Shown piece by piece: positions 1 to 64,000 of a stretch of 64,000 nucleotides of DNA. The stretch is from assembly GCA_021730285.1 (NCBI GenBank), contig CP082962.1, positions 4,473,501-4,537,500 of the forward strand, given 5' to 3'. The notes under the pieces are model-generated. The model was not told the DNA's origin. It searched no databases and saw only the letters and a program-made list of their open reading frames with translations. Numbering within the stretch: position 1 is the first letter of the stretch; every line of letters starts with the position of its first letter. The position numbers were made by a program, and so were the translations under genes. Source of the DNA: Desulfovibrio sp. JY (GTDB lineage Bacteria; Desulfobacterota; Desulfovibrionia; Desulfovibrionales; Desulfovibrionaceae).

Positions 1-1
1 G

Positions 2-208
2 GCCGTCACCGTCTACCAGGCCGGCACCAGACGCGAGGGGAATACCATCGTCACGTCCGGCGGCCGGGTGCTCGGCGTCACGGCCCTTGGCGACACCCTG
101 GCCACAGCCAAGGACGCCGCCTACGCCGCCTGCGCCAAAATCGATTTCAAGGGAGCCTTTTACCGCCGCGACATCGGCGACAAGGGCCTCAAACGGGAGG
201 AACGGTAA
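2..208 (+). CDS. purD: Phosphoribosylamine--glycine ligase, C-terminal fragment (cut by window edge)
   Basis: Only the last 68 codons are inside the window. The open frame has no start here and ends in TAA one base before the purE start. The residues seen (AVTVYQAGTR, then TSGGRVLGVTALGDTLATA, then FYRRDIGDKGL) match the C-terminal domain of PurD. That enzyme ligates glycine to phosphoribosylamine with ATP in the second step of purine synthesis. The immediate junction with purE supports a purDE operon. The call rests on this short C-terminal match plus context, so it is likely rather than certain. Confidence 0.85.
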   Translation, partial: AVTVYQAGTRREGNTIVTSGGRVLGVTALGDTLATAKDAAYAACAKIDFKGAFYRRDIGDKGLKREER

Positions 209-697
209 ATGCGCGTGGCCATATTCATCGGCTCGATTTCCGACGAGGAAAAAATGCGTCCCTGTTCCAAGGTGCTCGATTCGTTGGGTATCGAGCACCG
301 CTTCACCGTCACCTCGGCCCACCGCACCGTGGAGCGCACCGAGCGTCTCATCCGCGAATGCGAGGAAGCCGGCTGCCAGGTGTTCATCTGCGCCGCCGGA
401 CTGGCCGCCCATCTGGCCGGAGCCGTGGCGGCGCGCACGGTCAAGCCCGTCATCGGCGTGCCGCTTTCCGCCTCGGGCTCGGCCCTTGGCGGCATGGACG
501 CCATGCTGTCCACGGTGCAGATGCCCCCGGGCTTTCCGGTGGCCACGGTCGCCCTCGACGGCGCCGGCGCGAAAAACGCCGCCTGGCTCGCCGCCTCCAT
601 TCTGGCCCTTGGCGATCCGACTCTGGTCGGCCGCATCACGGCCGCCCGCGAGGGATTCGCCAAGGACGTGGAAACCGCCGCGGCCAAACTGCGGTAA
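209..697 (+). CDS. purE: N5-carboxyaminoimidazole ribonucleotide mutase PurE
   Basis: A 162-residue protein, the usual PurE length. It carries the family N-terminus (VAIFIGSISDEEKM), the substrate-binding SAHRT segment near residue 40, and the glycine-rich block around GVPLSASGSALGGMDAMLS. It converts N5-CAIR to CAIR in de novo purine synthesis, in the cytoplasm. The ATG follows the purD stop by no more than a base, and GGAGG lies just upstream inside purD, so translation is probably coupled. No gene follows on this strand; the next gene is convergent. Confidence 0.93.
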   Translation: MRVAIFIGSISDEEKMRPCSKVLDSLGIEHRFTVTSAHRTVERTERLIRECEEAGCQVFICAAGLAAHLAGAVAARTVKPVIGVPLSASGSALGGMDAMLSTVQMPPGFPVATVALDGAGAKNAAWLAASILALGDPTLVGRITAAREGFAKDVETAAAKLR

Positions 698-812
698 CCC
701 CCGCACACCAGCCAAGCCTGCCCCGGCCCGCCGCAATCGACACGGTGCGGCCGGGGCAGACACGTCAACGCCACACCGGCGTGGAGACGAAGCCGCACAC
801 CGCCGCTTGGGC

Positions 813-841
813 AAAAAAAAAGCCCGGATGTTTTCCGGGCT
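813..841 (-). terminator. Intrinsic terminator of the MucR-like gene
   Basis: Read on the minus strand, AGCCCGGAAAACATCCGGGCT forms a hairpin in which eight or so G/C-rich pairs close a short loop. It is followed by nine T residues. It lies about 25 bases after the stop codon of the minus-strand regulator. It could also stop purE transcripts arriving from the other side, but the T run favours the minus strand. Confidence 0.8.
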
Positions 842-866
842 GTTACGGATGCGGCATGGTGGAGCG

Positions 867-1274
867 CTATTTTTTCACGCGCTTTTCCCAAAGCTTCATC
901 TCTTTCATCTTCTTGCGGCGTTCCCGTTGCAGCTCCTTGCACACAAGCGGCATGCCCTTGGGATATCCCCACTTCTCGCGGTAGGTGTCCGGCGTAAGCC
1001 CGAACTTGCCCAGATGCTTCTTGGTGAGGATCTTGAACGACTTGCCCGATTCCAGGCAAATGATGCTGCGCTCGCGCACGGCCTTTTTCGGATCGACGGG
1101 CGGCGTGGGGGCCTCGGCTTCGGTACCGCCCGGCAAGGCGGTGCCGGCGGAGACAATACCGCGAATATCATCAGAGAGCCGCCGCACCATGGAGGTGATC
1201 TCCTCCTCGGTCATGTTGCGAACACTGGCCTGAGCCTTGACGATCTCCAACGCTTCTTTCAAAAAGTCTTCCAT
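867..1274 (-). CDS. MucR/Ros-family transcriptional regulator
   Basis: A 135-residue protein. The C-terminal half has the MucR/Ros pattern: ICLESGKSFK, KKHLGKFGLTPDTYREKWGY, then PKGMPLVCKELQRERRKKMKEM, an AT-rich-DNA-binding zinc-finger-like fold. The N-terminal 35 residues are an acidic helix, as is usual in the Desulfovibrio versions. In many family members the first metal-ligand pair is CxxC; here the second position is serine (CLES), so zinc binding may be altered. AAGGAGAGGC precedes the ATG. Known relatives are global regulators of envelope and surface genes. The target here is unknown. Confidence 0.82.
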   Translation of the reverse strand: MEDFLKEALEIVKAQASVRNMTEEEITSMVRRLSDDIRGIVSAGTALPGGTEAEAPTPPVDPKKAVRERSIICLESGKSFKILTKKHLGKFGLTPDTYREKWGYPKGMPLVCKELQRERRKKMKEMKLWEKRVKK

Positions 1275-1598
1275 AGCCTCTCCTTCATACGATATATGTT
1301 AACGGCATCTCCATGCCATTTCTCTATACATATAATACAACATCATGCAAGGCAAGTTAAAAAAAATACAGACTTTGTCACGACTTCTCCGTCGACACCA
1401 CAGCCTCTGCAAAAAAACAAGACAGACGCTGAAACGTGCTTCAGCGACGCTTGCACAATACACTATGGCACGCGTCCGAAGACGCCTGCTACGGAATGGG
1501 TTGCCTCGGCCGGCAAGAACTTACAAGATAGCGTCTGGCTGGATGCGACGTTCGTGAGCCATCGCAGCCGATGAGGCAAAACGTTTGCGGCGCGTCGG
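1275..1598. other. Intergenic stretch upstream of the MucR-like gene
   Basis: About 320 bases between two minus-strand genes. The half next to the regulator is AT-rich and holds the promoter-like boxes. The other half has ordinary GC content with only shadow reading frames. I see no RNA gene or strong palindrome. Confidence 0.6.
1323..1350 (-). promoter_or_regulatory. Putative sigma-70 promoter of the MucR-like gene
   Basis: On the minus strand TTGCAT and TATAGA are separated by 16 bases in an AT-rich patch about 50 bases before the ATG. Both boxes are close to consensus (TTGACA / TATAAT). This is pattern recognition only. Confidence 0.5.
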
Positions 1599-2315
1599 TT
1601 ATCGCCGGACAGACTCGGGTGTGCTGCCTGCAATATCCTTGCGCCAGCAGCCCTGGACATAGCGGACGCCAAGGCGCTTGTATTCCTGGCGCTGTCCGCC
1701 GGAACTCACGTCCTCGACCGCCACGTCCATCAGCAGGTTGTCGGCGAAGGACAGCACCGAGGCCAGCAACTCCCGACGCTTGGCCGTATCCCAGTGCCAC
1801 GGCATGCGCCGGGGGGCCACGCGCAGGATATCGGCCGGCAGCATCTCCATGAAACGCGCCGGCGGGTTCTCGAGGTCGAAACCGTCGAGAAGAATGCGCG
1901 CCCCGGCCCGCTTGCAGTCGAGCAGCAGATTCAGGGCCCGGCCCGGATCGCCGTAAAGCCCGGCCACGTCGAACATCAAAATGGCCCGCCCGGGGTCGAG
2001 GCCAAGGGTGGCGGCGATCCGCTGCGGCTTTAGCGTCAGGTCGCAACGCACCAGGTAGGCGGCCGCGTCCTGAAGGTCGGTCAGGTCCGCGTCCCGGGAG
2101 GCCAGCCATTCGATCGGTCCGTCAAGGCGCCGGTCCAGCAGATCCTTCCAGGGATTTTGCGCCTCGACGGATTCAATGCCGGCAACGTCGCCGGTGCCGA
2201 GATCCACGAGGGTTCGGAAAAATGTGCCGGCCCCCCAGGACAGGGGAAGGGCGACGTCGCCTCCGGGGCGGACGGTCGGTGCAAAAAGCGCGGGGGTGTC
2301 GAAAGTGCGTGCCAT
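1599..2315 (-). CDS. Degenerate EAL-domain protein (probably no phosphodiesterase activity)
   Basis: A 238-residue protein whose second half follows the EAL fold. RAILMFDVAGL sits where the 'ELTES' strand falls. ARILLDGFDLENPP sits at the 'DDFGtGyss' strand, and LGVRYVQGCW at the terminal 'lGcdyvQGylf'. The EAL signature itself and the catalytic DD pair are missing. It therefore probably does not cleave c-di-GMP and may instead bind a partner or the nucleotide. An AAGGA lies upstream of the ATG at a rather long spacing. No operon partner is obvious. A PilZ-like and an HDOD protein occur elsewhere in the window. Confidence 0.6.
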   Translation of the reverse strand: MARTFDTPALFAPTVRPGGDVALPLSWGAGTFFRTLVDLGTGDVAGIESVEAQNPWKDLLDRRLDGPIEWLASRDADLTDLQDAAAYLVRCDLTLKPQRIAATLGLDPGRAILMFDVAGLYGDPGRALNLLLDCKRAGARILLDGFDLENPPARFMEMLPADILRVAPRRMPWHWDTAKRRELLASVLSFADNLLMDVAVEDVSSGGQRQEYKRLGVRYVQGCWRKDIAGSTPESVRR

Positions 2316-2474
2316 GGCTTTTGTTTTTCCTTAGCCGCACGCCTTTTCAAAAAGCGGTCCAACTATTTTATCATGTAATTCAGGGTAATACGCAAAACAA
2401 ATAGTCCTCTTTTCAAGACACAACCAGAATTGATGCCACTTTTATCCATTTTCCAGGACAATTCCTTCGTGAAA

Positions 2475-2633
2475 CTATCCCGGCATGCCGGTCAACTGGG
2501 TCAAAAACCCCATCGAAACCGTAAAAAGCCGGTGGCGCAAGGCCTCCGGCAAGCGCCACACGGTCAGGGCCATATACGCGCCAAAACCGGCCAACACAAA
2601 GATATCATAGGCTATTATCAATCGCTTGCGCAT
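2475..2633 (-). CDS. Small single-span membrane protein, 52 aa
   Basis: A short frame starting MRKRLIIAYD with a strong Shine-Dalgarno (GGGAGGACGCC) before the ATG. Residues about 5-26 form one hydrophobic segment preceded by three basic residues, which predicts an inner-membrane helix with the N-terminus inside. It reads away from mtaB, with about 90 bases between the two starts. No family is recognised. The start signal and hydrophobic pattern make it more credible than a chance frame. Confidence 0.5.
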   Translation of the reverse strand: MRKRLIIAYDIFVLAGFGAYMALTVWRLPEALRHRLFTVSMGFLTQLTGMPG

Positions 2634-2724
2634 GGCGTCCTCCCGGGGGAACGTTTTTCCCCTCGCCCCTCCCCGGAGCAAGAGCCGTTCCCCGGCGCCA
2701 TGGACTGCGGCCACCGGCTTTGTT

Positions 2725-4068
2725 ATGCGCCCGGGCATGCCGACGTTTCCTTCCGACAACACCAGATACTTCTCGCTTGCCACCTTGGGCTGCAAGGTGA
2801 ACCAATACGAAAGCCGCGCCCTGGTCGAGGCCTGGGAAAAGGCGGGGCTGTCGCGCGTGGACGACCCCGCGGCGGCCGATGTGGCCGTGCTGGTCACCTG
2901 CGCCGTCACCGCCCGGGCCGAGGCCGAAAGCCGCCGGCTGGCCCGCAATCTCGCCCGCCAGATCAACCCGCAGGCGCGCCCCGGGGCCCGGGCCGTGGTC
3001 ACCGGCTGCGCCGCCGTGGTCGCCCCGGACGCCTTTGCGGCGCTTGGCGTCATCGTCGTCCCGGACAAGGCCGGCCTGGCCCGACGTCCCTTTGGTCCGG
3101 ACGACGCCGCCCCCCGGCCCGACGCGGTCTTTCCCGATCTGGCCGTCACCGGCTACGACCGGGCGCGCGGGCTGGTCAAAATCCAGGACGGCTGCTCCCA
3201 CGGCTGTTCCTACTGCATCGTGCCTTCCGGCCGGGGAGCCTCGGTTTCCCGCCCCTTCCCCGACATCCGGGACGAGGTGTCGCGCCTGGTCGAAGCCGGG
3301 CACCGGGAAGTCGGCCTGACCGGCATCAACCTCGGCCACTATGGCCGCGACCTGGATGCGCCGGCGTCCTTCTGGGACCTGCTTGCCGCCCTGGACGAGG
3401 CCCTGGCCCCGCGCTTTGGCGACACGGTCCGGCTGCGCCTGGGGTCCCTCGACCCGGCCATGCTGACCGACGACGGGCTGGCCGTCCTTACCGCCTCACG
3501 CCTGGTCTGCCCGCACCTGCACATTTCCCTGCAAAGCGCCGATCCGGAGACTCTCGCCGCCATGGGCCGCCGGCCGGAGGATGCGGACCGGGTGTCCTCT
3601 TTTGTGGACGCGATCAGTATGAAATGGCCGACCTTCGGCCTGGGCTGCGACGTGCTGACCGGTTTTCCGGGAGAATCCGAGGCCGCCTTCGGCCGCACCA
3701 GGGACTATCTCGCCCGTTTGCCGCTGACCTACGCCCATGTCTTTCCCTATTCCCGACGGCCGGGCACCCGGGCGGCGGCCATGCCCGGACAGCTGCCCAA
3801 GCCGGTCAAGACCGAGCGGGCCAGGGAGTTGCGGGAACTGGCCGCCGGCAAAAAAGACGCCTTTCGCGCCCGGCTGGCCCGGGAAGACGCGGTCGTCGTG
3901 GCCCTGGAGCGCCAGGACCCGGCCGCCGGCACCTGCGGCCAGTATGTCGATTGCCGCTTCGAGGCGGCGGTCGCCGCCCCGCTCGGCGCCCTCGTGCGCG
4001 CCCGTCCGGTCGGCCGCGACGGCGACCTGCTGCTCGTGGCCCCGCTCGAGGCCGGGACCGGATCATGA
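2725..4068 (+). CDS. mtaB: tRNA-t6A37 methylthiotransferase MtaB (MiaB-like radical SAM)
   Basis: The N-terminal UPF0004 domain begins FSLATLGCKVNQYES, with further cysteines at VTCAV and TGCAA, which give the auxiliary Fe-S cluster. The radical-SAM core has the CSHGCSYC motif (CxxxCxxC) followed by IVPSGRG. A small TRAM-like tail closes the protein. LGCKVNQYES is typical of the MtaB branch, which adds methylthio to t6A37 of ANN-decoding tRNAs. Two in-frame ATGs four codons apart are possible starts and neither has a clear Shine-Dalgarno. The first is given. The stop overlaps the next start as ATGA. Confidence 0.88.
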   Translation: MRPGMPTFPSDNTRYFSLATLGCKVNQYESRALVEAWEKAGLSRVDDPAAADVAVLVTCAVTARAEAESRRLARNLARQINPQARPGARAVVTGCAAVVAPDAFAALGVIVVPDKAGLARRPFGPDDAAPRPDAVFPDLAVTGYDRARGLVKIQDGCSHGCSYCIVPSGRGASVSRPFPDIRDEVSRLVEAGHREVGLTGINLGHYGRDLDAPASFWDLLAALDEALAPRFGDTVRLRLGSLDPAMLTDDGLAVLTASRLVCPHLHISLQSADPETLAAMGRRPEDADRVSSFVDAISMKWPTFGLGCDVLTGFPGESEAAFGRTRDYLARLPLTYAHVFPYSRRPGTRAAAMPGQLPKPVKTERARELRELAAGKKDAFRARLAREDAVVVALERQDPAAGTCGQYVDCRFEAAVAAPLGALVRARPVGRDGDLLLVAPLEAGTGS

Positions 4069-4634
4069 GCACGCCCCACGAGCCCTTGCCGGGAAAGCTC
4101 GTCTGCTCGGTGCTGACAAGCGATCACGACGCCTTGTGGCCGCACTACGGGCCGGCCCTGGAAGCCCGCTTCGGCCCGGTGGAGATGGCCACGCCGGCGA
4201 CCCCCTTCACCTTCACCGAATATTACGACGCCGAGATGGGCGGGCCGCTGTCGCGGCGCATGCTGGTCTTCGCCAACCTTCTCCCCCAGGGGGAGCTGCG
4301 CGCGGCCAAGCTTTTCACCAACGGCCTGGAACAGACGCTTTGTCGCGCCGACGGCACCCGCCGGGTCAACTTCGACCCGGGACTCGTGACCAACGAACGG
4401 CTGGTCCTGGCCACGGGCAAGAATTTCAGCCACCGCATCTATCTCGGGGACGGCATTTTCGGCGATCTGACCCTTGTCTTTCAGGCAGGGTCCTGGCAAA
4501 CCCTGCCCTGGACATTTCCCGACTACGCTTCCCCGGAAATGCTGGCGCAACTGACCGACTTTCGACGCCGTTACCGCCGGGACCTCCGGGAAGGCCGTGC
4601 GGCCGCCCTCACGAACAAGACACTCTCCACATGA
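4065..4634 (+). CDS. DUF4416 family protein
   Basis: A 189-residue protein with the full DUF4416 pattern: FTFTEYYDAEMG, then TNGLEQ, then VNFDPGLVTNERLVLATGKNFSHRIYLGD (given here only as the family landmarks), and WTFPDY near the end. The biochemical function of the family is unknown. It occurs widely in delta-proteobacteria and related lineages. Its ATG overlaps the mtaB stop, so the two are translationally coupled. Confidence 0.85.
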   Translation: MSTPHEPLPGKLVCSVLTSDHDALWPHYGPALEARFGPVEMATPATPFTFTEYYDAEMGGPLSRRMLVFANLLPQGELRAAKLFTNGLEQTLCRADGTRRVNFDPGLVTNERLVLATGKNFSHRIYLGDGIFGDLTLVFQAGSWQTLPWTFPDYASPEMLAQLTDFRRRYRRDLREGRAAALTNKTLST

Positions 4635-4694
4635 TTTTTCTCTTGAAAAATGCCGCCGTATTTTCCAAGAGCACACCATAAGCAAGGAGCCTCC

Positions 4695-5576
4695 ATGCCC
4701 AACAGCATGACCGGATATGGCAAGAGCCGTTTGGAGTCCGACGCCTTCACCCAGGTTTGGGAAGTGCGCGCCGTCAACAGCCGTTTTCTGGACCTCAAGT
4801 GGCGGCTGCCGCTTTTCCTGCGCCCGAGCGAACCGGCGCTGGAAAAAGTGGTGCGCGAGGCCGTGGCCCGGGGCCGGCTGGAAATCCATCTGGAATTCAC
4901 GCCCAAGCGCACGGATATGTGGAAGGCCCGCCTCGACACGGGACTGGCCGGGGCCATGCTCGACGAACTGGCCGCCCTGGCCAAGGAACGCGAGGTGCCC
5001 TACGCGCCCGACCTCAACCGCCTGCTCTCCCTGTCCCATCTGTGGCAGGAAGAGACCGTGGACCCGGACCCGAACCTGTTCGTCACCCTGGCCGACGGCC
5101 TGCGTCTGGCCCTGGCCGATTTCAACGACGCCCGGGCCCGGGAGGGCGCGGCCCTGGCCGAGGATCTGCTCGCCCGGTTCGCCACGCTCAAATCCTGGCG
5201 CGAGTCCATCAACGCCCTGACCCCGGCGGTCAAGGCCGAGAAGCTGGACCAGCTCGTGGCCCGGATCACGGCCGTGCTGGAAAAAGCCGGCGTGGAGCCG
5301 ACCCAGGACCGGCTCCTCCAGGAAACGGCCATTTTGGCCGACAAGCTCGACGTCTCCGAGGAGATGACGCGCCTGGCCGGCCATCTGGACCGGTTGGAGG
5401 GGCTCGTGCGCGAGGGCGGCGAGATCGGCAAGAAGCTCGATTTCCTGATCCAGGAGGCCTTCCGCGAGATCAACACCTGCGGCAACAAGGCCCAGAACCT
5501 GGACATCAGCCGGCTGGTGGTCGATTTCAAGGCCGAGCTGGAGAAGGTCCGCGAACAGGTGCAAAACCTGGAATAA
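4695..5576 (+). CDS. yicC: YicC/YloC-family endoribonuclease
   Basis: A 293-residue protein starting [11 protein letters not shown], the YicC family hallmark. The [16 protein letters not shown] segment follows, and the C-terminal DUF1732 block [15 protein letters not shown] is present. Relatives are stress-linked endoribonucleases. AAGGAG lies eight bases before the ATG. It is followed by remA and gmk, the conserved yicC-remA-gmk order seen in many bacteria, which supports the calls for all three. Confidence 0.9.
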
Positions 5577-5667
5577 GCCACGGGCTTTGGCATTGCCCGC
5601 GTTTTCCGGTATGCTCACCCGAACCGGCGGCGCCGTCGTCCGTCATCTCTGTGCCCGAGGGGAGGCC

Positions 5668-5928
5668 ATGCGCCAAACGCTGCTCAATATCGGTTTCGGC
5701 AACTATGTCGCGGCGTCCCGCGTCACGGCCATCGTCAACCCCGCGTCCTCGCCCATGCGCCGCCTGCGCGAGGACGCCCGGGCCGAGAAACGACTCATCG
5801 ACGCGACCCAGGGCCGCAAGACCCGCGCCATCATCATCACCGATTCCAACCACGTGATCCTCTCGGGCATCCAGGCCGAAACGCTCGGCGCCCGTTTCGC
5901 CGTGGAGGAGGACACCAATGCCGTCTAA
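5668..5928 (+). CDS. remA: RemA-like (DUF370) regulatory protein
   Basis: An 86-residue protein: [21 protein letters not shown], then SSPMRRL, then [21 protein letters not shown], the whole DUF370 pattern. In Bacillus RemA is a DNA-binding activator of matrix genes; the role in proteobacteria is not established. An upstream in-frame start exists, but the ATG used here follows GAGGGGAGG directly and gives the family's normal length. The gene overlaps gmk by 11 bases, so the pair is probably coupled. Confidence 0.88.
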
Positions 5929-6547
5929 GCGACTGGGACTTTTCATGGTCATCTGCGCCCCGTCCGGCGCGGGCAAATCCACGCTGATCAAAAAGCTGTG
6001 CGCCGAATTTCCCGTCCTGTCCTTTTCCGTGTCCGCCACCACCCGGCCGCCGCGCCATGGCGAGGTGGACGGGGTGCACTACCATTTCCTGTCCCGGGAG
6101 GACTTCGCCGCCTGGCGCGAGGCCGGGAAACTGGCCGAATGGGCCGAGGTCCACGGCAATTTCTACGGCACGCCCCTGGAACCGGTGCGGCAAGCCCTGG
6201 CCGCCGGCCGCGACGTGCTCTTCGACGTGGACGTCCAGGGCGCGGCCCAACTGCGCCAAAGCCTCGGGCAAGGGGCCTACGTCTTCATCCTGCCGCCCAC
6301 CCGGGCCGAACTGGCCCGCCGCCTGTCCGGCCGGGGCACGGATTCGCCGGAAGTGGTGGCCGGCAGGCTGGCCGCCGCGTCCAAGGAAATCGCCCAGGCC
6401 CCGCTTTTCGACTACTGGGTGGAAAACGCCGAACTGGAGACGGCCTACGCCGACCTGCGAGCCGTTTACATGGCCGAACGCCGCCGGCCCCGCTGTCATC
6501 CGCACCTGATTCCCGAACTGCTGGCCCAATGGGATGCGGCCATTTGA
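5918..6547 (+). CDS. gmk: Guanylate kinase
   Basis: A 209-residue protein with the P-loop APSGAGKST at residues 14-22. It has the GMP-binding [14 protein letters not shown] block, FLSREDF, and FYGTPLEPV. It phosphorylates GMP to GDP in the cytoplasm. The length is typical. It overlaps the end of remA, consistent with one operon. The final residues (HPHLIPELL) are slightly longer than the shortest family members but unremarkable. Confidence 0.95.
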
Positions 6548-6633
6548 CGCCTGCTTTTTCGTATTGCGCGTTGACCAGGCGGGCTTTTTCCGGTTAAATC
6601 GAAAAAAATTTCAGCCGTATCGCCCCAAACGCC

Positions 6634-7530
6634 ATGACCGAACAACGCCACAACGACCACACCCCGGGCGCCGCGCCGGCCGCCGATTCCGCCGGCAAGC
6701 CCCGCGAGCGCATCAAGGGCATCTTCTCCACCCAGGCCATCCAAAAGGTGGGCACGGGCACCACCACCCGCCGCACCATCCAGAAGATGTACTGGTTCGT
6801 GGAGGAGGACACGGCCGGCACCCTGGAAATCCAGCCACTCAACAAGAATTACGTCCCTTCCGGCCCCAAACGCCGCATCGGACTGGAAGAGCTGCTGGAA
6901 AAATTTTCCCCGGAGCCGGAATTCTACGTGTCCACGGTCTATCCGCGGCTGCGCGAACTCAACATGGTCATCCAGAAAGGGGAGCGACACCGGGAAAAGG
7001 GCGAGAACTTCAGCGCCGAGCTGGAATTCGGCCAGGCGCTGGCCGTGGACGAGGAGAACATCCGGGCCAATTTCGGCCTGGGGCTCACCTACCTCGACCG
7101 GGGCGAGGCCAACAAGGCCGACGACATCTTTCAGCGTCTGGTGCGCCTCGACGCCGCCTTCGACAAGGACCACAAGCACCTTTTCAACGAGTTCGGCATC
7201 AACCTGCGCAAGAACAAGATGCTCGACCAGGCGCTCACCTACTACCAGCGGGCCGAGGAACTGGCCATCCGCGACGACAACCTGATGTTCAACATCGCCC
7301 GGGCGTTCTTCGACAAGAAAGACTACGCCAGGACCATGGAGTACCTGCAAAAAGCCCTGGCCTTAAACCCCGACAACAGCGAATCGCGGCGCTTTGCCGC
7401 CTTTCTCGAGGAAAAGGGCCTGGCCAAGGTGGGTGACGTGCCGTCGCAACCCCTTCCCGAGGCTCCAGCCGCCAAAGCCTCCGCCCCCAAGGCCTCCGAG
7501 GCCGAGACCCCGGCGGACGACCTCCCATGA
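6634..7530 (+). CDS. Tetratricopeptide-repeat protein
   Basis: A 298-residue soluble protein. From about residue 118 it has four to five TPR units: RHREKGENFSAELEFGQALA, FGLGLTYLDRGEANKADDIF, LRKNKMLDQALTYYQRAEEL, and FDKKDYARTMEYLQKALALNP. The N-terminal part contains KGIFSTQAIQKVGTGTTTRRTIQ, a segment I recognise from Desulfovibrio TPR proteins but cannot assign a function. The C-terminus is Ala/Pro-rich. The stop overlaps the next start (ATGA), so it is cotranslated with the HDOD protein. It is probably a scaffold. Confidence 0.8.
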   Translation: MTEQRHNDHTPGAAPAADSAGKPRERIKGIFSTQAIQKVGTGTTTRRTIQKMYWFVEEDTAGTLEIQPLNKNYVPSGPKRRIGLEELLEKFSPEPEFYVSTVYPRLRELNMVIQKGERHREKGENFSAELEFGQALAVDEENIRANFGLGLTYLDRGEANKADDIFQRLVRLDAAFDKDHKHLFNEFGINLRKNKMLDQALTYYQRAEELAIRDDNLMFNIARAFFDKKDYARTMEYLQKALALNPDNSESRRFAAFLEEKGLAKVGDVPSQPLPEAPAAKASAPKASEAETPADDLP

Positions 7531-8387
7531 ACCAGGAACGGGCGCAGCGTTTTTTACTCGAACTGCCCGCCGTCCGCGATGACCTGCCCTTCTCCCCCGC
7601 CCTGCTCACCCGGCTTTTCCGCCTGACCGAAGAAGACGGCGCTTCGCCCCTCGAAGCCATCGCCGAGGCCATCGCCGAGGACCAGGGGCTTTCGGCCCGG
7701 GTGCTGGGGCTCGCCAATTCCGCTTTTTACGGCTTGCAGGCCGAGGTCGGCAACGTCGCCCGGGCCGTGGCCGTGCTGGGGCTTCGCGAGGTGCGCGGGC
7801 TGGTGCTGGCCCTCGGCATGCGCGGGCTGGCCGCAGTCCGTCCCCTGCCCCCGGGTTTTGTGCTTTCCCCCTATCTCGAGCACCAGCTGTCCGTGGCCGT
7901 GGCGGCCATGGAACTGGCCCGGGAAACCGGGGTCATGGACCCGGACGATGCCTTCACCGCCGGCCTGCTCCATGACCTCGGCAAGCTCATCACCGCCCTG
8001 TACCGGCCGGACGACTGGCTGGCCGAGGCGCAGCTGGCCGCGGCCCAGGACCTGCCCTGGCACGAGGCCGAGGAGCGCCACTGGGGCCTGGACCATGGCC
8101 TGATCGGAGCCATGGTGCTCGCGTCCTGGAATCTGCCGCCACGCCTCACCGAACCCGTCAACTGGCACCATGCCCCGGACGCCGCCCCGGAGAACCCCGG
8201 GCCCTGCCGGCTGTTGGGGCTGGCCGACGCCTGCGTGCACGAACGCGCCGGCGAGCCCTTGCCCGACGGGGACGTGATTTCCCCCCTGGCTCCCGGCGTG
8301 GGGCTGCGGCCGGACACGGCCCGGGAGGCGACCGCCTCGGCCCTGGCCGCGCGAAACCCCGGACTGCTGGCCGCGGCCATCGGCTGA
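7527..8387 (+). CDS. HDOD-domain signalling protein
   Basis: A 286-residue protein with an HDOD domain spanning most of its length. AIAEAIAEDQGLSARVLGLANSAFYG is the diagnostic early block. AVAVLGLREVRGLVLALGM, GLLHDLGKLI and NWHHAP follow. HDOD proteins are HD-like regulators, usually without proven hydrolase activity, in two-component and c-di-GMP networks. The HDLGK and HH residues are retained, so metal binding is possible. It is coupled to the upstream TPR gene; recJ follows after a short gap. Confidence 0.87.
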   Translation: MNQERAQRFLLELPAVRDDLPFSPALLTRLFRLTEEDGASPLEAIAEAIAEDQGLSARVLGLANSAFYGLQAEVGNVARAVAVLGLREVRGLVLALGMRGLAAVRPLPPGFVLSPYLEHQLSVAVAAMELARETGVMDPDDAFTAGLLHDLGKLITALYRPDDWLAEAQLAAAQDLPWHEAEERHWGLDHGLIGAMVLASWNLPPRLTEPVNWHHAPDAAPENPGPCRLLGLADACVHERAGEPLPDGDVISPLAPGVGLRPDTAREATASALAARNPGLLAAAIG

Positions 8388-8445
8388 GTTCCCCCTTGCC
8401 TTGCCGGGTCCGCCCGGGCATCCTGTTTCTTTCTTCGGAGTGATC

Positions 8446-10170
8446 GTGCCCAAACGCTGGATTTTCCCCGCCGCCGATGTCGCGCCCCAGACGGCCGACC
8501 TCCTGGCCGACGCCCTCGGCGTCTCCCCGACCCTGGCCGCCCTGCTGTACACGCGCGGCCTGACCACGGCCGAAACCATGGACGCCTACCTGTCCCCGGG
8601 CCTGCGCCGCCTCATGCACCCCGGCACGATTCCGGGCATGGACGCGGCGGCCGCGCTTTTGGCCCAAAGCCTCGCCCAGGGCAAGAAAGTGGCCGTATGG
8701 GGCGATTACGACGTGGACGGCATCACGGCCACGGCCCTGCTCCTGGATTTCCTGCGCGGGCGCGGCCACGCCCCCTTGTGGCGGCTGCCCGAACGGGCGG
8801 CCGAAGGCTATGGCCTCAACATCCCCGGCATCGAGGAACTCGCCCGCGACGGCGCCCAGGTCCTCGTCACCGTGGACTGCGGCATCGGCGGCGTGGAGGC
8901 CGTGTCCCGGGCCAAGGAACTGGGCCTTGCCGTCATCGTCACCGACCACCACCTGCCCGGCCCCGAACTGCCGCCGGCCGACGCCGTGGTCGATCCCAAG
9001 CTGGCCGACTGCCCGGGCACCGACCTGGCCGGGGTGGGCGTGGCCTTTTTTCTGGCCGCCGCCGTGAACCGCCTTTTGCCCGGCGAACCAAGCGACGTGC
9101 GCCGCCTGCTCGACCTGGTGGCGCTTGGCACCCTGGCCGACGTGGTGCCCCTGCGCGGCCCCAACCGCATCCTGGCCAAAAACGGGCTGCTCCTTCTGGC
9201 CGAGGCGCGCCGTCCCGGCATCCATGCCCTAAAGGAAGTCAGCGGCCATAACCCCAAGGCGTCACTCGGCGCGTCCCAGGTGACCTTCGGCCTGGCCCCG
9301 CGCATCAACGCCGCCGGTCGCATGGGCCGCCCCGACACGGCCCTGGACCTGCTCCTCGCCCCGGACCTCGACGTCGCCCGGCCGCTGGCCGCCGACCTCG
9401 ATGCGGAAAACACCCGACGCCGGGCCGAGGAGGACGCCATCCTGGCCGAGGCGCTGGCCCAGGCCGACGCCTGCCCGAACGGCCACGGCCTGACCCTGTT
9501 CGCCCCCCACTGGCACCAGGGCGTCATCGGCATCGTGGCCTCGCGGGTGGCCGAGCGCCGCTACCGCCCGACGCTGATCCTCACCGCCGACGAGGCCAAG
9601 GGCGTGCTCAAGGGCTCGGGCCGTTCCATCCCGGAGTGCGACCTGCATGGCCTCTTGACCGAAATCCAGGACGTGCTGCGCTCCTTCGGCGGCCACCGGC
9701 AGGCGGCGGGCCTGTCCATCGAACCGGACAATCTGGCGCTTTTGACCCGCCGCTTCGACGAGGCGGCGGCCAGGGCCCTTGGAGGGACCCCGCCGACGCC
9801 CTCGCTGACCGTTGACGCCGAGCTGGCCTTTGACGGCGTCACGGCCACCTTTATCCGGGAAATCGGGCTGATGGAGCCCTTCGGCTGCGGCAACCCCGAG
9901 CCGGTTTTCGCCTCGCCGCCGGTGTCGGTGGTCGCCAGGCGGCCCTTCGGGCAAAACCATGTCGCGCTGACCCTGCGCGACCCGGCGGCCGGCATCACCC
10001 TGCGCGGCAAGGGCTGGGGCATGGCCGGCGAGGTGGGAACGCAGTCGAAGGGCTCCACGGTGCGCGTCGCCTTCTCGCCGAAGATCACCTATTTTTCCGG
10101 CGTGCCCGAAATCGAGTTACGATTGCGTGACTTCGGCGGCGCACCTTCTGAACATGTTACCAATCTGTAA
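8446..10170 (+). CDS. recJ: Single-stranded-DNA-specific exonuclease RecJ
   Basis: A 574-residue protein from a GTG start preceded by GGAG at five bases. An earlier TTG lacks such a signal. DHH-family motifs are all present: VWGDYDVDGITAT (motif I), VTVDCGIGG (II), VTDHHLP (III), and LGTLADVVPL (IV). The DHHA1 block holds GSGRSI and SFGGHRQAAGL. RecJ degrades single-stranded DNA 5' to 3' in recombination and mismatch repair. Nothing key is missing. It ends the housekeeping run that starts at mtaB. Confidence 0.95.
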   Translation: MPKRWIFPAADVAPQTADLLADALGVSPTLAALLYTRGLTTAETMDAYLSPGLRRLMHPGTIPGMDAAAALLAQSLAQGKKVAVWGDYDVDGITATALLLDFLRGRGHAPLWRLPERAAEGYGLNIPGIEELARDGAQVLVTVDCGIGGVEAVSRAKELGLAVIVTDHHLPGPELPPADAVVDPKLADCPGTDLAGVGVAFFLAAAVNRLLPGEPSDVRRLLDLVALGTLADVVPLRGPNRILAKNGLLLLAEARRPGIHALKEVSGHNPKASLGASQVTFGLAPRINAAGRMGRPDTALDLLLAPDLDVARPLAADLDAENTRRRAEEDAILAEALAQADACPNGHGLTLFAPHWHQGVIGIVASRVAERRYRPTLILTADEAKGVLKGSGRSIPECDLHGLLTEIQDVLRSFGGHRQAAGLSIEPDNLALLTRRFDEAAARALGGTPPTPSLTVDAELAFDGVTATFIREIGLMEPFGCGNPEPVFASPPVSVVARRPFGQNHVALTLRDPAAGITLRGKGWGMAGEVGTQSKGSTVRVAFSPKITYFSGVPEIELRLRDFGGAPSEHVTNL

Positions 10171-10213
10171 TACTACACTTAATCATTTCAATAAGTTAAC
10201 GACACCTCCTTTC

Positions 10214-10292
10214 TTGCACCCTTTTGTAACTTAGGCGTAGCCTCCAAAGCGCCACGCCAGGGCCGGCTTCGCCAGCCGGGTCCAGCGTGGCG
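10214..10292 (+). promoter_or_regulatory. Promoter-like box and nested leader hairpin of porin 1
   Basis: A TTGCAC element followed by TTTTGTAACTTAG resembles the corresponding segment before porins 2 and 3. About 30 bases later GCCACGC pairs with GCGTGGC, enclosing a second perfect stem CCGGCT/AGCCGG. The hairpin lies about 45 bases before the ATG and would be in the 5' untranslated RNA. The start site itself is not known. Confidence 0.45.
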
Positions 10293-10335
10293 GCCGTTCG
10301 GTGTGGACCGCATTTCCGCAAAGGAGGAAGGATTT

Positions 10336-11814
10336 ATGAAACGTTTAGGTCTGTTGGCCATCGCGCTCGCCCTTGTGGCGGGCAGCGTCGTGGCCGCGTC
10401 CGCCGCCACCGAAGTCAAGATGACGGGCGACGCGTTCGTTTACGGCTCGTTTAACGCCAACCAGAACTTCACCGGCTGGAGCACCGGCTCCTGGGACAAC
10501 AACTCCGGTGCCTACACCCCCGCCGGCACCCAGACCGAAGACCGGTTCCAGATCTGGGAACGCTTTCGCCTGCGTTCCGACTTCGTCGCCAACGAAGCCG
10601 TGAAATTCAGACTGGGCATCAAGATCCAGGACACCTGGGGTCATGGCACCTTCACCGCCGCCAACCCCGAAGTGGCCATCCAGGTCTACCAGGCCTACCT
10701 GCAGTTCAAGCTGCCGGGCTGCGCCGCCGAAGTGACCGCCGGCCTCCAGGACCTGTCCCTGCCTGAAAACGCCTTCTTCACGGATTCCGTGGTGTTCGGC
10801 GGCGACCGCGCCGCGGCCCTGGTGATCAACGCGCCGTTGATCGACAACACCCTGGCCGTCACCGCCGGCTTCGCCCGCATGCTGGATAAAAACCGGACCT
10901 ACGACACCACCACCACCCAGGTGGCCGATGAGCTGGACGCCTATTTCCTGGCCCTGCCCATCACCGTGGACGGTTTCAAGGCCACCCCGTGGGGTGCCAT
11001 CGCCGTGGCCGGTCGTGACGCCAACTACTTCACCGCCGGTTCCTACGGCCCCAACTCGACCTTCGCCGACAGCCTGCTGTCCGCCGGCACGTTCATGAAC
11101 CCCGCCGGCTTCAAGAACGACCAGAACGCCTATTGGTGGGCCGGCGGCACCTTCGAGGTGACCGCGCTTGACCCGGTGAAGCTCTATGCCGACGTGATCT
11201 ACGGCGCCGGCAACCAGTCCGACCGCAAGAAGAACCGGCGCGAAGGCTGGTTCATCGACGCCGGCGCGGAATACACCGGCCTCGACGTCGTGACCCCGCA
11301 GGTCTTCGCCTGGTGGTCCACCGGTGAGGACAAGTCCACCCGCAACGGCTCCGAGCGCATGCCTTCGATCCTGTCCAACTGGGGTCCGGGCAACAGCTTC
11401 CTGTTCGACTGCTCCCAGGACCTGGTCAAGCAGGGCAACATGGGCGTCAACCCCATCGGCTCCATGGGCCTCGGCGCTTCGCTCAACAACATCAGCTTCA
11501 TCGAGAAGCTCAGCAACCGCCTGACCTTCGTGTACCTGCGCGGCAACAACTCGGCCAAGGCCATCCGCTACCTGAACACCTACATGGGCAGCAACCCCTA
11601 CTTCACCATGGGGCGTGACCTGACCGACAACGAGTACATCGTCAGCGCCAACTTCGACACGACCTATCAGATCTACGAGAACTTGGCCGCCGTCATGGAG
11701 ACCGGCTGGGCTCACGGCGAGTTCCAGAGCAGTGTCTGGGGCCACCGCCTGGCCGAGAAGTCCCGCGAAGGCGACGCCTGGAAGGTCGCTTTCGGCCTGA
11801 CCTACAAGTTCTAG
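10336..11814 (+). CDS. Outer-membrane porin, Desulfovibrio homotrimeric-porin type (paralog 1 of 5)
   Basis: A 492-residue beta-barrel porin. A signal peptide of about 24 residues (MKRLGLLAIALALVAGSVVA) is followed by the mature start ATEVKMTGDAFVYG, shared by all five paralogs. Conserved blocks include TEDRFQIWERFRLRSDFVANEAVKF, DTTTTQVADELDAYF and the C-terminal KVAFGLTYKF, ending in phenylalanine as outer-membrane proteins do. It differs from paralogs 2 and 3 mainly by longer inserts near residues 40-60 and 230-255, probably surface loops. AAGGAGGAAGG precedes the ATG. The family forms trimeric diffusion pores; selectivity here is unknown. Confidence 0.9.
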   Translation: MKRLGLLAIALALVAGSVVAASAATEVKMTGDAFVYGSFNANQNFTGWSTGSWDNNSGAYTPAGTQTEDRFQIWERFRLRSDFVANEAVKFRLGIKIQDTWGHGTFTAANPEVAIQVYQAYLQFKLPGCAAEVTAGLQDLSLPENAFFTDSVVFGGDRAAALVINAPLIDNTLAVTAGFARMLDKNRTYDTTTTQVADELDAYFLALPITVDGFKATPWGAIAVAGRDANYFTAGSYGPNSTFADSLLSAGTFMNPAGFKNDQNAYWWAGGTFEVTALDPVKLYADVIYGAGNQSDRKKNRREGWFIDAGAEYTGLDVVTPQVFAWWSTGEDKSTRNGSERMPSILSNWGPGNSFLFDCSQDLVKQGNMGVNPIGSMGLGASLNNISFIEKLSNRLTFVYLRGNNSAKAIRYLNTYMGSNPYFTMGRDLTDNEYIVSANFDTTYQIYENLAAVMETGWAHGEFQSSVWGHRLAEKSREGDAWKVAFGLTYKF

Positions 11815-11840
11815 CGAAAGGCATCCCACCAACGGCCACA

Positions 11841-11872
11841 AAGCCGGGGTCTCGCGACCCCGGCTTTTTTTT
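11841..11872 (+). terminator. Intrinsic terminator of porin 1
   Basis: AGCCGGGGT and ACCCCGGCT form a nine-pair stem with a six-base loop, followed by eight T residues. It lies 27 bases after the stop codon. Confidence 0.92.
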
Positions 11873-11957
11873 ATTTAAAAATTACAGTCGAGAGTGGCAC
11901 TTCTGGCACGGCGCGTAAAAAAATTTAAACTTTCGTCCCAAAATCGCCTTTTCGTGG

Positions 11958-12015
11958 TTGCAATTTTGTAATTCTTTACTTAGTTGAAAAATCGAGACGG
12001 GACGCCACCCGTTTC
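11958..12015 (+). promoter_or_regulatory. Promoter-like box and leader hairpin of porin 2
   Basis: TTGCAA followed by TTTTGTAATTCTTTACTTAG matches the porin 3 upstream segment closely. Directly downstream GAGACGGG pairs with CCCGTTTC (one G-T wobble) around the loop ACGCCA. The equivalent porin 3 stem has different outer bases that still pair. The stem lies about 55 bases before the ATG. Confidence 0.5.
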
Positions 12016-12070
12016 ACGGCGTCGGGAACGCGTAGCGTTTTACGCGCAACTTTGAGGAGGAAGGAATCTT

Positions 12071-13486
12071 ATGAAGCGTTTTGCCATCCTGGCCACGCTG
12101 GCCGCCCTGATCCTGGGCCTTGCCAGTGTCGCCTCGGCCGCCACCGAGGTCAAAATGACCGGTGACGCCCGCGTCTACGGCGTTTTTTTCGCCAACCACA
12201 ACTATACTGGCTGGAATGCTGCCGGCACCCAGACCGAAGACCGTTTCCAGATTTGGGAACGTTTTCGTCTGCGCTCCGACTTCGTGGCCAACGAGGCCGT
12301 GAAGTTCCGCCTGGGCATCAAGGTCGAGGACGTCTGGGGTCATGGCACCCTGACCGCCGCCAACCCGGCCGTCGCCATCTCCGTCTACCAGGCCTACCTG
12401 CAGTTCAAGCTGCCGGATTGCGATGTCCAGGTGACTGCCGGTCTGCAGGACCTGTCGTTCCCGACGAGCTCGTTTTTTAACGACTCCGTCGTGTTCGGCG
12501 GCGACCGCGCCGCGGCCCTGGTCGTGTCCGCCCCGCTGATCAAGGACACCCTGGCTGTGACCGCCGGCTTCGCCCGCATGATCGACACCAACCGCACCTA
12601 CGACACCACCACCACCCAGGTGGCCGACGAGTTCGACGTCTACCTGCTGGCCCTGCCCATCACGGTGGATGGTTTCAAGGTGACCCCGTACGGCGTCATC
12701 GGTGTTGCCGGTAAGGACGCCAACTACGGTAGCGCCGGCTTCCTCGAGTACCTGGTTTCCGCCGGTTCCTACCTCAACGGCTGGAAGAACGACCAGAACG
12801 CCTACTGGTGGGCTGGCGGCACCTTCGAGGTGACCGCTCTTGATCCGATCAACTTCTACGCCGACGTGATCTACGGCGCCGGTGCCGAGAACGACCGCAA
12901 GTTCGCCAAGCGCCAGGGTTGGTTCCTCGACCTCGGCGTCGAGTACACCGGTTGGGACGTGCTGACCCCGCAGGTCTTCGGCTGGTGGTCCACCGGTGAG
13001 GACAAGTCCACCCGCAACGGTTCCGAGCGTATGCCCACCGTGCTGCCCAACTGGGGCCCGGGCAACAGCTTCCTGTTCGACGATTCGCAGGAGCTCGGCA
13101 AGGAATCCAACATGGGTGTCAACCCCGTCGGTGCCTGGGGCTTGGGCGCTTCTCTCAACAACATCTCGTTCATCGAGAAGATGACCCACATCCTCACCTT
13201 CACCTACCTGCATGGCAACAACAGCGCCAAGGCCCTCCGCACTCTCAACTACGCCCTTGGCACCAACTCCTACTACCAGATGGGTCGTGACCTGGCCATG
13301 GACGAGTACCTCGTCGCGGTCAACTTCGACACCAAGTACATGATCTACGAGAACTTGGCTGCCGTCATGGAGACCGGTTGGTCCCACGGCGAATTCAAGA
13401 CCAGCATCTGGGGTCATCGCCTGGCCCAGCAGGCTCGCGAAGGCGATTCCTGGAAGGTTGCTTTCGGTCTGACCTACAAGTTCTAG
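12071..13486 (+). CDS. Outer-membrane porin (paralog 2 of 5)
   Basis: A 471-residue porin with a signal peptide (MKRFAILATLAALILGLASVASA) and the shared mature start ATEVKMTGDARVYG. It is nearly identical to paralog 3 over long blocks, including DTTTTQVADEFD, FGWWSTGEDKSTRNGSERMP and the barrel-closing LTYKF. It lacks the loop-1 insert of paralogs 1, 4 and 5 and has a short central loop (SAGFLEYLVSAGSYLNG). GAGGAGGAAGG lies before the ATG. The gene has its own leader and terminator, so it is probably transcribed alone. The close match to paralog 3 suggests recent duplication or gene conversion. Confidence 0.9.
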   Translation: MKRFAILATLAALILGLASVASAATEVKMTGDARVYGVFFANHNYTGWNAAGTQTEDRFQIWERFRLRSDFVANEAVKFRLGIKVEDVWGHGTLTAANPAVAISVYQAYLQFKLPDCDVQVTAGLQDLSFPTSSFFNDSVVFGGDRAAALVVSAPLIKDTLAVTAGFARMIDTNRTYDTTTTQVADEFDVYLLALPITVDGFKVTPYGVIGVAGKDANYGSAGFLEYLVSAGSYLNGWKNDQNAYWWAGGTFEVTALDPINFYADVIYGAGAENDRKFAKRQGWFLDLGVEYTGWDVLTPQVFGWWSTGEDKSTRNGSERMPTVLPNWGPGNSFLFDDSQELGKESNMGVNPVGAWGLGASLNNISFIEKMTHILTFTYLHGNNSAKALRTLNYALGTNSYYQMGRDLAMDEYLVAVNFDTKYMIYENLAAVMETGWSHGEFKTSIWGHRLAQQAREGDSWKVAFGLTYKF

Positions 13487-13518
13487 TTCGAGCCACGCCG
13501 CGCTCCTCCCGACGCCTT

Positions 13519-13550
13519 GGCCGGGACCTTCGGGTCCCGGCCTTTTTTTT
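13519..13550 (+). terminator. Intrinsic terminator of porin 2
   Basis: A ten-pair stem GGCCGGGACC/GGTCCCGGCC closed by a TTCG tetraloop and followed by eight T residues. Confidence 0.95.
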
Positions 13551-13647
13551 ATTGAAAAACAAGGGGATCACCCGAAATACCGCGTCGGTGGAGGGGCGGT
13601 GCCTGTATAAGGAATTTTACTTTTACGTAAAAAGAAGAACCGAAGAG

Positions 13648-13704
13648 TTGCATTTTTGAAATTATTTACATATTTGACAACTCGACGGGATCGCCACCCG
13701 TCGA
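13648..13704 (+). promoter_or_regulatory. Promoter-like box and leader hairpin of porin 3
   Basis: TTGCAT then TTTTGAAATTATTTACATATTTG parallels the porin 2 segment. It is followed by TCGACGGG and CCCGTCGA, a perfect eight-pair stem with a seven-base loop, about 55 bases before the ATG. Relative to porin 2, the two outermost pairs are exchanged on both sides of the stem. Confidence 0.5.
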
Positions 13705-13757
13705 CCGCGTCGGGAGCGCGCAGCGATTCCCACATAACCGAGGAGGAAGGAATTATT

Positions 13758-15164
13758 ATGAAGCGTTTCGCTCTCCTGGCCGTCCTGATCCTGGGACTGG
13801 CCAGCGTCGCCTCGGCCGCCACCGAGGTCAAAATGACCGGTGACGCCCGCATCTACGGCGTGTTTTTCGCCAATCACAACTACACGGGCTGGAATGCCGA
13901 CGCCACCAAGACCGAAGACCGTTTCCAGATCTGGGAACGGTTCCGCCTGCGTTCCGACTTCGTGGCCAACGAGGCCGTGAAGTTCCGTCTGGGCATCAAG
14001 GTGGAGGACGTCTGGGGTCATGGCACCCTGACCGCCGCCAACCCGGCCGTGGCCATCTCCGTCTACCAGGCCTACCTGCAGTTCAAGATGCCGGATTGCA
14101 ACGTCGAGGTGAGCGCCGGCCTCCAGGATCTGTCCCTGCCGCAGAGCTCGTTCTTCTACGACTCCGTGGTGTTCGGCGGCGACCGCGCCGCAGCGTTGGT
14201 CGTGAACGCTCCGCTGATCAAGGACACCCTGGCCGTGACCGCCGGCTTCGCCCGCATGATCGATACCAACCGCACCTACGACACCACCACCACCCAGGTC
14301 GCTGACGAGTTCGACACCTATTTCCTGACGCTGCCGATCACGATCAACGGCTTCAAGGCCACCCCCTGGGGCGCCGTGGGCGTCGCCGGCAAGGACGCTG
14401 ATTACAGCGACGCCGGCTTCGCGCAGAACCTGTTGTCCGCCGGTGATTACCTGACCCCCTGGAAGAACGACCAGAACGCCTACTGGTGGGCCGGCGGCGC
14501 TTTCGAAGTCACCGCCCTCGATCCGGTCAACTTCTACGCCGACGTGATCTACGGCGCCGGTGCCCAGTCCGACCGCAAGGCCGCCAAGCGCGAAGGCTGG
14601 TTCCTCGACCTCGGCGCCGAGTACACCGGCTGGGACATCCTGACCCCGCAGGTCTTCGGCTGGTGGTCCACCGGTGAAGACAGCTCCACCCGCAACGGTT
14701 CCGAGCGTATGCCCGCCATCCTGGTCGACTGGGGCCCGGGCGACAGCTTCCTGTTCGACTGCGCGCAGGAGCTCGGCAAGGAATCCAACATGGGCGTCAA
14801 CCCCATCGGCGCCTGGGGTCTGGGCGCTTCTCTCAACAACATCTCGTTCATGGAGAAGCTGACCCACATCCTGACCTTCACCTACCTGCACGGCAACAAC
14901 AGCGCCAAGGCCATCCGGTACCTCAACACGACGCTTGGCACCAACGACTACTATCAGATGGGTCGTGACCTGGCCAAGGACGAGTACCTCATGGCCGTCA
15001 ACTTCGACACCAAGTACATGATCTACGAGAACCTGGCCGCCGTCCTCGAGACCGGCTGGTCCCACGGCGAGTTCAAGACCAGCATCTGGGGTCATCGCCT
15101 GACGTCCCAGGCCCGCGACGGCGACGCCTGGAAGGTCGCCTTCGGCCTGACCTACAAATTCTAG
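13758..15164 (+). CDS. Outer-membrane porin (paralog 3 of 5)
   Basis: A 468-residue porin with a slightly shortened signal peptide (MKRFALLAVLILGLASVASA) and the conserved mature start ATEVKMTGDARIYG. The body is almost the same as paralog 2. Differences cluster in the central loop (DYSDAGFAQNLLSAGDYLTP) and a few surface positions, for example GEDSSTRNGS for GEDKSTRNGS. An upstream in-frame start exists, but the ATG behind GAGGAGGAAGG is the only one giving a proper signal peptide. Role as for the family: an outer-membrane diffusion channel. Confidence 0.9.
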   Translation: MKRFALLAVLILGLASVASAATEVKMTGDARIYGVFFANHNYTGWNADATKTEDRFQIWERFRLRSDFVANEAVKFRLGIKVEDVWGHGTLTAANPAVAISVYQAYLQFKMPDCNVEVSAGLQDLSLPQSSFFYDSVVFGGDRAAALVVNAPLIKDTLAVTAGFARMIDTNRTYDTTTTQVADEFDTYFLTLPITINGFKATPWGAVGVAGKDADYSDAGFAQNLLSAGDYLTPWKNDQNAYWWAGGAFEVTALDPVNFYADVIYGAGAQSDRKAAKREGWFLDLGAEYTGWDILTPQVFGWWSTGEDSSTRNGSERMPAILVDWGPGDSFLFDCAQELGKESNMGVNPIGAWGLGASLNNISFMEKLTHILTFTYLHGNNSAKAIRYLNTTLGTNDYYQMGRDLAKDEYLMAVNFDTKYMIYENLAAVLETGWSHGEFKTSIWGHRLTSQARDGDAWKVAFGLTYKF

Positions 15165-15194
15165 TTCAAACGGCGCGACATCCTCCCGATGCCT

Positions 15195-15225
15195 GGCCGG
15201 GACCTTCGGGTCCCGGCCTTTTTTT
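15195..15225 (+). terminator. Intrinsic terminator of porin 3
   Basis: The same ten-pair GGCCGGGACC stem with TTCG loop as after porin 2, followed by seven T residues. Confidence 0.95.
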
Positions 15226-15239
15226 GCCTCCACGCTTTC

Positions 15240-15373
15240 GTGACACATGGACAACAGTCACGATTCGGCTTCTTCTTCGTGACATATGTGACAATACCTT
15301 GAAATAACAACCGATCCGTACATTTCAACTTTAAAATGAATTACACGGACGTCATGTTCCGCGCCGCCGGAAC
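15240..15373 (+). promoter_or_regulatory. Upstream region of porin 4 with three GTGACA repeats and a small hairpin
   Basis: GTGACA occurs at 15240, 15279 and 15288, the last two only nine bases apart (GTGACATATGTGACA). Half-sites of this kind are typical of CRP/FNR-type regulators, but no full TGTGA-N6-TCACA is present. GTTCC/GGAAC form a five-pair stem at 15356-15373. The TTGCA box of porins 1-3 is absent, so porin 4 is probably controlled differently. Confidence 0.4.
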
Positions 15374-15418
15374 TGTCGCCGGATGTATTGCCAACGAATG
15401 AACGAAGAGGAAGGATTC

Positions 15419-16879
15419 ATGAAGCGTCTTGTCTTGCTGGTGTGCTTCGCCACGCTGTTGCTCGGGGCCGCGGCTGCGGCCAACGCGGCGACGGAAGTCA
15501 AAATGACGGGCGACTCCCGTATCTACGGCGTGTATTTTGCCAATCACAACTTCACGGGCTGGAATACCGCCTCCTGGTCCGGATCCAATCCGGCCAGCTG
15601 GAGCAAATCCGGAACCAAAACCGAAGACCGTTTTCAGCTTTGGGAACGGTTCCGCCTGCGCTCCGACTTCGTGGCCAACGAGGCCGTGAAGTTCCGCCTG
15701 GGCATCAAGGTGGAGGACACCTGGGGTCACGGCACCCTGACCGCCGCCAACCCGGCCGTGGCCATCTCGGTCTACCAGGCCTACCTGCAGTTCAAGCTGC
15801 CGAACTGCGCCGTCGAGGTGACGGCCGGCCTGCAGGACCTCGACCTGCCCCACTCCTCGCTGTTTAACACCTCGCCGGTCTTCGGCGGCGACCGCATGGC
15901 CGCGCTGACCATCAAGGCCCCGCTGATCGACAACACCCTGGGGCTGCTCGTTGGTTTCGGCCGCGCCATCGACACCAACCGTACCTACGACACCACCACC
16001 ACCCAGGTGGCCGACGAGTTCGACGCCTACTTCCTGGCTCTGCCCGTCACGGTCGACGGCTTCAAGGTCACCCCCTGGGGCATGGTGGGAGTTGCCGGCG
16101 CCGACGCCAACTACTGGAGCACCGGTTTCGGCCAGAACCTGTTTTCCGCCGGCGACTTCGTGACGACGGCCGGCTGGAAGAACGCCCAGAACGCCTACTG
16201 GTGGATCGGCGGCTCCTTCGAGGTGACCGCCCTCGATCCGGTCAAGCTCTACGCCGACGTGATCTACGGCGCCGGCGCCCAGTCCGACCGCAAGAAGAAC
16301 AAGCGCCAGGGCTGGTTCATTGACGGCGGCCTCGAGTACACCGGCTGGGACGTCCTGACGCCCAAGGCCTTCGGCTGGTGGTCCACCGGCGAGGACGGCT
16401 CCACCCGCAACGGTTCCGAGCGCATGGCCTATATCCACTCCAGCTGGGGCGCGGGCAACAGCTTCCTGTTCGACGACACCCAGATCCTCGGCAAGGAATC
16501 CAACATGGGCGTCAGCCCCGTTGGCAACTGGGGCATCGGCGCGTCCCTCGACAACATTTCCTTCGTGGAAAAGCTGACCAGCCGCGTGACCTACTCCTAC
16601 GTGCGCGGCACCAACTCGGCCAAGGCCATCCGCTACCTCAACACCTATCTCGGCGATAACCCCTACTTCCAGATGGGGCGTGACCTGACGGCCGAGGAAT
16701 ACGTCATGGGCGTCAACCTCGACTCCAAGTACATGATCTACGAAAACCTGGCCGCCGTTCTGGAGACCGGCTGGGCCCACGGCCAGTTCCAGACCAGCGT
16801 CTGGGGCCATCGCCTGGCCGAACGCGCCCGCAGCGCCGACACCTGGAAGGTCGCCTTCGGCTTGAACTACAAGTTCTAG
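15419..16879 (+). CDS. Outer-membrane porin (paralog 4 of 5)
   Basis: A 486-residue porin. The signal peptide is MKRLVLLVCFATLLLGAAAAANA and the mature start ATEVKMTGDSRIYG. It keeps the family blocks but carries a 16-residue loop-1 insert (ASWSGSNPASWSKSGTKT) and has HSSLFNTSPVFGGDRMAAL where paralogs 1-3 read DSVVFGGDRAAAL. In these positions it groups with paralog 5. The C-terminus is GLNYKF. AGAGGAAGG lies before the ATG; an earlier ATG lacks a signal peptide. It is probably an outer-membrane diffusion channel expressed under different conditions. Confidence 0.9.
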   Translation: MKRLVLLVCFATLLLGAAAAANAATEVKMTGDSRIYGVYFANHNFTGWNTASWSGSNPASWSKSGTKTEDRFQLWERFRLRSDFVANEAVKFRLGIKVEDTWGHGTLTAANPAVAISVYQAYLQFKLPNCAVEVTAGLQDLDLPHSSLFNTSPVFGGDRMAALTIKAPLIDNTLGLLVGFGRAIDTNRTYDTTTTQVADEFDAYFLALPVTVDGFKVTPWGMVGVAGADANYWSTGFGQNLFSAGDFVTTAGWKNAQNAYWWIGGSFEVTALDPVKLYADVIYGAGAQSDRKKNKRQGWFIDGGLEYTGWDVLTPKAFGWWSTGEDGSTRNGSERMAYIHSSWGAGNSFLFDDTQILGKESNMGVSPVGNWGIGASLDNISFVEKLTSRVTYSYVRGTNSAKAIRYLNTYLGDNPYFQMGRDLTAEEYVMGVNLDSKYMIYENLAAVLETGWAHGQFQTSVWGHRLAERARSADTWKVAFGLNYKF

Positions 16880-16908
16880 CCCCCCCTGTCCGTGGCGTCC
16901 GGCGCGAA

Positions 16909-16936
16909 GGCCGGGACCTTTGGGTCCCGGCCTTTT
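16909..16936 (+). terminator. Intrinsic terminator of porin 4
   Basis: GGCCGGGACC/GGTCCCGGCC around a TTTG loop, followed by four T residues. It is weaker than the terminators after porins 2 and 3 because the loop and T run are poorer. Confidence 0.85.
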
Positions 16937-17416
16937 CATTTCAATAATTGTGCTTTTTTACGGAATTTCCAGCGCTGCTACGCGGCACGACAAGCCGATC
17001 CCCCCCCAAATATCCGTCGCAGCATCTCACATGTCTTTTTGCATTGTTCCCGCCCGAAACGAAAATTTACGGGCTCTTTTTGAGACAATGCAACGGCATT
17101 GGAATCGATCCTGGCGGAATCTAAAGACGCAGCATTCCATTGTACCGACCTGTTGCATGACCATTTTCGAAGCCCACCTGCAAGACGTAGGTTCGGCTCA
17201 TATTATTTCATTTGGAATATAATTTACACTATAACATTACTCTTTAGTAATTAGTAAAAATTCTTTAACTTTTCCCTGGGATATATGCGGAACCCCCATT
17301 GCACGGTCACAAAACACCCTGTAATGCGAAATCGTGATCGCCGGAGGACTCGCCCTCTTTCGGTCCACATGCGCTACGGTTTTCCGATAAAACCCGCTTT
17401 TCCGGAGGAAGGAATC
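16937..17416. other. AT-rich upstream region of porin 5
   Basis: About 480 bases without a credible gene. A perfect TATAAT occurs at 17218-17223 without a matching -35 box. TTACT/AGTAA inverted repeats follow it. GGTTTT (17378-17383) pairs with AAAACC (17389-17394) shortly before the ATG. The region lacks both the TTGCA box of porins 1-3 and the GTGACA repeats of porin 4. The low GC and length suggest a complex control region. Confidence 0.45.
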
Positions 17417-18898
17417 ATGAAACGCATTTGGATCATCGCACTTGTGGCGGTGTTCGCTCTGAGCGCCTTCGCCAGCGCCCAGGCGTCCACCGAGGTGAAA
17501 ATGACCGGCGACGCCCGCATCTACGGCGTCTTCTTCGCCGAGCACAACTACACCGGCTGGAACAACGCGTCCTGGACGTCCAACACCCCGACCTACTCCC
17601 ACGCCGGCACCAAGACCGAAGACCGCTTCGAGATCTGGGAACGCTTCCGCCTGCGCTCCGACTTCGTGGCCAACGAGGCCGTGAAATTCAGACTGGGCAT
17701 CAAGGTGGAGGACACCTGGGGTCACGGCACCCTGACCGCCGCCAACCCGGCCGTGGCCATCGCCGTGTACCAGGCCTACCTGCAGTTCAAGTGGCCGGGC
17801 TGCGCCGTTGAGTTCACCGCCGGCCTCCAGGACATCGACCTGCCGATCAGCAACATGTTCTACGGCTCGCCGGTTTTCGGCGGCGACCGCATCGCCGCCC
17901 TGACCGTCAAGGCCCCGCTGATCGACAACACCCTGGCCGTCCTCGCCGGTTTCGGCCGTCTGATCGACACCAACCGCACCTACGACACCACCACCACCCA
18001 GGTGGCCGATGAGTTGGACGCCTACTTCCTGGCCCTGCCCATCACCCTCGACGGTTTCAAGGCCACGCCGTGGGGCGTGATCACCGTGGCCGGCAAGAAC
18101 GCCGGCTACTTCACCGCCGGCAGCTCGACCTTCAGCTCGCAGAGCTTCGCCGAGAACCTGGTTTCCGCCGGCACCTTCATGACCCCGGCCCTGTGGAAGA
18201 ACGACCAGAACGTCTACTGGTGGGCCGGCGGCGCGTTCGAGGTGACCGCCCTTGATCCGGTGAAGTTCTACGCCGACGTGATCTACGGCGCCGGCGCCCA
18301 GTCCGACCGCAAGAAGAGCAAGCGCCAGGGCTGGTTCCTCGATGCCGGCGTCGAGTACACCGGCTGGGACATGCTGACGCCCAAGGTCTTCGGCTGGTGG
18401 TCCACCGGCGAGGATCACTCCAACTACAACGGTTCCGAGCGCATGCCGCAGATCCGTTCCAACTGGGGTCCCGGCAACAGCTTCCTGTTCGACGACAGCC
18501 AGGTGCTGGCCAAGAACTCGAACATGGGCATGAACCCGGTCGGCGCCTACGGTCTCGGCGCTTCTCTGGACAACATCTCGTTTATCGAGAAGCTGACCCA
18601 TCGCCTGACCTACACCTACATCCACGGCAACAACAACCCGGCGGCCATCCGCGCCGTCAACGTGGCCCTGGGCAGCAACCCCTACTTCGAGATGGGCCGC
18701 GACCTGACCTCCAACGAGTTCGCCATGGGTGTGAACTTCGACTCCAAGTACATGATCTATGAAAACCTGGCCGCCGTCCTCGAGACCGGCTGGGCCCACG
18801 GCCAGTTCCAGACCAGCGTCTGGGGTCACCGCCTGGCCGAAAAGTCCCGCTCGGGCGACGCCTGGAAAGTCGCCTTCGGCCTGACCTACAAGTTCTAA
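17417..18898 (+). CDS. Outer-membrane porin (paralog 5 of 5)
   Basis: A 493-residue porin. The signal peptide is MKRIWIIALVAVFALSAFASAQA and the mature start STEVKMTGDARIYG. It resembles paralog 4 in the loop-1 insert (ASWTSNTPTYSHAGTKT) and in FYGSPVFGGDRIAAL. It has its own central loop (SSTFSSQSFAENLVSAG) and a variant late segment (NNPAAIRAVNVALGSNPY). The C-terminus LTYKF is standard. GGAGGAAGG precedes the ATG. It is the last of the array and separated from paralog 4 by the largest gap. Confidence 0.9.
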   Translation: MKRIWIIALVAVFALSAFASAQASTEVKMTGDARIYGVFFAEHNYTGWNNASWTSNTPTYSHAGTKTEDRFEIWERFRLRSDFVANEAVKFRLGIKVEDTWGHGTLTAANPAVAIAVYQAYLQFKWPGCAVEFTAGLQDIDLPISNMFYGSPVFGGDRIAALTVKAPLIDNTLAVLAGFGRLIDTNRTYDTTTTQVADELDAYFLALPITLDGFKATPWGVITVAGKNAGYFTAGSSTFSSQSFAENLVSAGTFMTPALWKNDQNVYWWAGGAFEVTALDPVKFYADVIYGAGAQSDRKKSKRQGWFLDAGVEYTGWDMLTPKVFGWWSTGEDHSNYNGSERMPQIRSNWGPGNSFLFDDSQVLAKNSNMGMNPVGAYGLGASLDNISFIEKLTHRLTYTYIHGNNNPAAIRAVNVALGSNPYFEMGRDLTSNEFAMGVNFDSKYMIYENLAAVLETGWAHGQFQTSVWGHRLAEKSRSGDAWKVAFGLTYKF

Positions 18899-18924
18899 AC
18901 GCGGTCGATCGGAAACCGGGCGCA

Positions 18925-18953
18925 GGCCGGGGCCTTCGGGCCCCGGCCTTTTT
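18925..18953 (+). terminator. Intrinsic terminator of porin 5
   Basis: GGCCGGGGCC/GGCCCCGGCC closed by TTCG, then five T residues. The stem differs from those of porins 2-4 at one base pair, changed on both arms. Confidence 0.92.
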
Positions 18954-19008
18954 GGTTTCAGGCGTTAGGGGGGCGCCGCCTGAAACGGGACAGGCGGCAG
19001 GGTGACAC

Positions 19009-19464
19009 TCAAGAAAACACTGCGGCTCTATACGTTTCAAGAAGCTGCGGGTCCTCGATGGATCCGTGATGATGGATTTGTTTCCAATCGTTTCCCCTCT
19101 TTTTATAAATCCGACTTGTGCGGATCGCCAATTCTATTTTAACGGTCCCTTTTTCAAATTCGCCACGTTCCCGTCCAGCCGCAAAAAACAAATCCCCGCC
19201 AATATGGATGGTATAGTCGAAAAATTCGACATACACTTTGGCAGGCCCGTTAAAGAGTCGCATATACAATGGTTCTATAGCACTCCACCCGCGAAGAACG
19301 CCGCCCAACGGATTAAAAAGCACGCATTCCCGTTGGTTCCAATTCTGACGCATCACATTCATATCACGACGATTAAAGGCGAAATAAAACTGTGACAAAG
19401 CCCCAATGGGACTATCCGTCCCCGACAACACACTTCCGGTAATGGGTTCCTGCATCGGTTCCAT
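19009..19464 (-). CDS. NTF2/SnoaL-like protein
   Basis: A 151-residue protein with the pattern of NTF2-like ketosteroid-isomerase folds. It begins with an N-terminal helix (ALSQFYFAFNRRDMNVMRQNW), then NPLGGVLRGWSAIEPLYMRLF. Paired strands (VYVEFFDYTIHIGGDLFFAAGRE) follow, and it ends WKQIHHHGSIEDPQLLETY. Relatives include small-ligand binders and CaMKII-association-like domains, so the substrate cannot be named. AAAGGAGG precedes the ATG. The gene is visibly AT-richer than its neighbours, which hints at acquisition from elsewhere. It is separate from the protease gene upstream on this strand. Confidence 0.7.
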   Translation of the reverse strand: MEPMQEPITGSVLSGTDSPIGALSQFYFAFNRRDMNVMRQNWNQRECVLFNPLGGVLRGWSAIEPLYMRLFNGPAKVYVEFFDYTIHIGGDLFFAAGRERGEFEKGTVKIELAIRTSRIYKKRGNDWKQIHHHGSIEDPQLLETYRAAVFS

Positions 19465-19505
19465 GCGTCACGCCTCCTTTGTCCATTGCCTGTTGGGAGC
19501 CATTG

Positions 19506-20879
19506 CTACCGACCAGCCGTCTGACAAAAAAGCGGCACCACCTTGCCGGAGACCGCTTCCGCGATCCCGGCCGCATCCAGGGTCCGCGCCGACGGGGCCG
19601 AGGCGATGGGCACCTGCCCCCGGGACAGAAACGCCTTGACCGCGGCCAGCGGCACCACGAATCCCATGTCGGGCGGCGCGTCCCCGGTGAGTCGCCGCGC
19701 GCCTTCGGTATCGCGCCGGGCCGCCACCACGCCGGCCACATGGCCGGCGGCGTCGAGGAGCGGACCGCCGCTGTTGCCGGGCAACACCTCGGCCGTCACG
19801 GCCTGCTCCCGGCCCGGCCCCGCGCCCCGGGCCAGTTCCCGGGTCCGACCGGCGGTGACCCGCAGGCGGCCGGACAGGGCCGCCCGCCCCGGATACCCGG
19901 CGGCATAGACGGGCGTGCCGGCCGGGAGTGCGTCGCCCTCGCGAAAAACCAGCGCCTCGGGCGGGGCTGCGGCCAGCCGCACCAAGGCCAGGTCATGCTC
20001 TGGATCGGCCCGCAACAGGCTCGCTCCCATGGGTTTTCCGTCCACAACGGCCATGAGGCGACGACAATGCGCGGCCACATGGGCGTTGGTCAGCACATGG
20101 CCGAGCCGGCTGACCACAAATCCCGTACCGGTGATCACAGGCCCTTTCGGCGCGGCCCCCGGTCCGTCGCCATGTCCCCGGTCCGTTCCCTGCTGCCCCC
20201 GGGCCTTGCCCTCGATGCGCAGGGCCACGGTCGGGTCGAGGGCCTTTCCGGCGCGCTCGGCCAAGGCGGTCAGACGATCCCGCGTGGCCGCAACGATCCG
20301 GTCCCCGGCCAGGGCATCCAAGGCCATGGCGTAGGCCGCGGCGGGATTTCTGACCACGCCCCGACCGGTCAGCAACAGCTCGCCGAGCACGGCCGCCGCC
20401 TCGGGCGAGCCGGCCCGCACCGCCCGGCGCAGATACCCCACCGCGTCCGCCGTCGGTCCGCCGCGCCCGGAAAGCCGCATCAGCCCCAGCAGGTACAGCG
20501 CCTGGGCCGATCCCTTGCCGGCCGCTTTCCGGAAATACGTCGACGCCATGGCGTCGCTTTGGGCAACGCCTTCCCCCCGATAGTAGAGCAGCCCCAGGGC
20601 GGTCATGGCGGGCGTGTTGCCGCCCTCGGCCGCCTGGCGATAGAGCCGAGCCGCGCCGGCCGGGTCCTTGGCCCCGCCGCGCCCCGCCTCGCGCATCGCC
20701 CCCAGGAGAAAAAGCGCCGAAGGACTGCCCGCCTTGACCAGGGGGGCCAGCTCGCGCAGGGCCACGGCATCCTGGCCGCGCTCGAAAGCGCGCAAGGCGT
20801 CGTCGTAATCGGCCAGCCCCGGCGAGGCCAGGGCGAGCAGACAGACGACAAGCAGCAGCGTCGCGCCGCGCCTGTTCAT
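19506..20879 (-). CDS. Exported Sel1-repeat plus trypsin-like serine protease
   Basis: A 457-residue protein with an N-terminal signal peptide (LLLVVCLLALASPGLA). Sel1/TPR-like repeats cover about residues 25-200 (SALFLLGAMREAGRGGAKD, TALGLLYYRGEGVAQSD, YLLGLMRLSGRGG). A trypsin/DegP-like protease domain follows. The triad is visible: His in TNAHVAAH, Asp in DPEHDLALV, Ser in GNSGGPLL. It is therefore probably an active periplasmic protease with a protein-binding front end. There is no PDZ domain. The ATG overlaps the stop of the exported protein upstream (ATGA), so the two are made together. Confidence 0.85.
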   Translation of the reverse strand: MNRRGATLLLVVCLLALASPGLADYDDALRAFERGQDAVALRELAPLVKAGSPSALFLLGAMREAGRGGAKDPAGAARLYRQAAEGGNTPAMTALGLLYYRGEGVAQSDAMASTYFRKAAGKGSAQALYLLGLMRLSGRGGPTADAVGYLRRAVRAGSPEAAAVLGELLLTGRGVVRNPAAAYAMALDALAGDRIVAATRDRLTALAERAGKALDPTVALRIEGKARGQQGTDRGHGDGPGAAPKGPVITGTGFVVSRLGHVLTNAHVAAHCRRLMAVVDGKPMGASLLRADPEHDLALVRLAAAPPEALVFREGDALPAGTPVYAAGYPGRAALSGRLRVTAGRTRELARGAGPGREQAVTAEVLPGNSGGPLLDAAGHVAGVVAARRDTEGARRLTGDAPPDMGFVVPLAAVKAFLSRGQVPIASAPSARTLDAAGIAEAVSGKVVPLFCQTAGR

Positions 20880-21412
20880 TTATGCGCCCCGTGCCCCTTG
20901 GCGGCGGGCGGCGGCGTCGGCGCGGGCGGCGGCGCATCGCTGGCCACCCGGCACAACCCGTAGCGCTGGGTCATCTGCGGCATGGTGGCCGCGCCGTGGT
21001 GCGAGGCCACCATGAGGAAATTGTCCGACGCCCCCGAATACAGGGGATAGACGGTCACCACGGTCATGCCGCCGTCGGGATAGCGCGCCATGGCGGTCAG
21101 GCCCGCGGGGCTCGTCATGTAGACGCCCGGCGTTTCCAGGGCGTCCTCCTCCAGCACCACCCGCTTGGCCTTGGGATCCACGATGTTGATGGTCAGGCCC
21201 GGGGTATTGGGATTGAGCGGCGGCTTGATGCTGACCGAACCCTGGGGCGTAAATCCCGCCACCACCCCATGGGTGAAGGCGCAGGCCAGCCGTTTGGCGG
21301 CAAAAAGCACCTCCCCGGCGGTTTCGTTTTTTTTCTCGGCCCCCCGGGCCGGCCCGGCCGCGAGGGCGATCACCAAAACATTAAAAAACAGCATCGCAAC
21401 AATGCGTTTCAT
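20876..21412 (-). CDS. Exported protein of unknown function, partner of the protease
   Basis: A 178-residue protein starting MKRIVAMLFFNVLVIALAAGPARG, a clear signal peptide cleaved near ARGA. The mature part has no domain I recognise. Landmarks are LACAFTHGVVAGF, NPNTPGLTINIVDP, YMTSPAGLTAMARYPDGGM and FLMVASHHG. The tail is Pro/Ala-rich with histidines. It has two cysteines in the mature part, enough for one disulfide. It overlaps the protease gene by four bases, which suggests a substrate, inhibitor or accessory of that protease. That role is inference from position alone. Confidence 0.65.
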   Translation of the reverse strand: MKRIVAMLFFNVLVIALAAGPARGAEKKNETAGEVLFAAKRLACAFTHGVVAGFTPQGSVSIKPPLNPNTPGLTINIVDPKAKRVVLEEDALETPGVYMTSPAGLTAMARYPDGGMTVVTVYPLYSGASDNFLMVASHHGAATMPQMTQRYGLCRVASDAPPPAPTPPPAAKGHGAHK

Positions 21413-21554
21413 GCTATCCTCCCGTCACGGTTGCACCCGATCCGGCAGGCTAGTGGGGCGGACGCACCCAGGTCAAGCCGGCCGACCGCCGAGGCACGCC
21501 CCTGGAAGGGCTTGCCGCCACGAGCACTTTGGCGTAGTATAACGTTTGTTGGAA

Positions 21555-21610
21555 GCTCGGAATGAGCCTGAAAAAAGCAGGCAGTGACCGCCCTTATTCC
21601 GAGCGTTTTT
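21555..21610 (+). promoter_or_regulatory. Attenuator-like nested hairpin with T run before the next gene
   Basis: GCTCGGAAT (21555-21563) pairs with ATTCCGAGC (21596-21604). It encloses a second stem GCCTG/CAGGC around AAAAAAG. GTTTTT follows, then GGAG and the ATG at 21626. A TATAAC box lies just upstream at 21538-21543. The arrangement promoter, terminator, gene looks like transcription attenuation, but no antiterminator pairing was worked out. Confidence 0.5.
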
Positions 21611-21625
21611 GGAGATCCCCGCATC

Positions 21626-21931
21626 ATGAAAAAATTCCGTGTCTACTTCGCCACCAAGGTCCATGTAACGAATAGCTGGTTTCGGCGTAAAAAAGACGTA
21701 TCCGAAACGGATTACGTTGTCGTGTTGGCCCATAACGAGGCCCATGCCCATAAGGAAGCCAAAAGATATGTCGATATGGATTCCCTGGGCATGCCTTTTC
21801 AAGTTACGAATATCGCTCCCGCCGCAGACGACGAAGTCGAGGGACGCCATGGTTCCCTGGGCTTGGTGAATCCTGCCGCCAAGGAAACGCCGCAGGAAAC
21901 CGACGAGATTGGGAACAATACACCCAACTGA
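21626..21931 (+). CDS. Small conserved-looking protein of unknown function, 101 aa
   Basis: It begins MKKFRVYFATKVHVTNSWFRRKKD, continues with ETDYVVVLAHNEAHAHKEAKRYV, and ends in an acidic disordered tail. It is soluble, has no cysteine, and belongs to no family I recognise. Both strand-helix blocks look like a small folded domain. A GTG 14 codons earlier is possible, but it lies inside the upstream hairpin and is less likely. GGAG stands 11 bases before the ATG. Base composition is AT-richer than neighbouring genes. Confidence 0.6.
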   Translation: MKKFRVYFATKVHVTNSWFRRKKDVSETDYVVVLAHNEAHAHKEAKRYVDMDSLGMPFQVTNIAPAADDEVEGRHGSLGLVNPAAKETPQETDEIGNNTPN

Positions 21932-22032
21932 TTGTTTTCCATAGCGTACCGCAGCGTAACCGGTCGCGGCGCGACGTCTGGCCGAGACGTGCCCGGACCA
22001 TACGCGATGCCGCCGACGGGGAGAACACAGCC

Positions 22033-22770
22033 ATGCTCACCGCTTTTCCCAAGGGACTCTTCGCCCATGCCCGAGGCTTCCGGTTTGCCCTGGCCCACAA
22101 AGGCTACCTGGCCCTCACGGCCATCCCCTTCGGCCTGACCCTGGTCCTGTTCGCGGCCGGCGTCTGGGTTTTCGCGGCCAATGACGACAAGCTGCTTGCC
22201 CTGGTCTGGTCGCCCCGGGCGGTCGACGCCGGCCAGACGCTTGGCCTGCTGTACTGGCTGTACGTCCATGTGGCCAAGGCGGTGCTTTACGCCCTGGTCT
22301 TCGTCCTGTCCTATTTTCTCTTCATGGTCGTGGCCACCATCCTGGCCTCGCCCATCTACGACGCCATCGCCGGGAGCATGGTCCGCAAGCTGCGCGGCAA
22401 CGGGGCCAGCCACGAAAACACCCTGCCCTGGTGGCGGGTGATGCTCGAGCAGGCCAAGCAGGCCGTGTTCGTGGCCGCCGTTCCCGTACTCCTGGTCTTC
22501 ATACCCGTCATCGGACAGATCCTCGCCCCCCTGGTCGCGGCGGCCCTGCTGGCCTTCGAGTTCATCGATTTCGCCTACGCCCGCGACGAACCCCGCTTCG
22601 CCGTCCGGCTGCGGGCCATGGCCGCCCGCCCCCTGACCCTGCTCGGATTCGGGTTGCCGCTGCTCGTGCCGGTGCTCAACATCTTTCTTTTCCCCTGCGC
22701 CATCTGCGGCGCCACCCTGCTGTATCTGGACGGCCCCGGCCGGGACGGCATCCCTTCAAACCGGAAATGA
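22033..22770 (+). CDS. EI24/CysZ-like integral membrane protein
   Basis: A 245-residue protein with four to five membrane helices: ALTAIPFGLTLVLFAAGVWV, AVLYALVFVLSYFLFMVVA, AVPVLLVFIPVIGQILAPLVA and LLGFGLPLLVPVLNIFLFP. The ILASPIYDAIAGSM stretch after the second helix is the EI24/CysZ family landmark. CysZ of E. coli is a sulfate permease. In a sulfate reducer a sulfate role is attractive, but the local genes give no support. The C-terminus is a short soluble tail. Start chosen as the ATG with basic residues before the first helix. Confidence 0.75.
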   Translation: MLTAFPKGLFAHARGFRFALAHKGYLALTAIPFGLTLVLFAAGVWVFAANDDKLLALVWSPRAVDAGQTLGLLYWLYVHVAKAVLYALVFVLSYFLFMVVATILASPIYDAIAGSMVRKLRGNGASHENTLPWWRVMLEQAKQAVFVAAVPVLLVFIPVIGQILAPLVAAALLAFEFIDFAYARDEPRFAVRLRAMAARPLTLLGFGLPLLVPVLNIFLFPCAICGATLLYLDGPGRDGIPSNRK

Positions 22771-22997
22771 CATTCTTGCAACATCGGCGCGCCAGGGTGC
22801 ACCAAGCGTCCTTTTTGCGGCATGATGATCCGCCCGCGCGCCGAACCAACCTTGCCGCCACGGCGGCTTGAGGTTACCCTCGGCGTACGCCCCCGAATTC
22901 GCGCCGCCGGACAATAGGCTGCGGCAACAAGGACCCCCAGTTCCATGCCATACGCGTTTTTCCCGCCGCCTGGCCGGCAACGACGAGGACCGGCCGC

Positions 22998-24893
22998 ATG
23001 AGCCAGCACGGGCCGCAATCCGGCAAACCCTCCCTGTCCCATACCGCCGCCCTGGCTTTCGGGGCGCTCGGCGTGGTGTACGGCGACATCGGCACAAGTC
23101 CGCTGTACGCCATGAAAGAGTGCTTCTACGGCATGCATGCCATCGCCGTGACCCGGGAAAACATCTTCGGCGTGCTGTCCCTTTTCTTCTGGTCCCTGAC
23201 CATGGTCATCACCATCAAGTACGTGCTCTTCATCCTGGCCGCCGACAACAAGGGCGAGGGCGGCATTTTCGCCCTGGGCGAGCTTCTGCCCAAGGAGCGG
23301 GGTCATCGTCAGGTGCGGGCCCTGCTGACATTTTTGGCCCTATGCGGCGCGGGGCTGCTCTACGGCGACGGCGTCATCACCCCGGCCATCTCCGTGCTGT
23401 CGGCCGTGGAGGGCTTGAACGTGGCCACAACGGCCGCCCAGCCCCTGGTCGTGCCCATCACCTGCGTGATCCTTTTCGGCCTGTTCATGGCCCAGCGCCA
23501 CGGCACGGCCGGCATCGCCAAGATATTCGGCCCGGTCATGCTGGTGTGGTTCGCGGTCCTGGCCGTCCTCGGCTTCAAGGAAATCCTGAACGCGCCGGAA
23601 GTCCTGGCCGCCGTCAATCCCTGGCACGCCGTCCAATTTTTCGAGCGCAACCATCTCCACGGCGTTCTGGTCCTCGGCGCGGTGGTCCTTTGCATCACCG
23701 GCGGCGAGGCGCTCTACGCCGACCTCGGCCATTTCGGCCGCCGGCCAATCCAGCTGTCCTGGCTGATCATCGTCTTCCCCTGCCTGCTCATCAACTATTT
23801 CGGCCAGGGGGCCGGCCTGCTCCTCGATCCGGCCAACGCCGCCAACCCGTTCTACACCCTTGTGCCGGACATCCTGCTCTACCCCATGGCCGCGCTGTCC
23901 ACGCTGGCCACGGTCATCGCCTCCCAGGCCCTTATTTCCGGCGTCTTTTCCCTGACTCGGCAGGCCATCCAGCTCGGCTGGTGCCCACGGCTTCGCATCG
24001 TGCACACCTCGAGCTCCATGGAAGGACAGATCTACATCCCCGAGGTCAATTTCGCCCTCATGTGGGCCTGCATCGGCCTGACCCTGGCCTTCGAGGAATC
24101 CAGCCGCCTGGCCGCCGCCTACGGCATCGCGGTCACGGCCACCATGGGCATCACCTCGGTCCTCTATTTCTTCGTGGCCCGGTGGACCTGGAACCAGCCC
24201 CTTTGGCGGGTCCTGCCGCCGGTCCTCGTCTTCCTGGTCTTCGACCTGGCCTTTTTCGGGGCCAACCTGCTCAAGGTGGCCGACGGCGGCTGGCTGCCCC
24301 TGGTCATCGCCGCTCTGGTGGTCATGTGCATGTCCACCTGGCGCGACGGCAGGCTGGCGCTGCGCCAGATATCCCTGGCCGCGACCGTGCCGTTGCGGAC
24401 CTTCCTCGGCGAGGTGACGGCCAAGGAACCCCTGCGGGTGCCGGGAACCGCCGTGTTCATGTCGCTCTCGCCCCAGGGTACGCCCGTGACGCTGCTGCAC
24501 CACTACAAGCACAACAAGGTCTTCCACCAAAGCGTGGTCATCCTGACCATCACCGCCTCCGACACGCCCTACGTGCCCGAGGACAACCGCCTGGAAATCC
24601 AGGAACTGGGCATGGGCTTTTTCCGCATCCTGGCCCGCTACGGCTTCATGGAAACCCCGAACGTCCCCAAGATCATGACCCGGGCCCGGGCCACGGGCCT
24701 TCCCATCGACCCGCCGTCGGACACCACGTTTTTCCTCGGCCGCGAAAGCCTGCTCACCACGGGCAAGGCCCGGATGGCGGATTTTCGCAAGTCGCTTTTC
24801 GCGCTCATGTCCCGCAACGCCCGACCGGCCACGGCCTACTTCGGCCTGCCGCCGGGACGCGTGGTGGAACTTGGCGTTCAGGTGGAGTTGTAG
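22998..24893 (+). CDS. kup: Kup-type potassium uptake transporter
   Basis: A 631-residue protein of standard Kup length. It has the N-terminal signature AALAFGALGVVYGDIGTSPLYAMKE, twelve or so membrane helices up to about residue 430, and a soluble C-terminal domain. GEGGIFALGELL and LLYGDGVITPAISVLSAVEG are further family blocks. Kup carries K+ with protons across the inner membrane. The preceding 230 bases contain no recognisable c-di-AMP riboswitch. An A-B copy of the dispersed palindromic element begins 20 bases after the stop. Confidence 0.93.
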   Translation: MSQHGPQSGKPSLSHTAALAFGALGVVYGDIGTSPLYAMKECFYGMHAIAVTRENIFGVLSLFFWSLTMVITIKYVLFILAADNKGEGGIFALGELLPKERGHRQVRALLTFLALCGAGLLYGDGVITPAISVLSAVEGLNVATTAAQPLVVPITCVILFGLFMAQRHGTAGIAKIFGPVMLVWFAVLAVLGFKEILNAPEVLAAVNPWHAVQFFERNHLHGVLVLGAVVLCITGGEALYADLGHFGRRPIQLSWLIIVFPCLLINYFGQGAGLLLDPANAANPFYTLVPDILLYPMAALSTLATVIASQALISGVFSLTRQAIQLGWCPRLRIVHTSSSMEGQIYIPEVNFALMWACIGLTLAFEESSRLAAAYGIAVTATMGITSVLYFFVARWTWNQPLWRVLPPVLVFLVFDLAFFGANLLKVADGGWLPLVIAALVVMCMSTWRDGRLALRQISLAATVPLRTFLGEVTAKEPLRVPGTAVFMSLSPQGTPVTLLHHYKHNKVFHQSVVILTITASDTPYVPEDNRLEIQELGMGFFRILARYGFMETPNVPKIMTRARATGLPIDPPSDTTFFLGRESLLTTGKARMADFRKSLFALMSRNARPATAYFGLPPGRVVELGVQVEL

Positions 24894-24913
24894 GAAAGGG
24901 AGGAGAAGAGGGT

Positions 24914-25075
24914 GCGAGAGGGGAAACCCTTTAAAAAGGGTTCTCCCCTCTCGCGCTCTCCCCTTCCTAAATTTTTCAATGGCTACGCTTTCACCGTAAC
25001 AACTTAATTCTATTAAGAGTCTTTGGAAGGGGGGTCTGGGGGGAGAACCTTTCTGCAAGAAAGGTTCTCCCCCCA
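24914..25075. repeat. Dispersed three-stem palindromic element, copy 1 (A-B orientation)
   Basis: Hairpin A (24914-24954) has arms GCGAGAGGGGA and TCTCCCCTCTCGC around an AAACCCTTTAAAAAGGGTT core. Hairpin B (25036-25075) has arms CTGGGGGGAGAACCTTTCT and AGAAAGGTTCTCCCCCCAG around GCA. Between them the flanks CTTCCTAAATTTTTCAATG and ATTAAGAGTCTTTGGAAG pair imperfectly around a loop. Reverse-complemented, the copy aligns base by base with copy 3. It lies between kup and tatC. Confidence 0.9.
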
Positions 25076-25197
25076 GCGCCTTTTGGGCAACCACGCGCAA
25101 TCGCTGACGCCCTTGACCCGAATCGTTTCCTGCCGTAACCGCAAGGCGCGGCGCGGACCACCCGGCAATCCGCTTCCCGCCGCAAAATGAGGAGCGC

Positions 25198-26322
25198 ATG
25201 ACCGACACGCCTGAAAAAGACGCCATCGACAATATCCCAGCCACGACCGGCGACGCCGCTACGCCCGCCGAAACCGCTCCGGGCACGCCCGATGCCGGAG
25301 TCCCGGGCGGCAACCCGCCGCCGCCTCCGGCCGATCCCCCCGCCCCTGCCGGCGGCGCCGCCACCCCGCCGGCGACCACGCCGCCGCCTTCGGCCGAAAA
25401 GCATGGGGATATGAAGGAAGCGCCGCTTCTCGAACACCTGGTCGAATTGCGCACGCGCCTGGTGCGTTGTCTGATCGCCGTGGGCGTCGGCTTCGCCGCC
25501 TGCTACGCCTTCGCCGAAAAGCTGCTCGAAATCCTGCTGCTGCCGCTCATGAACGTCATGCCCGGCGGCAGCAAGCTTATCGCCACCAGCCTGCCGGAAA
25601 CCTTTTTCACCGTCATGAAGCTGGCGCTGGTAGCCGGCGCGTTCGTGGCCAGCCCGTACATCTTCTATCAACTCTGGAAATTCGTCGCCCCGGGGCTCTA
25701 CAAGGAAGAGCGCAAGATCATCATCCCCGTGGCCGTGGCCACGGCCGTGTTCTTCGTCGGCGGCGCGCTTTTCGGCTATTTCATCGTGTTTCCGTTCGGG
25801 TTCAAGTTCTTCGTGGACTACGCCTCGAACTACATCACGGTCATGCCGACCATCAGCGCCTACTTTTCGCTGGCCGTAACCCTGCTTTTCGCCTTCGGCA
25901 TCATCTTCGAGCTGCCGGTCTTCATCTTCTTCCTGACCAGCCTCGGGCTCGTCACCACCAAGGCGCTGCGCAAGTTCCGCCGCTGGGCCATCCTGTTGAG
26001 CTTCATCGTGGCCGCCGTCCTCACCCCGACCCCGGACGCCGTGAACCAGCTGCTCATGGCGGGCCCCATGGTCGTCCTCTACGAACTGGGCATCTGGGTG
26101 TCCTGGTTCGTGGACAAGTCGCGCAAGGAGGAAAAGGCGCGCAAGCAGGCCGCGGCAGCCGAGGCCGCGCAGTCCGGTGCCACGAAGACCGCCCAGGCCG
26201 ACGGCGCGGACGCCAAGGCCCAAACGGCCGAGGAAAAGGCCGCAACCAAGGGAAAAGCGGATCAGGCCGCTGCGGCAACGACGCCGAAAACCGACGGCCC
26301 TGACGACGGCTCCCAGGCCTGA
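25198..26322 (+). CDS. tatC: Sec-independent protein translocase TatC with long low-complexity tails
   Basis: The TatC core starts near residue 77 with PLLEHLVELRTRLVRC, the family signature, and runs about 230 residues with six membrane helices. FGIIFELPVFIFFL, RRWAILLSFIVAAVLTPTPD and a final helix are typical. TatC recognises twin-arginine signals; FdhA and HynB in this window both carry one. Unusual are a Pro/Ala-rich N-tail of about 75 residues and an Ala/Lys/Glu-rich C-tail of about 65, making 374 residues against roughly 250 for the family. No tatA or tatB lies adjacent. AATGAGGAGCGC stands before the ATG. Confidence 0.92.
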   Translation: MTDTPEKDAIDNIPATTGDAATPAETAPGTPDAGVPGGNPPPPPADPPAPAGGAATPPATTPPPSAEKHGDMKEAPLLEHLVELRTRLVRCLIAVGVGFAACYAFAEKLLEILLLPLMNVMPGGSKLIATSLPETFFTVMKLALVAGAFVASPYIFYQLWKFVAPGLYKEERKIIIPVAVATAVFFVGGALFGYFIVFPFGFKFFVDYASNYITVMPTISAYFSLAVTLLFAFGIIFELPVFIFFLTSLGLVTTKALRKFRRWAILLSFIVAAVLTPTPDAVNQLLMAGPMVVLYELGIWVSWFVDKSRKEEKARKQAAAAEAAQSGATKTAQADGADAKAQTAEEKAATKGKADQAAAATTPKTDGPDDGSQA

Positions 26323-26346
26323 TAACAGCCCGCATTCACAGCCAGA

Positions 26347-26383
26347 AAGGGGGACGCACCGGCAGGTTGCCGGCGTCCCCCTT
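26347..26383 (+). terminator. Long hairpin after tatC
   Basis: AAGGGGGACG and CGTCCCCCTT pair, and an inner stem ACCGGCA/TGCCGG is offset by a two-base bulge. Only two Ts follow, so it may act with Rho or in both directions. Confidence 0.6.
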
Positions 26384-26763
26384 GACTTCGGCTCCAAGAC
26401 ACGGCATACGTAGACTACAAGCAACGGTTGTCGCCTTCCGGCAGATGCAAGACCGGGATCGCCGTTGCTGCCTGAAAAACCATCCGCATCGGGCAGCCTC
26501 AACGGCGACCGCGTCCCACCCGCGACCAACCAAATCCTTGTCGCAACGACCGCATCATGATGCCTCACGTCGTTGCTCCGCTCCGCGCCGGCTGTCGGCT
26601 CCGGGGCGAATCCTCTCGCTACGCGAGCCACTCCACCACGCGGACGAACCGAGACGGCCTGCCCTGTCGGCAGGCCCATAGGCCCTCCCCTCTCCAAGGC
26701 GTCCCGCCCACGCGGACGCCGGTGCGCATGGCCTCCTCGGCGTCTCGAAGCCATGGAGCGACG
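26384..26763. other. Gene-free stretch with perfect hairpins before the 3D-domain gene
   Basis: About 380 bases without a credible reading frame. GGCCTGCC/GGCAGGCC (26656-26676) and GGCGTCC/GGACGCC (26698-26720) are perfect stems with short loops. A GCGAATCC segment around 26610 looks superficially like a tRNA T-loop, but no cloverleaf forms. It could be a structured leader or hold an unannotated small RNA. Confidence 0.45.
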
Positions 26764-27297
26764 ATGCGACATATTTATTTTACCATACTCACCCTGGCCC
26801 TGGCCGCGACACTGCTCGCCCAACCAGGCTGCGCCAGGACCCGCGACGCCAAGCAAAGCGCCCTGCAGGCATCCCAGGCTCCAAACGCCGCCAAAACACC
26901 ACCCTCCCTCGCCCTGGGCCAAATCGTCGATCCCGGCTCCCTGTTTATCGCGACATCCTCCGCCCCCACCAAGACCCTGCGCGTCAAAGCCATGGCCTAC
27001 ACGGCCTGTTCGGTGGGGAAAAAGAAGTCCAAACGCAAGGCCCGCACAGCGCGCGGCGCCTGGGGCGACACCCTCACCCCCGGCATCAAGGCCGTGGCCG
27101 TCTCGCCCGACCTGCTGGAAATGGGCCTCGATCACGGCGACGTCATCACCATCGAAGGACTGCCCGGCCAGTACAAGGTGCTCGACGTCATGCACAGCCG
27201 CCACGACAAAAGCATCGACATCTTCTACGGAGACGATCAGTGCGGCGCCATCCAATGGGGCCGCCGCAGCCTGACCATCAGTTGGCAGGGAGATTAG
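26764..27297 (+). CDS. 3D-domain envelope protein, possible lipoprotein
   Basis: A 177-residue protein. The N-terminus (MRHIYFTILTLALAATLLAQPGC) is a signal sequence ending in cysteine. The lipobox is imperfect (QPGC), so lipidation is uncertain. From about residue 75 it has a 3D domain: VKAMAYTACS, ARGAWGDTLTPGIKAVAVSPDLL, YKVLDVMHSRHDKSIDIFYG and WGRRSLTISW. 3D domains form the catalytic barrel of MltA-like and related cell-wall enzymes; the aspartates at DVMHSRHDKSIDIFYGD are kept. A role in cell-wall turnover is therefore likely but unproven. GGAG lies before the ATG. Confidence 0.75.
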   Translation: MRHIYFTILTLALAATLLAQPGCARTRDAKQSALQASQAPNAAKTPPSLALGQIVDPGSLFIATSSAPTKTLRVKAMAYTACSVGKKKSKRKARTARGAWGDTLTPGIKAVAVSPDLLEMGLDHGDVITIEGLPGQYKVLDVMHSRHDKSIDIFYGDDQCGAIQWGRRSLTISWQGD

Positions 27298-27317
27298 GGA
27301 AGGGAAAGGAAAGAAGT

Positions 27318-27482
27318 GCGAGAGGGGAACCCTTTTTGAAAAAAGGGTTCCCCTCTCGCGCTCTCCCCTCCCCAAAACTTTCAACGGTCACGCTTGGTAT
27401 AACGTCACCATGCCGTAACCTTTGAAAGTTTTTTGAAAGGGGGTCCGGGGGGAAACTTTTTTTCAAAAAAGTTTCCCCCCGG
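27318..27482. repeat. Dispersed three-stem palindromic element, copy 2 (A-B orientation)
   Basis: Hairpin A (27318-27359) reads GCGAGAGGGGAACCC then GGGTTCCCCTCTCGC with a T-rich/A-rich core. Hairpin B (27445-27482) reads CCGGGGGGAAACTTTTT then AAAAAGTTTCCCCCCGG. The central arms CCCCAAAACTTTCAACGGT and ACCTTTGAAAGTTTTTTG pair. It lies between the 3D-domain gene and a convergent small gene and could end both transcripts. Confidence 0.9.
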
Positions 27483-27501
27483 CATCATTTGTATCCCCGC
27501 C

Positions 27502-27702
27502 CTATGGCAGGACTTCGATCAGCACGTAGCGGGCGGCGAAGCCCAGGGCGTAGACGCAGACAAGGACAAGAAAACAGGCCGTAAAAAGGCCGCGTCCGCC
27601 CCTTCCCTCGGCCAGCTTGGCCAGGACAAAGCCCGCGACCATGGCCAGCAGGATACCGAAGCCCAGGGCCAGGGCCACCTTTTCGAGCGATACGTCGACC
27701 AT
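27502..27702 (-). CDS. Small membrane protein with two spans, 66 aa
   Basis: The sequence starts MVDVSLEKVALALGFGILL. Two hydrophobic segments (ALALGFGILLAMVAGFVLA and LFTACFLVLVCVYALGFAA) are separated by a short basic turn (KLAEGRGGRG). AGAGGGAAAAGAG before the ATG is an acceptable ribosome site. No family is recognised. It lies downstream of citrate synthase on the same strand, with a palindrome-rich gap between. The hydrophobic periodicity and start signal argue it is a real gene. Confidence 0.55.
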   Translation of the reverse strand: MVDVSLEKVALALGFGILLAMVAGFVLAKLAEGRGGRGLFTACFLVLVCVYALGFAARYVLIEVLP

Positions 27703-27752
27703 CTCTTTTCCCTCTTACGATCACACAGCCCGCCCCAGGCCCTGGTTCCTCT

Positions 27753-27848
27753 CCCCCCATCAAAGGGGGGCCGGGGGGAATTCCCCCCGACGGGGTCCAG
27801 GGCAGCGCCCCTGGTGGGGAAGTCCGGAAGGGGCAACGCCCTTTCCGG
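27753..27848. repeat. Second palindromic cluster, between citrate synthase and the small membrane gene
   Basis: Consecutive palindromes are packed in under 100 bases. These are CCCCCC/GGGGGG, a perfect 16-base GGGGGGAATTCCCCCC, CCAGGGC/GCCCCTGG and CCGGAAGGG/CCCTTTCCGG, the last touching the citrate synthase stop. It is unlike the A/B element but shares its G/C-run style. A related GGGGGAATCCCCC follows the rhodanese gene at 41287-41299. Confidence 0.65.
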
Positions 27849-29135
27849 CTACCGCTGATCAAGCGGCACGTAGGGCCGGGGCGGTGGGCCGATGTAGATC
27901 TGGCGCGGCCGATGGATGCGGGTGGTGGGGTCGCGGTTTTCCTCGCGCCAGTGGGCGATCCAGCCGGGCATACGGCCGATGGCGAACATGACCGGGAACA
28001 TGTTGACCGGAATGCCGAGCTCCCGCAGGATGATGCCGGAATAAAAGTCCACATTGGGATAGAGCTTGCGGCTCTTGAAGTAGTCGTCGGAGAGCGCCGC
28101 CTCCTCCAGCTCCCGGGCGATGTCCATGAGCGGGTCGTTGCCGCCGCCCTGCATGACCAGCTCGTGGGCGGCTTTTTTGAGCACCTGGGCCCGGGGGTCG
28201 AAGTTCTTGTAGACCCGGTGGCCGAAGCCCATGAGCCGGCGTTCCTTGCGCTTGACCATCTCCAGATACGACTTGACCTTGTGGCGGCCGGACAGGATCT
28301 GTTCGAGCATCTCGATGACCGCGGCGTTGGCTCCGCCGTGGAGCCTCCCCCACAGGGCGCAGATGCCCGAGGACACGCTGGCGAAAAGGTTGGCCTGGGT
28401 GGAGCCGACCATGCGCACGGTGGAGCAGGAGCAGTTCTGCTCGTGGTCGGCGTGGACCACCAGGAACAGCGACAAGGCCGACACGGCCTGGGGCGTGGGC
28501 TCGAAGTCGCGGTTGGGCATGGAAAACATCATGTGCAGGAAGTTGCGGCAATAGCTGAGGTTCGGGTCCGGATACATGAAGGGCAGGCCCAGGGATTTGC
28601 GGTAGCTGAAGGCCGCGATGGTGCGCACCTTGCTGACGAGCTTGGCCACGGCCTTGGTGAAGGTGTCCATGTTCTGGATCTCGAGCAGCTCCGGATGGTA
28701 GTTGCCGAGGGAATTGATCACGGCGGACAGAATGGCCATGGGCTGGCCGCCCGGCGGGAAACCGTCGAAATGGTGGAGCAGCCCCTCGTGGAGCAGCTCG
28801 TGTTCGGACAGCAGGGTGCGAAAGGCCGTTCGTTCTTCCGCGGTCGGGAGTTTGCCGAAGATCAGCAGCATGGCCGTTTCGATGAACGAACTTTTTTCGG
28901 CCAGCTGCTCGATGGGAATGCCGCGGTAGCGCAGAATGCCCTTTTCGCCGTCGACGAAGGTGATGGCCGACTGGCAGGAGCCGGTGTTGGCGTAGCCGGG
29001 ATCGAAGGTCAAAAGGCTCGCGTCTTTTTCCAGGGAAGTGACGTCGATGCCCACCTCGCCTTCGCTGCCGACGACCACGGGCAGTTCCAGGGTCGTATCG
29101 CCGTATGTAAGGGTGGCGGTTTTGCGTTCGCGCAT
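27849..29135 (-). CDS. gltA: Citrate synthase (Si type)
   Basis: A 428-residue protein of normal type II length. Catalytic landmarks: RLHGGANAAVIEML (first His), MGFGHRVYKNFDPRA (second His) and LYPNVDFYSGI (Asp). FDPGYANTGSCQSAITFVDG near residue 60 fits the Gram-negative, possibly NADH-sensitive subgroup. It condenses oxaloacetate and acetyl-CoA. The start is the ATG behind GAGGAGTCCC; an earlier in-frame start lacks homology. Several sulfate reducers use Re-citrate synthase, so a Si enzyme is worth noting. The gene faces away from fdhA. Confidence 0.95.
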   Translation of the reverse strand: MRERKTATLTYGDTTLELPVVVGSEGEVGIDVTSLEKDASLLTFDPGYANTGSCQSAITFVDGEKGILRYRGIPIEQLAEKSSFIETAMLLIFGKLPTAEERTAFRTLLSEHELLHEGLLHHFDGFPPGGQPMAILSAVINSLGNYHPELLEIQNMDTFTKAVAKLVSKVRTIAAFSYRKSLGLPFMYPDPNLSYCRNFLHMMFSMPNRDFEPTPQAVSALSLFLVVHADHEQNCSCSTVRMVGSTQANLFASVSSGICALWGRLHGGANAAVIEMLEQILSGRHKVKSYLEMVKRKERRLMGFGHRVYKNFDPRAQVLKKAAHELVMQGGGNDPLMDIARELEEAALSDDYFKSRKLYPNVDFYSGIILRELGIPVNMFPVMFAIGRMPGWIAHWREENRDPTTRIHRPRQIYIGPPPRPYVPLDQR

Positions 29136-29213
29136 GGGACTCCTCGTTTCCGCGTGAAGGGGAGAATGGCCGCAAGCGGCCTGGCGTCTGGGTTGCAAGA
29201 TCGCTTAAGGAAA

Positions 29214-29219
29214 AGTATA
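29214..29219 (-). promoter_or_regulatory. -10 box upstream of citrate synthase
   Basis: TATACT on the minus strand, about 80 bases before the ATG, in a short AT-rich patch. No good -35 box is seen at 16-18 bases. Confidence 0.4.
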
Positions 29220-29642
29220 CAAAAATAATTCGGCTTTGTCTCGCGGCCCAAGCGCCCCTCCGCATGCGGCAATCCCCCATGCCCGCCGCTGCCGGCGCGC
29301 CACAGCCCGCCGCCGCCGACAGCACGGCGCCGCATCGCATCCCCCCAACCGCCGCCCCTGCCCTTGGCCTGAACAATCACGCTTCCGGCCGGCCTCTGAC
29401 AGTTTGGGAAAATATTTTTTTCCTGTATTTAAAATAGCCTAAATGCATTCTCCGTAAAATTACCGCCCTATCTCCGCATTTTTCCAGATAAAAGCGTGAC
29501 TGTTTGTGCCAACCGTTGCGCAATCCGTTTTTTTTTGCCCGCATCCATCCTTTTTCCTAGAAAAGTAGTGTGCCTGATCAAAGATAGCGGTCTGCTGCCC
29601 GGCAACCGGCCGGGGCATGCGCAACTGGAAAAAGGAGGCGGT
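29220..29642. other. Divergent control region between citrate synthase and formate dehydrogenase
   Basis: About 420 bases without a credible gene. The middle is GC-rich; the part nearer fdhA is AT-rich (around 29405-29480) and contains a TTGCGCAA palindrome near 29515. The fdhA ribosome site AAAGGAGGCGGT ends it. No known operator can be named with confidence. Confidence 0.45.
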
Positions 29643-32600
29643 ATGGGCATTTCGCGTCGTGGGTTCATGAAACTGACTGGGGCCGGCTTGGTCTGCCTGG
29701 GAATAAAGGACCTGGGCTTTGGCGTCCGGTCGGCGGCGGCCTACGCAGCCCCCCTCAAGATCGAGGGATGTAAGGAGATTTTGACCATTTGCGGGTTTTG
29801 CTCCTGCGGCTGCAACATCATCATGTCCGTCAAGGACGGCCAACTGATCAGCTCCGAAGGCGACCCGGACTATCCGGTGAGCGAGGGGGCGCTTTGCGCC
29901 AAGGGCGCGGCCTTCCTGTCCATGCACAAAAACCCCCACCGGCTGCAAAAGCCCCAGTACCGGGCGCCCGGCAGCGACAAGTGGGAGGAGAAGGACTGGG
30001 ACTTCGTGCTTGGCCGCATCGCCCAGCGGGTCAAGGACACCCGGGACAAGGACTTCATCCTCAAAAACGACAAGGGGCAGACTGTCAACCGGGTGGAGAC
30101 GCTGTTCCAGCTCGGCACCTCGCAGATGGACAACGAGGAATGCGCCGTTTCGCACCAAATGCTTCGCAGCCTGGGGGTCGTGTACATGGACCACCAGGCA
30201 CGCGTCTGACACAGCGCCACTGTAGCGGCTCTGGCAGAGTCGTTCGGACGCGGCGCGATGACGAATCACTGGATTGACATCAAGAATGCCAACGCTGTCC
30301 TCATCATGGGCAGCAACGCAGCCGAGCACCATCCCATCTCTTTCAAATGGGTGCTTGCGGCCAAGGACGCCGGGGCGACGGTCATGCACATCGACCCCAA
30401 GTTCTCGCGGACCTCGGCCAGATCCGATTTTCACGTGCCGCTTCGCTCGGGCACCGACATCGCCTTCATGGGCGGCATGGTCAAATACATCCTGGACAAG
30501 GACCTGATCCACAAGGATTACGTGGTCCAGTACACCAACGCGGCCTTTGTTGTTGGCGACGGCTATTCCTTCAAGGACGGCCTGTTCGCCGGCTACGACG
30601 CGGCCACGCGCAAGTACGACCGCAAGAAATGGGGCTTCGCGCTGGACAAGGAAGGCGTGCCCGTACGGGACATGACGCTTAAAAATCCCCGTTGCGTCTA
30701 CCAGCTCATGAAGAAGCACTACAGCCGCTACAACCTGGACAAGGTTTCGGCGGTCACCGGCGTGCCCAAGGACAAGCTGCTCAAGGTGTACGACATCTAC
30801 GCCGCCACCCATGCCCCGGACAAGGCCGGCACGGTCATGTACGCCCTGGGCTGGACCCAGCATTCGGTGGGCGTGCAGAACATCCGGCTGGCCGCCATCA
30901 TCCAGCTGCTACTCGGCAACATCGGCGTGGCCGGCGGCGGCATCAACGCCCTGCGCGGCGAGCCCAACGTCCAGGGCTCCACCGACCACTGCATCCTGTG
31001 GCACATCCTGCCCGGCTACCTGCCCGTGCCCCGGGCCGACTGGCCGACGCTGGCCGATTACCAGAAGGCCAACACACCGGTCACCCACGATCCCAAAAGC
31101 GCCAACTGGTGGGGCAACCGGCCCAAGTACATGGTGAGCCTGCTCAAGGGCTGGATGGGCGAGGCCGGCACGCCGGAGAACGGCTTCGGCTACGACTGGA
31201 TGCCCAAGGTCGAACCGGGCAAGGACTATTCCACGCTGTTCCTGTTCGACAACATGTACAAAGGCAAGGTGCGCGGCGGCTTCATCTACGGCCACAACCC
31301 CTGCCAGAGCATGCCCAACTCCAGCAAGATCCGAAAGGCCATGGACAATCTGGACTGGCTGGTCGTTGGCGAAATCCACAACACCGAGACCAGCGACTTC
31401 TGGCATCGTCCCGGGGTCGATCCCAAGGACGTCAAGACCGAGGTCTTCCTGCTGCCCTCCTGCCAGCGCGGCGAAAAGGACGGCACCATCTCCAACTCCG
31501 GCCGCTGGCACATGTGGCACTTCAAGGGCATCGAACCCATGGGCGAAAGCAAGTCCATGGGCTGGATGGTCGTGGAGATCATGAACCGCGTGCGCGATCT
31601 CTACAAGAAGGAGAAAGGCGCCTTCCCGGAACCGGTCGTCAACCTGGATTGGCCGGAGCACTACGACGCCGATTACATGGCCAGGAAGATCAACGGCTGG
31701 TACACCCGCGACGTCACCGTGGGCGACAAGACGCATAAAAAGGGCGAACAGGTGGCAAGCTTCGTCGCCCTGGCCGACGACGGCTCGACCATCAGCCTCA
31801 ACTGGCTCTACAGCGGCTGCTACGGCCCCTCGGGCAACCTGTCCAAGCGCCGCGACCCGGCCCAGACGCCCATGCAGGCCAAAATCGGCCTTTACCCGGG
31901 CTTTTCTTGGGCCTGGCCGGTCAACCGCCGCATCCTCTACAACCGTGCTTCCGTGGACCTCAACGGCAAACCGTTCAGCGCGGACAAGCCGGTCATCGAG
32001 TGGAAGGACGGCAAATGGGTGGGCGATGTGCCGGACGGCGGCTGGCCGCCCATGGCCGACCCCAAGGGCAAGTACCCGTTTATCATGCAGACCGAGGGCC
32101 ACGGTCAGGCCTACGGCCCCGGCCGGGTGGACGGCCCCCTGCCGGAACACTACGAGCCGGCCGAGACGCCCCTTGTCGCCAACCCCTTCTCCAAGCAGCT
32201 GAGCAACCCCTGCATGCTGCTGGCGGAAAGCGACATGGACATCCTGGCCAAGCCCGGTGATCCAAAATACCCCGTGGTGCTGACCACCTACGGCGTGACC
32301 GAGCACTGGTGCGGCGGCGGCGACACGAGAAACACCCCGGTGCTGCTCGAAGCCGAGCCCCAGCTCTACGTGGAGATGGACCCCGAGCTGGCCAAGAAAC
32401 AGGGAATCAAAAACGGCGATCCCGTGGTCATCGAAAGCATCCGGGGCAAGGTCGAGGCCATCGCCATGGTCACCGTGCGCATGACGCCGCTTACGGTGCA
32501 GGGCAAGACCGTGCACCTGGTCGGCATGCCGTTTTGCTTCGGCTGGACCACGCCTGGCGTCGGCGACGCCACCAACCGGCTGACCCCGTCCGTGGCCGAC

Positions 32601-32681
32601 CCCAATACCGCCATTCCCGAGTACAAGGCCTGCATGGTCAATGTGCGCAAGGCGGACAAGGTCACGGAACTCTTCGTCTAA
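29643..32681 (+). CDS. fdhA: Periplasmic formate dehydrogenase catalytic subunit, selenocysteine-containing
   Basis: A 1012-residue molybdopterin/tungstopterin enzyme if the in-frame TGA at 30207-30209 is read as selenocysteine 189. The context is exactly that of Sec formate dehydrogenases: DHQARV-Sec-HSATVAALAESFGRGAMTN. The N-terminus has a twin-arginine signal (SRRGFMKL). A 4Fe-4S motif follows (CGFCSCGC, then GALCAKG). GSNAAEHHP and later MGD-binding blocks continue in frame to the end, so this is not a broken gene. It oxidises formate in the periplasm with FdhB. AAAGGAGGCGGT precedes the ATG. Confidence 0.96.
30207..30245 (+). ncRNA. UGA selenocysteine codon with candidate bacterial SECIS hairpin
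   Basis: Just after the UGA, GCCA (30216-30219) can pair with TGGC (30232-30235). AGC/GCT pairs inside it, giving an apical loop containing GG about 18 bases from the UGA. That is where SelB-binding hairpins lie in bacterial formate dehydrogenases. The structure is drawn by eye; the selenocysteine call rests mainly on the protein homology on both sides. Confidence 0.7.
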
Positions 32682-32740
32682 ACCCGCTGCCGGCCGGGAG
32701 CGGAAACGCTCCCGGCCGGTCACGATAAAGGAGCGTGGTC

Positions 32741-33472
32741 ATGCCCAAGGCGTTTTTCATCAACACCTCGCGCTGCACCGCCTGTCGCGGCTGCCAGATC
32801 GCCTGCAAGGAATGGCACGGCAACAAGGCCGTGCCCACCCGCCAGCGGGGAACCCATCAAAACCCGCCGGACCTCACCCCCTTCAACTATAAACTGGTGC
32901 GCTTCGCCGAACACTTAATCGACGGCCGGGTGCAATGGCTCTTCTTCCCGGACCAGTGCCGGCACTGCATCAACCCGCCCTGCAAGGACGTGGCGGACTC
33001 CTTCATGCCCGGGGCCATCGTCCAGGACGAGGCCACCGGCGCGGTCCTCTACACCGACAAGACCAAGGAACTCACCATCGACCAGGCCCAGGAAGTGCGC
33101 GACGCCTGCCCCTACAACATCCCCCGCCGCGACGAGGACACGGGACTCGTGCGCAAGTGCGACATGTGCATCGACCGGGTCCAGGCCGGCATGAAGCCCG
33201 CCTGCGTCCATACCTGCTGCACCGGCACCATGAACTTCGGCGAGCGCGACGCCATGCTGGACCTGGCCCACAAGACCCTGGCCAAGGTCAAGGAAAAAAG
33301 CCCCAAGGCGCAGCTTCTCGACGAGGACGACATCAACGTCATCTTCCTCGTCACCGAGCCGCGCAAACTCTACCACGAATACGCCGAACGCCGGGAGCCC
33401 AAGGGCGGTCCCATGACCCGGCAGGCGTTCCTGGCCATGCTGGCCCGGCCCATGAACCGCATGCGCGGTTAG
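32741..33472 (+). CDS. fdhB: Formate dehydrogenase iron-sulfur subunit
   Basis: A 243-residue ferredoxin-type subunit. Cysteine groups for four 4Fe-4S clusters are visible: CTACRGCQIACKEWHG, CRHCINPPCKDV, CPYNIPRRDED and CDMCIDRVQAGMKPACVHTCCTG. It passes electrons from FdhA towards periplasmic cytochrome c3 in Desulfovibrio-type enzymes. A GTG two codons earlier is too close to the AAAGGAG; the ATG used here is seven bases away. It has no signal peptide and would be exported with FdhA through Tat. It ends 19 bases before copy 3 of the palindromic element. Confidence 0.94.
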   Translation: MPKAFFINTSRCTACRGCQIACKEWHGNKAVPTRQRGTHQNPPDLTPFNYKLVRFAEHLIDGRVQWLFFPDQCRHCINPPCKDVADSFMPGAIVQDEATGAVLYTDKTKELTIDQAQEVRDACPYNIPRRDEDTGLVRKCDMCIDRVQAGMKPACVHTCCTGTMNFGERDAMLDLAHKTLAKVKEKSPKAQLLDEDDINVIFLVTEPRKLYHEYAERREPKGGPMTRQAFLAMLARPMNRMRG

Positions 33473-33491
33473 GAGAGGAGATGGGGAGAAG

Positions 33492-33654
33492 CTGGGGGGA
33501 AACCTTTCTTGCAGAAAGGTTCTCCCCCCAGACCCCCTTTCCAAAGACTTTTAATAGAATGAAGTTGTTACGGTGAGAATCGTAGCCATTGAAAACTTTA
33601 GGAAGGGGAGAGCGCGAGAGGGGACAACCCTTTTTAAAGGGTTTCCCCTCTCGC
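33492..33654. repeat. Dispersed three-stem palindromic element, copy 3 (B-A orientation)
   Basis: Hairpin B (33492-33531) has CTGGGGGGAAACCTTTCT and AGAAAGGTTCTCCCCCCAG. Hairpin A (33614-33654) has GCGAGAGGGGACAACCC and GGGTTTCCCCTCTCGC. The central arms CCTTTCCAAAGACTTTTAAT and ATTGAAAACTTTAGGAAGG pair around a 30-base loop. It divides fdhAB from fdhE. Confidence 0.9.
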
Positions 33655-33694
33655 ACCCTCTTGCCCCTCTTCCCTCCGCAAAGGAGCCCTAGCC

Positions 33695-34573
33695 ATGAGC
33701 GCTTGCACACCGGCCGAAGTGACGGGCCTTGACGCGATCCTGCCGGCTTTTTCCGCCCTGGCCGCCCTGCGCCGGGAGGCAGCCGCCGCGTTGCCCGACT
33801 GGCCCTTGGAAATCCCCCACGATCCCGACGCGTTCGCGGCGGGCGAACCGCTGCTTGCCTTGCTGCCCGCTCACCGGCTGGCCCCGGGCTTTCTGGCTGC
33901 CGCCGAGTTGATGTTGCCGCGGCTCGGAGAAATTTTTCCGCCCCTGGCCCGGGAGACGACGGTGCTCGGCCAGGCGCTGGCCATGGGACCCCGCGCGGCC
34001 GAACCGCTGCTTGCCGCCTATACCGACGCCCGCCTGGAGGACATCGCCCTGCTGGCCGGCGAGATGGGCCTGGACCCGCACGCCCTGCCCTTCCTGACCC
34101 ACGAAATTCTCTCGGCCGTGTTGCGTCGGTCGGCGGCCACCCTGTCCCCCCTGGCCGACGACGCCTTGTGGCAACGCGCCTCCTGCCCGGTGTGCGGCTC
34201 CCCGCCGGCCATGGGCATGCTCAAGGACAAGCCGGACCCGTCGGAATTTCTCATCTCCAAGGCGGGCCGGCTCATGCTTTCCTGCTCGCTGTGCGGCCAT
34301 CTCTGGCGCTTCCCCAGGCTCAAATGCCCGACGTGCGGCGAACTTTCCCACGAAAAGCTCGACGTGCTGACCGTGGCCGAGCATCCCCGGGAACGCATCC
34401 ACACCTGCTCGACCTGCAAGCATTACCTGATCGTGGTGGACCGGGTGGACCAGGACGAGCCGCTGGATATGGACGTCGCCCCGGCCGGGCTGGCCCACCT
34501 CGACGCCGTGGCCCAGGCGCGAGGGTTCACGCCCATCTGCCCCGCGCCCTGGAACCAGTTTCCTGAAGAGTAG
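33695..34573 (+). CDS. fdhE: Formate dehydrogenase accessory protein FdhE
   Basis: A 292-residue protein. The C-terminal half holds the rubredoxin-like cysteine pairs of FdhE: CPVCGSPP, CSLCGHLW, CPTCGEL and CSTCKHYL. The family assists maturation or reductive handling of formate dehydrogenase before export, in the cytoplasm. AAAGGAGCCC lies before the ATG. It follows fdhB after the palindromic element, so it may be transcribed at a different level from fdhAB. Sequence outside the cysteine motifs is divergent, as usual for the family. Confidence 0.9.
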   Translation: MSACTPAEVTGLDAILPAFSALAALRREAAAALPDWPLEIPHDPDAFAAGEPLLALLPAHRLAPGFLAAAELMLPRLGEIFPPLARETTVLGQALAMGPRAAEPLLAAYTDARLEDIALLAGEMGLDPHALPFLTHEILSAVLRRSAATLSPLADDALWQRASCPVCGSPPAMGMLKDKPDPSEFLISKAGRLMLSCSLCGHLWRFPRLKCPTCGELSHEKLDVLTVAEHPRERIHTCSTCKHYLIVVDRVDQDEPLDMDVAPAGLAHLDAVAQARGFTPICPAPWNQFPEE

Positions 34574-34582
34574 TTTGAGAAA

Positions 34583-34751
34583 GGCGCCGGGGGGAAACTT
34601 TTTTGAAAAAAAGTTTCCCCCCGGCGCCCCTTTCAAAAAACTTTAACGGTTACAATATGATACCGTCTCTGCACCACTCACCGTTGAAAGTTTTGGGGAG
34701 GAGAGAGCGCGAGAGGGGAACCCTTTTTTCCAAAAAGGGTTCCCCTCTCGC
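34583..34751. repeat. Dispersed three-stem palindromic element, copy 4 (B-A orientation)
   Basis: Hairpin B (34583-34628) is extended here to GGCGCCGGGGGGAAAC and GTTTCCCCCCGGCGCC. Hairpin A (34709-34751) has GCGAGAGGGGAACCC and GGGTTCCCCTCTCGC. The central arms CTTTCAAAAAACTTTAACGGT and ACCGTTGAAAGTTTTGGGG pair. The loop sequence differs from copies 1, 3 and 5, but the stem is kept. Confidence 0.9.
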
Positions 34752-34873
34752 ATCCTCTTTCCCCTCTCACCGCCTTTTACTGCCCCCTGCCGTAAATATA
34801 TATACCATCCGGGCCGATAGGAAAGGCAATAGGTTGCCGCAATCCGGCGCGCCAAAAGCTCGGGGGCACTCGA

Positions 34874-36571
34874 ATGGCCGGTCTCGCCTTTCCTTTCGTC
34901 AATAACCGGGGAACCGCATCGGGTTCACCCCATTTCGTCTTCGGCCACGGGCAAACGGCCACGAAGGCCACCACCGGAACGCGCGGGGATTCCGTCACCA
35001 TTTCCCCGGAAGCCCGGGAAGCGTTGCGGGAGGTCGCCGGAAACACTGCCGCCAACGCGTCGTCCGGTCTCATCGGCTCCGGCGCGCTGGCGCTTAACGC
35101 CATGGAGCACGCCGACGATTCCACCCTGGTAGCCAAGGCCGTGACCTCTTCCGGCCGCCAGATCATCATCAACCGCGCCACGCCAAGGGCCGATGCGGGT
35201 AGCCAGAACACGGAAGCGGCAGGCGACGACGCTGCCGCCGCCTATACCCTGACCGTGCTGGACAACAGCGGCCAGGAGGAACGCGTTCTCGACCTCACCG
35301 GGGACGTCATCCTCGGCGAGAACGCCGACGGAAGCCTTTCGGTCGACGCCTACGCCCCCGGCAAGGAAACCTCCGGCGACGACATCATCATCGCGGCAAG
35401 CGGCGGCGTCATGCACGGCGGCGACGGCAACGACACGCTCATTGCCTTAAATTCCACGCGGAAGATGGAAATCGACGGCGGCGACGGCAACGACACGGTC
35501 TATGTGGAGGCCGGCGACGCCTGGACCGGGCACATCGACACCGGCGCGGGCAACGACCAGGTGGTCGCCAAGGGACTGTTGCTCAATTCCGTGATCAACA
35601 CCGGGGACGGGGACGACTCCGTGGACGCCGGCGACCTGTCCGCCGTCGGGACCATGGCCATGGACGCGGCCACGGGCGAACTCGTTTTCGTCGAGGAGAG
35701 CAATTCCCTGTCGGTCGATACCGGCGAGGGCAACGACACCGTGTCCACCGGCACGGCCGATGCCACGCGCGAAGGCATCATCCGCCTCGACATCACGACC
35801 GGGGGCGGCAACGACGCCATCGCCTCGGACAATGCCTCCATCGATCGCGGCGGCTACATCGCAACCACCATCGACGCCGGCGACGGCGACGACACGATCA
35901 GCACCGGCGATGCGGGCGTCTCCTGGAAGGGGGTCATCAAAACGACCGTCGACGCCGGCAGCGGCAACGACGCCATCGACATCGGCGACGCCGCGACGGG
36001 TTGGGACGGGTCCATAGAGATGGATATCGACGCCGGGGACGGCGACGACACCGTGCGCACGGGGAGCCTGACCACCGGCTGGGGCGGGGCCATCGACTTG
36101 CGCATCCGGACCGGCAAGGGCAATGACGCCGTCTCCACCGGTCCCATGACGACCGGACAAGGCGGGTCCATCAGCGCCGCCATCGACACCGGCGATGGCG
36201 ACGACAGCGTCAGTACGGCCGACATGGCGGCCGGATTGAAGGGGAACATTCGCAGCCGGATCGAAACCGGGAAGGGCGACGACAGCGTCGACCTTGGGGC
36301 GATGACGGCCTTCGACGGAAGCGTCCAAAGCACCGTCAGCACCGGCCGTGGCGACGATATCGTGACCGCCGAAGCCTCGGAGGCGACCGGCGCAGGCTTC
36401 GTCCAAAGCGCCATCCGCACCGATGCCGGCGACGACACCCTCATCCTGGACGTGCTGGCGGATCAGCAGGCCTCCGGCCGCGCCATCATGCCCGAGGCGG
36501 ACACGGGCGACGGCAAGGACAGGCTCGTCTGGCGGTATCTTAGCGCGATGCGTCGCGGCGACGCAGCATGA
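34874..36571 (+). CDS. RTX-like long-period repeat protein (26-residue solenoid repeats)
   Basis: A 565-residue acidic protein. After a 175-residue front come three 20-21-residue units (MHGGDGNDTLI, IDGGDGNDTVY, IDTGAGNDQVV), then a longer spacer. From residue 281 there are eight successive units, seven of 26 residues and one of 25, each opening like IDAGDGDDTVSTG and followed by about 13 residues with TGW-G-I. The GxGxD cores resemble RTX calcium motifs, but one per 26 residues rather than tandem nonamers. No signal peptide and no classical type I secretion signal are seen. GDSVTISPEAREAL near the N-terminus occurs in other Desulfovibrio proteins. The end overlaps metW by 32 bases, tail to tail. 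Confidence 0.72.
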   Translation: MAGLAFPFVNNRGTASGSPHFVFGHGQTATKATTGTRGDSVTISPEAREALREVAGNTAANASSGLIGSGALALNAMEHADDSTLVAKAVTSSGRQIIINRATPRADAGSQNTEAAGDDAAAAYTLTVLDNSGQEERVLDLTGDVILGENADGSLSVDAYAPGKETSGDDIIIAASGGVMHGGDGNDTLIALNSTRKMEIDGGDGNDTVYVEAGDAWTGHIDTGAGNDQVVAKGLLLNSVINTGDGDDSVDAGDLSAVGTMAMDAATGELVFVEESNSLSVDTGEGNDTVSTGTADATREGIIRLDITTGGGNDAIASDNASIDRGGYIATTIDAGDGDDTISTGDAGVSWKGVIKTTVDAGSGNDAIDIGDAATGWDGSIEMDIDAGDGDDTVRTGSLTTGWGGAIDLRIRTGKGNDAVSTGPMTTGQGGSISAAIDTGDGDDSVSTADMAAGLKGNIRSRIETGKGDDSVDLGAMTAFDGSVQSTVSTGRGDDIVTAEASEATGAGFVQSAIRTDAGDDTLILDVLADQQASGRAIMPEADTGDGKDRLVWRYLSAMRRGDAA

Positions 36572-37151
36572 ACATGCCGTAGGTGGCGAGCAGGTTGGGC
36601 AGGAATTTCACCACCCAGCCCTTCTCGTGATGGTGCGGGGTGCTGACGGCCGTCTCCCTGGCGATGGCGAAGCCTTCCTTGCGGCAAAAGCGGCGGAAGT
36701 CGCGGATGGTGATGACGCGGATGTTGGGCGTGTCGTACCACTCGTAAGGGAGTTCCCGCGACACAGGCGCACGCCCCCGGAAAAGCAGTTGGCCCCGGAT
36801 GCGGTAATAGGCGAAATTGGGAAAGCTCACGATGCCGCGCCTGCCCACCCGCAGCATCTCCCGGATGAGGCCCGCCGGGTGGAAGACCTGCTGCAACGTC
36901 TGGGACAGAATCACGTAGTCGAAACTTCCGTCCGGATAATCCCGCACTTCCTCGTTGATGTCGCCATGGACGATGGAAAGCCCCTTCTCGATGCCCCGGG
37001 TGACCTTGCCCTCCTCGGCCTCGATGCCGGTGCCGCGCACGTCCTTGTCCACGGACAGGATGTGGAGCAGGTCGCCCGAACCGCAGCCGAGGTCCAGCAC
37101 CTTCGATCCCGGCTCGATCCAGGAGGCGACGACGGATAAATCATAACGCAT
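36540..37151 (-). CDS. metW: MetW methionine-biosynthesis protein
   Basis: A 203-residue class I methyltransferase-fold protein. It begins MRYDLSVVASWIEPGSKVLDLGCGSGDLL, with the SAM motif DLGCGSG. DYVILSQTLQQVFHP, VGRRGIVSFPNFAYY and LPYEWYDTPNIRVITIRDF are MetW hallmarks. MetW works with MetX in acyl-homoserine formation. The start overlaps the end of metX by 11 bases, so the two are coupled, the standard metXW pair. Confidence 0.93.
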   Translation of the reverse strand: MRYDLSVVASWIEPGSKVLDLGCGSGDLLHILSVDKDVRGTGIEAEEGKVTRGIEKGLSIVHGDINEEVRDYPDGSFDYVILSQTLQQVFHPAGLIREMLRVGRRGIVSFPNFAYYRIRGQLLFRGRAPVSRELPYEWYDTPNIRVITIRDFRRFCRKEGFAIARETAVSTPHHHEKGWVVKFLPNLLATYGMFMLRRRDASR

Positions 37152-38343
37152 GGCCGGCCTCCTTTGCTTCCTTGGCCGCGTCCACGGCGGCCCGGTCGAG
37201 AAAGCGGTCGATCATGCCGGACAGGCGGGCGTTGGGCAAAAGGAAGGCGTCGTGGCCCCACTTGGCCTCGATCTCCACGAAACTGACGTCCAGGCCGTTT
37301 TTCTTCATGGCCTGGACCATGGCCCGGGACTGGTAGGTGGGGTAGAGCCAGTCCGAGGAGAAGGAGGCGACCAGGAACCGGCAGCGGGCCTTGGCGAAGG
37401 CCGCCACGGCCGAGCCCTCGCCATGGGCGGCCTCCAGGTTGAAGTAGTCCGCCGCCTTGGTCACGTAGAGAAAGGAATTGGCGTCGAAGCGGTCCACGAA
37501 CTTCTGGCCCTGGTAGCGCAGGTAGGACTCCACCTGGAAATCGGCCACGTCGAAGGCGAACGAGATCTCGCAGCGGTCCTGGAGCCGACGGTCGAACTTC
37601 TGGCGCATGGCCTCGTCGGAAAGATAGGTGATGTGCCCGATCATGCGGGCCACGGCCAGGCCGTGCCCGGGCTTGCCCCCCTCGTAGTAGTCGCCGCAGT
37701 TCCACTTGGGGTCGGCCATGATGGCCTGCCTGGCCACTTCGTTGAAGGCGATGGCCAGGGCCGAATGCTTGGTGGTGGTGGCCAGCGGCACGGCGGCGCG
37801 CACCATGTCCGGGTAGCGCACGGCCCACTCGAGGACCTGCATGCCGCCCATGGAGCCGCCGATGGCGCACAGGAGCTTTTTGATGCCCAGGTGCTCGACC
37901 AGTTCTTTCTGGGCCCGGACCATGTCGGCGATGGTGATGACCGGAAAGGTGAGGCCGTAGGGCTTGCCCGTTTCCGGATCGATGGAGGACGGACCGGTCG
38001 AGCCCATGCAGCCGCCGATGACGTTGGAGCAGATGACGAAATAGCGGTCGGTGTCGATGGGCTTGCCCGGACCGATCATGATATCCCACCAGCCGGGCTT
38101 GGCGTCGGTGGCGTCGTAATGGCCGGCGGCGTGGGAATCGCCGGTCAGGGCGTGGAGCACCAGCACGGCGTTTGTGGCCTGTTCGTCGAGTTTCCCGTAC
38201 GTTTCGTAGGCAAGCGTGACCGGCCCCAGGCTGCGTCCCGAGTCCACGTCCAGAGGATGGGGCGGGACGGCGAAGGTGAAAAACCGCTTCTCCACCCGGC
38301 CGACGCTGGCCCCGCTCGGGGTATGCTCCGTGTATTCGCTCAT
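37141..38343 (-). CDS. metX: Homoserine O-acetyltransferase (or succinyltransferase) MetX
   Basis: A 400-residue alpha/beta hydrolase. LAYETYGKLDEQATNAVLVLHALTGDSH gives the oxyanion region. CAIGGSMGGMQVLEW gives the nucleophile serine, YLSDEAMRQKFDRR is kept, and SDWLYPTYQS (Asp) with WGHDAFLL (His) complete the triad. The product activates homoserine for methionine synthesis. Whether it uses acetyl- or succinyl-CoA cannot be told by eye. The ATG behind GAGGCGACC fits the family start; upstream frame extensions are unlikely. A long leader precedes it. Confidence 0.93.
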   Translation of the reverse strand: MSEYTEHTPSGASVGRVEKRFFTFAVPPHPLDVDSGRSLGPVTLAYETYGKLDEQATNAVLVLHALTGDSHAAGHYDATDAKPGWWDIMIGPGKPIDTDRYFVICSNVIGGCMGSTGPSSIDPETGKPYGLTFPVITIADMVRAQKELVEHLGIKKLLCAIGGSMGGMQVLEWAVRYPDMVRAAVPLATTTKHSALAIAFNEVARQAIMADPKWNCGDYYEGGKPGHGLAVARMIGHITYLSDEAMRQKFDRRLQDRCEISFAFDVADFQVESYLRYQGQKFVDRFDANSFLYVTKAADYFNLEAAHGEGSAVAAFAKARCRFLVASFSSDWLYPTYQSRAMVQAMKKNGLDVSFVEIEAKWGHDAFLLPNARLSGMIDRFLDRAAVDAAKEAKEAGHAL

Positions 38344-38492
38344 GGTCGCCTCGTTTTTTGTCCTACCAGGAAGGTGGACAAAGCGCCAGCGCGCCCCTTT
38401 GACAATCCCGCCGAGGCCGGGCAGGATGCCTATCGTTGCGTCCGCAACAACACGTTCGGCGACCTGACGCAACATCGCCGTAACCTCTACGT

Positions 38493-38522
38493 ATTTTAAA
38501 AGAATATCGACGTACGTTTCAA
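38493..38522 (-). promoter_or_regulatory. Putative promoter of metXW
   Basis: On the minus strand TTGAAA, 18 bases, TAAAAT. The start would leave a leader of about 140 bases before metX. Within it CGGCGA/TCGCCG and GTTGC/GCAAC form stems. I could not match it to a known SAM or SAH riboswitch. Confidence 0.45.
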
Positions 38523-38548
38523 GGGTCGCAAGACGAGCGGAGGTCCCT

Positions 38549-39121
38549 ATGTGTATTATGGAACGCCGCGCCGAAAAACGGGTGCACCCGCCGGTCGATG
38601 TCGTCCTGGATTTCGCCCTGTGGCCGGCCGACACCGTCGTACCGGCAAGGTTGCCGCTGGCCGCCCTGCGCGCTCCCACCGCCTGTCGCGACAGGGGGCA
38701 GCAATTCACGTTGGCCGACGTTGCCTCCATCGGCCTGGGGGTACGGCTCAAAGGCCAGCCCGACCTCCTGGAGAGGTTGCACGGCCTGGACGCCCTCTAC
38801 GTCTATATCAAACTGCACGAATATCGCCCAGAGGCCGCAAGCGCGGCCTTGTCCCTTTTCTTCCACGCCGACATCGCCTGGGCCGAGTGCGTTCAGGAGT
38901 GCCTGACCATGGGTCTGCGGGTCCGGCATCTGGGCCGGGGGGCGATGCATGAAAAGGCCCTGGAATTTCTCGACGTCAGCGCCTTTGGCGTCAAGGAGCT
39001 GGCCGGCTGGATCGACGCCCTGTGCCGTGGCGGCTTGAGCCCGGATGCCGCCAGACCCGTATCGGGACTGCATCTGGACACCCTGCTGGCCGAACCCGAG
39101 TTGACGCTGCCAACCCGGTAA
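38549..39121 (+). CDS. PilZ-domain-like protein
   Basis: A 190-residue protein. It starts MCIMERRAEKRVHPPVDVVLDF, whose RRxxKR arrangement matches the c-di-GMP-binding arginines of PilZ (RxxxR). LADVASIGLGVRL stands where PilZ has D/NxSxxG. The first half fits PilZ; the C-terminal 80 residues are unassigned. A c-di-GMP effector role is likely but the insert of about 45 residues between the two motifs is longer than usual. CGGAGG lies five bases before the ATG. It diverges from metX. Confidence 0.6.
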   Translation: MCIMERRAEKRVHPPVDVVLDFALWPADTVVPARLPLAALRAPTACRDRGQQFTLADVASIGLGVRLKGQPDLLERLHGLDALYVYIKLHEYRPEAASAALSLFFHADIAWAECVQECLTMGLRVRHLGRGAMHEKALEFLDVSAFGVKELAGWIDALCRGGLSPDAARPVSGLHLDTLLAEPELTLPTR

Positions 39122-39138
39122 TGTTTGGGGAAAGCGCC

Positions 39139-39215
39139 GGCGAGAGGGGAAACCCTTTCAAAAGAGCAATCGTCCTTCCCGCGTTTTTCCCTTCCTAACG
39201 TTTTATCTTTCAGAG
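39139..39215. repeat. Degraded copy of the dispersed palindromic element
   Basis: GGCGAGAGGGGAAACCCTTT is an intact left arm of hairpin A. The right arm is decayed to short C-rich fragments and hairpin B is absent. CCCTTCCTAACGTTTTA is a remnant of the central arm. It lies just after the PilZ-like gene, the same position relative to a stop codon as the intact copies. Confidence 0.6.
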
Positions 39216-39315
39216 AGTTACATCAATTTCTTCCTCCTCCCCCAAAGCCCCGGACCTGTACGGACAGGCCCAGGCGGGGTATGAGGACGCATCCCGAAAC
39301 GGAGGCACGCTTTTT

Positions 39316-40074
39316 ATGTCCATGCGTTTTCTGGTCCGCACCCTGGTCTGCCTGCTTGTCGGCATCACCACCGCATGGCCCGCCCTGGCCGCGGACCCGG
39401 CGAAAAAACCCACCGATTTTCGCGGCATCGCCTGGGGCAGCGCCCCCTCGGCCCTGCCCGGGCTCAAGTCCGTCGAACGCGACGGGGACATCGTCCACTA
39501 CGAACTCCCCAGCGAGAAAAAGAACCTCGGCGGCGTCACCCTGCGCCGGCTCACCTATTCGTTTTACAAGGATCGCTTCTACCACGCCGAGCTCGACTAC
39601 GAAGGCAAGGACGCGGCCAAGGTCATGGAGCAAAGCCTGGAAGCCAAGTACGGACTGCCCGACGCGGTGCGCGAAAAAAAGGACGCCGACGGCCGGCCCT
39701 ATAGCGTGGCCGTGTGGAACTGGCCGGGCTATGCCTTCATCGGCAACCGCTACGACAAGGACGGCGGTCACGGCCGGGTGTTCTACTTCTACGCCCCCCT
39801 GACCGATGCCTCGGCCAAGGCCCAGGGGCTCGCCCCGGCCAAGGAGCCGGCCGCTGCCACGTCGGCCAAGGCGGCCAAGACTGCCAAGACGACGCCCAGG
39901 TCCGGTGCCGCCACGGGCGAGACCGAGACGTACACGATCAAGGACGGCGACATCATTTCCAAGGTGGCCAACGCCCGGGGGCTGACCACGCATCAGGTCA
40001 TGGAGGCCAACCCCGGCCTCGACCCCAAAAAGCTGCGCCCCGGCATGACCATCCGGCTTCCGGCCAAAAAGTAG
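39316..40074 (+). CDS. Exported LysM-domain protein
   Basis: A 252-residue protein. The signal peptide MSMRFLVRTLVCLLVGITTAWPALA is followed by a beta-rich domain (FRGIAWGSAPSALPGL, then LRRLTYSFYKDRFYHAELDYEGK). This domain is known in delta-proteobacterial exported proteins but has no assigned function. An Ala/Lys linker leads to a C-terminal LysM domain (ETYTIKDGDIISKVANARG, then LDPKKLRPGMTIRLP). LysM binds peptidoglycan, so it is probably cell-wall attached in the periplasm. GGAGG lies ten bases before the ATG. A terminal hairpin region separates it from the MauE-like gene. Confidence 0.8.
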   Translation: MSMRFLVRTLVCLLVGITTAWPALAADPAKKPTDFRGIAWGSAPSALPGLKSVERDGDIVHYELPSEKKNLGGVTLRRLTYSFYKDRFYHAELDYEGKDAAKVMEQSLEAKYGLPDAVREKKDADGRPYSVAVWNWPGYAFIGNRYDKDGGHGRVFYFYAPLTDASAKAQGLAPAKEPAAATSAKAAKTAKTTPRSGAATGETETYTIKDGDIISKVANARGLTTHQVMEANPGLDPKKLRPGMTIRLPAKK

Positions 40075-40178
40075 GTCCGCAAGCCGCCGCGCCGGCACCT
40101 GATCGGAAGTGCTGATACGCGTGATTGCAACTTATTTACTTTCCTGATTTGTCAAGACATTTCCTCCATGCTAAGGCT

Positions 40179-40210
40179 GTAGGGTCGCCATTTTCAAAGC
40201 GCGACCCTAC
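40179..40210 (+). promoter_or_regulatory. Perfect ten-pair hairpin directly before the MauE-like start
   Basis: GTAGGGTCGC pairs with GCGACCCTAC around a 12-base loop and ends three bases before the ATG. No Shine-Dalgarno is visible, so the stem occupies the ribosome-binding zone. A four-codon frame ATG CTA AGG CTG TAG overlaps its 5' arm. Confidence 0.6.
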
Positions 40211-40213
40211 GCC

Positions 40214-40693
40214 ATGGGTAAGCATTATAACCATCTTCTCACCGCGGTCTGGACCTACCGGGTCATCCGCCTCGCCCTGGCCGTTTCCTTCATCGTGGCC
40301 GGAACGCTCAAACTGGCCGACGTCCACGCCTTTGTCCTGACCATCAAGGCCTTTTCCATCCTCCCTTCCGAGGTGGTCATGCCGTTTGCCGTGGCGCTGC
40401 CGGTGCTGGAGATCGTCGGCGGGCTGCTGCTCGCCTTTGACGCGCCGGGCGGACTGGCCATCATCGGCGGGCTGCTGCTGCTTTTTATCGGCGTGGTCGC
40501 CAACGCCATCCGCCAGGGCCTGGACATCGACTGCGGTTGCTACGGCCCGGGCGATCCGGAAGGCGAGGTCTACCACGGCCTGCACACGACCTTGTGGCGT
40601 GATCTGGCCATGCTGGCCGGTGTTCTCTATTGTCTGCTGTGGCGTCGCGTTCGCGGCAGACAGCGCTTTACTCCCGCAACCCAAACCTCGTAA
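40214..40693 (+). CDS. MauE/DoxX-like membrane protein
   Basis: A 159-residue protein with four membrane helices: VIRLALAVSFIVAGTLKLAD, PFAVALPVLEIVGGLLLAF, GLAIIGGLLLLFIGVVANAI and a last one near LAMLAGVLYCLLW. IDCGCYGPG between helices three and four is the cysteine motif of the MauE-type group, linked to disulfide or electron transfer at the membrane. The rhodanese gene starts nine bases after its stop, so the two form an operon. Function probably: passing thiol redox equivalents across the membrane to the periplasmic rhodanese. Confidence 0.75.
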   Translation: MGKHYNHLLTAVWTYRVIRLALAVSFIVAGTLKLADVHAFVLTIKAFSILPSEVVMPFAVALPVLEIVGGLLLAFDAPGGLAIIGGLLLLFIGVVANAIRQGLDIDCGCYGPGDPEGEVYHGLHTTLWRDLAMLAGVLYCLLWRRVRGRQRFTPATQTS

Positions 40694-40702
40694 GGAGAGT
40701 GC

Positions 40703-41224
40703 ATGCGCGCAGTCAAACTCACCCTGACCCTGGCCCTGCTTTCGGTTTTCTGCTTGGCGCAAACCGCCCTGGCCAACAAGTTCGAAGACGAGACCGCCAA
40801 GGAAAAAGAGGCGGTCAAGCTGGTGCGGGACACCCAGAAAGGCGGCTACGGCCTGGTTTCGACGGCGGAGCTCAAACAGTGGATCGACGAAGGCAAGAAG
40901 ATGGTCATCGTCGACACCATGCCCTTCGAGGACAGCTACAAAAAAGAGCACATCCCCGGCGCCGTCAATTTCGTCTTCCCCATCCCGGACATGGAGAAGT
41001 GGGACGCCAAGGAGACCGGCGGCAAGACCGAGGCCGACTTCGCCAAGCTGCTCGGCCCGGACAAGAACAAGACCATCGTGATCTACTGCGGCTTCGTCAA
41101 ATGCACCCGCAGCCACAACGGCGCGATCTGGGCCAAAAAGCTCGGCTATAAAAACGTCTACCGCTTCCCCGGCGGCATCTTCGCCTGGAAGGGCGCGGGT
41201 TACCCCGTCGACGCGGTGAAGTAA
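40703..41224 (+). CDS. Periplasmic rhodanese-like sulfurtransferase
   Basis: A 173-residue protein with a signal peptide (MRAVKLTLTLALLSVFCLAQTALA) and one rhodanese domain. VSTAELKQWIDEGKKMVIVDTMPFEDSYKKEHIPGAVNF is the standard first half (landmarks LKQWID, VIVDTM, HIPGA). The active-site loop is IYCGFVKCTRS. Two cysteines stand in or near the loop, the first being the usual persulfide carrier. AAGGAGAGTGC precedes the ATG. Context with MauE-like and C_GCAxxG proteins suggests sulfur or disulfide handling outside the inner membrane. Confidence 0.88.
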   Translation: MRAVKLTLTLALLSVFCLAQTALANKFEDETAKEKEAVKLVRDTQKGGYGLVSTAELKQWIDEGKKMVIVDTMPFEDSYKKEHIPGAVNFVFPIPDMEKWDAKETGGKTEADFAKLLGPDKNKTIVIYCGFVKCTRSHNGAIWAKKLGYKNVYRFPGGIFAWKGAGYPVDAVK

Positions 41225-41247
41225 GCACGGGGGAACACCTCCCCGGC

Positions 41248-41299
41248 GTCCGGGAGGAGGAACGGCTTCCTCCCGGACCGTCCATAGGGGGAATCCCCC
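41248..41299. repeat. Palindromes between the rhodanese and C_GCAxxG genes
   Basis: GTCCGGGAGGA/TCCTCCCGGAC is a perfect 11-pair stem, followed by GGGGGAATCCCCC. They resemble the palindromic cluster after citrate synthase and may end the rhodanese transcript. No T run follows. Confidence 0.55.
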
Positions 41300-41392
41300 G
41301 CCCCCCTTGGCGGTGAAAAAGCAATGCTGCTGTTCGAGTTCTTCCGACGCAACCCCCTGCCCCCAAAGCCACCCCGCAAAAGGCAACCGACC

Positions 41393-41950
41393 ATGAACGC
41401 CCCTTCGCCGCGCTTGGAGGCGGCGGACAGCCTGACCACGGCCGTGGGCAAGCGTGCCGCCAGCCTTTTTTCCAACCGCAAGCTCCTTTGCGCCGAGGCC
41501 ATCATGGTCGCGGTCAACGATGCCTTCGGCCAGCCCCTGCCCGACGAACAGGCGGTCGGCATCGCCGCTGGCCTTACGGCCGGCATCGGCGACCGGGGCT
41601 GCCTGTGCGGGGCCATAGCCGGAGCCTGCGCCGCCGTGGGCATGGTCTGCGCCCGGGGCGGACACGGCCCGACCCGCCAAGCCATCCGCCAACAATCCGC
41701 CGCCATCCACGAAGCCTTCGTCAATCGCCACAAATCCGCCTGCTGCCGGGTGCTGTCCAAAAAGGTCAAGGACGACGCCAAGGCCCATGCCGCCCAGTGC
41801 GCCGCCCTGACCGGCTACGGCGCCGAACTGGCCGTGCGGTCCATCCTCGCCCTGCGCCCGGAACTGGCCGACTGCCCCGACGCCCCCACCAAGGGCGAAC
41901 CACGCCTGTGCGGCCGGGTCAAATGGCTGCTGTCGCTTTTTTGCCGTTAA
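41393..41950 (+). CDS. C_GCAxxG_C_C family redox protein
   Basis: A 185-residue protein from the ATG chosen; an alternative ATG 23 codons earlier adds a Pro-rich leader. The family cysteine pattern is present: LLCAEAIMVAVND, then GCLCGAIAGACAAVG, then SACCRVLS, and a late CAALTGYGAE. Members are suspected redox or metal-binding proteins next to membrane redox genes. It lacks a signal peptide, so it is probably cytoplasmic. It follows the rhodanese after a palindromic gap. Two more cysteines near the C-terminus (RLCGRVKWLLSLFC) are extra. Confidence 0.75.
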   Translation: MNAPSPRLEAADSLTTAVGKRAASLFSNRKLLCAEAIMVAVNDAFGQPLPDEQAVGIAAGLTAGIGDRGCLCGAIAGACAAVGMVCARGGHGPTRQAIRQQSAAIHEAFVNRHKSACCRVLSKKVKDDAKAHAAQCAALTGYGAELAVRSILALRPELADCPDAPTKGEPRLCGRVKWLLSLFCR

Positions 41951-41964
41951 AGGGGGAGAAGAGC

Positions 41965-42124
41965 CTGGGGGGAAACTTTTCTGAAGAAAAGTTTCCCCCC
42001 AGACCCCCCTTCCAAAGACTTTAATAGAATGCAGTAGTTGCGGTGAAAAACAACCCCGTTGAAAACTTTAGGAAGGGGAGAGCGCGAGAGGGGAGAACCC
42101 TTTTTAAAGGGTTTCCCCTCTCGC
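41965..42124. repeat. Dispersed three-stem palindromic element, copy 5 (B-A orientation)
   Basis: Hairpin B (41965-42002) is CTGGGGGGAAACTTTTCT / AGAAAAGTTTCCCCCCAG. Hairpin A (42084-42124) is GCGAGAGGGGAGAACCC / GGGTTTCCCCTCTCGC. The central arms CCTTCCAAAGACTTTAATAG and GTTGAAAACTTTAGGAAGG pair. It lies between two codirectional genes. Confidence 0.9.
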
Positions 42125-42162
42125 ACTTTCTTCTCTGCTCTTCCCCAAGGAGTATCGCCATC

Positions 42163-43020
42163 ATGCGTCGCGTAGCGTCGGTTGCCGTTTTGCTGTGTTG
42201 CCTGGCTGTGGCCGTTTCCGCCATGGGCCAGACCATTTCTCCCCAGGCCCGGCGCGACCTGTCCGTTCTCGAGACGGCCTATCCGGGCGTCATGACCGCC
42301 ATCGAGGTTTCACCTAGCGGCCGCATCACGGTTATTTTGCGCGACGGCGCGCGCGTTGCCTACGACGACGGCCGCGTCCGCACGCCCGAACAGGCGGTTT
42401 GCGATCCGGACCTCAAGACCATGCTGGCCCAGCCCTATCCCCTCGGTCCGGTGACGGCCGAGCCGCCGCTGTGGTTTTCGCCGGGCCGCAGCCGGGTCCA
42501 GGCGTTTTTTCTGGCCCTATACGGCCACGACCGGGCCGAGGTCCGGGCCAACTGCCGCCCGGTGGCCTTTTTCAACCAGCGCCTGGAGTTCAATACCCGC
42601 TTCGGCGCGGCCGATGCCTTCGCGCGCGTCGCCCGCCGTCTGGAAACGCTTGCCGCCGCCGATCCCGGCATCAAGCGCTTTTTGCTGCCGGCCTCGGGCG
42701 GCATGGTCTGGCGGATGATCGCCGGCACGGACCGGCTCTCGGTCCACTCCTTCGCCGCGGCCGTGGACGTCAGCCCGCGCGGCAATCCGTACTGGCGCAA
42801 TCTGCCGCGCGGCAAAAACATGCTGGCCGTGCGCCAGCGGTTTCCCGAGCAGGCGGTTGCGGCCTTCGAGGCCGAGGGATTTGTCTGGGGCGGCAAATGG
42901 GCGGAGTTCGACCTCATGCATTTCGAATACCGGCCGGAGCTGATTCTCCTGGCCCGACTGGCGCGTGGCGAATCGTTGCCGCTTCGCCCCATTGACGCCT
43001 TGCTGCGCCCTTCCCGCTAG
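42163..43020 (+). CDS. Exported M15-type peptidase (D-Ala-D-Ala carboxypeptidase-like)
   Basis: A 285-residue protein with a signal peptide (MRRVASVAVLLCCLAVAVSAMG). The last 110 residues hold M15-family metal motifs: LSVHSFAAAVDVSPRGNPYW (His and Asp ligands), then GGKWAEFDLMHFEYRPEL (catalytic region with the last His). It would trim peptidoglycan peptides in the periplasm. AAGGAG precedes the ATG. The N-terminal half (FSPGRSRVQAFFLALYGHDRAEV) is unassigned. The hydrogenase operon follows after a long control region. Confidence 0.82.
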   Translation: MRRVASVAVLLCCLAVAVSAMGQTISPQARRDLSVLETAYPGVMTAIEVSPSGRITVILRDGARVAYDDGRVRTPEQAVCDPDLKTMLAQPYPLGPVTAEPPLWFSPGRSRVQAFFLALYGHDRAEVRANCRPVAFFNQRLEFNTRFGAADAFARVARRLETLAAADPGIKRFLLPASGGMVWRMIAGTDRLSVHSFAAAVDVSPRGNPYWRNLPRGKNMLAVRQRFPEQAVAAFEAEGFVWGGKWAEFDLMHFEYRPELILLARLARGESLPLRPIDALLRPSR

Positions 43021-43356
43021 CCGTTTCCAGCACGCCCTGTCGCAGCTTCGTAAGACATACTGCATACGATTTTTTTATTCATATCCTTTACTTCCCCGGC
43101 CTCCTGCACACGGTAACACCCTTGAATCACGTGAAAAATTTGCCAAACCCCATTGACGTTCAAAAGAACTCGTGATTAACTGCAAAAGGGAAATCGAACT
43201 CGGCGACGCAGGAACGCGACGCGTCCGTCATAGAGAGGCGGCAGCGGCCGGTCCGCCTGCGACGGCCGCGTGCAGAACGGGTCATTGGATGCAAACATGG
43301 CTGGGGGATCATGGGACGCCCCGGCCATGCCTCTCGTAAAACAAAGGAGGACGTTT
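43021..43356. promoter_or_regulatory. Control region of the hydrogenase operon
   Basis: An AT-rich front holds TTGACG (43153-43158), with TTAACT 17 bases on as a weak -10. Later GCGGCCG/CGGCCGC (43244-43269) makes a leader hairpin. AAAGGAGG ends the region before hynB. No sigma-54 box is seen. Confidence 0.4.
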
Positions 43357-44301
43357 ATGAACTTTTCCGTGGGTCTTGGCAGGGATGATGCGGAAAAACG
43401 GCTTGTGCAGAACGGCGTCTCCCGCCGCGACTTCATGAAATTTTGCGCCACCGTCGCAGCGGCCATGGGCATGGGCCCCGCCTTTGCGCCCAAGGTCGCC
43501 CAGGCGCTGACGGCCAAACACCGTCCGTCGGTGATCTGGCTGCACAACGCCGAATGCACCGGCTGCACCGAAGCGGCCATCCGGACCATCAAACCGTATA
43601 TCGACGCGCTGATCCTCGACACCATCTCCCTGGATTACCAGGAGACCATCATGGCCGCAGCCGGCGAAGCCGCCGAGGCGGCCCTGCACCAGGCCCTCGA
43701 AGGCAAGGACGGCTACTACCTGGTCGTGGAAGGCGGCCTGCCGACCATCGACGGCGGCAAGTGGGGCATGGTTTCCGGGCATCCCATGCTCGAGACCACC
43801 AAGAAAGCCGCGGCCAAGGCCAAGGGCATCATCTGCATCGGCACCTGCTCGGCCTACGGCGGCGTCCAGAAGGCCAAGCCCAATCCCAGCCAGGCCAAGG
43901 GCGTGTCCGAAGCGCTCGGCGTCAAGACCATCAACATCCCCGGCTGCCCGCCCAACCCCATCAACTTCGTGGGCGCCGTGGTCCATGTCCTGACCAAGGG
44001 CATCCCGGATCTCGACGAGAACGGCCGGCCGAAGCTCTTCTACGGCGAGTTGGTCCACGACAACTGTCCGCGCCTGCCCCACTTCGAGGCCTCCGAATTC
44101 GCGCCCTCCTTCGAGTCCGAAGAGGCCAAGAAAGGCTTCTGCCTCTACGAACTCGGCTGCAAGGGCCCCGTTACCTACAACAACTGCCCCAAGGTGCTGT
44201 TCAACCAGGTCAACTGGCCCGTCCAGGCCGGCCATCCCTGCATCGGCTGCAGCGAGCCGGACTTCTGGGACACCATGACTCCCTTCTACGAGCAGGGCTA
44301 G
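43357..44301 (+). CDS. hynB: Periplasmic [NiFe] hydrogenase small subunit
   Basis: A 314-residue precursor with a twin-arginine signal ([15 protein letters not shown]). Fe-S ligands follow: proximal cluster [17 protein letters not shown] and PGCPPNP; distal [10 protein letters not shown] and [10 protein letters not shown]; medial NNCPKVLFN and [14 protein letters not shown]. It relays electrons from the nickel site towards cytochrome c3. AAAGGAGG lies before the ATG. The large subunit follows after 76 bases. All ligands expected of the standard Desulfovibrio enzyme are present, and no cysteine in the ligand set is replaced by selenocysteine. Confidence 0.97.
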
Positions 44302-44377
44302 CCCTTCCTTCGCAGACGGCCAGTACAGTACCCGGACACCTTCAACAGCACCGAACGTCTTGTGACGGAGGAAGCAT

Positions 44378-46072
44378 ATGGCTGAGAGCAAACCCACGCC
44401 GCAATCCACCTTCACCGGCCCCATCGTGGTCGACCCCATTACCCGGATCGAAGGACATTTGCGGATCATGGTCGAGGTGGAAAACGGCAAGGTCAAGGAC
44501 GCCTGGAGCTCCTCGCAGCTCTTCCGCGGCCTGGAAATCATCCTCAAGGGCCGCGATCCCCGCGACGCCCAGCACTTCACCCAGCGCGCCTGCGGCGTGT
44601 GCACGTACGTCCACGCCCTGGCCTCCACCCGTTGCGTCGACGACGCCGTCAAGGTCAGCATCCCGGCCAACGCCCGCATGATGCGAAACCTCGTCATGGC
44701 CTCCCAGTATCTCCATGACCACCTCGTCCACTTCTACCAGCTGCACGCCCTGGACTGGGTCGACGTGACCGCGGCGCTCAAGGCCGACCCCAACAAGGCC
44801 GCCAAACTGGCCGCCTCCATCGCCCCGGCCCGCCCCGGCAACTCGGCCAAGGCCCTCAAAGCCGTCCAGGACAAGCTGAAAGCCTTCGTCGAGTCCGGAC
44901 AGCTCGGCATCTTCACCAACGCCTACTTCCTCGGCGGCCACAAGGCCTACTATCTGCCGCCCGAAGTCGACCTCATCGCCACCGCCCACTACCTGGAAGC
45001 CCTGCACATGCAGGTCAAGGCGGCCAGCGCCATGGCCATCCTCGGCGGCAAGAACCCCCACACCCAGTTCACCGTCGTGGGCGGCTGCTCCAACTACCAG
45101 GCCCTGACCAAGGACCCGCTGGCCAACTACATGGCCCTCACCAAGGAAGTCTGCCAGTTCATCAACGAATGCTACATCCCGGACCTGCTGGCCGTGGCCG
45201 GCTTCTACAAGGACTGGGGCGGCATCGGCGGCACCAGCAACTACCTGGGCTTCGGCGAGTTCGCCACCGACGACAGCTCCCCCGAAAAACACCTTGAAAC
45301 CTCCTACTTCCCGTCCGGCGTCATCATGGGCCGCGACCTCGGCAAGGTGGACAAGGTGGACCTCGGCGCCATCTACGAGGACGTCAAGTACTCCTGGTAC
45401 GCCCCCGGCGGCGACGGCAAGCATCCCTACGACGGCGTCACCGATCCCAAGTACACCAAGCTCGACGACAAGGATCACTACTCCTGGATGAAGGCCCCCC
45501 GCTACAAGGGCAAGGCCATGGAAGTCGGTCCCCTGGCCCGTACCTTCATCGCCTACGCCAAGGGACAGCCCGACTTCAAAAAGGTCGTGGACATGGTCCT
45601 CGGCAAACTGTCCGTCCCGGCCACGGCCCTGCACTCGACTCTCGGACGCACCGCCGCCCGCGGCATCGAGACCGCCATCGTCTGCGCCAACATGGACAAG
45701 TGGATCAAGGAAATGGCCGACAGCGGCGCCAAGGACAACACCCTGTGCGCCAAGTGGGAGATGCCCGAGGAGTCCAAGGGCGTCGGCCTGGCCGATGCGC
45801 CCCGCGGTGCCCTGTCCCACTGGATCCGCATCAAGGGCAAGAAGATCGACAACTTCCAGCTGGTCGTCCCCTCGACCTGGAACCTCGGTCCCCGGGGCGC
45901 CCAGGGCGACAAGAGCCCGGTGGAAGAAGCCCTCATCGGCACGCCCATCGCCGATCCCAAGCGCCCGGTCGAGATCCTGCGCACGGTCCACGCCTTCGAT
46001 CCCTGCATCGCCTGCGGCGTGCACGTCATCGAGCCCGAGACCAACGAAATCCTCAAGTTCAAGGTTTGCTAA
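44378..46072 (+). CDS. hynA: Periplasmic [NiFe] hydrogenase large subunit
   Basis: A 564-residue precursor. The N-terminal VDPITRIEGHLRIMVE and RACGVCTYVHAL give the first CxxC pair of the Ni-Fe site. DPCIACGVH near the C-terminus gives the second. Cleavage after that His would remove the 15-residue tail VIEPETNEILKFKVC. It oxidises H2 in the periplasm. It has no signal peptide of its own and is exported with HynB. GGAGGAAGC precedes the ATG. A very strong hairpin separates it from the protease gene that processes it. Confidence 0.97.
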   Translation: MAESKPTPQSTFTGPIVVDPITRIEGHLRIMVEVENGKVKDAWSSSQLFRGLEIILKGRDPRDAQHFTQRACGVCTYVHALASTRCVDDAVKVSIPANARMMRNLVMASQYLHDHLVHFYQLHALDWVDVTAALKADPNKAAKLAASIAPARPGNSAKALKAVQDKLKAFVESGQLGIFTNAYFLGGHKAYYLPPEVDLIATAHYLEALHMQVKAASAMAILGGKNPHTQFTVVGGCSNYQALTKDPLANYMALTKEVCQFINECYIPDLLAVAGFYKDWGGIGGTSNYLGFGEFATDDSSPEKHLETSYFPSGVIMGRDLGKVDKVDLGAIYEDVKYSWYAPGGDGKHPYDGVTDPKYTKLDDKDHYSWMKAPRYKGKAMEVGPLARTFIAYAKGQPDFKKVVDMVLGKLSVPATALHSTLGRTAARGIETAIVCANMDKWIKEMADSGAKDNTLCAKWEMPEESKGVGLADAPRGALSHWIRIKGKKIDNFQLVVPSTWNLGPRGAQGDKSPVEEALIGTPIADPKRPVEILRTVHAFDPCIACGVHVIEPETNEILKFKVC

Positions 46073-46092
46073 GGACGGCAACGCCGTTTATA

Positions 46093-46125
46093 CGAAGAAC
46101 CCGGCTTCGGCCGGGTTCTTCGTTT
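46093..46125 (+). terminator. 13-pair UUCG hairpin between hynA and its protease gene
   Basis: CGAAGAACCCGGC pairs perfectly with GCCGGGTTCTTCG around the stable TTCG loop. TTT follows, then only five bases to AAGGAGG of the next gene. It looks like a partial terminator or an mRNA-stabilising barrier that keeps the protease below the structural subunits. Confidence 0.8.
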
Positions 46126-46139
46126 CTCAAGGAGGTCGC

Positions 46140-46667
46140 ATGTCCGATACCCCGCGCAAAATCCTCATCCTTGGCGTCGGCAACATCCTCTACACCGACG
46201 AAGGCGTCGGCGTGCGGGCCGTGGAGCGCCTTCTCGAAACCTACGATTTTTCCGACAACGTCACCCTCATGGACGGCGGCAACCTGGGCATGAAGCTCAT
46301 GCAGCCCCTTATGGACTGCGACTATTGCATCGTGCTCGACGCCGTGCTCGGCGGCGACGCCCCCGGCACCGTCTACCGCCTCACCGGCGAGGACCTGCGC
46401 AAGTCCCTGGCCTTCAAGGACTCCATGCACCAGTCCGACCTCGTGGACACGCTGATCTACTGCGAACTGATCGGCAAGCGGCCGGAAGCCGTGGTCATCG
46501 GCATGGAACCCGTCGATTTTCAAAACATGAGCGTCGAACTTACCCCCACCATCGCCGACCGCATCCCGGCCATGATCGACATCGCCCTGGCCGAACTCGC
46601 CGACGTCGGCGGCGTCGCCACGCCCAAGAAGGGCGCGGGAGGAGATGCGAGAGGGGAAACCCTTTAA
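46140..46667 (+). CDS. HyaD/HycI-type [NiFe] hydrogenase maturation protease
   Basis: A 175-residue endopeptidase. ILGVGNILYTDEGVGV holds the first nickel-binding Glu, VLDAVLGGD the Asp, and DSMHQSDLVDTL the His. It removes the C-terminal tail of HynA after nickel insertion. AAGGAGGTCGC lies before the ATG. The last six residues (ARGETL) and the stop are encoded inside hairpin A of palindromic element copy 6. The native C-terminus was therefore replaced or extended when the element arrived. The catalytic part is unaffected. Confidence 0.92.
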   Translation: MSDTPRKILILGVGNILYTDEGVGVRAVERLLETYDFSDNVTLMDGGNLGMKLMQPLMDCDYCIVLDAVLGGDAPGTVYRLTGEDLRKSLAFKDSMHQSDLVDTLIYCELIGKRPEAVVIGMEPVDFQNMSVELTPTIADRIPAMIDIALAELADVGGVATPKKGAGGDARGETL

Positions 46668-46823
46668 AAAGGGTTCTCCCCTCTCGCGCTCTCCCCTTCC
46701 TAAAGTTTATAAAGGGGTGAAAGTTGTTCCTGCCAACTAAGGAGGAACCCTGACCTTTATTGAAAGTTTTTGAGGGTGGGGGTCCGGGGGAGGGAACTTT
46801 TTTCAAAAAGTTCCCTCCCCCGG
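46647..46823. repeat. Dispersed three-stem palindromic element, copy 6 (A-B orientation), overlapping a gene end
   Basis: Hairpin A (46647-46687) starts inside the protease coding sequence. Hairpin B (46784-46823) is CCGGGGGAGGGAACTTTT / AAAAGTTCCCTCCCCCGG, in which both arms carry the same AG/CT insertion relative to other copies. The central arms CTTCCTAAAGTTTATAAAGG and CCTTTATTGAAAGTTTTTGAG pair. Confidence 0.9.
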
Positions 46824-46929
46824 CTTCTTCCTCCCCCGTCCCTTCACCTCCCCATGCCCGGGGCGTACTTGCCGAGCGGCAAAAAACATTCTAGGAAATG
46901 GCGGGGTTTATTCATCCAAGGAGGTCCCT

Positions 46930-47808
46930 ATGGAGTTTCGAGGCGCAATCACGGCATTGGTGACGCCATTTCGAAACGGCGAGGTTGATGAAGAGGCCTT
47001 CCGCGCCTTTATCGAATGGCAAATCGAACAGGGCATTCATGGCGTCGTACCCTGCGGCACCACGGGCGAATCCGCCACGTTGTCCCACGAGGAACATAAA
47101 CGGGTGGTCCGCATCTGCGTGGACCAGGTCAAAGGCCGCGTGCCCGTTCTGGCCGGGGCCGGGTCCAACAACACCCGCGAAGCCATCGAGATCACCAAGG
47201 ACGCCAAAGACGCCAAAGCCGACGGGGCCCTGCTGATCACCCCCTATTACAACAAACCCACCCAGGCCGGACTCATTGCCCACTTCAAGGCCATCGGCGA
47301 ACAGGTGGACATTCCGTTTATCGTCTACAACGTGCCGAGCCGCACGTCCGTCAACCTGCTGCCCGAGACCCTGGCCGTCATGAAGAAGGAAATTCCCCAG
47401 GTGGTGGGGATCAAAGAGGCCACGGGCGACCTCAGTCAGGTTTCCCGGGTGATCGAATTCTGCGGCGAGGACTTCATGGTCCTTTCCGGGGACGATCCCA
47501 CCGGCCTGCCCACCATGACCATCGGCGGACGCGGCATCATTTCCGTGGTGTCCAACTTCGCGCCGGCCAAGATGGCCGCCATGTGCGACGCGGCCCTGGC
47601 CGGCGACCTGACCAAGGCCAAGGCGCTCCATTACGAACTGAGCCCGCTTTACCGGGCGGCCTTTGTCGAAACCAACCCGGTGCCGGCCAAGACCGCCCTG
47701 GAGATGATGGGCCGGTTCCCGGCCGAGGTGCGCCTGCCCATGGTGCCCCTGCAACCCCAGAACCGCGAAAAGCTCAAAACAGCCCTGGCCTCGGCCGGAC
47801 TGCTGTAG
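46930..47808 (+). CDS. dapA: 4-hydroxy-tetrahydrodipicolinate synthase
   Basis: A 292-residue TIM-barrel lyase of standard length. GVVPCGTTGESATLSHEEH is the family start block. ADGALLITPYYNKPTQ carries the Tyr of the relay, VYNVPSRTSVN follows, and VVGIKEATGDL holds the Schiff-base lysine. It condenses pyruvate and aspartate semialdehyde in lysine and diaminopimelate synthesis. AAGGAGGTCCCT precedes the ATG. The upstream gap is the palindromic element; no lysine riboswitch was recognised. Confidence 0.96.
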   Translation: MEFRGAITALVTPFRNGEVDEEAFRAFIEWQIEQGIHGVVPCGTTGESATLSHEEHKRVVRICVDQVKGRVPVLAGAGSNNTREAIEITKDAKDAKADGALLITPYYNKPTQAGLIAHFKAIGEQVDIPFIVYNVPSRTSVNLLPETLAVMKKEIPQVVGIKEATGDLSQVSRVIEFCGEDFMVLSGDDPTGLPTMTIGGRGIISVVSNFAPAKMAAMCDAALAGDLTKAKALHYELSPLYRAAFVETNPVPAKTALEMMGRFPAEVRLPMVPLQPQNREKLKTALASAGLL

Positions 47809-47830
47809 CCATCCGCAAGCTTGCTGCCGT

Positions 47831-47868
47831 GCGACGGGCCTTCCGGGCGGAGGGCCCGTCGCGCGTTT
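47831..47868 (+). terminator. Terminator of dapA
   Basis: GCGACGGGCC/GGCCCGTCGC is a perfect ten-pair stem with a 12-base loop, followed by GCGTTTT. It ends only nine bases before the ABC ATPase start, so that gene may need its own promoter or read-through. Confidence 0.8.
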
Positions 47869-47876
47869 TATACACC

Positions 47877-49364
47877 ATGAACGATTCTTCCCTGCGTATC
47901 ATCCTGGATAACGCCGACGTGACCTTCAGCGGCCGACCGGCGCTTCGCGGCGTCTCCCTCACCGTCGCCGCCGGCGAACGCTGGCTGGTCCTCGGCGGCA
48001 ACGGGTCGGGCAAATCGACCATGCTGCGGCTGCTGCGCGGCGACATATGGCCCGACGACGACGGCCGGGAACATCGGATTTACCGGATGGCGGGCAGCCC
48101 CGACCGGGCCTCGCCCATCGGCCTGCGCCCGCGCTTCGGCATCGTGTCCCCGGAAATCCAGCGCGCCGCCAAGCGCTTGTGCGCGCACCAGCCGGCAAGC
48201 GCCGTGATCCTGGCCGGCCCGCGCGACGCGGTCTACGTCCAGGGCCGGCCCTCGGCAGCGGAACTGGACACCCTGGAGGCCGTCCTGGACCGGCTTTGCA
48301 TCAGCCATCTGGCGGACACCCCCGTGGAAGCACTCTCCAACGGCCAGTTGCGGGCGGTGCTTCTGGCCCGGGCGCTGGCCAGCCGGCCGCTGGTTCTTTT
48401 TCTGGACGAATTTCTGGACAGCCTGGACGATGCGGCCCGGGACACGGCCCAACAGGCCGTGGAGCAGGCGGCGGCCGACGGCGCGGCGGTCGTGCTGACC
48501 AGCCATCAGGGCGCGGCCTTGCCGCCGGGAGAGGCCAGGGGGATCACCCTGGCCGGCGGGCGCATCATCGACGCCGGCGACGCGAAGACCGTACTCGAGC
48601 GCTATCGCAAGAGCATGGCCACAAGCGGGTCCGAGGCGGCAGCCCCCGCCCTGCCCGTCTCCGAAGCCGTCCCGTCCCCGGACGGCCCGCCGCTGGTCGT
48701 CCTGGAAAACGCCTCGGTATTTTTAAACCGCCGGGAAGTGCTCCACGCCATCACCCTGACCGTGCGCCAGGGCGGGCACATGGGCCTCGTCGGGGCCAAC
48801 GGCGCGGGCAAGTCCACACTGCTCAAACTCATTGCCGGCGAATACCATCCGGCCCTCGGCGGCCGGGCGATGCGCCCCGGGCTGGCCGCGCCGGAGGGAT
48901 TTACCGATCTGCGCGATATCCGCAAGCGCATCGGCATGGTGTCCTTCGAGTTGGAGGCGGATTACGACAAGGAACTGCCGGCCCTGGAGCTGGTCGTTTC
49001 CGGCATCTCGGCGACCATCGGCCTTTTCGCCGCGCCCACGGACAAGGACCTGGCGGCGGCCAGGCGGTGGATGGAATTTTTCGGCGTGGCCGAGCTGGCC
49101 GAGCGCCGGCTGGGACAGCTTTCCGCCGGCCAGACGCGCCGGCTGTTTCTGGCCCGGGCCATGGTCGGCGAACCCAGGCTGCTGCTTCTGGACGAACCTT
49201 TTTCCGGCCTCGACGCCCCGTCGCGGCGCGTGGCCATGCAGGCCGTGTCCGCGGCGGCGCGCGCCGGAGTCACGGTGCTTGCCGCCGTGCACCAACGCGG
49301 CGACATCATCCCGGAAATCGAAACCGTGCTGCGCCTCACGGCCGGCCACCTCGCGCCGCTGTAG
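47877..49364 (+). CDS. Tandem ABC ATPase, ModF/PhrA-like
   Basis: A 495-residue cytoplasmic protein with two complete nucleotide-binding domains. Half one has Walker A GGNGSGKST, signature ALSNGQLRAVLLARA and Walker B VLFLDEF. Half two has GANGAGKST, QLSAGQTRRLFLARA and LLLLDEP. There are no membrane segments. The ModF-like group is linked by name to molybdate/tungstate uptake; that would suit a formate dehydrogenase, but no transporter lies adjacent, so the role is open. A convergent MscS gene follows, separated by element copy 7. Confidence 0.82.
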   Translation: MNDSSLRIILDNADVTFSGRPALRGVSLTVAAGERWLVLGGNGSGKSTMLRLLRGDIWPDDDGREHRIYRMAGSPDRASPIGLRPRFGIVSPEIQRAAKRLCAHQPASAVILAGPRDAVYVQGRPSAAELDTLEAVLDRLCISHLADTPVEALSNGQLRAVLLARALASRPLVLFLDEFLDSLDDAARDTAQQAVEQAAADGAAVVLTSHQGAALPPGEARGITLAGGRIIDAGDAKTVLERYRKSMATSGSEAAAPALPVSEAVPSPDGPPLVVLENASVFLNRREVLHAITLTVRQGGHMGLVGANGAGKSTLLKLIAGEYHPALGGRAMRPGLAAPEGFTDLRDIRKRIGMVSFELEADYDKELPALELVVSGISATIGLFAAPTDKDLAAARRWMEFFGVAELAERRLGQLSAGQTRRLFLARAMVGEPRLLLLDEPFSGLDAPSRRVAMQAVSAAARAGVTVLAAVHQRGDIIPEIETVLRLTAGHLAPL

Positions 49365-49398
49365 CGGCGAAGTGGCGGAGCGGCGGAGGCGTAAAATG

Positions 49399-49569
49399 CG
49401 ACCGGGGGGAAACCTTTCTTGCAGAAAGGTTCTCCCCCCGGACCCCCTTTCCAAAGATCTTTAACGGGTATGGAGCGTGAGCGTTACAGCGCCCGTAACC
49501 GTTAGAAGTTTTTGGGAAGGGAGAGCGCGAGAGGGGAACCCTTTTTTCAAAAAAGGGTTCCCCTCTCGC
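49399..49569. repeat. Dispersed three-stem palindromic element, copy 7 (B-A orientation)
   Basis: Hairpin B (49399-49438) is CCGGGGGGAAACCTTTCT / AGAAAGGTTCTCCCCCCGG. Hairpin A (49527-49569) is GCGAGAGGGGAACCC / GGGTTCCCCTCTCGC. The central arms CTTTCCAAAGATCTTTAACGG and CCGTTAGAAGTTTTTGGGAAG pair. It lies between convergent genes, ending 12 bases before the MscS stop codon. Confidence 0.9.
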
Positions 49570-49580
49570 ACTGCTTCACT

Positions 49581-50747
49581 CTAATCTTCCTTCTCTTTCA
49601 CGCCCGACGGGTTCACCACGATGACGTTGCCCGCGATTTTGGAGTTGGGCACGATGATGGTTTCGCCCGTATCCGAACGGATGACGGTATTGAACACGTC
49701 GATATCCGTGACGATGCCGGCCGCGCCCGAAGCTCCGGGCACGCTCACCCGGTCGCCCACCCGGAAGAACCGGAACAGCAGCAGCATCACCCCCGAGGCG
49801 AAGTTGGACAGCGTATCCTTGAGCGCCAGGGAAACGGCCAAACCGGCCGCGCCGAAAAGGGCCAGCAGCGAGCTGACGTTGAACCCAAGCTGTCCGAGCG
49901 TGGCGATGACGACCACGAGATACAGGCCGTAGCGGGTGAGGCTGCCGGCAAAGGAAAGCACTTCCTGGGGCACGTTTCGCGCCCGCAGCACCCGCACCAG
50001 CAAGGCGGCCAGGCGCCCGGACACCCAGACGCCGGCCGCGAAAAGCAGCAGCGCCGACACAATCTTGCTGCCGAGCGACAGGGCCAGGGGCACGATCTGG
50101 TCGGCGAAAAACGCCTTGCCGCCCACGGAAAGCCGGGTGCGTCCCCCCACCTTGTCCACGGCCACGGGCACGGTGGCGGCGGCGTTTTCCTTTATGGCGG
50201 CCACGGTCTGGTCCACGGTCCCCTTGGCCGCGCCGGCCGCGGAGGCGGCGGCCTCGGGTGCGGCGGCGGACGCTGCCGGGCCGGCGGCTTCGGCGGGTTG
50301 GGGCGCGGGAGCGGAGGACTTCTTGCCCTCCGTGAGGGCATGTTCCTGAAGCGGCTGCGTGGCCTGGGGAGCCTTTTCCGGCCGCAGTTCGACGCTTTCC
50401 GGCGGTCCGTCCGGCAAGGTCGGGATGCCGGGGAGTCTGTTGGGCTGGACGGCAGGCTGCGCCGGTTGTCCGCCGGCCGGGATGAGGATGGCCCGGCCGA
50501 GCTGGAGGCGGGACGGCTCGAGGCCGGGATTGGCTTTGAGGATCGCGGCGGCGCTCACGCCGTAGCGCTGGGCCAGCAGGCTTATGGTGTCGCCGGATTT
50601 GATGACGTGCTTGACCGGCGCGGCGGCCAGTACCAGGACCTGGGCCGGCGACTCGGTCCGGGAAAAGCAGGGGCCGGCGTCCGTGACCAGCACGCAGAAC
50701 GCCAAAATCGCCGTCAGCGCGAAAAATTTCGCCGCATCGCCAACCAT
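49581..50747 (-). CDS. LysM-MscS mechanosensitive channel fusion
   Basis: A 388-residue protein. A signal or anchor (AKFFALTAILAFCVLVTDAG) is followed by a LysM domain (KHVIKSGDTISLLAQRYGVS, then LEPSRLQLGRAILIP). A Pro/Ala linker of about 100 residues leads to an MscS core with three helices. FGAAGLAVSLALKDTLSNFASGVMLLLFR is the pore helix, and FRVGDRVSVPG with TIIVPNSKIAGNVIVNPS (family landmarks) form the beta domain. The usual large C-terminal cage domain is cut short. The LysM part would bind peptidoglycan and tie the channel to the wall. AAGGAGGTGGCG precedes the ATG. Confidence 0.88.
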   Translation of the reverse strand: MVGDAAKFFALTAILAFCVLVTDAGPCFSRTESPAQVLVLAAAPVKHVIKSGDTISLLAQRYGVSAAAILKANPGLEPSRLQLGRAILIPAGGQPAQPAVQPNRLPGIPTLPDGPPESVELRPEKAPQATQPLQEHALTEGKKSSAPAPQPAEAAGPAASAAAPEAAASAAGAAKGTVDQTVAAIKENAAATVPVAVDKVGGRTRLSVGGKAFFADQIVPLALSLGSKIVSALLLFAAGVWVSGRLAALLVRVLRARNVPQEVLSFAGSLTRYGLYLVVVIATLGQLGFNVSSLLALFGAAGLAVSLALKDTLSNFASGVMLLLFRFFRVGDRVSVPGASGAAGIVTDIDVFNTVIRSDTGETIIVPNSKIAGNVIVVNPSGVKEKED

Positions 50748-50905
50748 CGCCACCTCCTTGGGCCCGCATGCTGTCGGAACGAAAGCGCCCCGTCCCCACG
50801 GGCCATGGCCGGAAGCTAGCACAGGCAGCGCGGTTTTGCCAAACACGACCGCATGTTACGAATTATCGTCAACACGGCCGCCGGCATCCTCCCGCCCCGC
50901 TCCTG

Positions 50906-51361
50906 TCATTGGAAAACCAGTTCGGTAAAATAGACGTTTTTCACCTTGCCCGGGCCGGTGAATTTGCTGAAAAGCTCGATCAATTCCTTGCGCAAGGCCA
51001 TCTTGCCGGCGCTGGTGAGCAGGTCCTCGGCCAGTTTGGACGAAAGGTAGAAAATCAGGTCTTGTTTGCAGTCGGCGTCGGTCAGGCGCTCGGCCGAGGC
51101 GTTGTCCTCGCACTGCACATCGAGCGTCAGGTGCAGGAAACGGTAGCCCGTGTTGCTGAGCACATTGACGGTCATCGGGCCGAGCACGATGGCGCCGTTT
51201 TCGGCCTTGCCGGCCTCCTTTTTCTCGCCGCCCTTGGCCTCACCGCCCTTCTTGGCCTCGCCTCCGTGCCCGCCTTCCGAGGAAGCCATGAGCAGGGATG
51301 GCGACGGGAGCACCAGCAAAAAAGCCAGCACGAGCAGGCCGATCTTCCTAAGGTTGTGCAT
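50906..51361 (-). CDS. FliL-family protein outside a flagellar operon
   Basis: A 151-residue protein. A membrane anchor or signal (MHNLRKIGLLVLAFLLVLP) is followed by a Gly/Lys/Glu linker. The FliL domain reads PMTVNVLSNTGYRFLHLTLDVQ, then RKELIELFSKFTGPGKVKNVYFTELVFQ. FliL supports stator function at the flagellar motor. No motility gene lies nearby. It follows no clear operon partner: malate synthase is downstream and MscS is on the far side. GGAGG lies nine bases before the ATG. Confidence 0.75.
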   Translation of the reverse strand: MHNLRKIGLLVLAFLLVLPSPSLLMASSEGGHGGEAKKGGEAKGGEKKEAGKAENGAIVLGPMTVNVLSNTGYRFLHLTLDVQCEDNASAERLTDADCKQDLIFYLSSKLAEDLLTSAGKMALRKELIELFSKFTGPGKVKNVYFTELVFQ

Positions 51362-51591
51362 GCCGCAAGCGCCTCCTTCGTCCGGCCGCAAACGGCCTGT
51401 GCCGCCCGGACCGATCCTGCGCCGCTTGATGACGCATGGAGCATGTTAGGCCGGCCCACGGCTTCTGTCCACGGCCGGAGCTACAACCGGGACAAAAGCC
51501 GCAGGCCGGCCAGCTCGCCGTCGGGATTATGCCCCGTGTTTCCTGCCGGTTTCCCTGCCGGAATCTTACAATCCGTTTAGACGAATCGGGA

Positions 51592-53766
51592 TCAGCCCCG
51601 CGCCTTGGCCTGCCGCCGGCGGGCGTGCAGGATGGGCTCGGTGTAGCCGTTGGGCTGCTCGCGCCCCTTGAAAATAAGGTCGCGCGCGGCAAGGAAGGCC
51701 AGGCTTGCCTCGAAATCCGGGGCCATGGGCCGATAGGCCGGGTCGCCAGCGTTTTGCCGGTCCACCACCGCCGCCATGCGCTTGAGTACGTCCAGCACTT
51801 GTTCTTCGTCGCAGATGCCGTGGCGCAGCCAGTTGGCGATGTGCTGGCTGGAAATGCGCAGCGTCGCCCGATCCTCCATGAGCCCGACATCGCTTAAGTC
51901 CGGCACCTTGGAACAGCCTATGCCCTGGTCCACCCAGCGCGAGACGTAGCCGAGAATGCTTTGGGCGTTGGTCTCGAGTTCCCGGGTCACCTCGGCCGGC
52001 GCCTGCCGCGCCGCGCCCAAAAGCGGCAGGACGAGCAGATCCTCGCGCCCGGCCCGGGGACGGCCGGCCAGTTCGCTCTGGCGGTCGAAGACGTCCGTTG
52101 CGTGGTAGTGCATGGCATGGAGCGTCGCGGCCGTGGGCGACGGCACCCAGGCGCAGTTGGCCCCGGCGCGGGGATGCTCGATCTTGGCCGTGACCATCTC
52201 CGCCATCTTGTCCGGCTTGGCCCACATGCCCTTGCCGATCTGCGCCCGGCCGGAAAAACCGCAGCCAAGCCCCACGTCCACGTTGCCGTCCTCGTAGGCC
52301 GCCATCCAGGGCGTTTCGCGCATGGCCGCCTTGGCCACCACCGGCCCGGCCTCCATGACAGTGTGGATCTCGTCGCCGGTGCGGTCGAGAAAGCCGGTGT
52401 TGATGAAGATGATGCGGGCCTTGGCCGCGCGCACGCATTCCTTGAGGTTGAGCGACGTGCGCCGCTCCTCGTCCATGACCCCGATCTTGAGCGTGTTGCG
52501 GGCCATGCCCAGCGCGTCCTCCACCCGGTCGAAGAGTTCGCAGGCGAAGGCGACCTCGTGCGGGCCGTGCATCTTGGGCTTGACGATGTACACGCTGCCG
52601 GCGCGGCTGTTGTGCAGTGCTCCTGTCCCGCGCAGGTCGTGGAGCCCGACAAGCCCCGTGACCATGGCGTCGAGGATGCCCTCGGGTATCTCGTGCCCGG
52701 TCGCGTCCAGGACCGCGTCCGTGGTCATGAGGTGGCCGACGTTGCGCACGAGCAGCAGGCTTCGCCCCGGGATGGCAAGCTCCGATCCGTCCGGCGCGGT
52801 GTAGGTCCGGTCGGGACTCAGTCCCCGTTCCACCACCTTGCCGCCCTTTTTAAACCGGGCGGTCAGGTCGCCCCGGAAAAGGCCGAGCATGTTGCGGTAG
52901 GCCAGGGCCTTGTCGGCCCCGTCCACCACGGCCACGGAGTCCTCGCAGTCGAGGATGGTGGTCACGGCGGCTTCGAGGACGACGTCGCGAAGGCCCGAGG
53001 GGCTGGCCGCGCCGACCGGATGGCTGCGGTCGAAGACAAGTTCGATGTGCAGGCCGTGATTGCGCAGCAAAATCTTTGTCGGCGCGTCGGGACCGCCCAC
53101 ATGCCCCACGAACCGCTCCGGCCGGGCGAGCCCGGTGGTCTGGCCGTTTTCAAGGGTCACGACCAGGGCGCCGTCCTTTACGGCGTAGGCGGTCACACCG
53201 GCATGCTGGCCGTAGGCAAGCGGCACGGCCATATCGAGAAAGGCGGCGGCATAGGCGACCACGGCCGCGCCGCGCCCGGGATTGTAGCCCGGCCCCTTGG
53301 CCGCGCCGCCGGTTTCGGGAATGACGTCCGTGCCGTAGAGCGCGTCGTAGAGGCTGCCGAAGCGGGCGTTGGCCGCGTTTATGGCATAGCGGGCGTTGGT
53401 TATGGGCACCACGAGCTGGGGACCGGGCACCACGGCGATTTCCGCGTCCACGCCGGTTGTCTCGATGGCGAAATCCGGGCCTTCGGGCAACAGGTAGCCG
53501 ATGCCGACCAGAAAACACTTGTAGGCTTCCGGGTCATGGGGCTGGCCGGCGCGCTGCCGGTGCCAGATGTCGATGGCGGCCTGCATGGCGTCGCGGCGGG
53601 CCAGCAGTGCGCGATTTTCGGGGCCGAGCGTGGCCACGATGCCGGCCAGGGCGGCGAAAAAGGCTTCCTTGTCGATGCCGGTTCCGGGCAGGATTTCGGT
53701 CACGAGGACATCGTGCAGGGTCTTTTCCACGGACAGGCCGGCTATGGCGATACGGTCGTCTGGCAT
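51592..53766 (-). CDS. glcB: Malate synthase G
   Basis: A 724-residue protein, the length of the G isoform. [57 protein letters not shown] and [18 protein letters not shown]-type blocks (seen as [18 protein letters not shown]) are all in order. The catalytic Asp and the C-terminal Cys-containing plug are kept. It condenses glyoxylate and acetyl-CoA to malate. No isocitrate lyase lies nearby, so it may serve glycolate/glyoxylate use. A perfect hairpin upstream separates it from the nitroreductase. Confidence 0.95.
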
Positions 53767-53901
53767 GGCGGTGCTCCTTGGGTGGGCGAAGCAGACAATC
53801 GTCCTTGGCGGACGGATGAGGTTCGAAAACTTGTACGGGATTTGGAGCGGCGCGCCTAGGGGGAAAGGGCCGGCCGGCGGGAGGCGTGCGGTCGACAGCG
53901 C

Positions 53902-53928
53902 CGGCGGACGTGCATCGGACGTCCGCCG
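53902..53928 (-). terminator. Hairpin after the nitroreductase gene
   Basis: CGGCGGACGT/ACGTCCGCCG is a perfect ten-pair stem with a seven-base loop, 16 bases beyond the nitroreductase stop. It has no T run, so the terminator call is tentative. It may also lie in the malate synthase leader. Confidence 0.45.
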
Positions 53929-53943
53929 ACGGTGCGAAGTGCG

Positions 53944-54564
53944 TCAGGAAATGACGATCTCTTCCAGGCTCTTGCGCTTGCGCGGATACACTTGTGCCTC
54001 GTCCGGCCAGCCCACGGCCATGATGTTGACCACCCGGTAGCCCTCGGGAAGGTGAAAGCGCGCCTTGATGTTGGCCTCGTCGAACATCCCCACCCAGCAG
54101 GTGCCAAGGCCCATTTCCGTGGCCCGCAACATCAAAAACGCCTCGGCGATGGCCGTGTTCATGGCGCAGGCGCCGAACCTGGCCTGCTCGGCCGCCGCCG
54201 CCTCCCGGGCCACATAGGCGTCGATGCCGTCCATGGGCTCGCCCTCGATCAACTTGTTGTCGCGAAAGAAAAACGCCGCCGCCTGGGAATCCTTGACGTA
54301 ATGGGCAAGGTCCACGCAGCTGATGATGATGGCCGGCGCGGCGGCAAGCCAGCCCTGCTTGCGCGTGGCCTCGCTGGTGCCGAACCAGGCCAGGTCCGCC
54401 GGGTCGGTGACGACCTTGAAGCGCCAGGGCTGGGAATTGAGGCTCGAGGGCGCGTTTCCGGCCGCTTCGAGCAGTTCGGTAATCTCGCCTTCGGTCAAGG
54501 CTTTCCTGGCAAAGGCGCGCACGCTGTGGCGCGCGGCAATGGCATCCTTCACGCTCATGGACAT
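53944..54564 (-). CDS. Nitroreductase-family flavoprotein
   Basis: A 206-residue protein. IAARHSVRAFARKALTEGEI holds the FMN-binding RxSxR. APSSLNSQPWRFKVVTD and GLGTCWVGMF are family blocks, and VNIMAVGWPDE is typical near the end. It reduces an unknown nitro, quinone or flavin-type substrate with NAD(P)H. AGGAGACATGCGTC precedes the ATG. It diverges from the AraC gene with about 180 bases between starts, which suggests that regulator controls it. Confidence 0.88.
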   Translation of the reverse strand: MSMSVKDAIAARHSVRAFARKALTEGEITELLEAAGNAPSSLNSQPWRFKVVTDPADLAWFGTSEATRKQGWLAAAPAIIISCVDLAHYVKDSQAAAFFFRDNKLIEGEPMDGIDAYVAREAAAAEQARFGACAMNTAIAEAFLMLRATEMGLGTCWVGMFDEANIKARFHLPEGYRVVNIMAVGWPDEAQVYPRKRKSLEEIVIS

Positions 54565-54747
54565 GACGCATGTCTCCTTTGTTTTTCGTCGTGGCAGACG
54601 GCCGCCCAAAATGACGGCCGCAGGTTTGTCCTAGCGCCCCGCCGGGCCCACGGGAAGCCCCGTTTCTGTCGGGGGCTTGCCTGATCCTGCGAAATCGCGC
54701 ATTTTTCAGGGCGCGACAAGCAACTCCCCCCTGCCAAGGACACTTCC

Positions 54748-55644
54748 GTGACGCCGCCCGCCTCTCTTCTCCGCGATCGCCTGGCCGCCCTGCTCGCCGC
54801 CCAGGCAACGAACGACGGATTTTCCCCGTCGCCGCTTCCCGGCGTGCGCTACGCCCGGGCCATGCGCCATTTTCCCCTGGCCCCGGTGCTCTACGAGCCG
54901 TGCATCGTGCTTTTGGCCACGGGCAGGAAGCGGGCCGTGTGCGGCGAAACGGTCCACGAACTCGATCCCGGGCATTATTGGGTGGTGGCCGCCCCGCTGG
55001 CCTTTGCCTGCGAAAGCCTGGGCTCGCCCGAAGCGCCGCTTTACGGGCTGTCGGTGCGGGTGGAGCCGGCGGTGCTCGGCGAATTGCTGTTGGAGATGGA
55101 CGAGGATACGCCCGCTTCGGTCGATGTGGCCGGCATGTGCGCCTCGCCCATGACCGAGGAGATCGCCGACGCGGCGGTGCGGCTGGCCGCCTGTCTCGTC
55201 TCGCCGCTCGACGCGCGCCTGCTCGGGCCCGGCATCGTGCGGGAAATCGTCTACCGGGCCCTTCGCGGCGACCAGGGCATGGCCCTACGGGGACTGGCCG
55301 CGCAAAACGGCCGCCTGCGGCCCATTGCCCGGGTGTTGCGGCGCATCCACGCGGAATACGCCAGCCCCCTCGACGTGGAGGAATTGGCCCGCGAGGCGCA
55401 CATGGGCCTTTCGACGTTTCACCATGCCTTTCGGGCGGTCACGGCCAGCACGCCGCTCAAGTATTTGAAGACCGTGCGGCTGCACAAAGCTCGGGCGTTT
55501 CTGGCCGAGCCCGGGAGAACGGCCGGCGACGCGGCAAGGCTCGCGGGCTATGCCAGCGCTTCGCAGTTCTCGCGCGAGTACAAACGGCTTTTCGGGGCGA
55601 GCCCGTCGGAAGAGGCGGCCCGGCTCAAAGGCGGCGAGGGCTGA
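54748..55644 (+). CDS. AraC-family transcriptional regulator
   Basis: A 298-residue protein from a GTG start behind AAGGA. The N-terminal half is the AraC_N cupin type: PCIVLLATGRKRAVCGETVHELDPGHY. The C-terminal 100 residues have both helix-turn-helix units: LDVEELAREAHMGLSTFHHAFRAVTASTPLKYLKTVRLHKA (landmarks ELAREAHMG, LKYLKTVRLHKAR) and AARLAGYASASQFSREYKRLFG. Its place opposite the nitroreductase suggests it controls that gene in response to a small effector. Confidence 0.9.
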   Translation: MTPPASLLRDRLAALLAAQATNDGFSPSPLPGVRYARAMRHFPLAPVLYEPCIVLLATGRKRAVCGETVHELDPGHYWVVAAPLAFACESLGSPEAPLYGLSVRVEPAVLGELLLEMDEDTPASVDVAGMCASPMTEEIADAAVRLAACLVSPLDARLLGPGIVREIVYRALRGDQGMALRGLAAQNGRLRPIARVLRRIHAEYASPLDVEELAREAHMGLSTFHHAFRAVTASTPLKYLKTVRLHKARAFLAEPGRTAGDAARLAGYASASQFSREYKRLFGASPSEEAARLKGGEG

Positions 55645-55653
55645 CGGACCGGA

Positions 55654-55992
55654 TCAGCCTATCCGGCTGGCGTCCCCGCCTGACGCGGCGGCGCCGAGGG
55701 GGCGGACTTCGGCGGCGATACGGTCGGGAAGCAGATCGTCCTCGGCTTTCTCGATTTCATAGTCCCGCTGCAGATTGAGCCAGAACCCGGGCGTATTACC
55801 GAAAAAACGCGCCAGTCGGAACGCGGTTTCCGTGGTGATGGACCGTTTGCCGTGGATGATCTTGTGCACCGTCACGGGCGGCACGCCAAGACGTCTGGAC
55901 AGCGCGTTTTGCGAAAGCCCGAGCGGCTTCATGAAATCCTCGTACAGGATTTCGCCGGGATGGATGGGGGGAAGTTTTTCCACGATGTCCAT
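55654..55992 (-). CDS. higA: HigA-type antitoxin
   Basis: A 112-residue protein. PPIHPGEILYEDFMKPLGLSQNALSRRLGVP is the XRE helix-turn-helix of HigA (landmarks HPGEIL, LGLSQNAL). RSITTETAFRLARFFGNTPGFWLNLQRDYE is the family-specific tail. It neutralises the toxin encoded just upstream and represses the operon. The toxin-first order is the normal higBA arrangement. The C-terminus (GAAASGGDASRIG) is longer than average. Confidence 0.92.
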   Translation of the reverse strand: MDIVEKLPPIHPGEILYEDFMKPLGLSQNALSRRLGVPPVTVHKIIHGKRSITTETAFRLARFFGNTPGFWLNLQRDYEIEKAEDDLLPDRIAAEVRPLGAAASGGDASRIG

Positions 55993-56012
55993 AGCCTGTC
56001 CGTTCTCTGTTG

Positions 56013-56297
56013 CTAATGGTAATCGACGATTTCAACCTGATGGGCATTGCCGTTTTCCCAGACGAAACAAATCCGGTATCGGTCGTTGATCCGAACCGAA
56101 AATTGCCCTTTTCTGTCCCCACTCAGCTTCTCCAGCCTGTTTCCCGGCGGAATCGCCATGTCCTGCAAGCGTTCCACGGCATGGAGCTGCCGCAATTTGC
56201 GCCGGGCCGCCTGTTGCAGCGCCGCAGGCAATCGCGGCATGGGCACCCGCCGCAAGAACAACGCTTCGGTATGGGGGCAGGCGAAATCAAGGATCAT
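56013..56297 (-). CDS. higB: HigB-type toxin (RelE/ParE superfamily mRNA interferase)
   Basis: A 94-residue protein ending NDRYRICFVWENGNAHQVEIVDYH, the HigB pattern. LQDMAIPPGNRLEKLSGDRKGQFSVRIN is the core strand region. It would cleave mRNA on the ribosome. The higA start is 20 bases downstream. It begins 17 bases after the tlyA stop, so some transcription may come from tlyA. The N-terminus (MILDFACPHTEALFLRR) has a cysteine that is unusual, but the catalytic basic residues appear kept. Confidence 0.9.
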   Translation of the reverse strand: MILDFACPHTEALFLRRVPMPRLPAALQQAARRKLRQLHAVERLQDMAIPPGNRLEKLSGDRKGQFSVRINDRYRICFVWENGNAHQVEIVDYH

Positions 56298-56313
56298 TAT
56301 CTTTCAGATAATA

Positions 56314-57111
56314 CTAAGCAGGTTCCAGGTCAAACTCAGCGGAGCTGTCCGGACAATTCTCGCCCAGCGAAAACACCACCATATATTCCTGATTGCCCTT
56401 GGGCCCCTTGACCTTGGACGGCACCACGCCGGTGAGCGTCAGCCCCAGTTCGTCGCGGGCGAAATCCGTGACCCGGGCGATCGCCTCCTGGCGATGGGCC
56501 TCCTCGCGCACCACCCCACCCTTGCCCACCTTGTCCGGCGTCAGCTCGAACTGGGGTTTGACCAATACCGCCACCAGCCCGCCGGGCAAAAGAAACCGCA
56601 CGCAGGCCGGCAACACCCTGGTCAGCGAGATGAAGGACACGTCGGCCACCACGGCGTGCACCGGCTCGGGCAGCAAATCGTCCGGCGCATGGCGCAAATT
56701 GACCTGCTCCATGGACACCACGCGCGCATCGGCCCGTAATTTTTCATGCAGCTGGGCCGTGCCCACGTCCACGGCATAGACCCTGACCGCGCCATGCTGG
56801 AGCAGACAATCCGTGAAACCGCCGGTGGACGCGCCGGCATCGAGAGCCACCATGCCCGAGAAATCGAGCCCGAAAGCCTCGATGGCCGTCTCGAGCTTGC
56901 CCCCGCCCCGGCTGACGTAGCGCTCGCCCGGCTCAAGGCGAAAGACCGTGTCCGCCGGAAACATCCGCCCCGGCTTGTCCACGAGCATCTCCCGGCCGTC
57001 GGCCACGAACCGCACCAGCCCGGCCATGACCAGCCGCATGGCCCGCTCCCGCGTTTCGGCCAGCCCCTGCTCGCACACGAGCTGGTCCGCCCGGTATTTT
57101 TCCTTGGCCAT
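56314..57111 (-). CDS. tlyA: TlyA-family rRNA 2'-O-methyltransferase
   Basis: A 265-residue protein. The N-terminal S4 domain is RADQLVCEQGLAETRERAMRLVMAGLV. The FtsJ-like methyltransferase reads YVSRGGGKLETAIEAFGLD, VALDAGASTGGFTDCLLQHGA (SAM motif) and VVADVSFISLTRVLP. The C-terminus holds LVKPQFELTPDKVGKGGVV. TlyA proteins methylate ribosomal RNA; older annotation as hemolysin is doubtful. AGGGGGATCC precedes the ATG. Confidence 0.92.
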   Translation of the reverse strand: MAKEKYRADQLVCEQGLAETRERAMRLVMAGLVRFVADGREMLVDKPGRMFPADTVFRLEPGERYVSRGGGKLETAIEAFGLDFSGMVALDAGASTGGFTDCLLQHGAVRVYAVDVGTAQLHEKLRADARVVSMEQVNLRHAPDDLLPEPVHAVVADVSFISLTRVLPACVRFLLPGGLVAVLVKPQFELTPDKVGKGGVVREEAHRQEAIARVTDFARDELGLTLTGVVPSKVKGPKGNQEYMVVFSLGENCPDSSAEFDLEPA

Positions 57112-57268
57112 GGATCCCCCTGCAAAAGCGCGATTGGACGTGGCCCAAGCCCGCGGCCGCAAAAAGGCCGCCTGCTCCAAACCGTTTTGCCGAAGAGCAC
57201 GGTGCTCCCCAGCCTCCCCAAACAAGGGGAGGACGCATTTTACGTCCGCTATTTTTTAGAAAGACGCG

Positions 57269-58606
57269 CTACGCGTCCGTCTCGCGGCGACCGAGAATGC
57301 GCCGCAACGTATCCTTGGAAATTTCCAGCTCCCGGCAGGCGGCATTGCGATTGCCGCCATGCCGCTCCACCGCCTCGCGCGCCGCCAGGAAACGGACCTC
57401 GGCCATGGTCCGGCCGGTGCGCACCCCACATCCCCCCGACGCGCCACGCAAATGCTCGGGCAGATGGCAGGGCTCGATAACCTGCTCCTGGCACAGGATG
57501 GCCGCGTACTCGATGATGTTTTCCAGCTCCCGGATATTGCCCGGATAGTTGTGGGCCATGAGCTTTTCCATGGCTTCGGGACTGACCGACGAGATGTTTT
57601 TGGCCACGGCCATGCGGCAGCGCCCAAGCACCCGCTCGACGAGCAGCGGCACGTCGCCCGGCCGCTCGCGCAGGGGCGGGATGCGGATCACCACCACATT
57701 TAAACGATAATACAGGTCCTGGCGAAACGATCCCTCGGCCACCATGCGGCCCAGGTCACGATTGGTGGCGGCAATGACCCGCACGTCCGCCGGCAACGTC
57801 TCCACGCCCCCCAGCGGCTCGTAGGAACGTTCCTGGAGCGCGCGCAGGATCTTGGCCTGCATGGCATAGGGCAGGTCGCCGATTTCGTCGAGCAAAAGCG
57901 TGCCGGAATCGGCCAGGGCGAACCGGCCCGGCTTGTCCCGGCGGGCGTCGGTAAAGGCCCCGGACTTGTAGCCGAAAAGCTCCGACTCCATGAGCTGCTC
58001 GGGCAGCGCGCCGCAGTTGACGGCCACGAACGGGCCGGTGCTTCTCTGGGAAAGCTTGTGGATGGCCCGGGCGAAAACCTCCTTGCCCGTGCCGGATTCG
58101 CCAAGCAGCAATACCGTGGAGTCGCTCTGGGCGATCTGGGGCAACATCCGCACGATTTCGGACAGATGCGGGTCGCAGGTCCCGAAATCGTCCAGTGGCT
58201 GCAACCCGGCCAGGCGGCTGACGAAGCCGCCGCCGGACAGGTCGCGGAAAACCTGCACCCCGCCGATGACCATGCCGCCCGTGGCCCAGATCGGGGCCAC
58301 GCTCACGCATACGGGCACATTGGGACAGCCCGTCCGCTTGAGCGTGACGATGCGGTTGGCGATGGGCCGCGCCTCTTCCATGCACTGGCGCAACACGCAC
58401 ACCGACCGGCAGTTGCTGACGCCCAAGACCTCACGACAGGTGCGGCCCACGGCATCGGCGGGCTCGACACGGGCGATTTCCCCGGCGGCGAGGTTGAAAT
58501 AGCGAATGATGAAATCGCGGTCCACGGCGAACACGCCGTCGGCCACGTTCTCCAAGGCGAATGCGCTGGCATCATCGCCGGGAAAGGGGTCAAGGGGTCG
58601 CTTCAT
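57269..58606 (-). CDS. PAS-domain sigma-54-dependent transcriptional activator
   Basis: A 445-residue regulator. A PAS domain fills residues 15-125 (VADGVFAVDRDFIIRYFN) with a cysteine-rich patch (SNCRSVCVLRQCMEE). The AAA+ domain has Walker A GESGTGKE, the sigma-54 contact loop GAFTDA (a common variant of GAFTGA), Walker B LLLDEIGDL and the RELENIIEYAA segment. A Fis-type helix-turn-helix ends it (GNRNAACRELEISKDTLRRIL). The cysteines could sense redox or bind metal, as inferred. It faces the sigma-54 promoter of the next gene. Confidence 0.93.
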   Translation of the reverse strand: MKRPLDPFPGDDASAFALENVADGVFAVDRDFIIRYFNLAAGEIARVEPADAVGRTCREVLGVSNCRSVCVLRQCMEEARPIANRIVTLKRTGCPNVPVCVSVAPIWATGGMVIGGVQVFRDLSGGGFVSRLAGLQPLDDFGTCDPHLSEIVRMLPQIAQSDSTVLLLGESGTGKEVFARAIHKLSQRSTGPFVAVNCGALPEQLMESELFGYKSGAFTDARRDKPGRFALADSGTLLLDEIGDLPYAMQAKILRALQERSYEPLGGVETLPADVRVIAATNRDLGRMVAEGSFRQDLYYRLNVVVIRIPPLRERPGDVPLLVERVLGRCRMAVAKNISSVSPEAMEKLMAHNYPGNIRELENIIEYAAILCQEQVIEPCHLPEHLRGASGGCGVRTGRTMAEVRFLAAREAVERHGGNRNAACRELEISKDTLRRILGRRETDA

Positions 58607-58752
58607 GCAGGCTCCGGCAAGTGTCTCGGCGTGATTGCAGTGTGCGCCCGAAGCCAGACGGGGTCAATGGTAACGGAAGCAAAAATCGTCCACACCGAAG
58701 GTCCGCCAGCAGCATCAACTAGCAACATACTGAAAACAAATAAAAATTCTAT
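58607..58752. other. Region between the sigma-54 activator and its presumed target promoter
   Basis: About 145 bases with mixed GC. It should hold both the activator's own promoter and upstream activator sites. No clear dyad was found by eye; GTGTCT and CACACC fragments might be half-sites. Confidence 0.35.
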
Positions 58753-58768
58753 CGGCACGAAAAGTGCT
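58753..58768 (+). promoter_or_regulatory. Sigma-54 (-24/-12) promoter
   Basis: CGGCACGAAAAGTGCT has GG and GC exactly ten bases apart and matches the consensus TGGCACG-N4-TTGC in all but two fixed positions. It lies about 55 bases before the ATG of the orphan gene and reads away from the sigma-54 activator gene. The same bases also form a small GCAC/GTGC stem before T7, so a terminator reading is possible but less likely in this place. Confidence 0.75.
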
Positions 58769-58823
58769 TTTTTTCCCAATAACGCAGAAGCTGCAATGTA
58801 ATTTTACTCGAAGGAGACGTCAT

Positions 58824-59393
58824 ATGAACCTGAGCCTGACCATCACCGGCATGTGCTGCGATCTGGCGCTGCATCCCGTCGACGACGCGACCGCCGCCCA
58901 GGTCTGCCTGCTTGGCGAAAACCTATACAAGACCAATTCCCTCGAATGGTGGCGCGCCAACGGCAACAACACCTGCGGCATGCGCCTGACCGCCGACTCC
59001 CGGCTGGAGGCCAGTCTCGACGACATGCTCCTGGATATCGAGCCGTCCCAGGTCGCCACCGACGCCGTGACGCTCACCCAGCGCGATTGCATCGACAGCA
59101 GCGAAAACAAGGTCTGCCTGCTCGGCTACGACGACGAGTCCTGCTCCCGCACCTGGACCTGGAGCGGCGTCGAATCTTTCGACCCGGCCAAGTTCCACTT
59201 CATCGTCCAGCGTTGGGACCACATCCTGGGCATGGCCGACTATCTGGTGCTTGAGGACGTCCTGTACGACGGCCGCCCGGCCGACGGTGCAAGCTGGGGC
59301 CAGAGCGAAGGCTTCACCTTCCGCGAGCCCGTGGTCGTGGACATGGACGTGGTGCGAGCCGCCTGCGGCGTCCCCTCCGAGAAGGCTGCCTAG
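58824..59393 (+). CDS. Cysteine-rich protein of unknown family, sigma-54 controlled
   Basis: A 189-residue protein without signal peptide or membrane segment. It has eight cysteines: the CC in GMCCDL, then AQVCLL, NTCGM, RDCIDS, NKVCLL, ESCSRT and RAACGV. The repeated phrase 'VCLLG' occurs twice, near residues 27 and 97. Acidic residues are plentiful. I recognise no domain. AAGGAG lies nine bases before the ATG. The strong -24/-12 promoter and divergent activator imply inducible expression. Element copy 8 follows the stop by 14 bases. Confidence 0.75.
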   Translation: MNLSLTITGMCCDLALHPVDDATAAQVCLLGENLYKTNSLEWWRANGNNTCGMRLTADSRLEASLDDMLLDIEPSQVATDAVTLTQRDCIDSSENKVCLLGYDDESCSRTWTWSGVESFDPAKFHFIVQRWDHILGMADYLVLEDVLYDGRPADGASWGQSEGFTFREPVVVDMDVVRAACGVPSEKAA

Positions 59394-59407
59394 GCGAGGA
59401 GAAGAGG

Positions 59408-59571
59408 CTGGGGGGAAACTTTGTCTTACGAAAGGTTTCCCCCCAGCCCCCCTTCCCAAGACTTTTAGCGAGGAATGAGCCGTACGCTATGTTCGCCAAA
59501 AAAAGTAAAAAATTGAGGAAAGGGAGAGCGCGAGAGGGGAGAACCCTTTTTTAAAGGGTTTCCCCTCTCGC
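59408..59571. repeat. Dispersed three-stem palindromic element, copy 8 (B-A orientation)
   Basis: Hairpin B (59408-59446) is CTGGGGGGAAACTTTG / GAAAGGTTTCCCCCCAG with a damaged apex. Hairpin A (59530-59571) is GCGAGAGGGGAGAACCC / GGGTTTCCCCTCTCGC. The central stem is the most decayed of the eight (CCTTCCCAAGACTTTTAGCGA against TTGAGGAAAGG). Confidence 0.85.
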
Positions 59572-59780
59572 TCCCCCCTCCTTGAAAAATCAACCAGGGA
59601 TGCGGAGCCGACCCCTCCCGAATCCCGACCGCGGCGACCGTGTCCGGGTTTGCCAACCTCCTTCGCCGGGACGCGTTCGCCGATTTTTCCCAGGCGCAGC
59701 CTTGGTCACCTGTAGGGAACCGGCACCCGAAGGGCCCCCAAGGCCGCGCTTTTTTATACCGACCGCTCGCCAACAACGCG
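59572..59780. other. Gene-free stretch between element copy 8 and the thrC terminator
   Basis: About 210 bases with no credible gene. A plus-strand frame runs on into thrC but has no ribosome site and its residues look like chance Arg/Pro/Gly composition. GGCACCCGAAGGGCCCCCAAGG then a T run near 59755 could be a weak terminator. Confidence 0.45.
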
Positions 59781-59815
59781 AAACGTCGGCCGGGACGACT
59801 GCCCGGCCGACGTTT
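59781..59815 (-). terminator. Terminator of the paaK-DUF456-thrC unit
   Basis: AAACGTCGGCCGGG and CCCGGCCGACGTTT form a perfect 14-pair stem with a seven-base loop, 27 bases beyond the thrC stop. The T tract is only the three Ts of the stem arm. Confidence 0.75.
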
Positions 59816-59841
59816 GTTGGCTATGGCGAAGAGCCCGAAGC

Positions 59842-61293
59842 TTACTTGTGGGCGAGCCCCAGCTCGGCAACAATGGCCTCGGCGGCCTTGGCCGTGTAGT
59901 CCTCGGGCGAAAGCGCCGCCTTGTCCGCGTCGGTCATGACGCCCCGGGGCCGGTTGACGAACTTGGGATCGGGCGTGATGCCGTAGGCTTCGGGGAAGGT
60001 ATTCTCGTAATACATCTCCTGGAAGCCGATGAATTTGAGATGATGGGCCGTGGCGTCGAGCACCGAGATTTCCGAGGGCTCGACCAGCCCCAGCTCCCGG
60101 GCCTTCATGAGTCCGGCCAGGCATTCGCCGCCCTGGGTGCAGCTGATGTGCCCGTGGCGGTTGGCGGTAAGCATGCCTTCGATGATGGCCTGCTCGGTCA
60201 CCTGCAACACCTGGAAACTGCCCGGGCCGCCGATCTTCTCGTACTCGGCCGCGAAATGGGCCACGCGCGGGAACGACACCGGGTTGCCGATCATGGCCGC
60301 CTGGGCCACCGACGGCGTCACGGACACGGGCTCGAAATGGCGCTTGTCGGCCTCGGTCTCGTCGTAATAGCGCCAGACCGGGTCGGCGTGGTGGGACTGG
60401 ACGCCGAAGATGCGCGGCAGGGAGCGGATGATGCCGAGCTTCTTGAGCTTTAAAAACCCGCCCATGATGGCCGTGATGTTGCCGGCGTTGCCGATGGGCA
60501 CGAACACGCACTTGCGGTAGGTGTCCCAGCCAAACCACTGGGCCACCTCGAAGGCGTAGGACTCCTGGCCCAGGATGCGCCAGGCGTTCTTGGAATTTAA
60601 AAGCGCCACGCGGTAGTTGTCGGCCAGATGCTCGACCACCTTCATGCAGTCGTCGAACACGCCCGGCACCTCGATGACCGTGGCCCCGCTGCCGAGGGGC
60701 TGGGCCAGCTGCTGCGGCGTGACCTTGCCCTTGGGCAGGATGACCACGGACTTGATCGGCCCGCCCACATAGGCGGCGTAAAGCGCGGCCGAGGCCGAGG
60801 TGTCGCCGGTGGAGGCGCACACGGTCAGGACCGAATCCCAGCCGTTGACCCGCACCAGGTGCTTCAAATAGCTGAACGCGCAGGCCATGCCCCGGTCCTT
60901 GAAGGAGGCGCTGGGGTTCTGGCCATCGTTTTTGTAGTAAAAGGGTGCGCCGACAAGCTCGGTCAGCGCCGCGTTGGCCGCCACGAGCGGGGTATGCCCC
61001 TCGCCCAGGTAGACGATGTCCTCCTCGTCCATGACCGGGGCCATCAGCTCGTAAAAGCGCAGCACGCCGCGAAGCGCCGTGGTGCGGGTGGCGGCGCGCT
61101 TGTCGAAAAGCGCCTGCCAATAGCTGGCCGGGTATTCCAGCAGGCTGTCGAAGGTCGTGTCCTCAAGCAGGAACACGCCGCCGCAATGCGGACAGGTGTA
61201 GTACAGCTCCCGGATGTCGAACCGCGCCTGGCAACCCAGGCAGACATATTCCATCTTACCCCGGTATTTGGGGAAATCGCTGACCGTTATCAT
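59842..61293 (-). CDS. thrC: Threonine synthase
   Basis: A 483-residue PLP enzyme. An N-terminal zinc-ribbon (YVCLGCQARF, then CPHCGGVF) precedes the core. The PLP lysine lies in NPSASFKDRGMACA. CASTGDTSASAALYAAY and VPIGNAGNITAIMGG are family blocks. It makes threonine from O-phosphohomoserine. The gene follows DUF456 by 13 bases, so they share a transcript. The zinc-ribbon front is found in several bacterial and archaeal versions. Confidence 0.95.
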   Translation of the reverse strand: MITVSDFPKYRGKMEYVCLGCQARFDIRELYYTCPHCGGVFLLEDTTFDSLLEYPASYWQALFDKRAATRTTALRGVLRFYELMAPVMDEEDIVYLGEGHTPLVAANAALTELVGAPFYYKNDGQNPSASFKDRGMACAFSYLKHLVRVNGWDSVLTVCASTGDTSASAALYAAYVGGPIKSVVILPKGKVTPQQLAQPLGSGATVIEVPGVFDDCMKVVEHLADNYRVALLNSKNAWRILGQESYAFEVAQWFGWDTYRKCVFVPIGNAGNITAIMGGFLKLKKLGIIRSLPRIFGVQSHHADPVWRYYDETEADKRHFEPVSVTPSVAQAAMIGNPVSFPRVAHFAAEYEKIGGPGSFQVLQVTEQAIIEGMLTANRHGHISCTQGGECLAGLMKARELGLVEPSEISVLDATAHHLKFIGFQEMYYENTFPEAYGITPDPKFVNRPRGVMTDADKAALSPEDYTAKAAEAIVAELGLAHK

Positions 61294-61306
61294 GCCGTTT
61301 CCTTCT

Positions 61307-61813
61307 TTAGACCGGCCATACCTGGCGGGCGGCGGCCACCCACATGACCACGCCGCAGGCCACCTTGGCCGTCATCCCGAACACCTTGCCGTACATGGCC
61401 CCCATGGCCGCGCGCCGGGATTCGGAATCCGTGCGCCCGTGGGCGCGCTCGAACACATAGCAGCCCAGGAAAGCCCCGGCAACGGCCCCGAACAGGGCCC
61501 CGATGCCGAGAAAAAACGGCGCGCCCAAAAGCGCCCCGGCCAAGGCGCCGAGAAATCCGCCCAGATTGCCCTTGCCCGTGGCGCCGAAGCGCTTGGCCCC
61601 GAACAGCTGGGCGAAAAGCTCCACCGCCTCGCCGGCCAGGGCCACGCACACGAGCAGCGCGTAAAACCCGAAGCCGAAATGCGGCGCGGGATGCAGATAA
61701 TCCCACAAGGCGACAAGCCCGAGCATGGCCCAGTTGCCCGGCAGGCCGAACACGTGCAGGCCCAGGCAGGCCAAGAGCACGAGCAGGAAAAGCCCCGCCC
61801 ACACGATCGTCAT
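61307..61813 (-). CDS. DUF456 membrane protein
   Basis: A 168-residue protein with four to five hydrophobic, glycine-rich segments. LFLLVLLACLGLHVFGLPGNWAML is the family start, followed by YALLVCVALAGEAVELFAQLFGAKRFGATGKG (landmarks ALAGEAVEL, FGAKRFGATGKG). GAPFFLGIGALFGAVAGAFLGCYVFE also fits. Function is unknown. Its start overlaps the paaK stop (ATGA) and thrC follows closely, an operon of otherwise unrelated roles. Confidence 0.85.
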   Translation of the reverse strand: MTIVWAGLFLLVLLACLGLHVFGLPGNWAMLGLVALWDYLHPAPHFGFGFYALLVCVALAGEAVELFAQLFGAKRFGATGKGNLGGFLGALAGALLGAPFFLGIGALFGAVAGAFLGCYVFERAHGRTDSESRRAAMGAMYGKVFGMTAKVACGVVMWVAAARQVWPV

Positions 61814-63108
61814 GCGCCCTGCTCCCGGTTATCCACCACGCGCTTGGCCTTGCCCTCGGACTTGGGCAGGGAATTGCGCTCCACCAGCTCCACCCGGGGC
61901 GTGACCAGGATCTCGTCGCGAAGCCGCGCGGCGATGCGCTTTTGCAGGGAACCGAGTTGGCGCATGTCCTCGACGAAAAACTCGTCGCGGATCTCCACCT
62001 TGACCCGGAGGTTGTCGATGAAGCCCTCGCGCTCGAGAATGATGAGATAGTTCTCCCCCACCTCGGGCATGGACATGAGGATGCGCTCGATCTGCATGGG
62101 AAAGATGTTGCAGCCCTTGACGATCATCATGTCGTCGCAGCGCCCCTGCAGGCGGTCGATGCGGCGATGCTCACGGCCGCAGGCGCAGGGTTCGGTCAGA
62201 AAACGCGTGATGTCGCGGGTGCGGTAGCGGATGATCGGCATGCCCTCGCGGCCGAGGCTGGTCATGACCAGCTCGCCGTACTCGCCGTCGGGCACGGGCT
62301 CGCCCGTGGCCGGGTCCACGATCTCGGGCAGATAGGCGTCTTCCCAGACGTGCATGCCGTGCTGCTCGGTGCACTCGAAGGCCACGCCCGGGCCGTTCAT
62401 TTCGGACAGGCCGTAGGAGTTGTAGCACTTCATGTCGTAGAGCGCTTCGAGCCTCCGACGCGATTCCTCGGTGTAGGGCTCGGCCCCGACCAGGGCGATA
62501 CGCAGCGGCAGCGTGCGCGGATCAATGCCCAGTTCGGCGAAAATGGTGGTCAGGTACAGCGCATAGGACGGGATGATGTGGATGCCCGTGACCTTGAAAT
62601 CCATAAGGAGCTTGATCTGGCGATGGCTGTTGCCGGCACCGGCCGGAATGGTCAGACAGCCGAGCTTCTCCGCGCCGCAGTGGATGCCGAGCCCGCCGGT
62701 AAACAGGCCGTAGCCGGACATGTTCTGGAAGACGTCGGTCTTGCGCAGCCCCACCATGTGCATGCACCGGGCCATGAGCGACGCCCACCAGTCCAGGTCC
62801 TTTTGCGTATGGTAGATGACCGTCGGCGTGCCGGTGGTGCCGGAGGAGACGTGCATGCGCACCATCTCGCTTTGCGGCATGGCCAAAAGCTTGTCCGGAT
62901 AGCTGTCGCGCAGATCCTGCTTGGTGGTAAAAGGCAGCCGTTTCACGTCGTCCAGGCTCTTCACACCCGCGATATCCACGCCGCATTCCTTGAACCGCTC
63001 CGTATAAAAAGGCGACTTGGCCGCCTGGGCAAGCGTCCGCTGTAAACGCATCAGCTGCAAACGCTCGATCTCCAGCCTCGAAAGATTTTCCGCTTCGTCG
63101 TAATACAC
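61810..63108 (-). CDS. paaK: Phenylacetate-CoA ligase-like AMP-forming enzyme
   Basis: A 432-residue acyl-adenylate enzyme of PaaK size. The GTG start follows AAGGAAG and gives the standard N-terminus YYDEAENLSRLEIERLQLMRL. VSSGTTGTPTVIYHTQ is the P-loop-like AMP motif, CYNSYGLSEMNGPGVAFEC the second, and IIRYRTRDIT the third. It activates an aromatic acid, classically phenylacetate, to its CoA thioester. In anaerobes such genes often serve indole-pyruvate or aryl-acid use. No ring-degradation genes lie nearby, so the substrate is unproven. Confidence 0.9.
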   Translation of the reverse strand: MYYDEAENLSRLEIERLQLMRLQRTLAQAAKSPFYTERFKECGVDIAGVKSLDDVKRLPFTTKQDLRDSYPDKLLAMPQSEMVRMHVSSGTTGTPTVIYHTQKDLDWWASLMARCMHMVGLRKTDVFQNMSGYGLFTGGLGIHCGAEKLGCLTIPAGAGNSHRQIKLLMDFKVTGIHIIPSYALYLTTIFAELGIDPRTLPLRIALVGAEPYTEESRRRLEALYDMKCYNSYGLSEMNGPGVAFECTEQHGMHVWEDAYLPEIVDPATGEPVPDGEYGELVMTSLGREGMPIIRYRTRDITRFLTEPCACGREHRRIDRLQGRCDDMMIVKGCNIFPMQIERILMSMPEVGENYLIILEREGFIDNLRVKVEIRDEFFVEDMRQLGSLQKRIAARLRDEILVTPRVELVERNSLPKSEGKAKRVVDNREQGA

Positions 63109-63147
63109 GCTGCTTCCTTTTTGAGGAAAAGGTGGAACCACCCAGGG

Positions 63148-63363
63148 TTAACGCATCGCCGTGGCCACATGGCTTTCCATGGGCATCACCAGGCCGTCAT
63201 CGTCGGAGAAATCGCCCAGGCGCTCGTGGATGCGCCGAAACATCGCCGTCCTGTCCTTCTCCGGCATGGCGGCGAGGTCCGTGGCAATCGAAAAAGATGC
63301 AGCGTCCGTACGCTTCCGGACCACTACAGGGCACGAGCCATGTAACTTGGGCGTGTTGGGCAA
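63148..63363 (-). CDS. Possible small hypothetical protein, 71 aa or shorter
   Basis: A short frame from a TTG (or an internal GTG giving VVRKRTDAAS). IATDLAAMPEKDRTAMFRRIHERLGDFSDDDG is a helix-forming segment that looks protein-like, unlike the shadow frames around it. The C-terminus is VMPMESHVATAMR. No ribosome site is clear and no family is recognised. It lies between dnaB and paaK on the same strand. Confidence 0.35.
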   Translation of the reverse strand: MPNTPKLHGSCPVVVRKRTDAASFSIATDLAAMPEKDRTAMFRRIHERLGDFSDDDGLVMPMESHVATAMR

Positions 63364-63472
63364 TCATGGTCTGTTTCTTCCGCGAAAGGGCGACGGAATG
63401 TCACCGGTTTGCTGCGCAGGCTATACGCCCGGCCGAAACCTCGATCAAGCCGCGCGGACTGCCGAAAAAAGA

Positions 63473-64000
63473 TCACATGCCCATTTCGGACGGGGGCGGG
63501 ATATCGGAAAGGTTCTCGAACGCCGTGGATTCCTTGAGAAAGGTCAGACGAACCATGCCTGTGGGGCCGTTTCGCTGCTTGCCGATGATGACCTCGGCCA
63601 CGTTGTCCTCGGGCGTGAGTTCCTCTTTTTTCTTATAGGCGGCGGCGCGGTAGAGAAAGATGATGACGTCGGCATCCTGTTCGATGGCCCCTGATTCGCG
63701 CAGGTCGGACATCATGGGCCGCTTGTCGGCGCGTTCCTCGACCTTGCGGTTGAGCTGCGACAGGGCAATCACCGGCACATGCAGCTCCTTGGCCAGGGCT
63801 TTCAAGTTCCGGGAGATGTCGGAGATTTCCTGTTCGCGCGAATCGATGTGGCGCGCGGACCGCATGAGCTGCAAGTAGTCCACGACCACGAGCCCCAGGC
63901 CGTGTTCGGCCTTCAGCCTCCGGCAGCGGGCGCGCAGATCCATGGTGGTGATGGCGGCGGTATCGTCGATGAAGATGGGCGACGGAGACAGATTGTTGGC
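63473..64000 (-). CDS. dnaB: Replicative DNA helicase DnaB, C-terminal part (cut by window edge)
   Basis: The open frame runs off the window with 175 codons present. [10 protein letters not shown] is the Walker B region, [14 protein letters not shown] the sensor-like motif, [20 protein letters not shown] motif H4, and [17 protein letters not shown] the C-terminal strand pair. DnaB unwinds DNA at the replication fork. The Walker A and N-terminal domain lie beyond the edge. Sequence shown is entirely normal for the family. Confidence 0.95.

Follow-up and report, generated by a model that had tools for sequence, protein, structure and literature searches.

A dispersed three-hairpin repeat of about 165 bp at gene ends in Desulfovibrio sp. 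JY

Introduction

ERIC, BOX, bcr and Correia-type MITEs are dispersed, non-coding repeats of roughly 100-200 bp that fold strongly and carry no gene of their own. Uptake-sequence pairs are repeated DNA motifs that double as terminator hairpins at gene ends; uptake sequences are words of about 10 bases and occur in far higher numbers than the repeat described here.

REPs are described as high-copy intergenic palindromes that lie mostly in convergent or same-direction gaps, downstream of coding regions (PMC3733652). REP/BIME elements are reported to facilitate Rho-dependent termination and BIMEs to bind DNA gyrase and IHF (PMC2817692), and REP elements are described as targets of IS elements (PMC1525189).

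Here we describe a dispersed repeat of about 165 bp from Desulfovibrio sp. JY, of which eight copies lie in the window (the whole stretch of DNA that was analysed, 64,000 nt), together with its distribution among genomes, its placement relative to genes and its possible role. The window gave no Rfam match at the gathering score, and the accessible portions of the literature on Desulfovibrio repeats and on REPs yielded no family of such repeats, in agreement with the initial annotation, which had put no family name to it.

Structure of the element

The element consists of hairpin A, a long imperfect central stem and hairpin B, and its purine-rich ends adjoin stop codons. The copies of the window are the following.

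24914..25076, plus strand, copy 1, order A-B: hairpin A 24914-24954, hairpin B 25036-25076, central stem in between; Kup gene upstream, its stop codon ending at 24893
27318..27482, plus strand, copy 2, order A-B: hairpin A 27318-27359, hairpin B 27445-27482; convergent genes on both sides
33492..33654, minus strand, copy 3, order B-A on the plus strand: hairpin A 33614-33654, hairpin B about 33494-33529; downstream of the formate dehydrogenase beta stop at 33472
34583..34751, minus strand, copy 4, order B-A: hairpin A 34709-34751, hairpin B 34583-34628; downstream of an FdhE-like gene with its stop at 34573
41965..42124, minus strand, copy 5, order B-A: hairpin A 42084-42124, hairpin B 41965-42002
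46647..46823, plus strand, copy 6, order A-B: hairpin A 46647-46687, hairpin B 46784-46823; HycI-like gene upstream, with its stop at 46667 within hairpin A
49399..49569, minus strand, copy 7, order B-A: hairpin A 49527-49569; convergent genes at 49364 and 49581
59406..59571, minus strand, copy 8, order B-A: hairpin A 59530-59571, hairpin B 59406-59448; convergent genes at 59393 and 59842

The initial annotation had reported these eight copies, three in the order A-B (1, 2, 6) and five in the order B-A (3, 4, 5, 7, 8), with the same insertion on both hairpin B arms of copy 6. All eight were recovered, their starts exact or a few bases off, and the orientations and the insertion were as described.

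A covariance model matched the eight copies of the window at full length (E 3e-42 to 3e-29). Because the model was trained on these eight and 44 other copies, the window E-values are not independent, and the independent evidence is the genome-wide count: the 4.69-Mb genome of Desulfovibrio sp. JY (G000) holds 256 exact A hairpins, against none for the reversed pattern used as a control in the same genome. The CCCTCTCGCGCTCTCCC motif is a mirror repeat, so that a backward-pattern control is uninformative for it. The window also gave eight weaker model matches on the opposite strand, a consequence of the nearly palindromic overall structure, and one further weak match at 39140-39295 (28.6 bits).

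Central segments fold better than shuffled sequences (mean z -3.65, 51 copies). The earlier statement that pairing is kept despite sequence change is clearly borne out in hairpin A but weakly in the central stem. None of the five consensus pairs of that stem shows a two-sided change in alignment A2 (52 of 55 listed candidates, with L017, L204 and L206 omitted), and in 602 of 20000 permutations swapped arms paired no worse than the original ones (35 of the 51 complete copies of G000; the remainder comprised one copy of unsuitable length, two with unrecognisable arms and 13 that were too short). Between G000 and its sister genome G005 (about 90% identity), orthologous copies sometimes differ by a whole-block swap of the A or B hairpin version (13 pairs quoted of 16 selected; the other three lie at rearranged places, with halves possibly exchanged). 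The retained pairing may stem from copying between copies or from template switching at palindromes, instead of RNA covariation, and the RNA-covariation reading is insecure since either process would give the same pattern.

Distribution among genomes

Exact A hairpins number 219 in G005, against 0-1 per genome in the other 12 genomes of the genus. With at most 150 scored candidates per genome, a limit that leaves G000 and G005 without a model count, those 12 gave 14-91 covariance-model matches each at E up to 0.001; these weaker matches, which may include diverged copies, were left out of the family count. Short GGGGGTCCGGGGGG hairpins, present in other members of the genus, may drive the weaker matches there. 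Genome G028, from another genus, has at least 98 model matches, against 0-11 in the remaining 14 genomes of that search, and its copies are probably a second, separate expansion. A collection-wide scan with the A-hairpin pattern returned at least 118 stretches from many phyla, among which chance hits or unrelated terminators are possible. The repeat looks like a small mobile element that has spread in a few Desulfovibrionaceae lineages, presumably through a transposition step.

Nineteen G005 copies have both flanks placed at a single locus of G000, and in 18 of these cases the G000 site is occupied. At the orthologous site of copy 1, the element is present in G005 and absent from seven other genomes of the genus. 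The site of copy 5 holds about 1.8 kb of other sequence in G005, with the A motif absent; thus a given site can do without the element. A deletion would account for the appearance of the single dimorphic site that was inspected, 40 contigs of G067 showed no empty sites, and no clean recent empty site that might display a target-site duplication occurred among the sites compared. Twelve of the 13 copies of an IS1595-type insertion sequence lie inside elements, and some rearrangement breakpoints are located at elements.

Placement at gene ends

A sample of 804 kb contained 59 copies, 31 in convergent, 25 in tandem and none in divergent gaps (of the other three, two lie at sequence edges and one within a called gene). 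The sample has 400 gaps of at least 60 bp, of which 85 are divergent, and the chance of none of 56 copies being divergent is about 7e-9 (by length). The earlier observation that no copy lies in a divergent region is true of both the window and this sample, and placement is very regular. In G028, 30 copies chosen from the at least 98 model matches comprised 17 convergent, 13 tandem and no divergent cases (at most 29 are independent, as L305 and L306 share identical surroundings).

The usual start of an element in the 804-kb sample is 5-40 nt past a stop codon. Of the 25 copies in tandem gaps, 24 begin no more than 41 nt past the upstream stop, two of these 24 overlapping the gene end, and the distance to the downstream start is broad (22-423 nt). 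Both stops are within 45 nt of the element in 23 of the 31 copies in convergent gaps, and 24 of these 31 gaps measure 160-216 bp. Most amount to the element plus about 20 nt on each side, which leaves little room for another terminator. Counting gaps of at least 60 bp, the 804 kb contain 73 convergent gene pairs, and 31 of them hold an element. According to the initial annotation, each copy of the window follows a plus-strand stop codon within about 40 bases; this is correct for seven of the eight (gap 9-34 nt; TAG six times, TAA once), but not for copy 6, where the stop lies inside hairpin A. Copies 2, 7 and 8, with convergent neighbours, have a minus-strand stop on the other side.

Terminator features

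Intrinsic termination had been set aside initially on the ground that no T run follows. The T tracts are indeed short and mixed with C, but the dismissal was too quick: both outward flanks are rich in pyrimidines (35-38% T and 68-79% Y, whereas other stops are followed by 18% and 51%), and the three longest stems in a terminator scan of 24.5-42.5 kb are three element hairpins. The whole scan gave 27 sites, not much above shuffled sequences (mean 19.9, sd 4.8), and in tandem sites the tails distal and proximal to the gene do not differ in favour of the distal one in T content (p = 0.52). Element-free convergent gaps also fold well (mean -33.8 vs -36.0 kcal/mol), so that the element is not the sole solution at convergent gene ends. 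In six relatives, the stop at site 3 is followed by another hairpin, also terminator-like, in place of the element; the three that were folded gave -36 to -44 kcal/mol.

Origin and function

With moderate confidence, we favour the reading that a repeat of mobile origin has become a bidirectional 3'-end element, its role probably being transcription termination and/or protection of mRNA 3' ends. A transcript arriving from either side would meet two very stable hairpins and then a T/C-rich stretch, whereupon transcription would end and/or the mRNA would be left with a hairpin-protected 3' end. Between convergent genes, a single copy would serve both and keep each transcript out of the other gene. 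The three candidates named initially pointed in the right direction, and two of them, a mobile element and a 3'-end RNA element, are thereby combined. The family, its copy numbers, its architecture, its gene-end placement in two genera, its absence from divergent regions, the replacement hairpin of relatives at one locus and the sites shared with the sister genome, some with swapped hairpin versions, are direct observations. The gene-end placement is also compatible with a neutral element retained solely at positions where it is harmless.

A possible but doubtful alternative is a MITE-like element that is purely selfish, targets stop codons or terminator-like sequence, and is tolerated at gene ends without any host function. 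The patchy, lineage-specific amplification speaks for it, as does the bias among adjoining stops (TAG 39, TAA 28, TGA 12; controls 114, 86, 115), whereas copies persist at orthologous sites, most convergent gaps with an element offer scant room for another terminator, and the relatives at site 3 have another hairpin in the element's place. Many left and right ends in G028 share TAGRGCA...TTTGAAAA read inward, resembling terminal inverted repeats beside TA; the ends in G000 are purine-rich only. Tentatively, an element with purine-first ends that inserts at the TA of a stop codon might complete it to TAG or TAA, a harmless entry that also delivers a two-way terminator. Ideal targets in that case would be overlapping convergent stops, and a large share of transcript ends would have been re-wired in some lineages.

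A BIME-like DNA site for a protein such as gyrase or a nucleoid protein, with any RNA function incidental, is improbable: very strong palindromes, both orientations and high copy number would suit it, but it does not readily account for the close spacing to stop codons or for the lack of copies in divergent gaps. A classical REP mobilised by a RAYT transposase is highly improbable in spite of a similar single-hairpin size class, intergenic placement and IS targeting, and RAYT mobilisation was rejected, because the complete G000 genome has no Y1_Tnp (PF01797) match, G005 has a single match, which by eye resembles an IS200/IS605 unit and has no element motif in the surrounding 3.4 kb, and the hairpins of G000 and G028 have no GTAG or CGTC tag (by eye). 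The bases before GCGAG beside hairpin A are mostly GAT, GGT, AGT or AAT in G000, and those beside hairpin A in G028 mostly CATT or CGTT (both by eye).

Under the bidirectional 3'-end reading, a mobile repeat would have captured the transcript ends of 31 among the 73 convergent pairs of the 804-kb sample, and a route by which a selfish repeat becomes general transcription machinery would be open to direct test. The copies would then offer candidate bidirectional terminators from sulfate reducers, naturally varied in sequence, and the element would also provide the IS1595-type insertion sequence with a landing site and be a source of rearrangements.

Comparison with known repeats

Like REP/BIME elements, the repeat is intergenic, mostly convergent or tandem, and targeted by insertion sequences. 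Unlike REPs, with units of 20-40 bp, it is a fixed 165-bp unit of three hairpins without a GTAG/CGTC tag, G000 has no RAYT match, and the ends of the unit adjoin stop codons. By description, it resembles ERIC, BOX, bcr and Correia-type MITEs in size, folding and dispersal; these families are not known to have the strict convergent or 3'-end placement or the layout of hairpin A, central stem and hairpin B. With uptake-sequence pairs it shares the character of a hairpin repeat at gene ends, in this case as a long composite element.

Element architecture

All eight copies that the initial annotation had placed in the window were found as described by sequence inspection and with the covariance model, starting at 24914, 27318, 46647 (A to B) and 33492, 34583, 41965, 49399 and 59408 (B to A). 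Read from A to B, the unit of about 165 bp consists of the following parts.

Parts of the element, in A to B order
Purine-rich lead
Hairpin A: GCGAGAGGGG...CCCCTCTCGC
Junction after hairpin A: GCTCTCCC(C)TTCC
Central imperfect stem: outer arms approximately AAAACTTT and AAAGTCTTT
Hairpin B: GGGGGG...CCCCCC
Pyrimidine-rich tail

Hairpin A occurs in at least two versions (cores AAACCCTTT and ACCCTTTTT), the arms of which are altered jointly; to this extent the claim that pairing is kept despite sequence change holds. It does not extend equally to the central stem, which is backed by folding (mean z of -3.65, with 39 of 51 copies below -2) and weakly by pairing of each copy with its own arm (602 of 20000 permutations reach the own-arm value). 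The junction motif CCCTCTCGCGCTCTCCC at hairpin A is a perfect mirror repeat and is kept across genera, even with a differing hairpin core. At window positions 39140-39295 there may be a decayed copy: the covariance model gives a weak match of 28.6 bits, and GCGAGAGGGG occurs there once.

Other features of the window

The alpha subunit of formate dehydrogenase is split over two open frames (29568-30209 and 30258-32681), and the match of the second to the family model begins only at position 212; an in-frame TGA decoded as selenocysteine probably accounts for the split. At positions 10303-18898, five similar genes, each encoding about 500 amino acids, are arrayed in tandem, with roughly 80% DNA identity as judged from cross-matches with G005, a same-genus relative; the two genes scanned had no Pfam match.

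Abundance and distribution

The genome of Desulfovibrio sp. JY (G000; one contig of 4,686,982 bases) contains 256 exact A hairpins, compared with none for the reversed-pattern control. Within its genus, probably Solidesulfovibrio, 14 genomes were compared: G005 contains 219 such hairpins, G002 and G004 a single one each (that of G002 with a different core and flank), and ten lack them. The oriented junction motif, searched in 199 genomes with at most one mismatch, was found 266 times in G000, 246 times in G005, 69 times in G028 (a genome of another genus) and 0 to 12 times in each of the remaining 196. A covariance-model search (E ≤1e-12) of 15 chosen genomes of the host family, probably Desulfovibrionaceae, yielded at least 98 matches in G028, 11 in G063, three in G067, two each in G023, G043 and G096, one each in G044 and G053, and none in the other seven. 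At a laxer E of 0.001, 12 other genus members yielded 14 to 91 matches per genome, which may be due to short GC-rich B-like hairpins or to diverged copies. Short hairpins GCGAGAGGGGGG...CCCCCCTCTCGC adjoining the GCTCTCCC junction occur in another setting, three times within 5 kb (L073; G115/G137 loci L160 and L161).

Placement at gene ends

Placement in G000 was assessed over 804 kb with a simple codon-based gene caller (683 genes). The 59 elements in this sample (41 with both A and B) comprised 31 in convergent gaps, 25 in tandem gaps, two at edges, one inside a called gene and none in a divergent gap. Of the gaps of at least 60 bp, 73 were convergent, 242 tandem and 85 divergent; by gap length, all 56 copies would miss the divergent gaps with a probability of about 7e-9, so that the absence from divergent regions asserted for the window is borne out more widely. 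The same applies to nearness to a stop codon (about 40 nt): in tandem gaps the upstream stop lay within 41 nt of the element start in 24 of 25 copies, and the stop-side bias within the free gap was matched by 0 of 20000 simulations. Tandem copies were A-first in 15 cases and B-first in 10, which means that either orientation is functional or tolerated. In 23 of the 31 convergent gaps the stops on both sides were no more than 45 nt away, and 24 of these 31 gaps measured 160-216 bp. In G028, of 30 copies (the best-scoring and earlier-fetched of at least 98), 17 lay in convergent gaps, 13 in tandem gaps and none in a divergent gap, the fetched DNA having 21, 41 and 17 such gaps, respectively. For the 23 of these with a gene ending towards hairpin B, the stop gap was 25-27 nt in 15, since in G028 the element has a conserved outer end that begins with TAG.

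Stops adjoining elements in G000 were TAG (39), TAA (28) and TGA (12), compared with 114, 86 and 115 in control genes with a free downstream gap and no element; TGA is thus rarer next to elements (p = 2e-4). We infer that the element may insert at the stop-codon TA. At the site of window copy 2, however, the relatives have their stop two codons before that of G000, which would not be expected from a clean insertion of this kind.

Occupancy and history

When 33 G000 copies were compared with fetched G005 DNA (identity about 90%), 12 loci were occupied and one, that of window copy 5, was not; three lay at rearranged or broken places, six had one flank only and 11 were outside coverage. Conversely, 16 of 35 G005 copies were occupied in G000, three lacked the motif there (two retained a diverged element; one was gone, with the purine lead remaining), three were rearranged, four had one flank and nine were outside coverage. 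There is thus little recent movement. For 13 pairs of orthologous copies not at rearranged places, identity across the element region averaged 85% (range 67-96%), and in several pairs a hairpin was present in another version as a block. This pattern points to copying between copies, and it makes paired hairpin changes no proof of selection on RNA.

One place, adjoining a methyltransferase-like gene (recognised by eye), carries the element in nine of the 14 same-genus genomes, the nine examined there (G000, G005, G004, G003, G006, G007, G008, G009 and G001). The window-matching region of eight relatives (160 kb) contained no copy by covariance model at E ≤0.01. Window copy 1 is shared by G000 and G005 and is missing from G004, G013, G003, G012, G008, G001 and G006. 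The site of window copy 3 is likewise occupied in G000 and G005; in G004, G013, G002, G012, G008 and G001 the same stop codon is followed by a different GC-rich hairpin (-35.6 to -44.0 kcal/mol in the three folded). The simplest account would be that the genus had one old copy, that a large expansion preceded the split of G000 and G005, and that the lineage of G028 underwent a separate expansion.

Insertion sequences and rearrangements

An IS1595-type transposase (PF12762) is encoded in a 1033-bp insertion sequence with 13 nearly identical copies in G000 (L279-L291; e.g., at 1968727, 3605142 and 4461260). Twelve lie inside elements (11 recognised by the A motif, L279 from hairpin B by eye), mostly in the central AAANYTTT arms, and all 13 have 8-bp duplications (e.g., AAAACTTT). 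A second repeated sequence, starting CCTATGTGGCCC and probably another insertion sequence, follows the right arm AAAGTCTTT at L009, L011 and L282. Elements also mark a G000/G005 rearrangement junction (G005 C1:95325 joins G000 3761533 and 3584709) and, as two opposite copies, enclose a segment of about 6 kb inverted relative to G005 (G000 1779671-1785712).

Proposed function

Judging from stem length and GC content, either hairpin would be strong enough to pause RNA polymerase, and in a terminator scan of 18 kb the longest stems were three element hairpins. The earlier statement that no T run follows needs qualification: the outward tails on both sides are enriched in T (35-38% vs 18%) and in pyrimidines, but T and C are mixed. 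Given this mixture, the element may act by intrinsic termination, by Rho-helped termination or mainly by protecting the 3' end. In tandem sites the gene-distal tails were no better than the proximal ones (17 vs 23 tails, p = 0.52), which counts against a strong argument for termination.

Comparison with known repeat families

The initial annotation called the family undescribed, and no match to a named repeat was found: Rfam gave no match in the window, and no relevant description of Desulfovibrio palindromic or dispersed repeats or MITEs (non-autonomous transposons) was found in the open-licence literature, though one may exist elsewhere; the passages searched in three papers on REPs (short intergenic palindromes) do not mention Desulfovibrio. 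REPs are defined by a REP transposase (RAYT) and a tag (GTAG or CGTC), whereas the present element has neither. It is a REP-like intergenic palindrome with an architecture of its own and a probable mobile origin.
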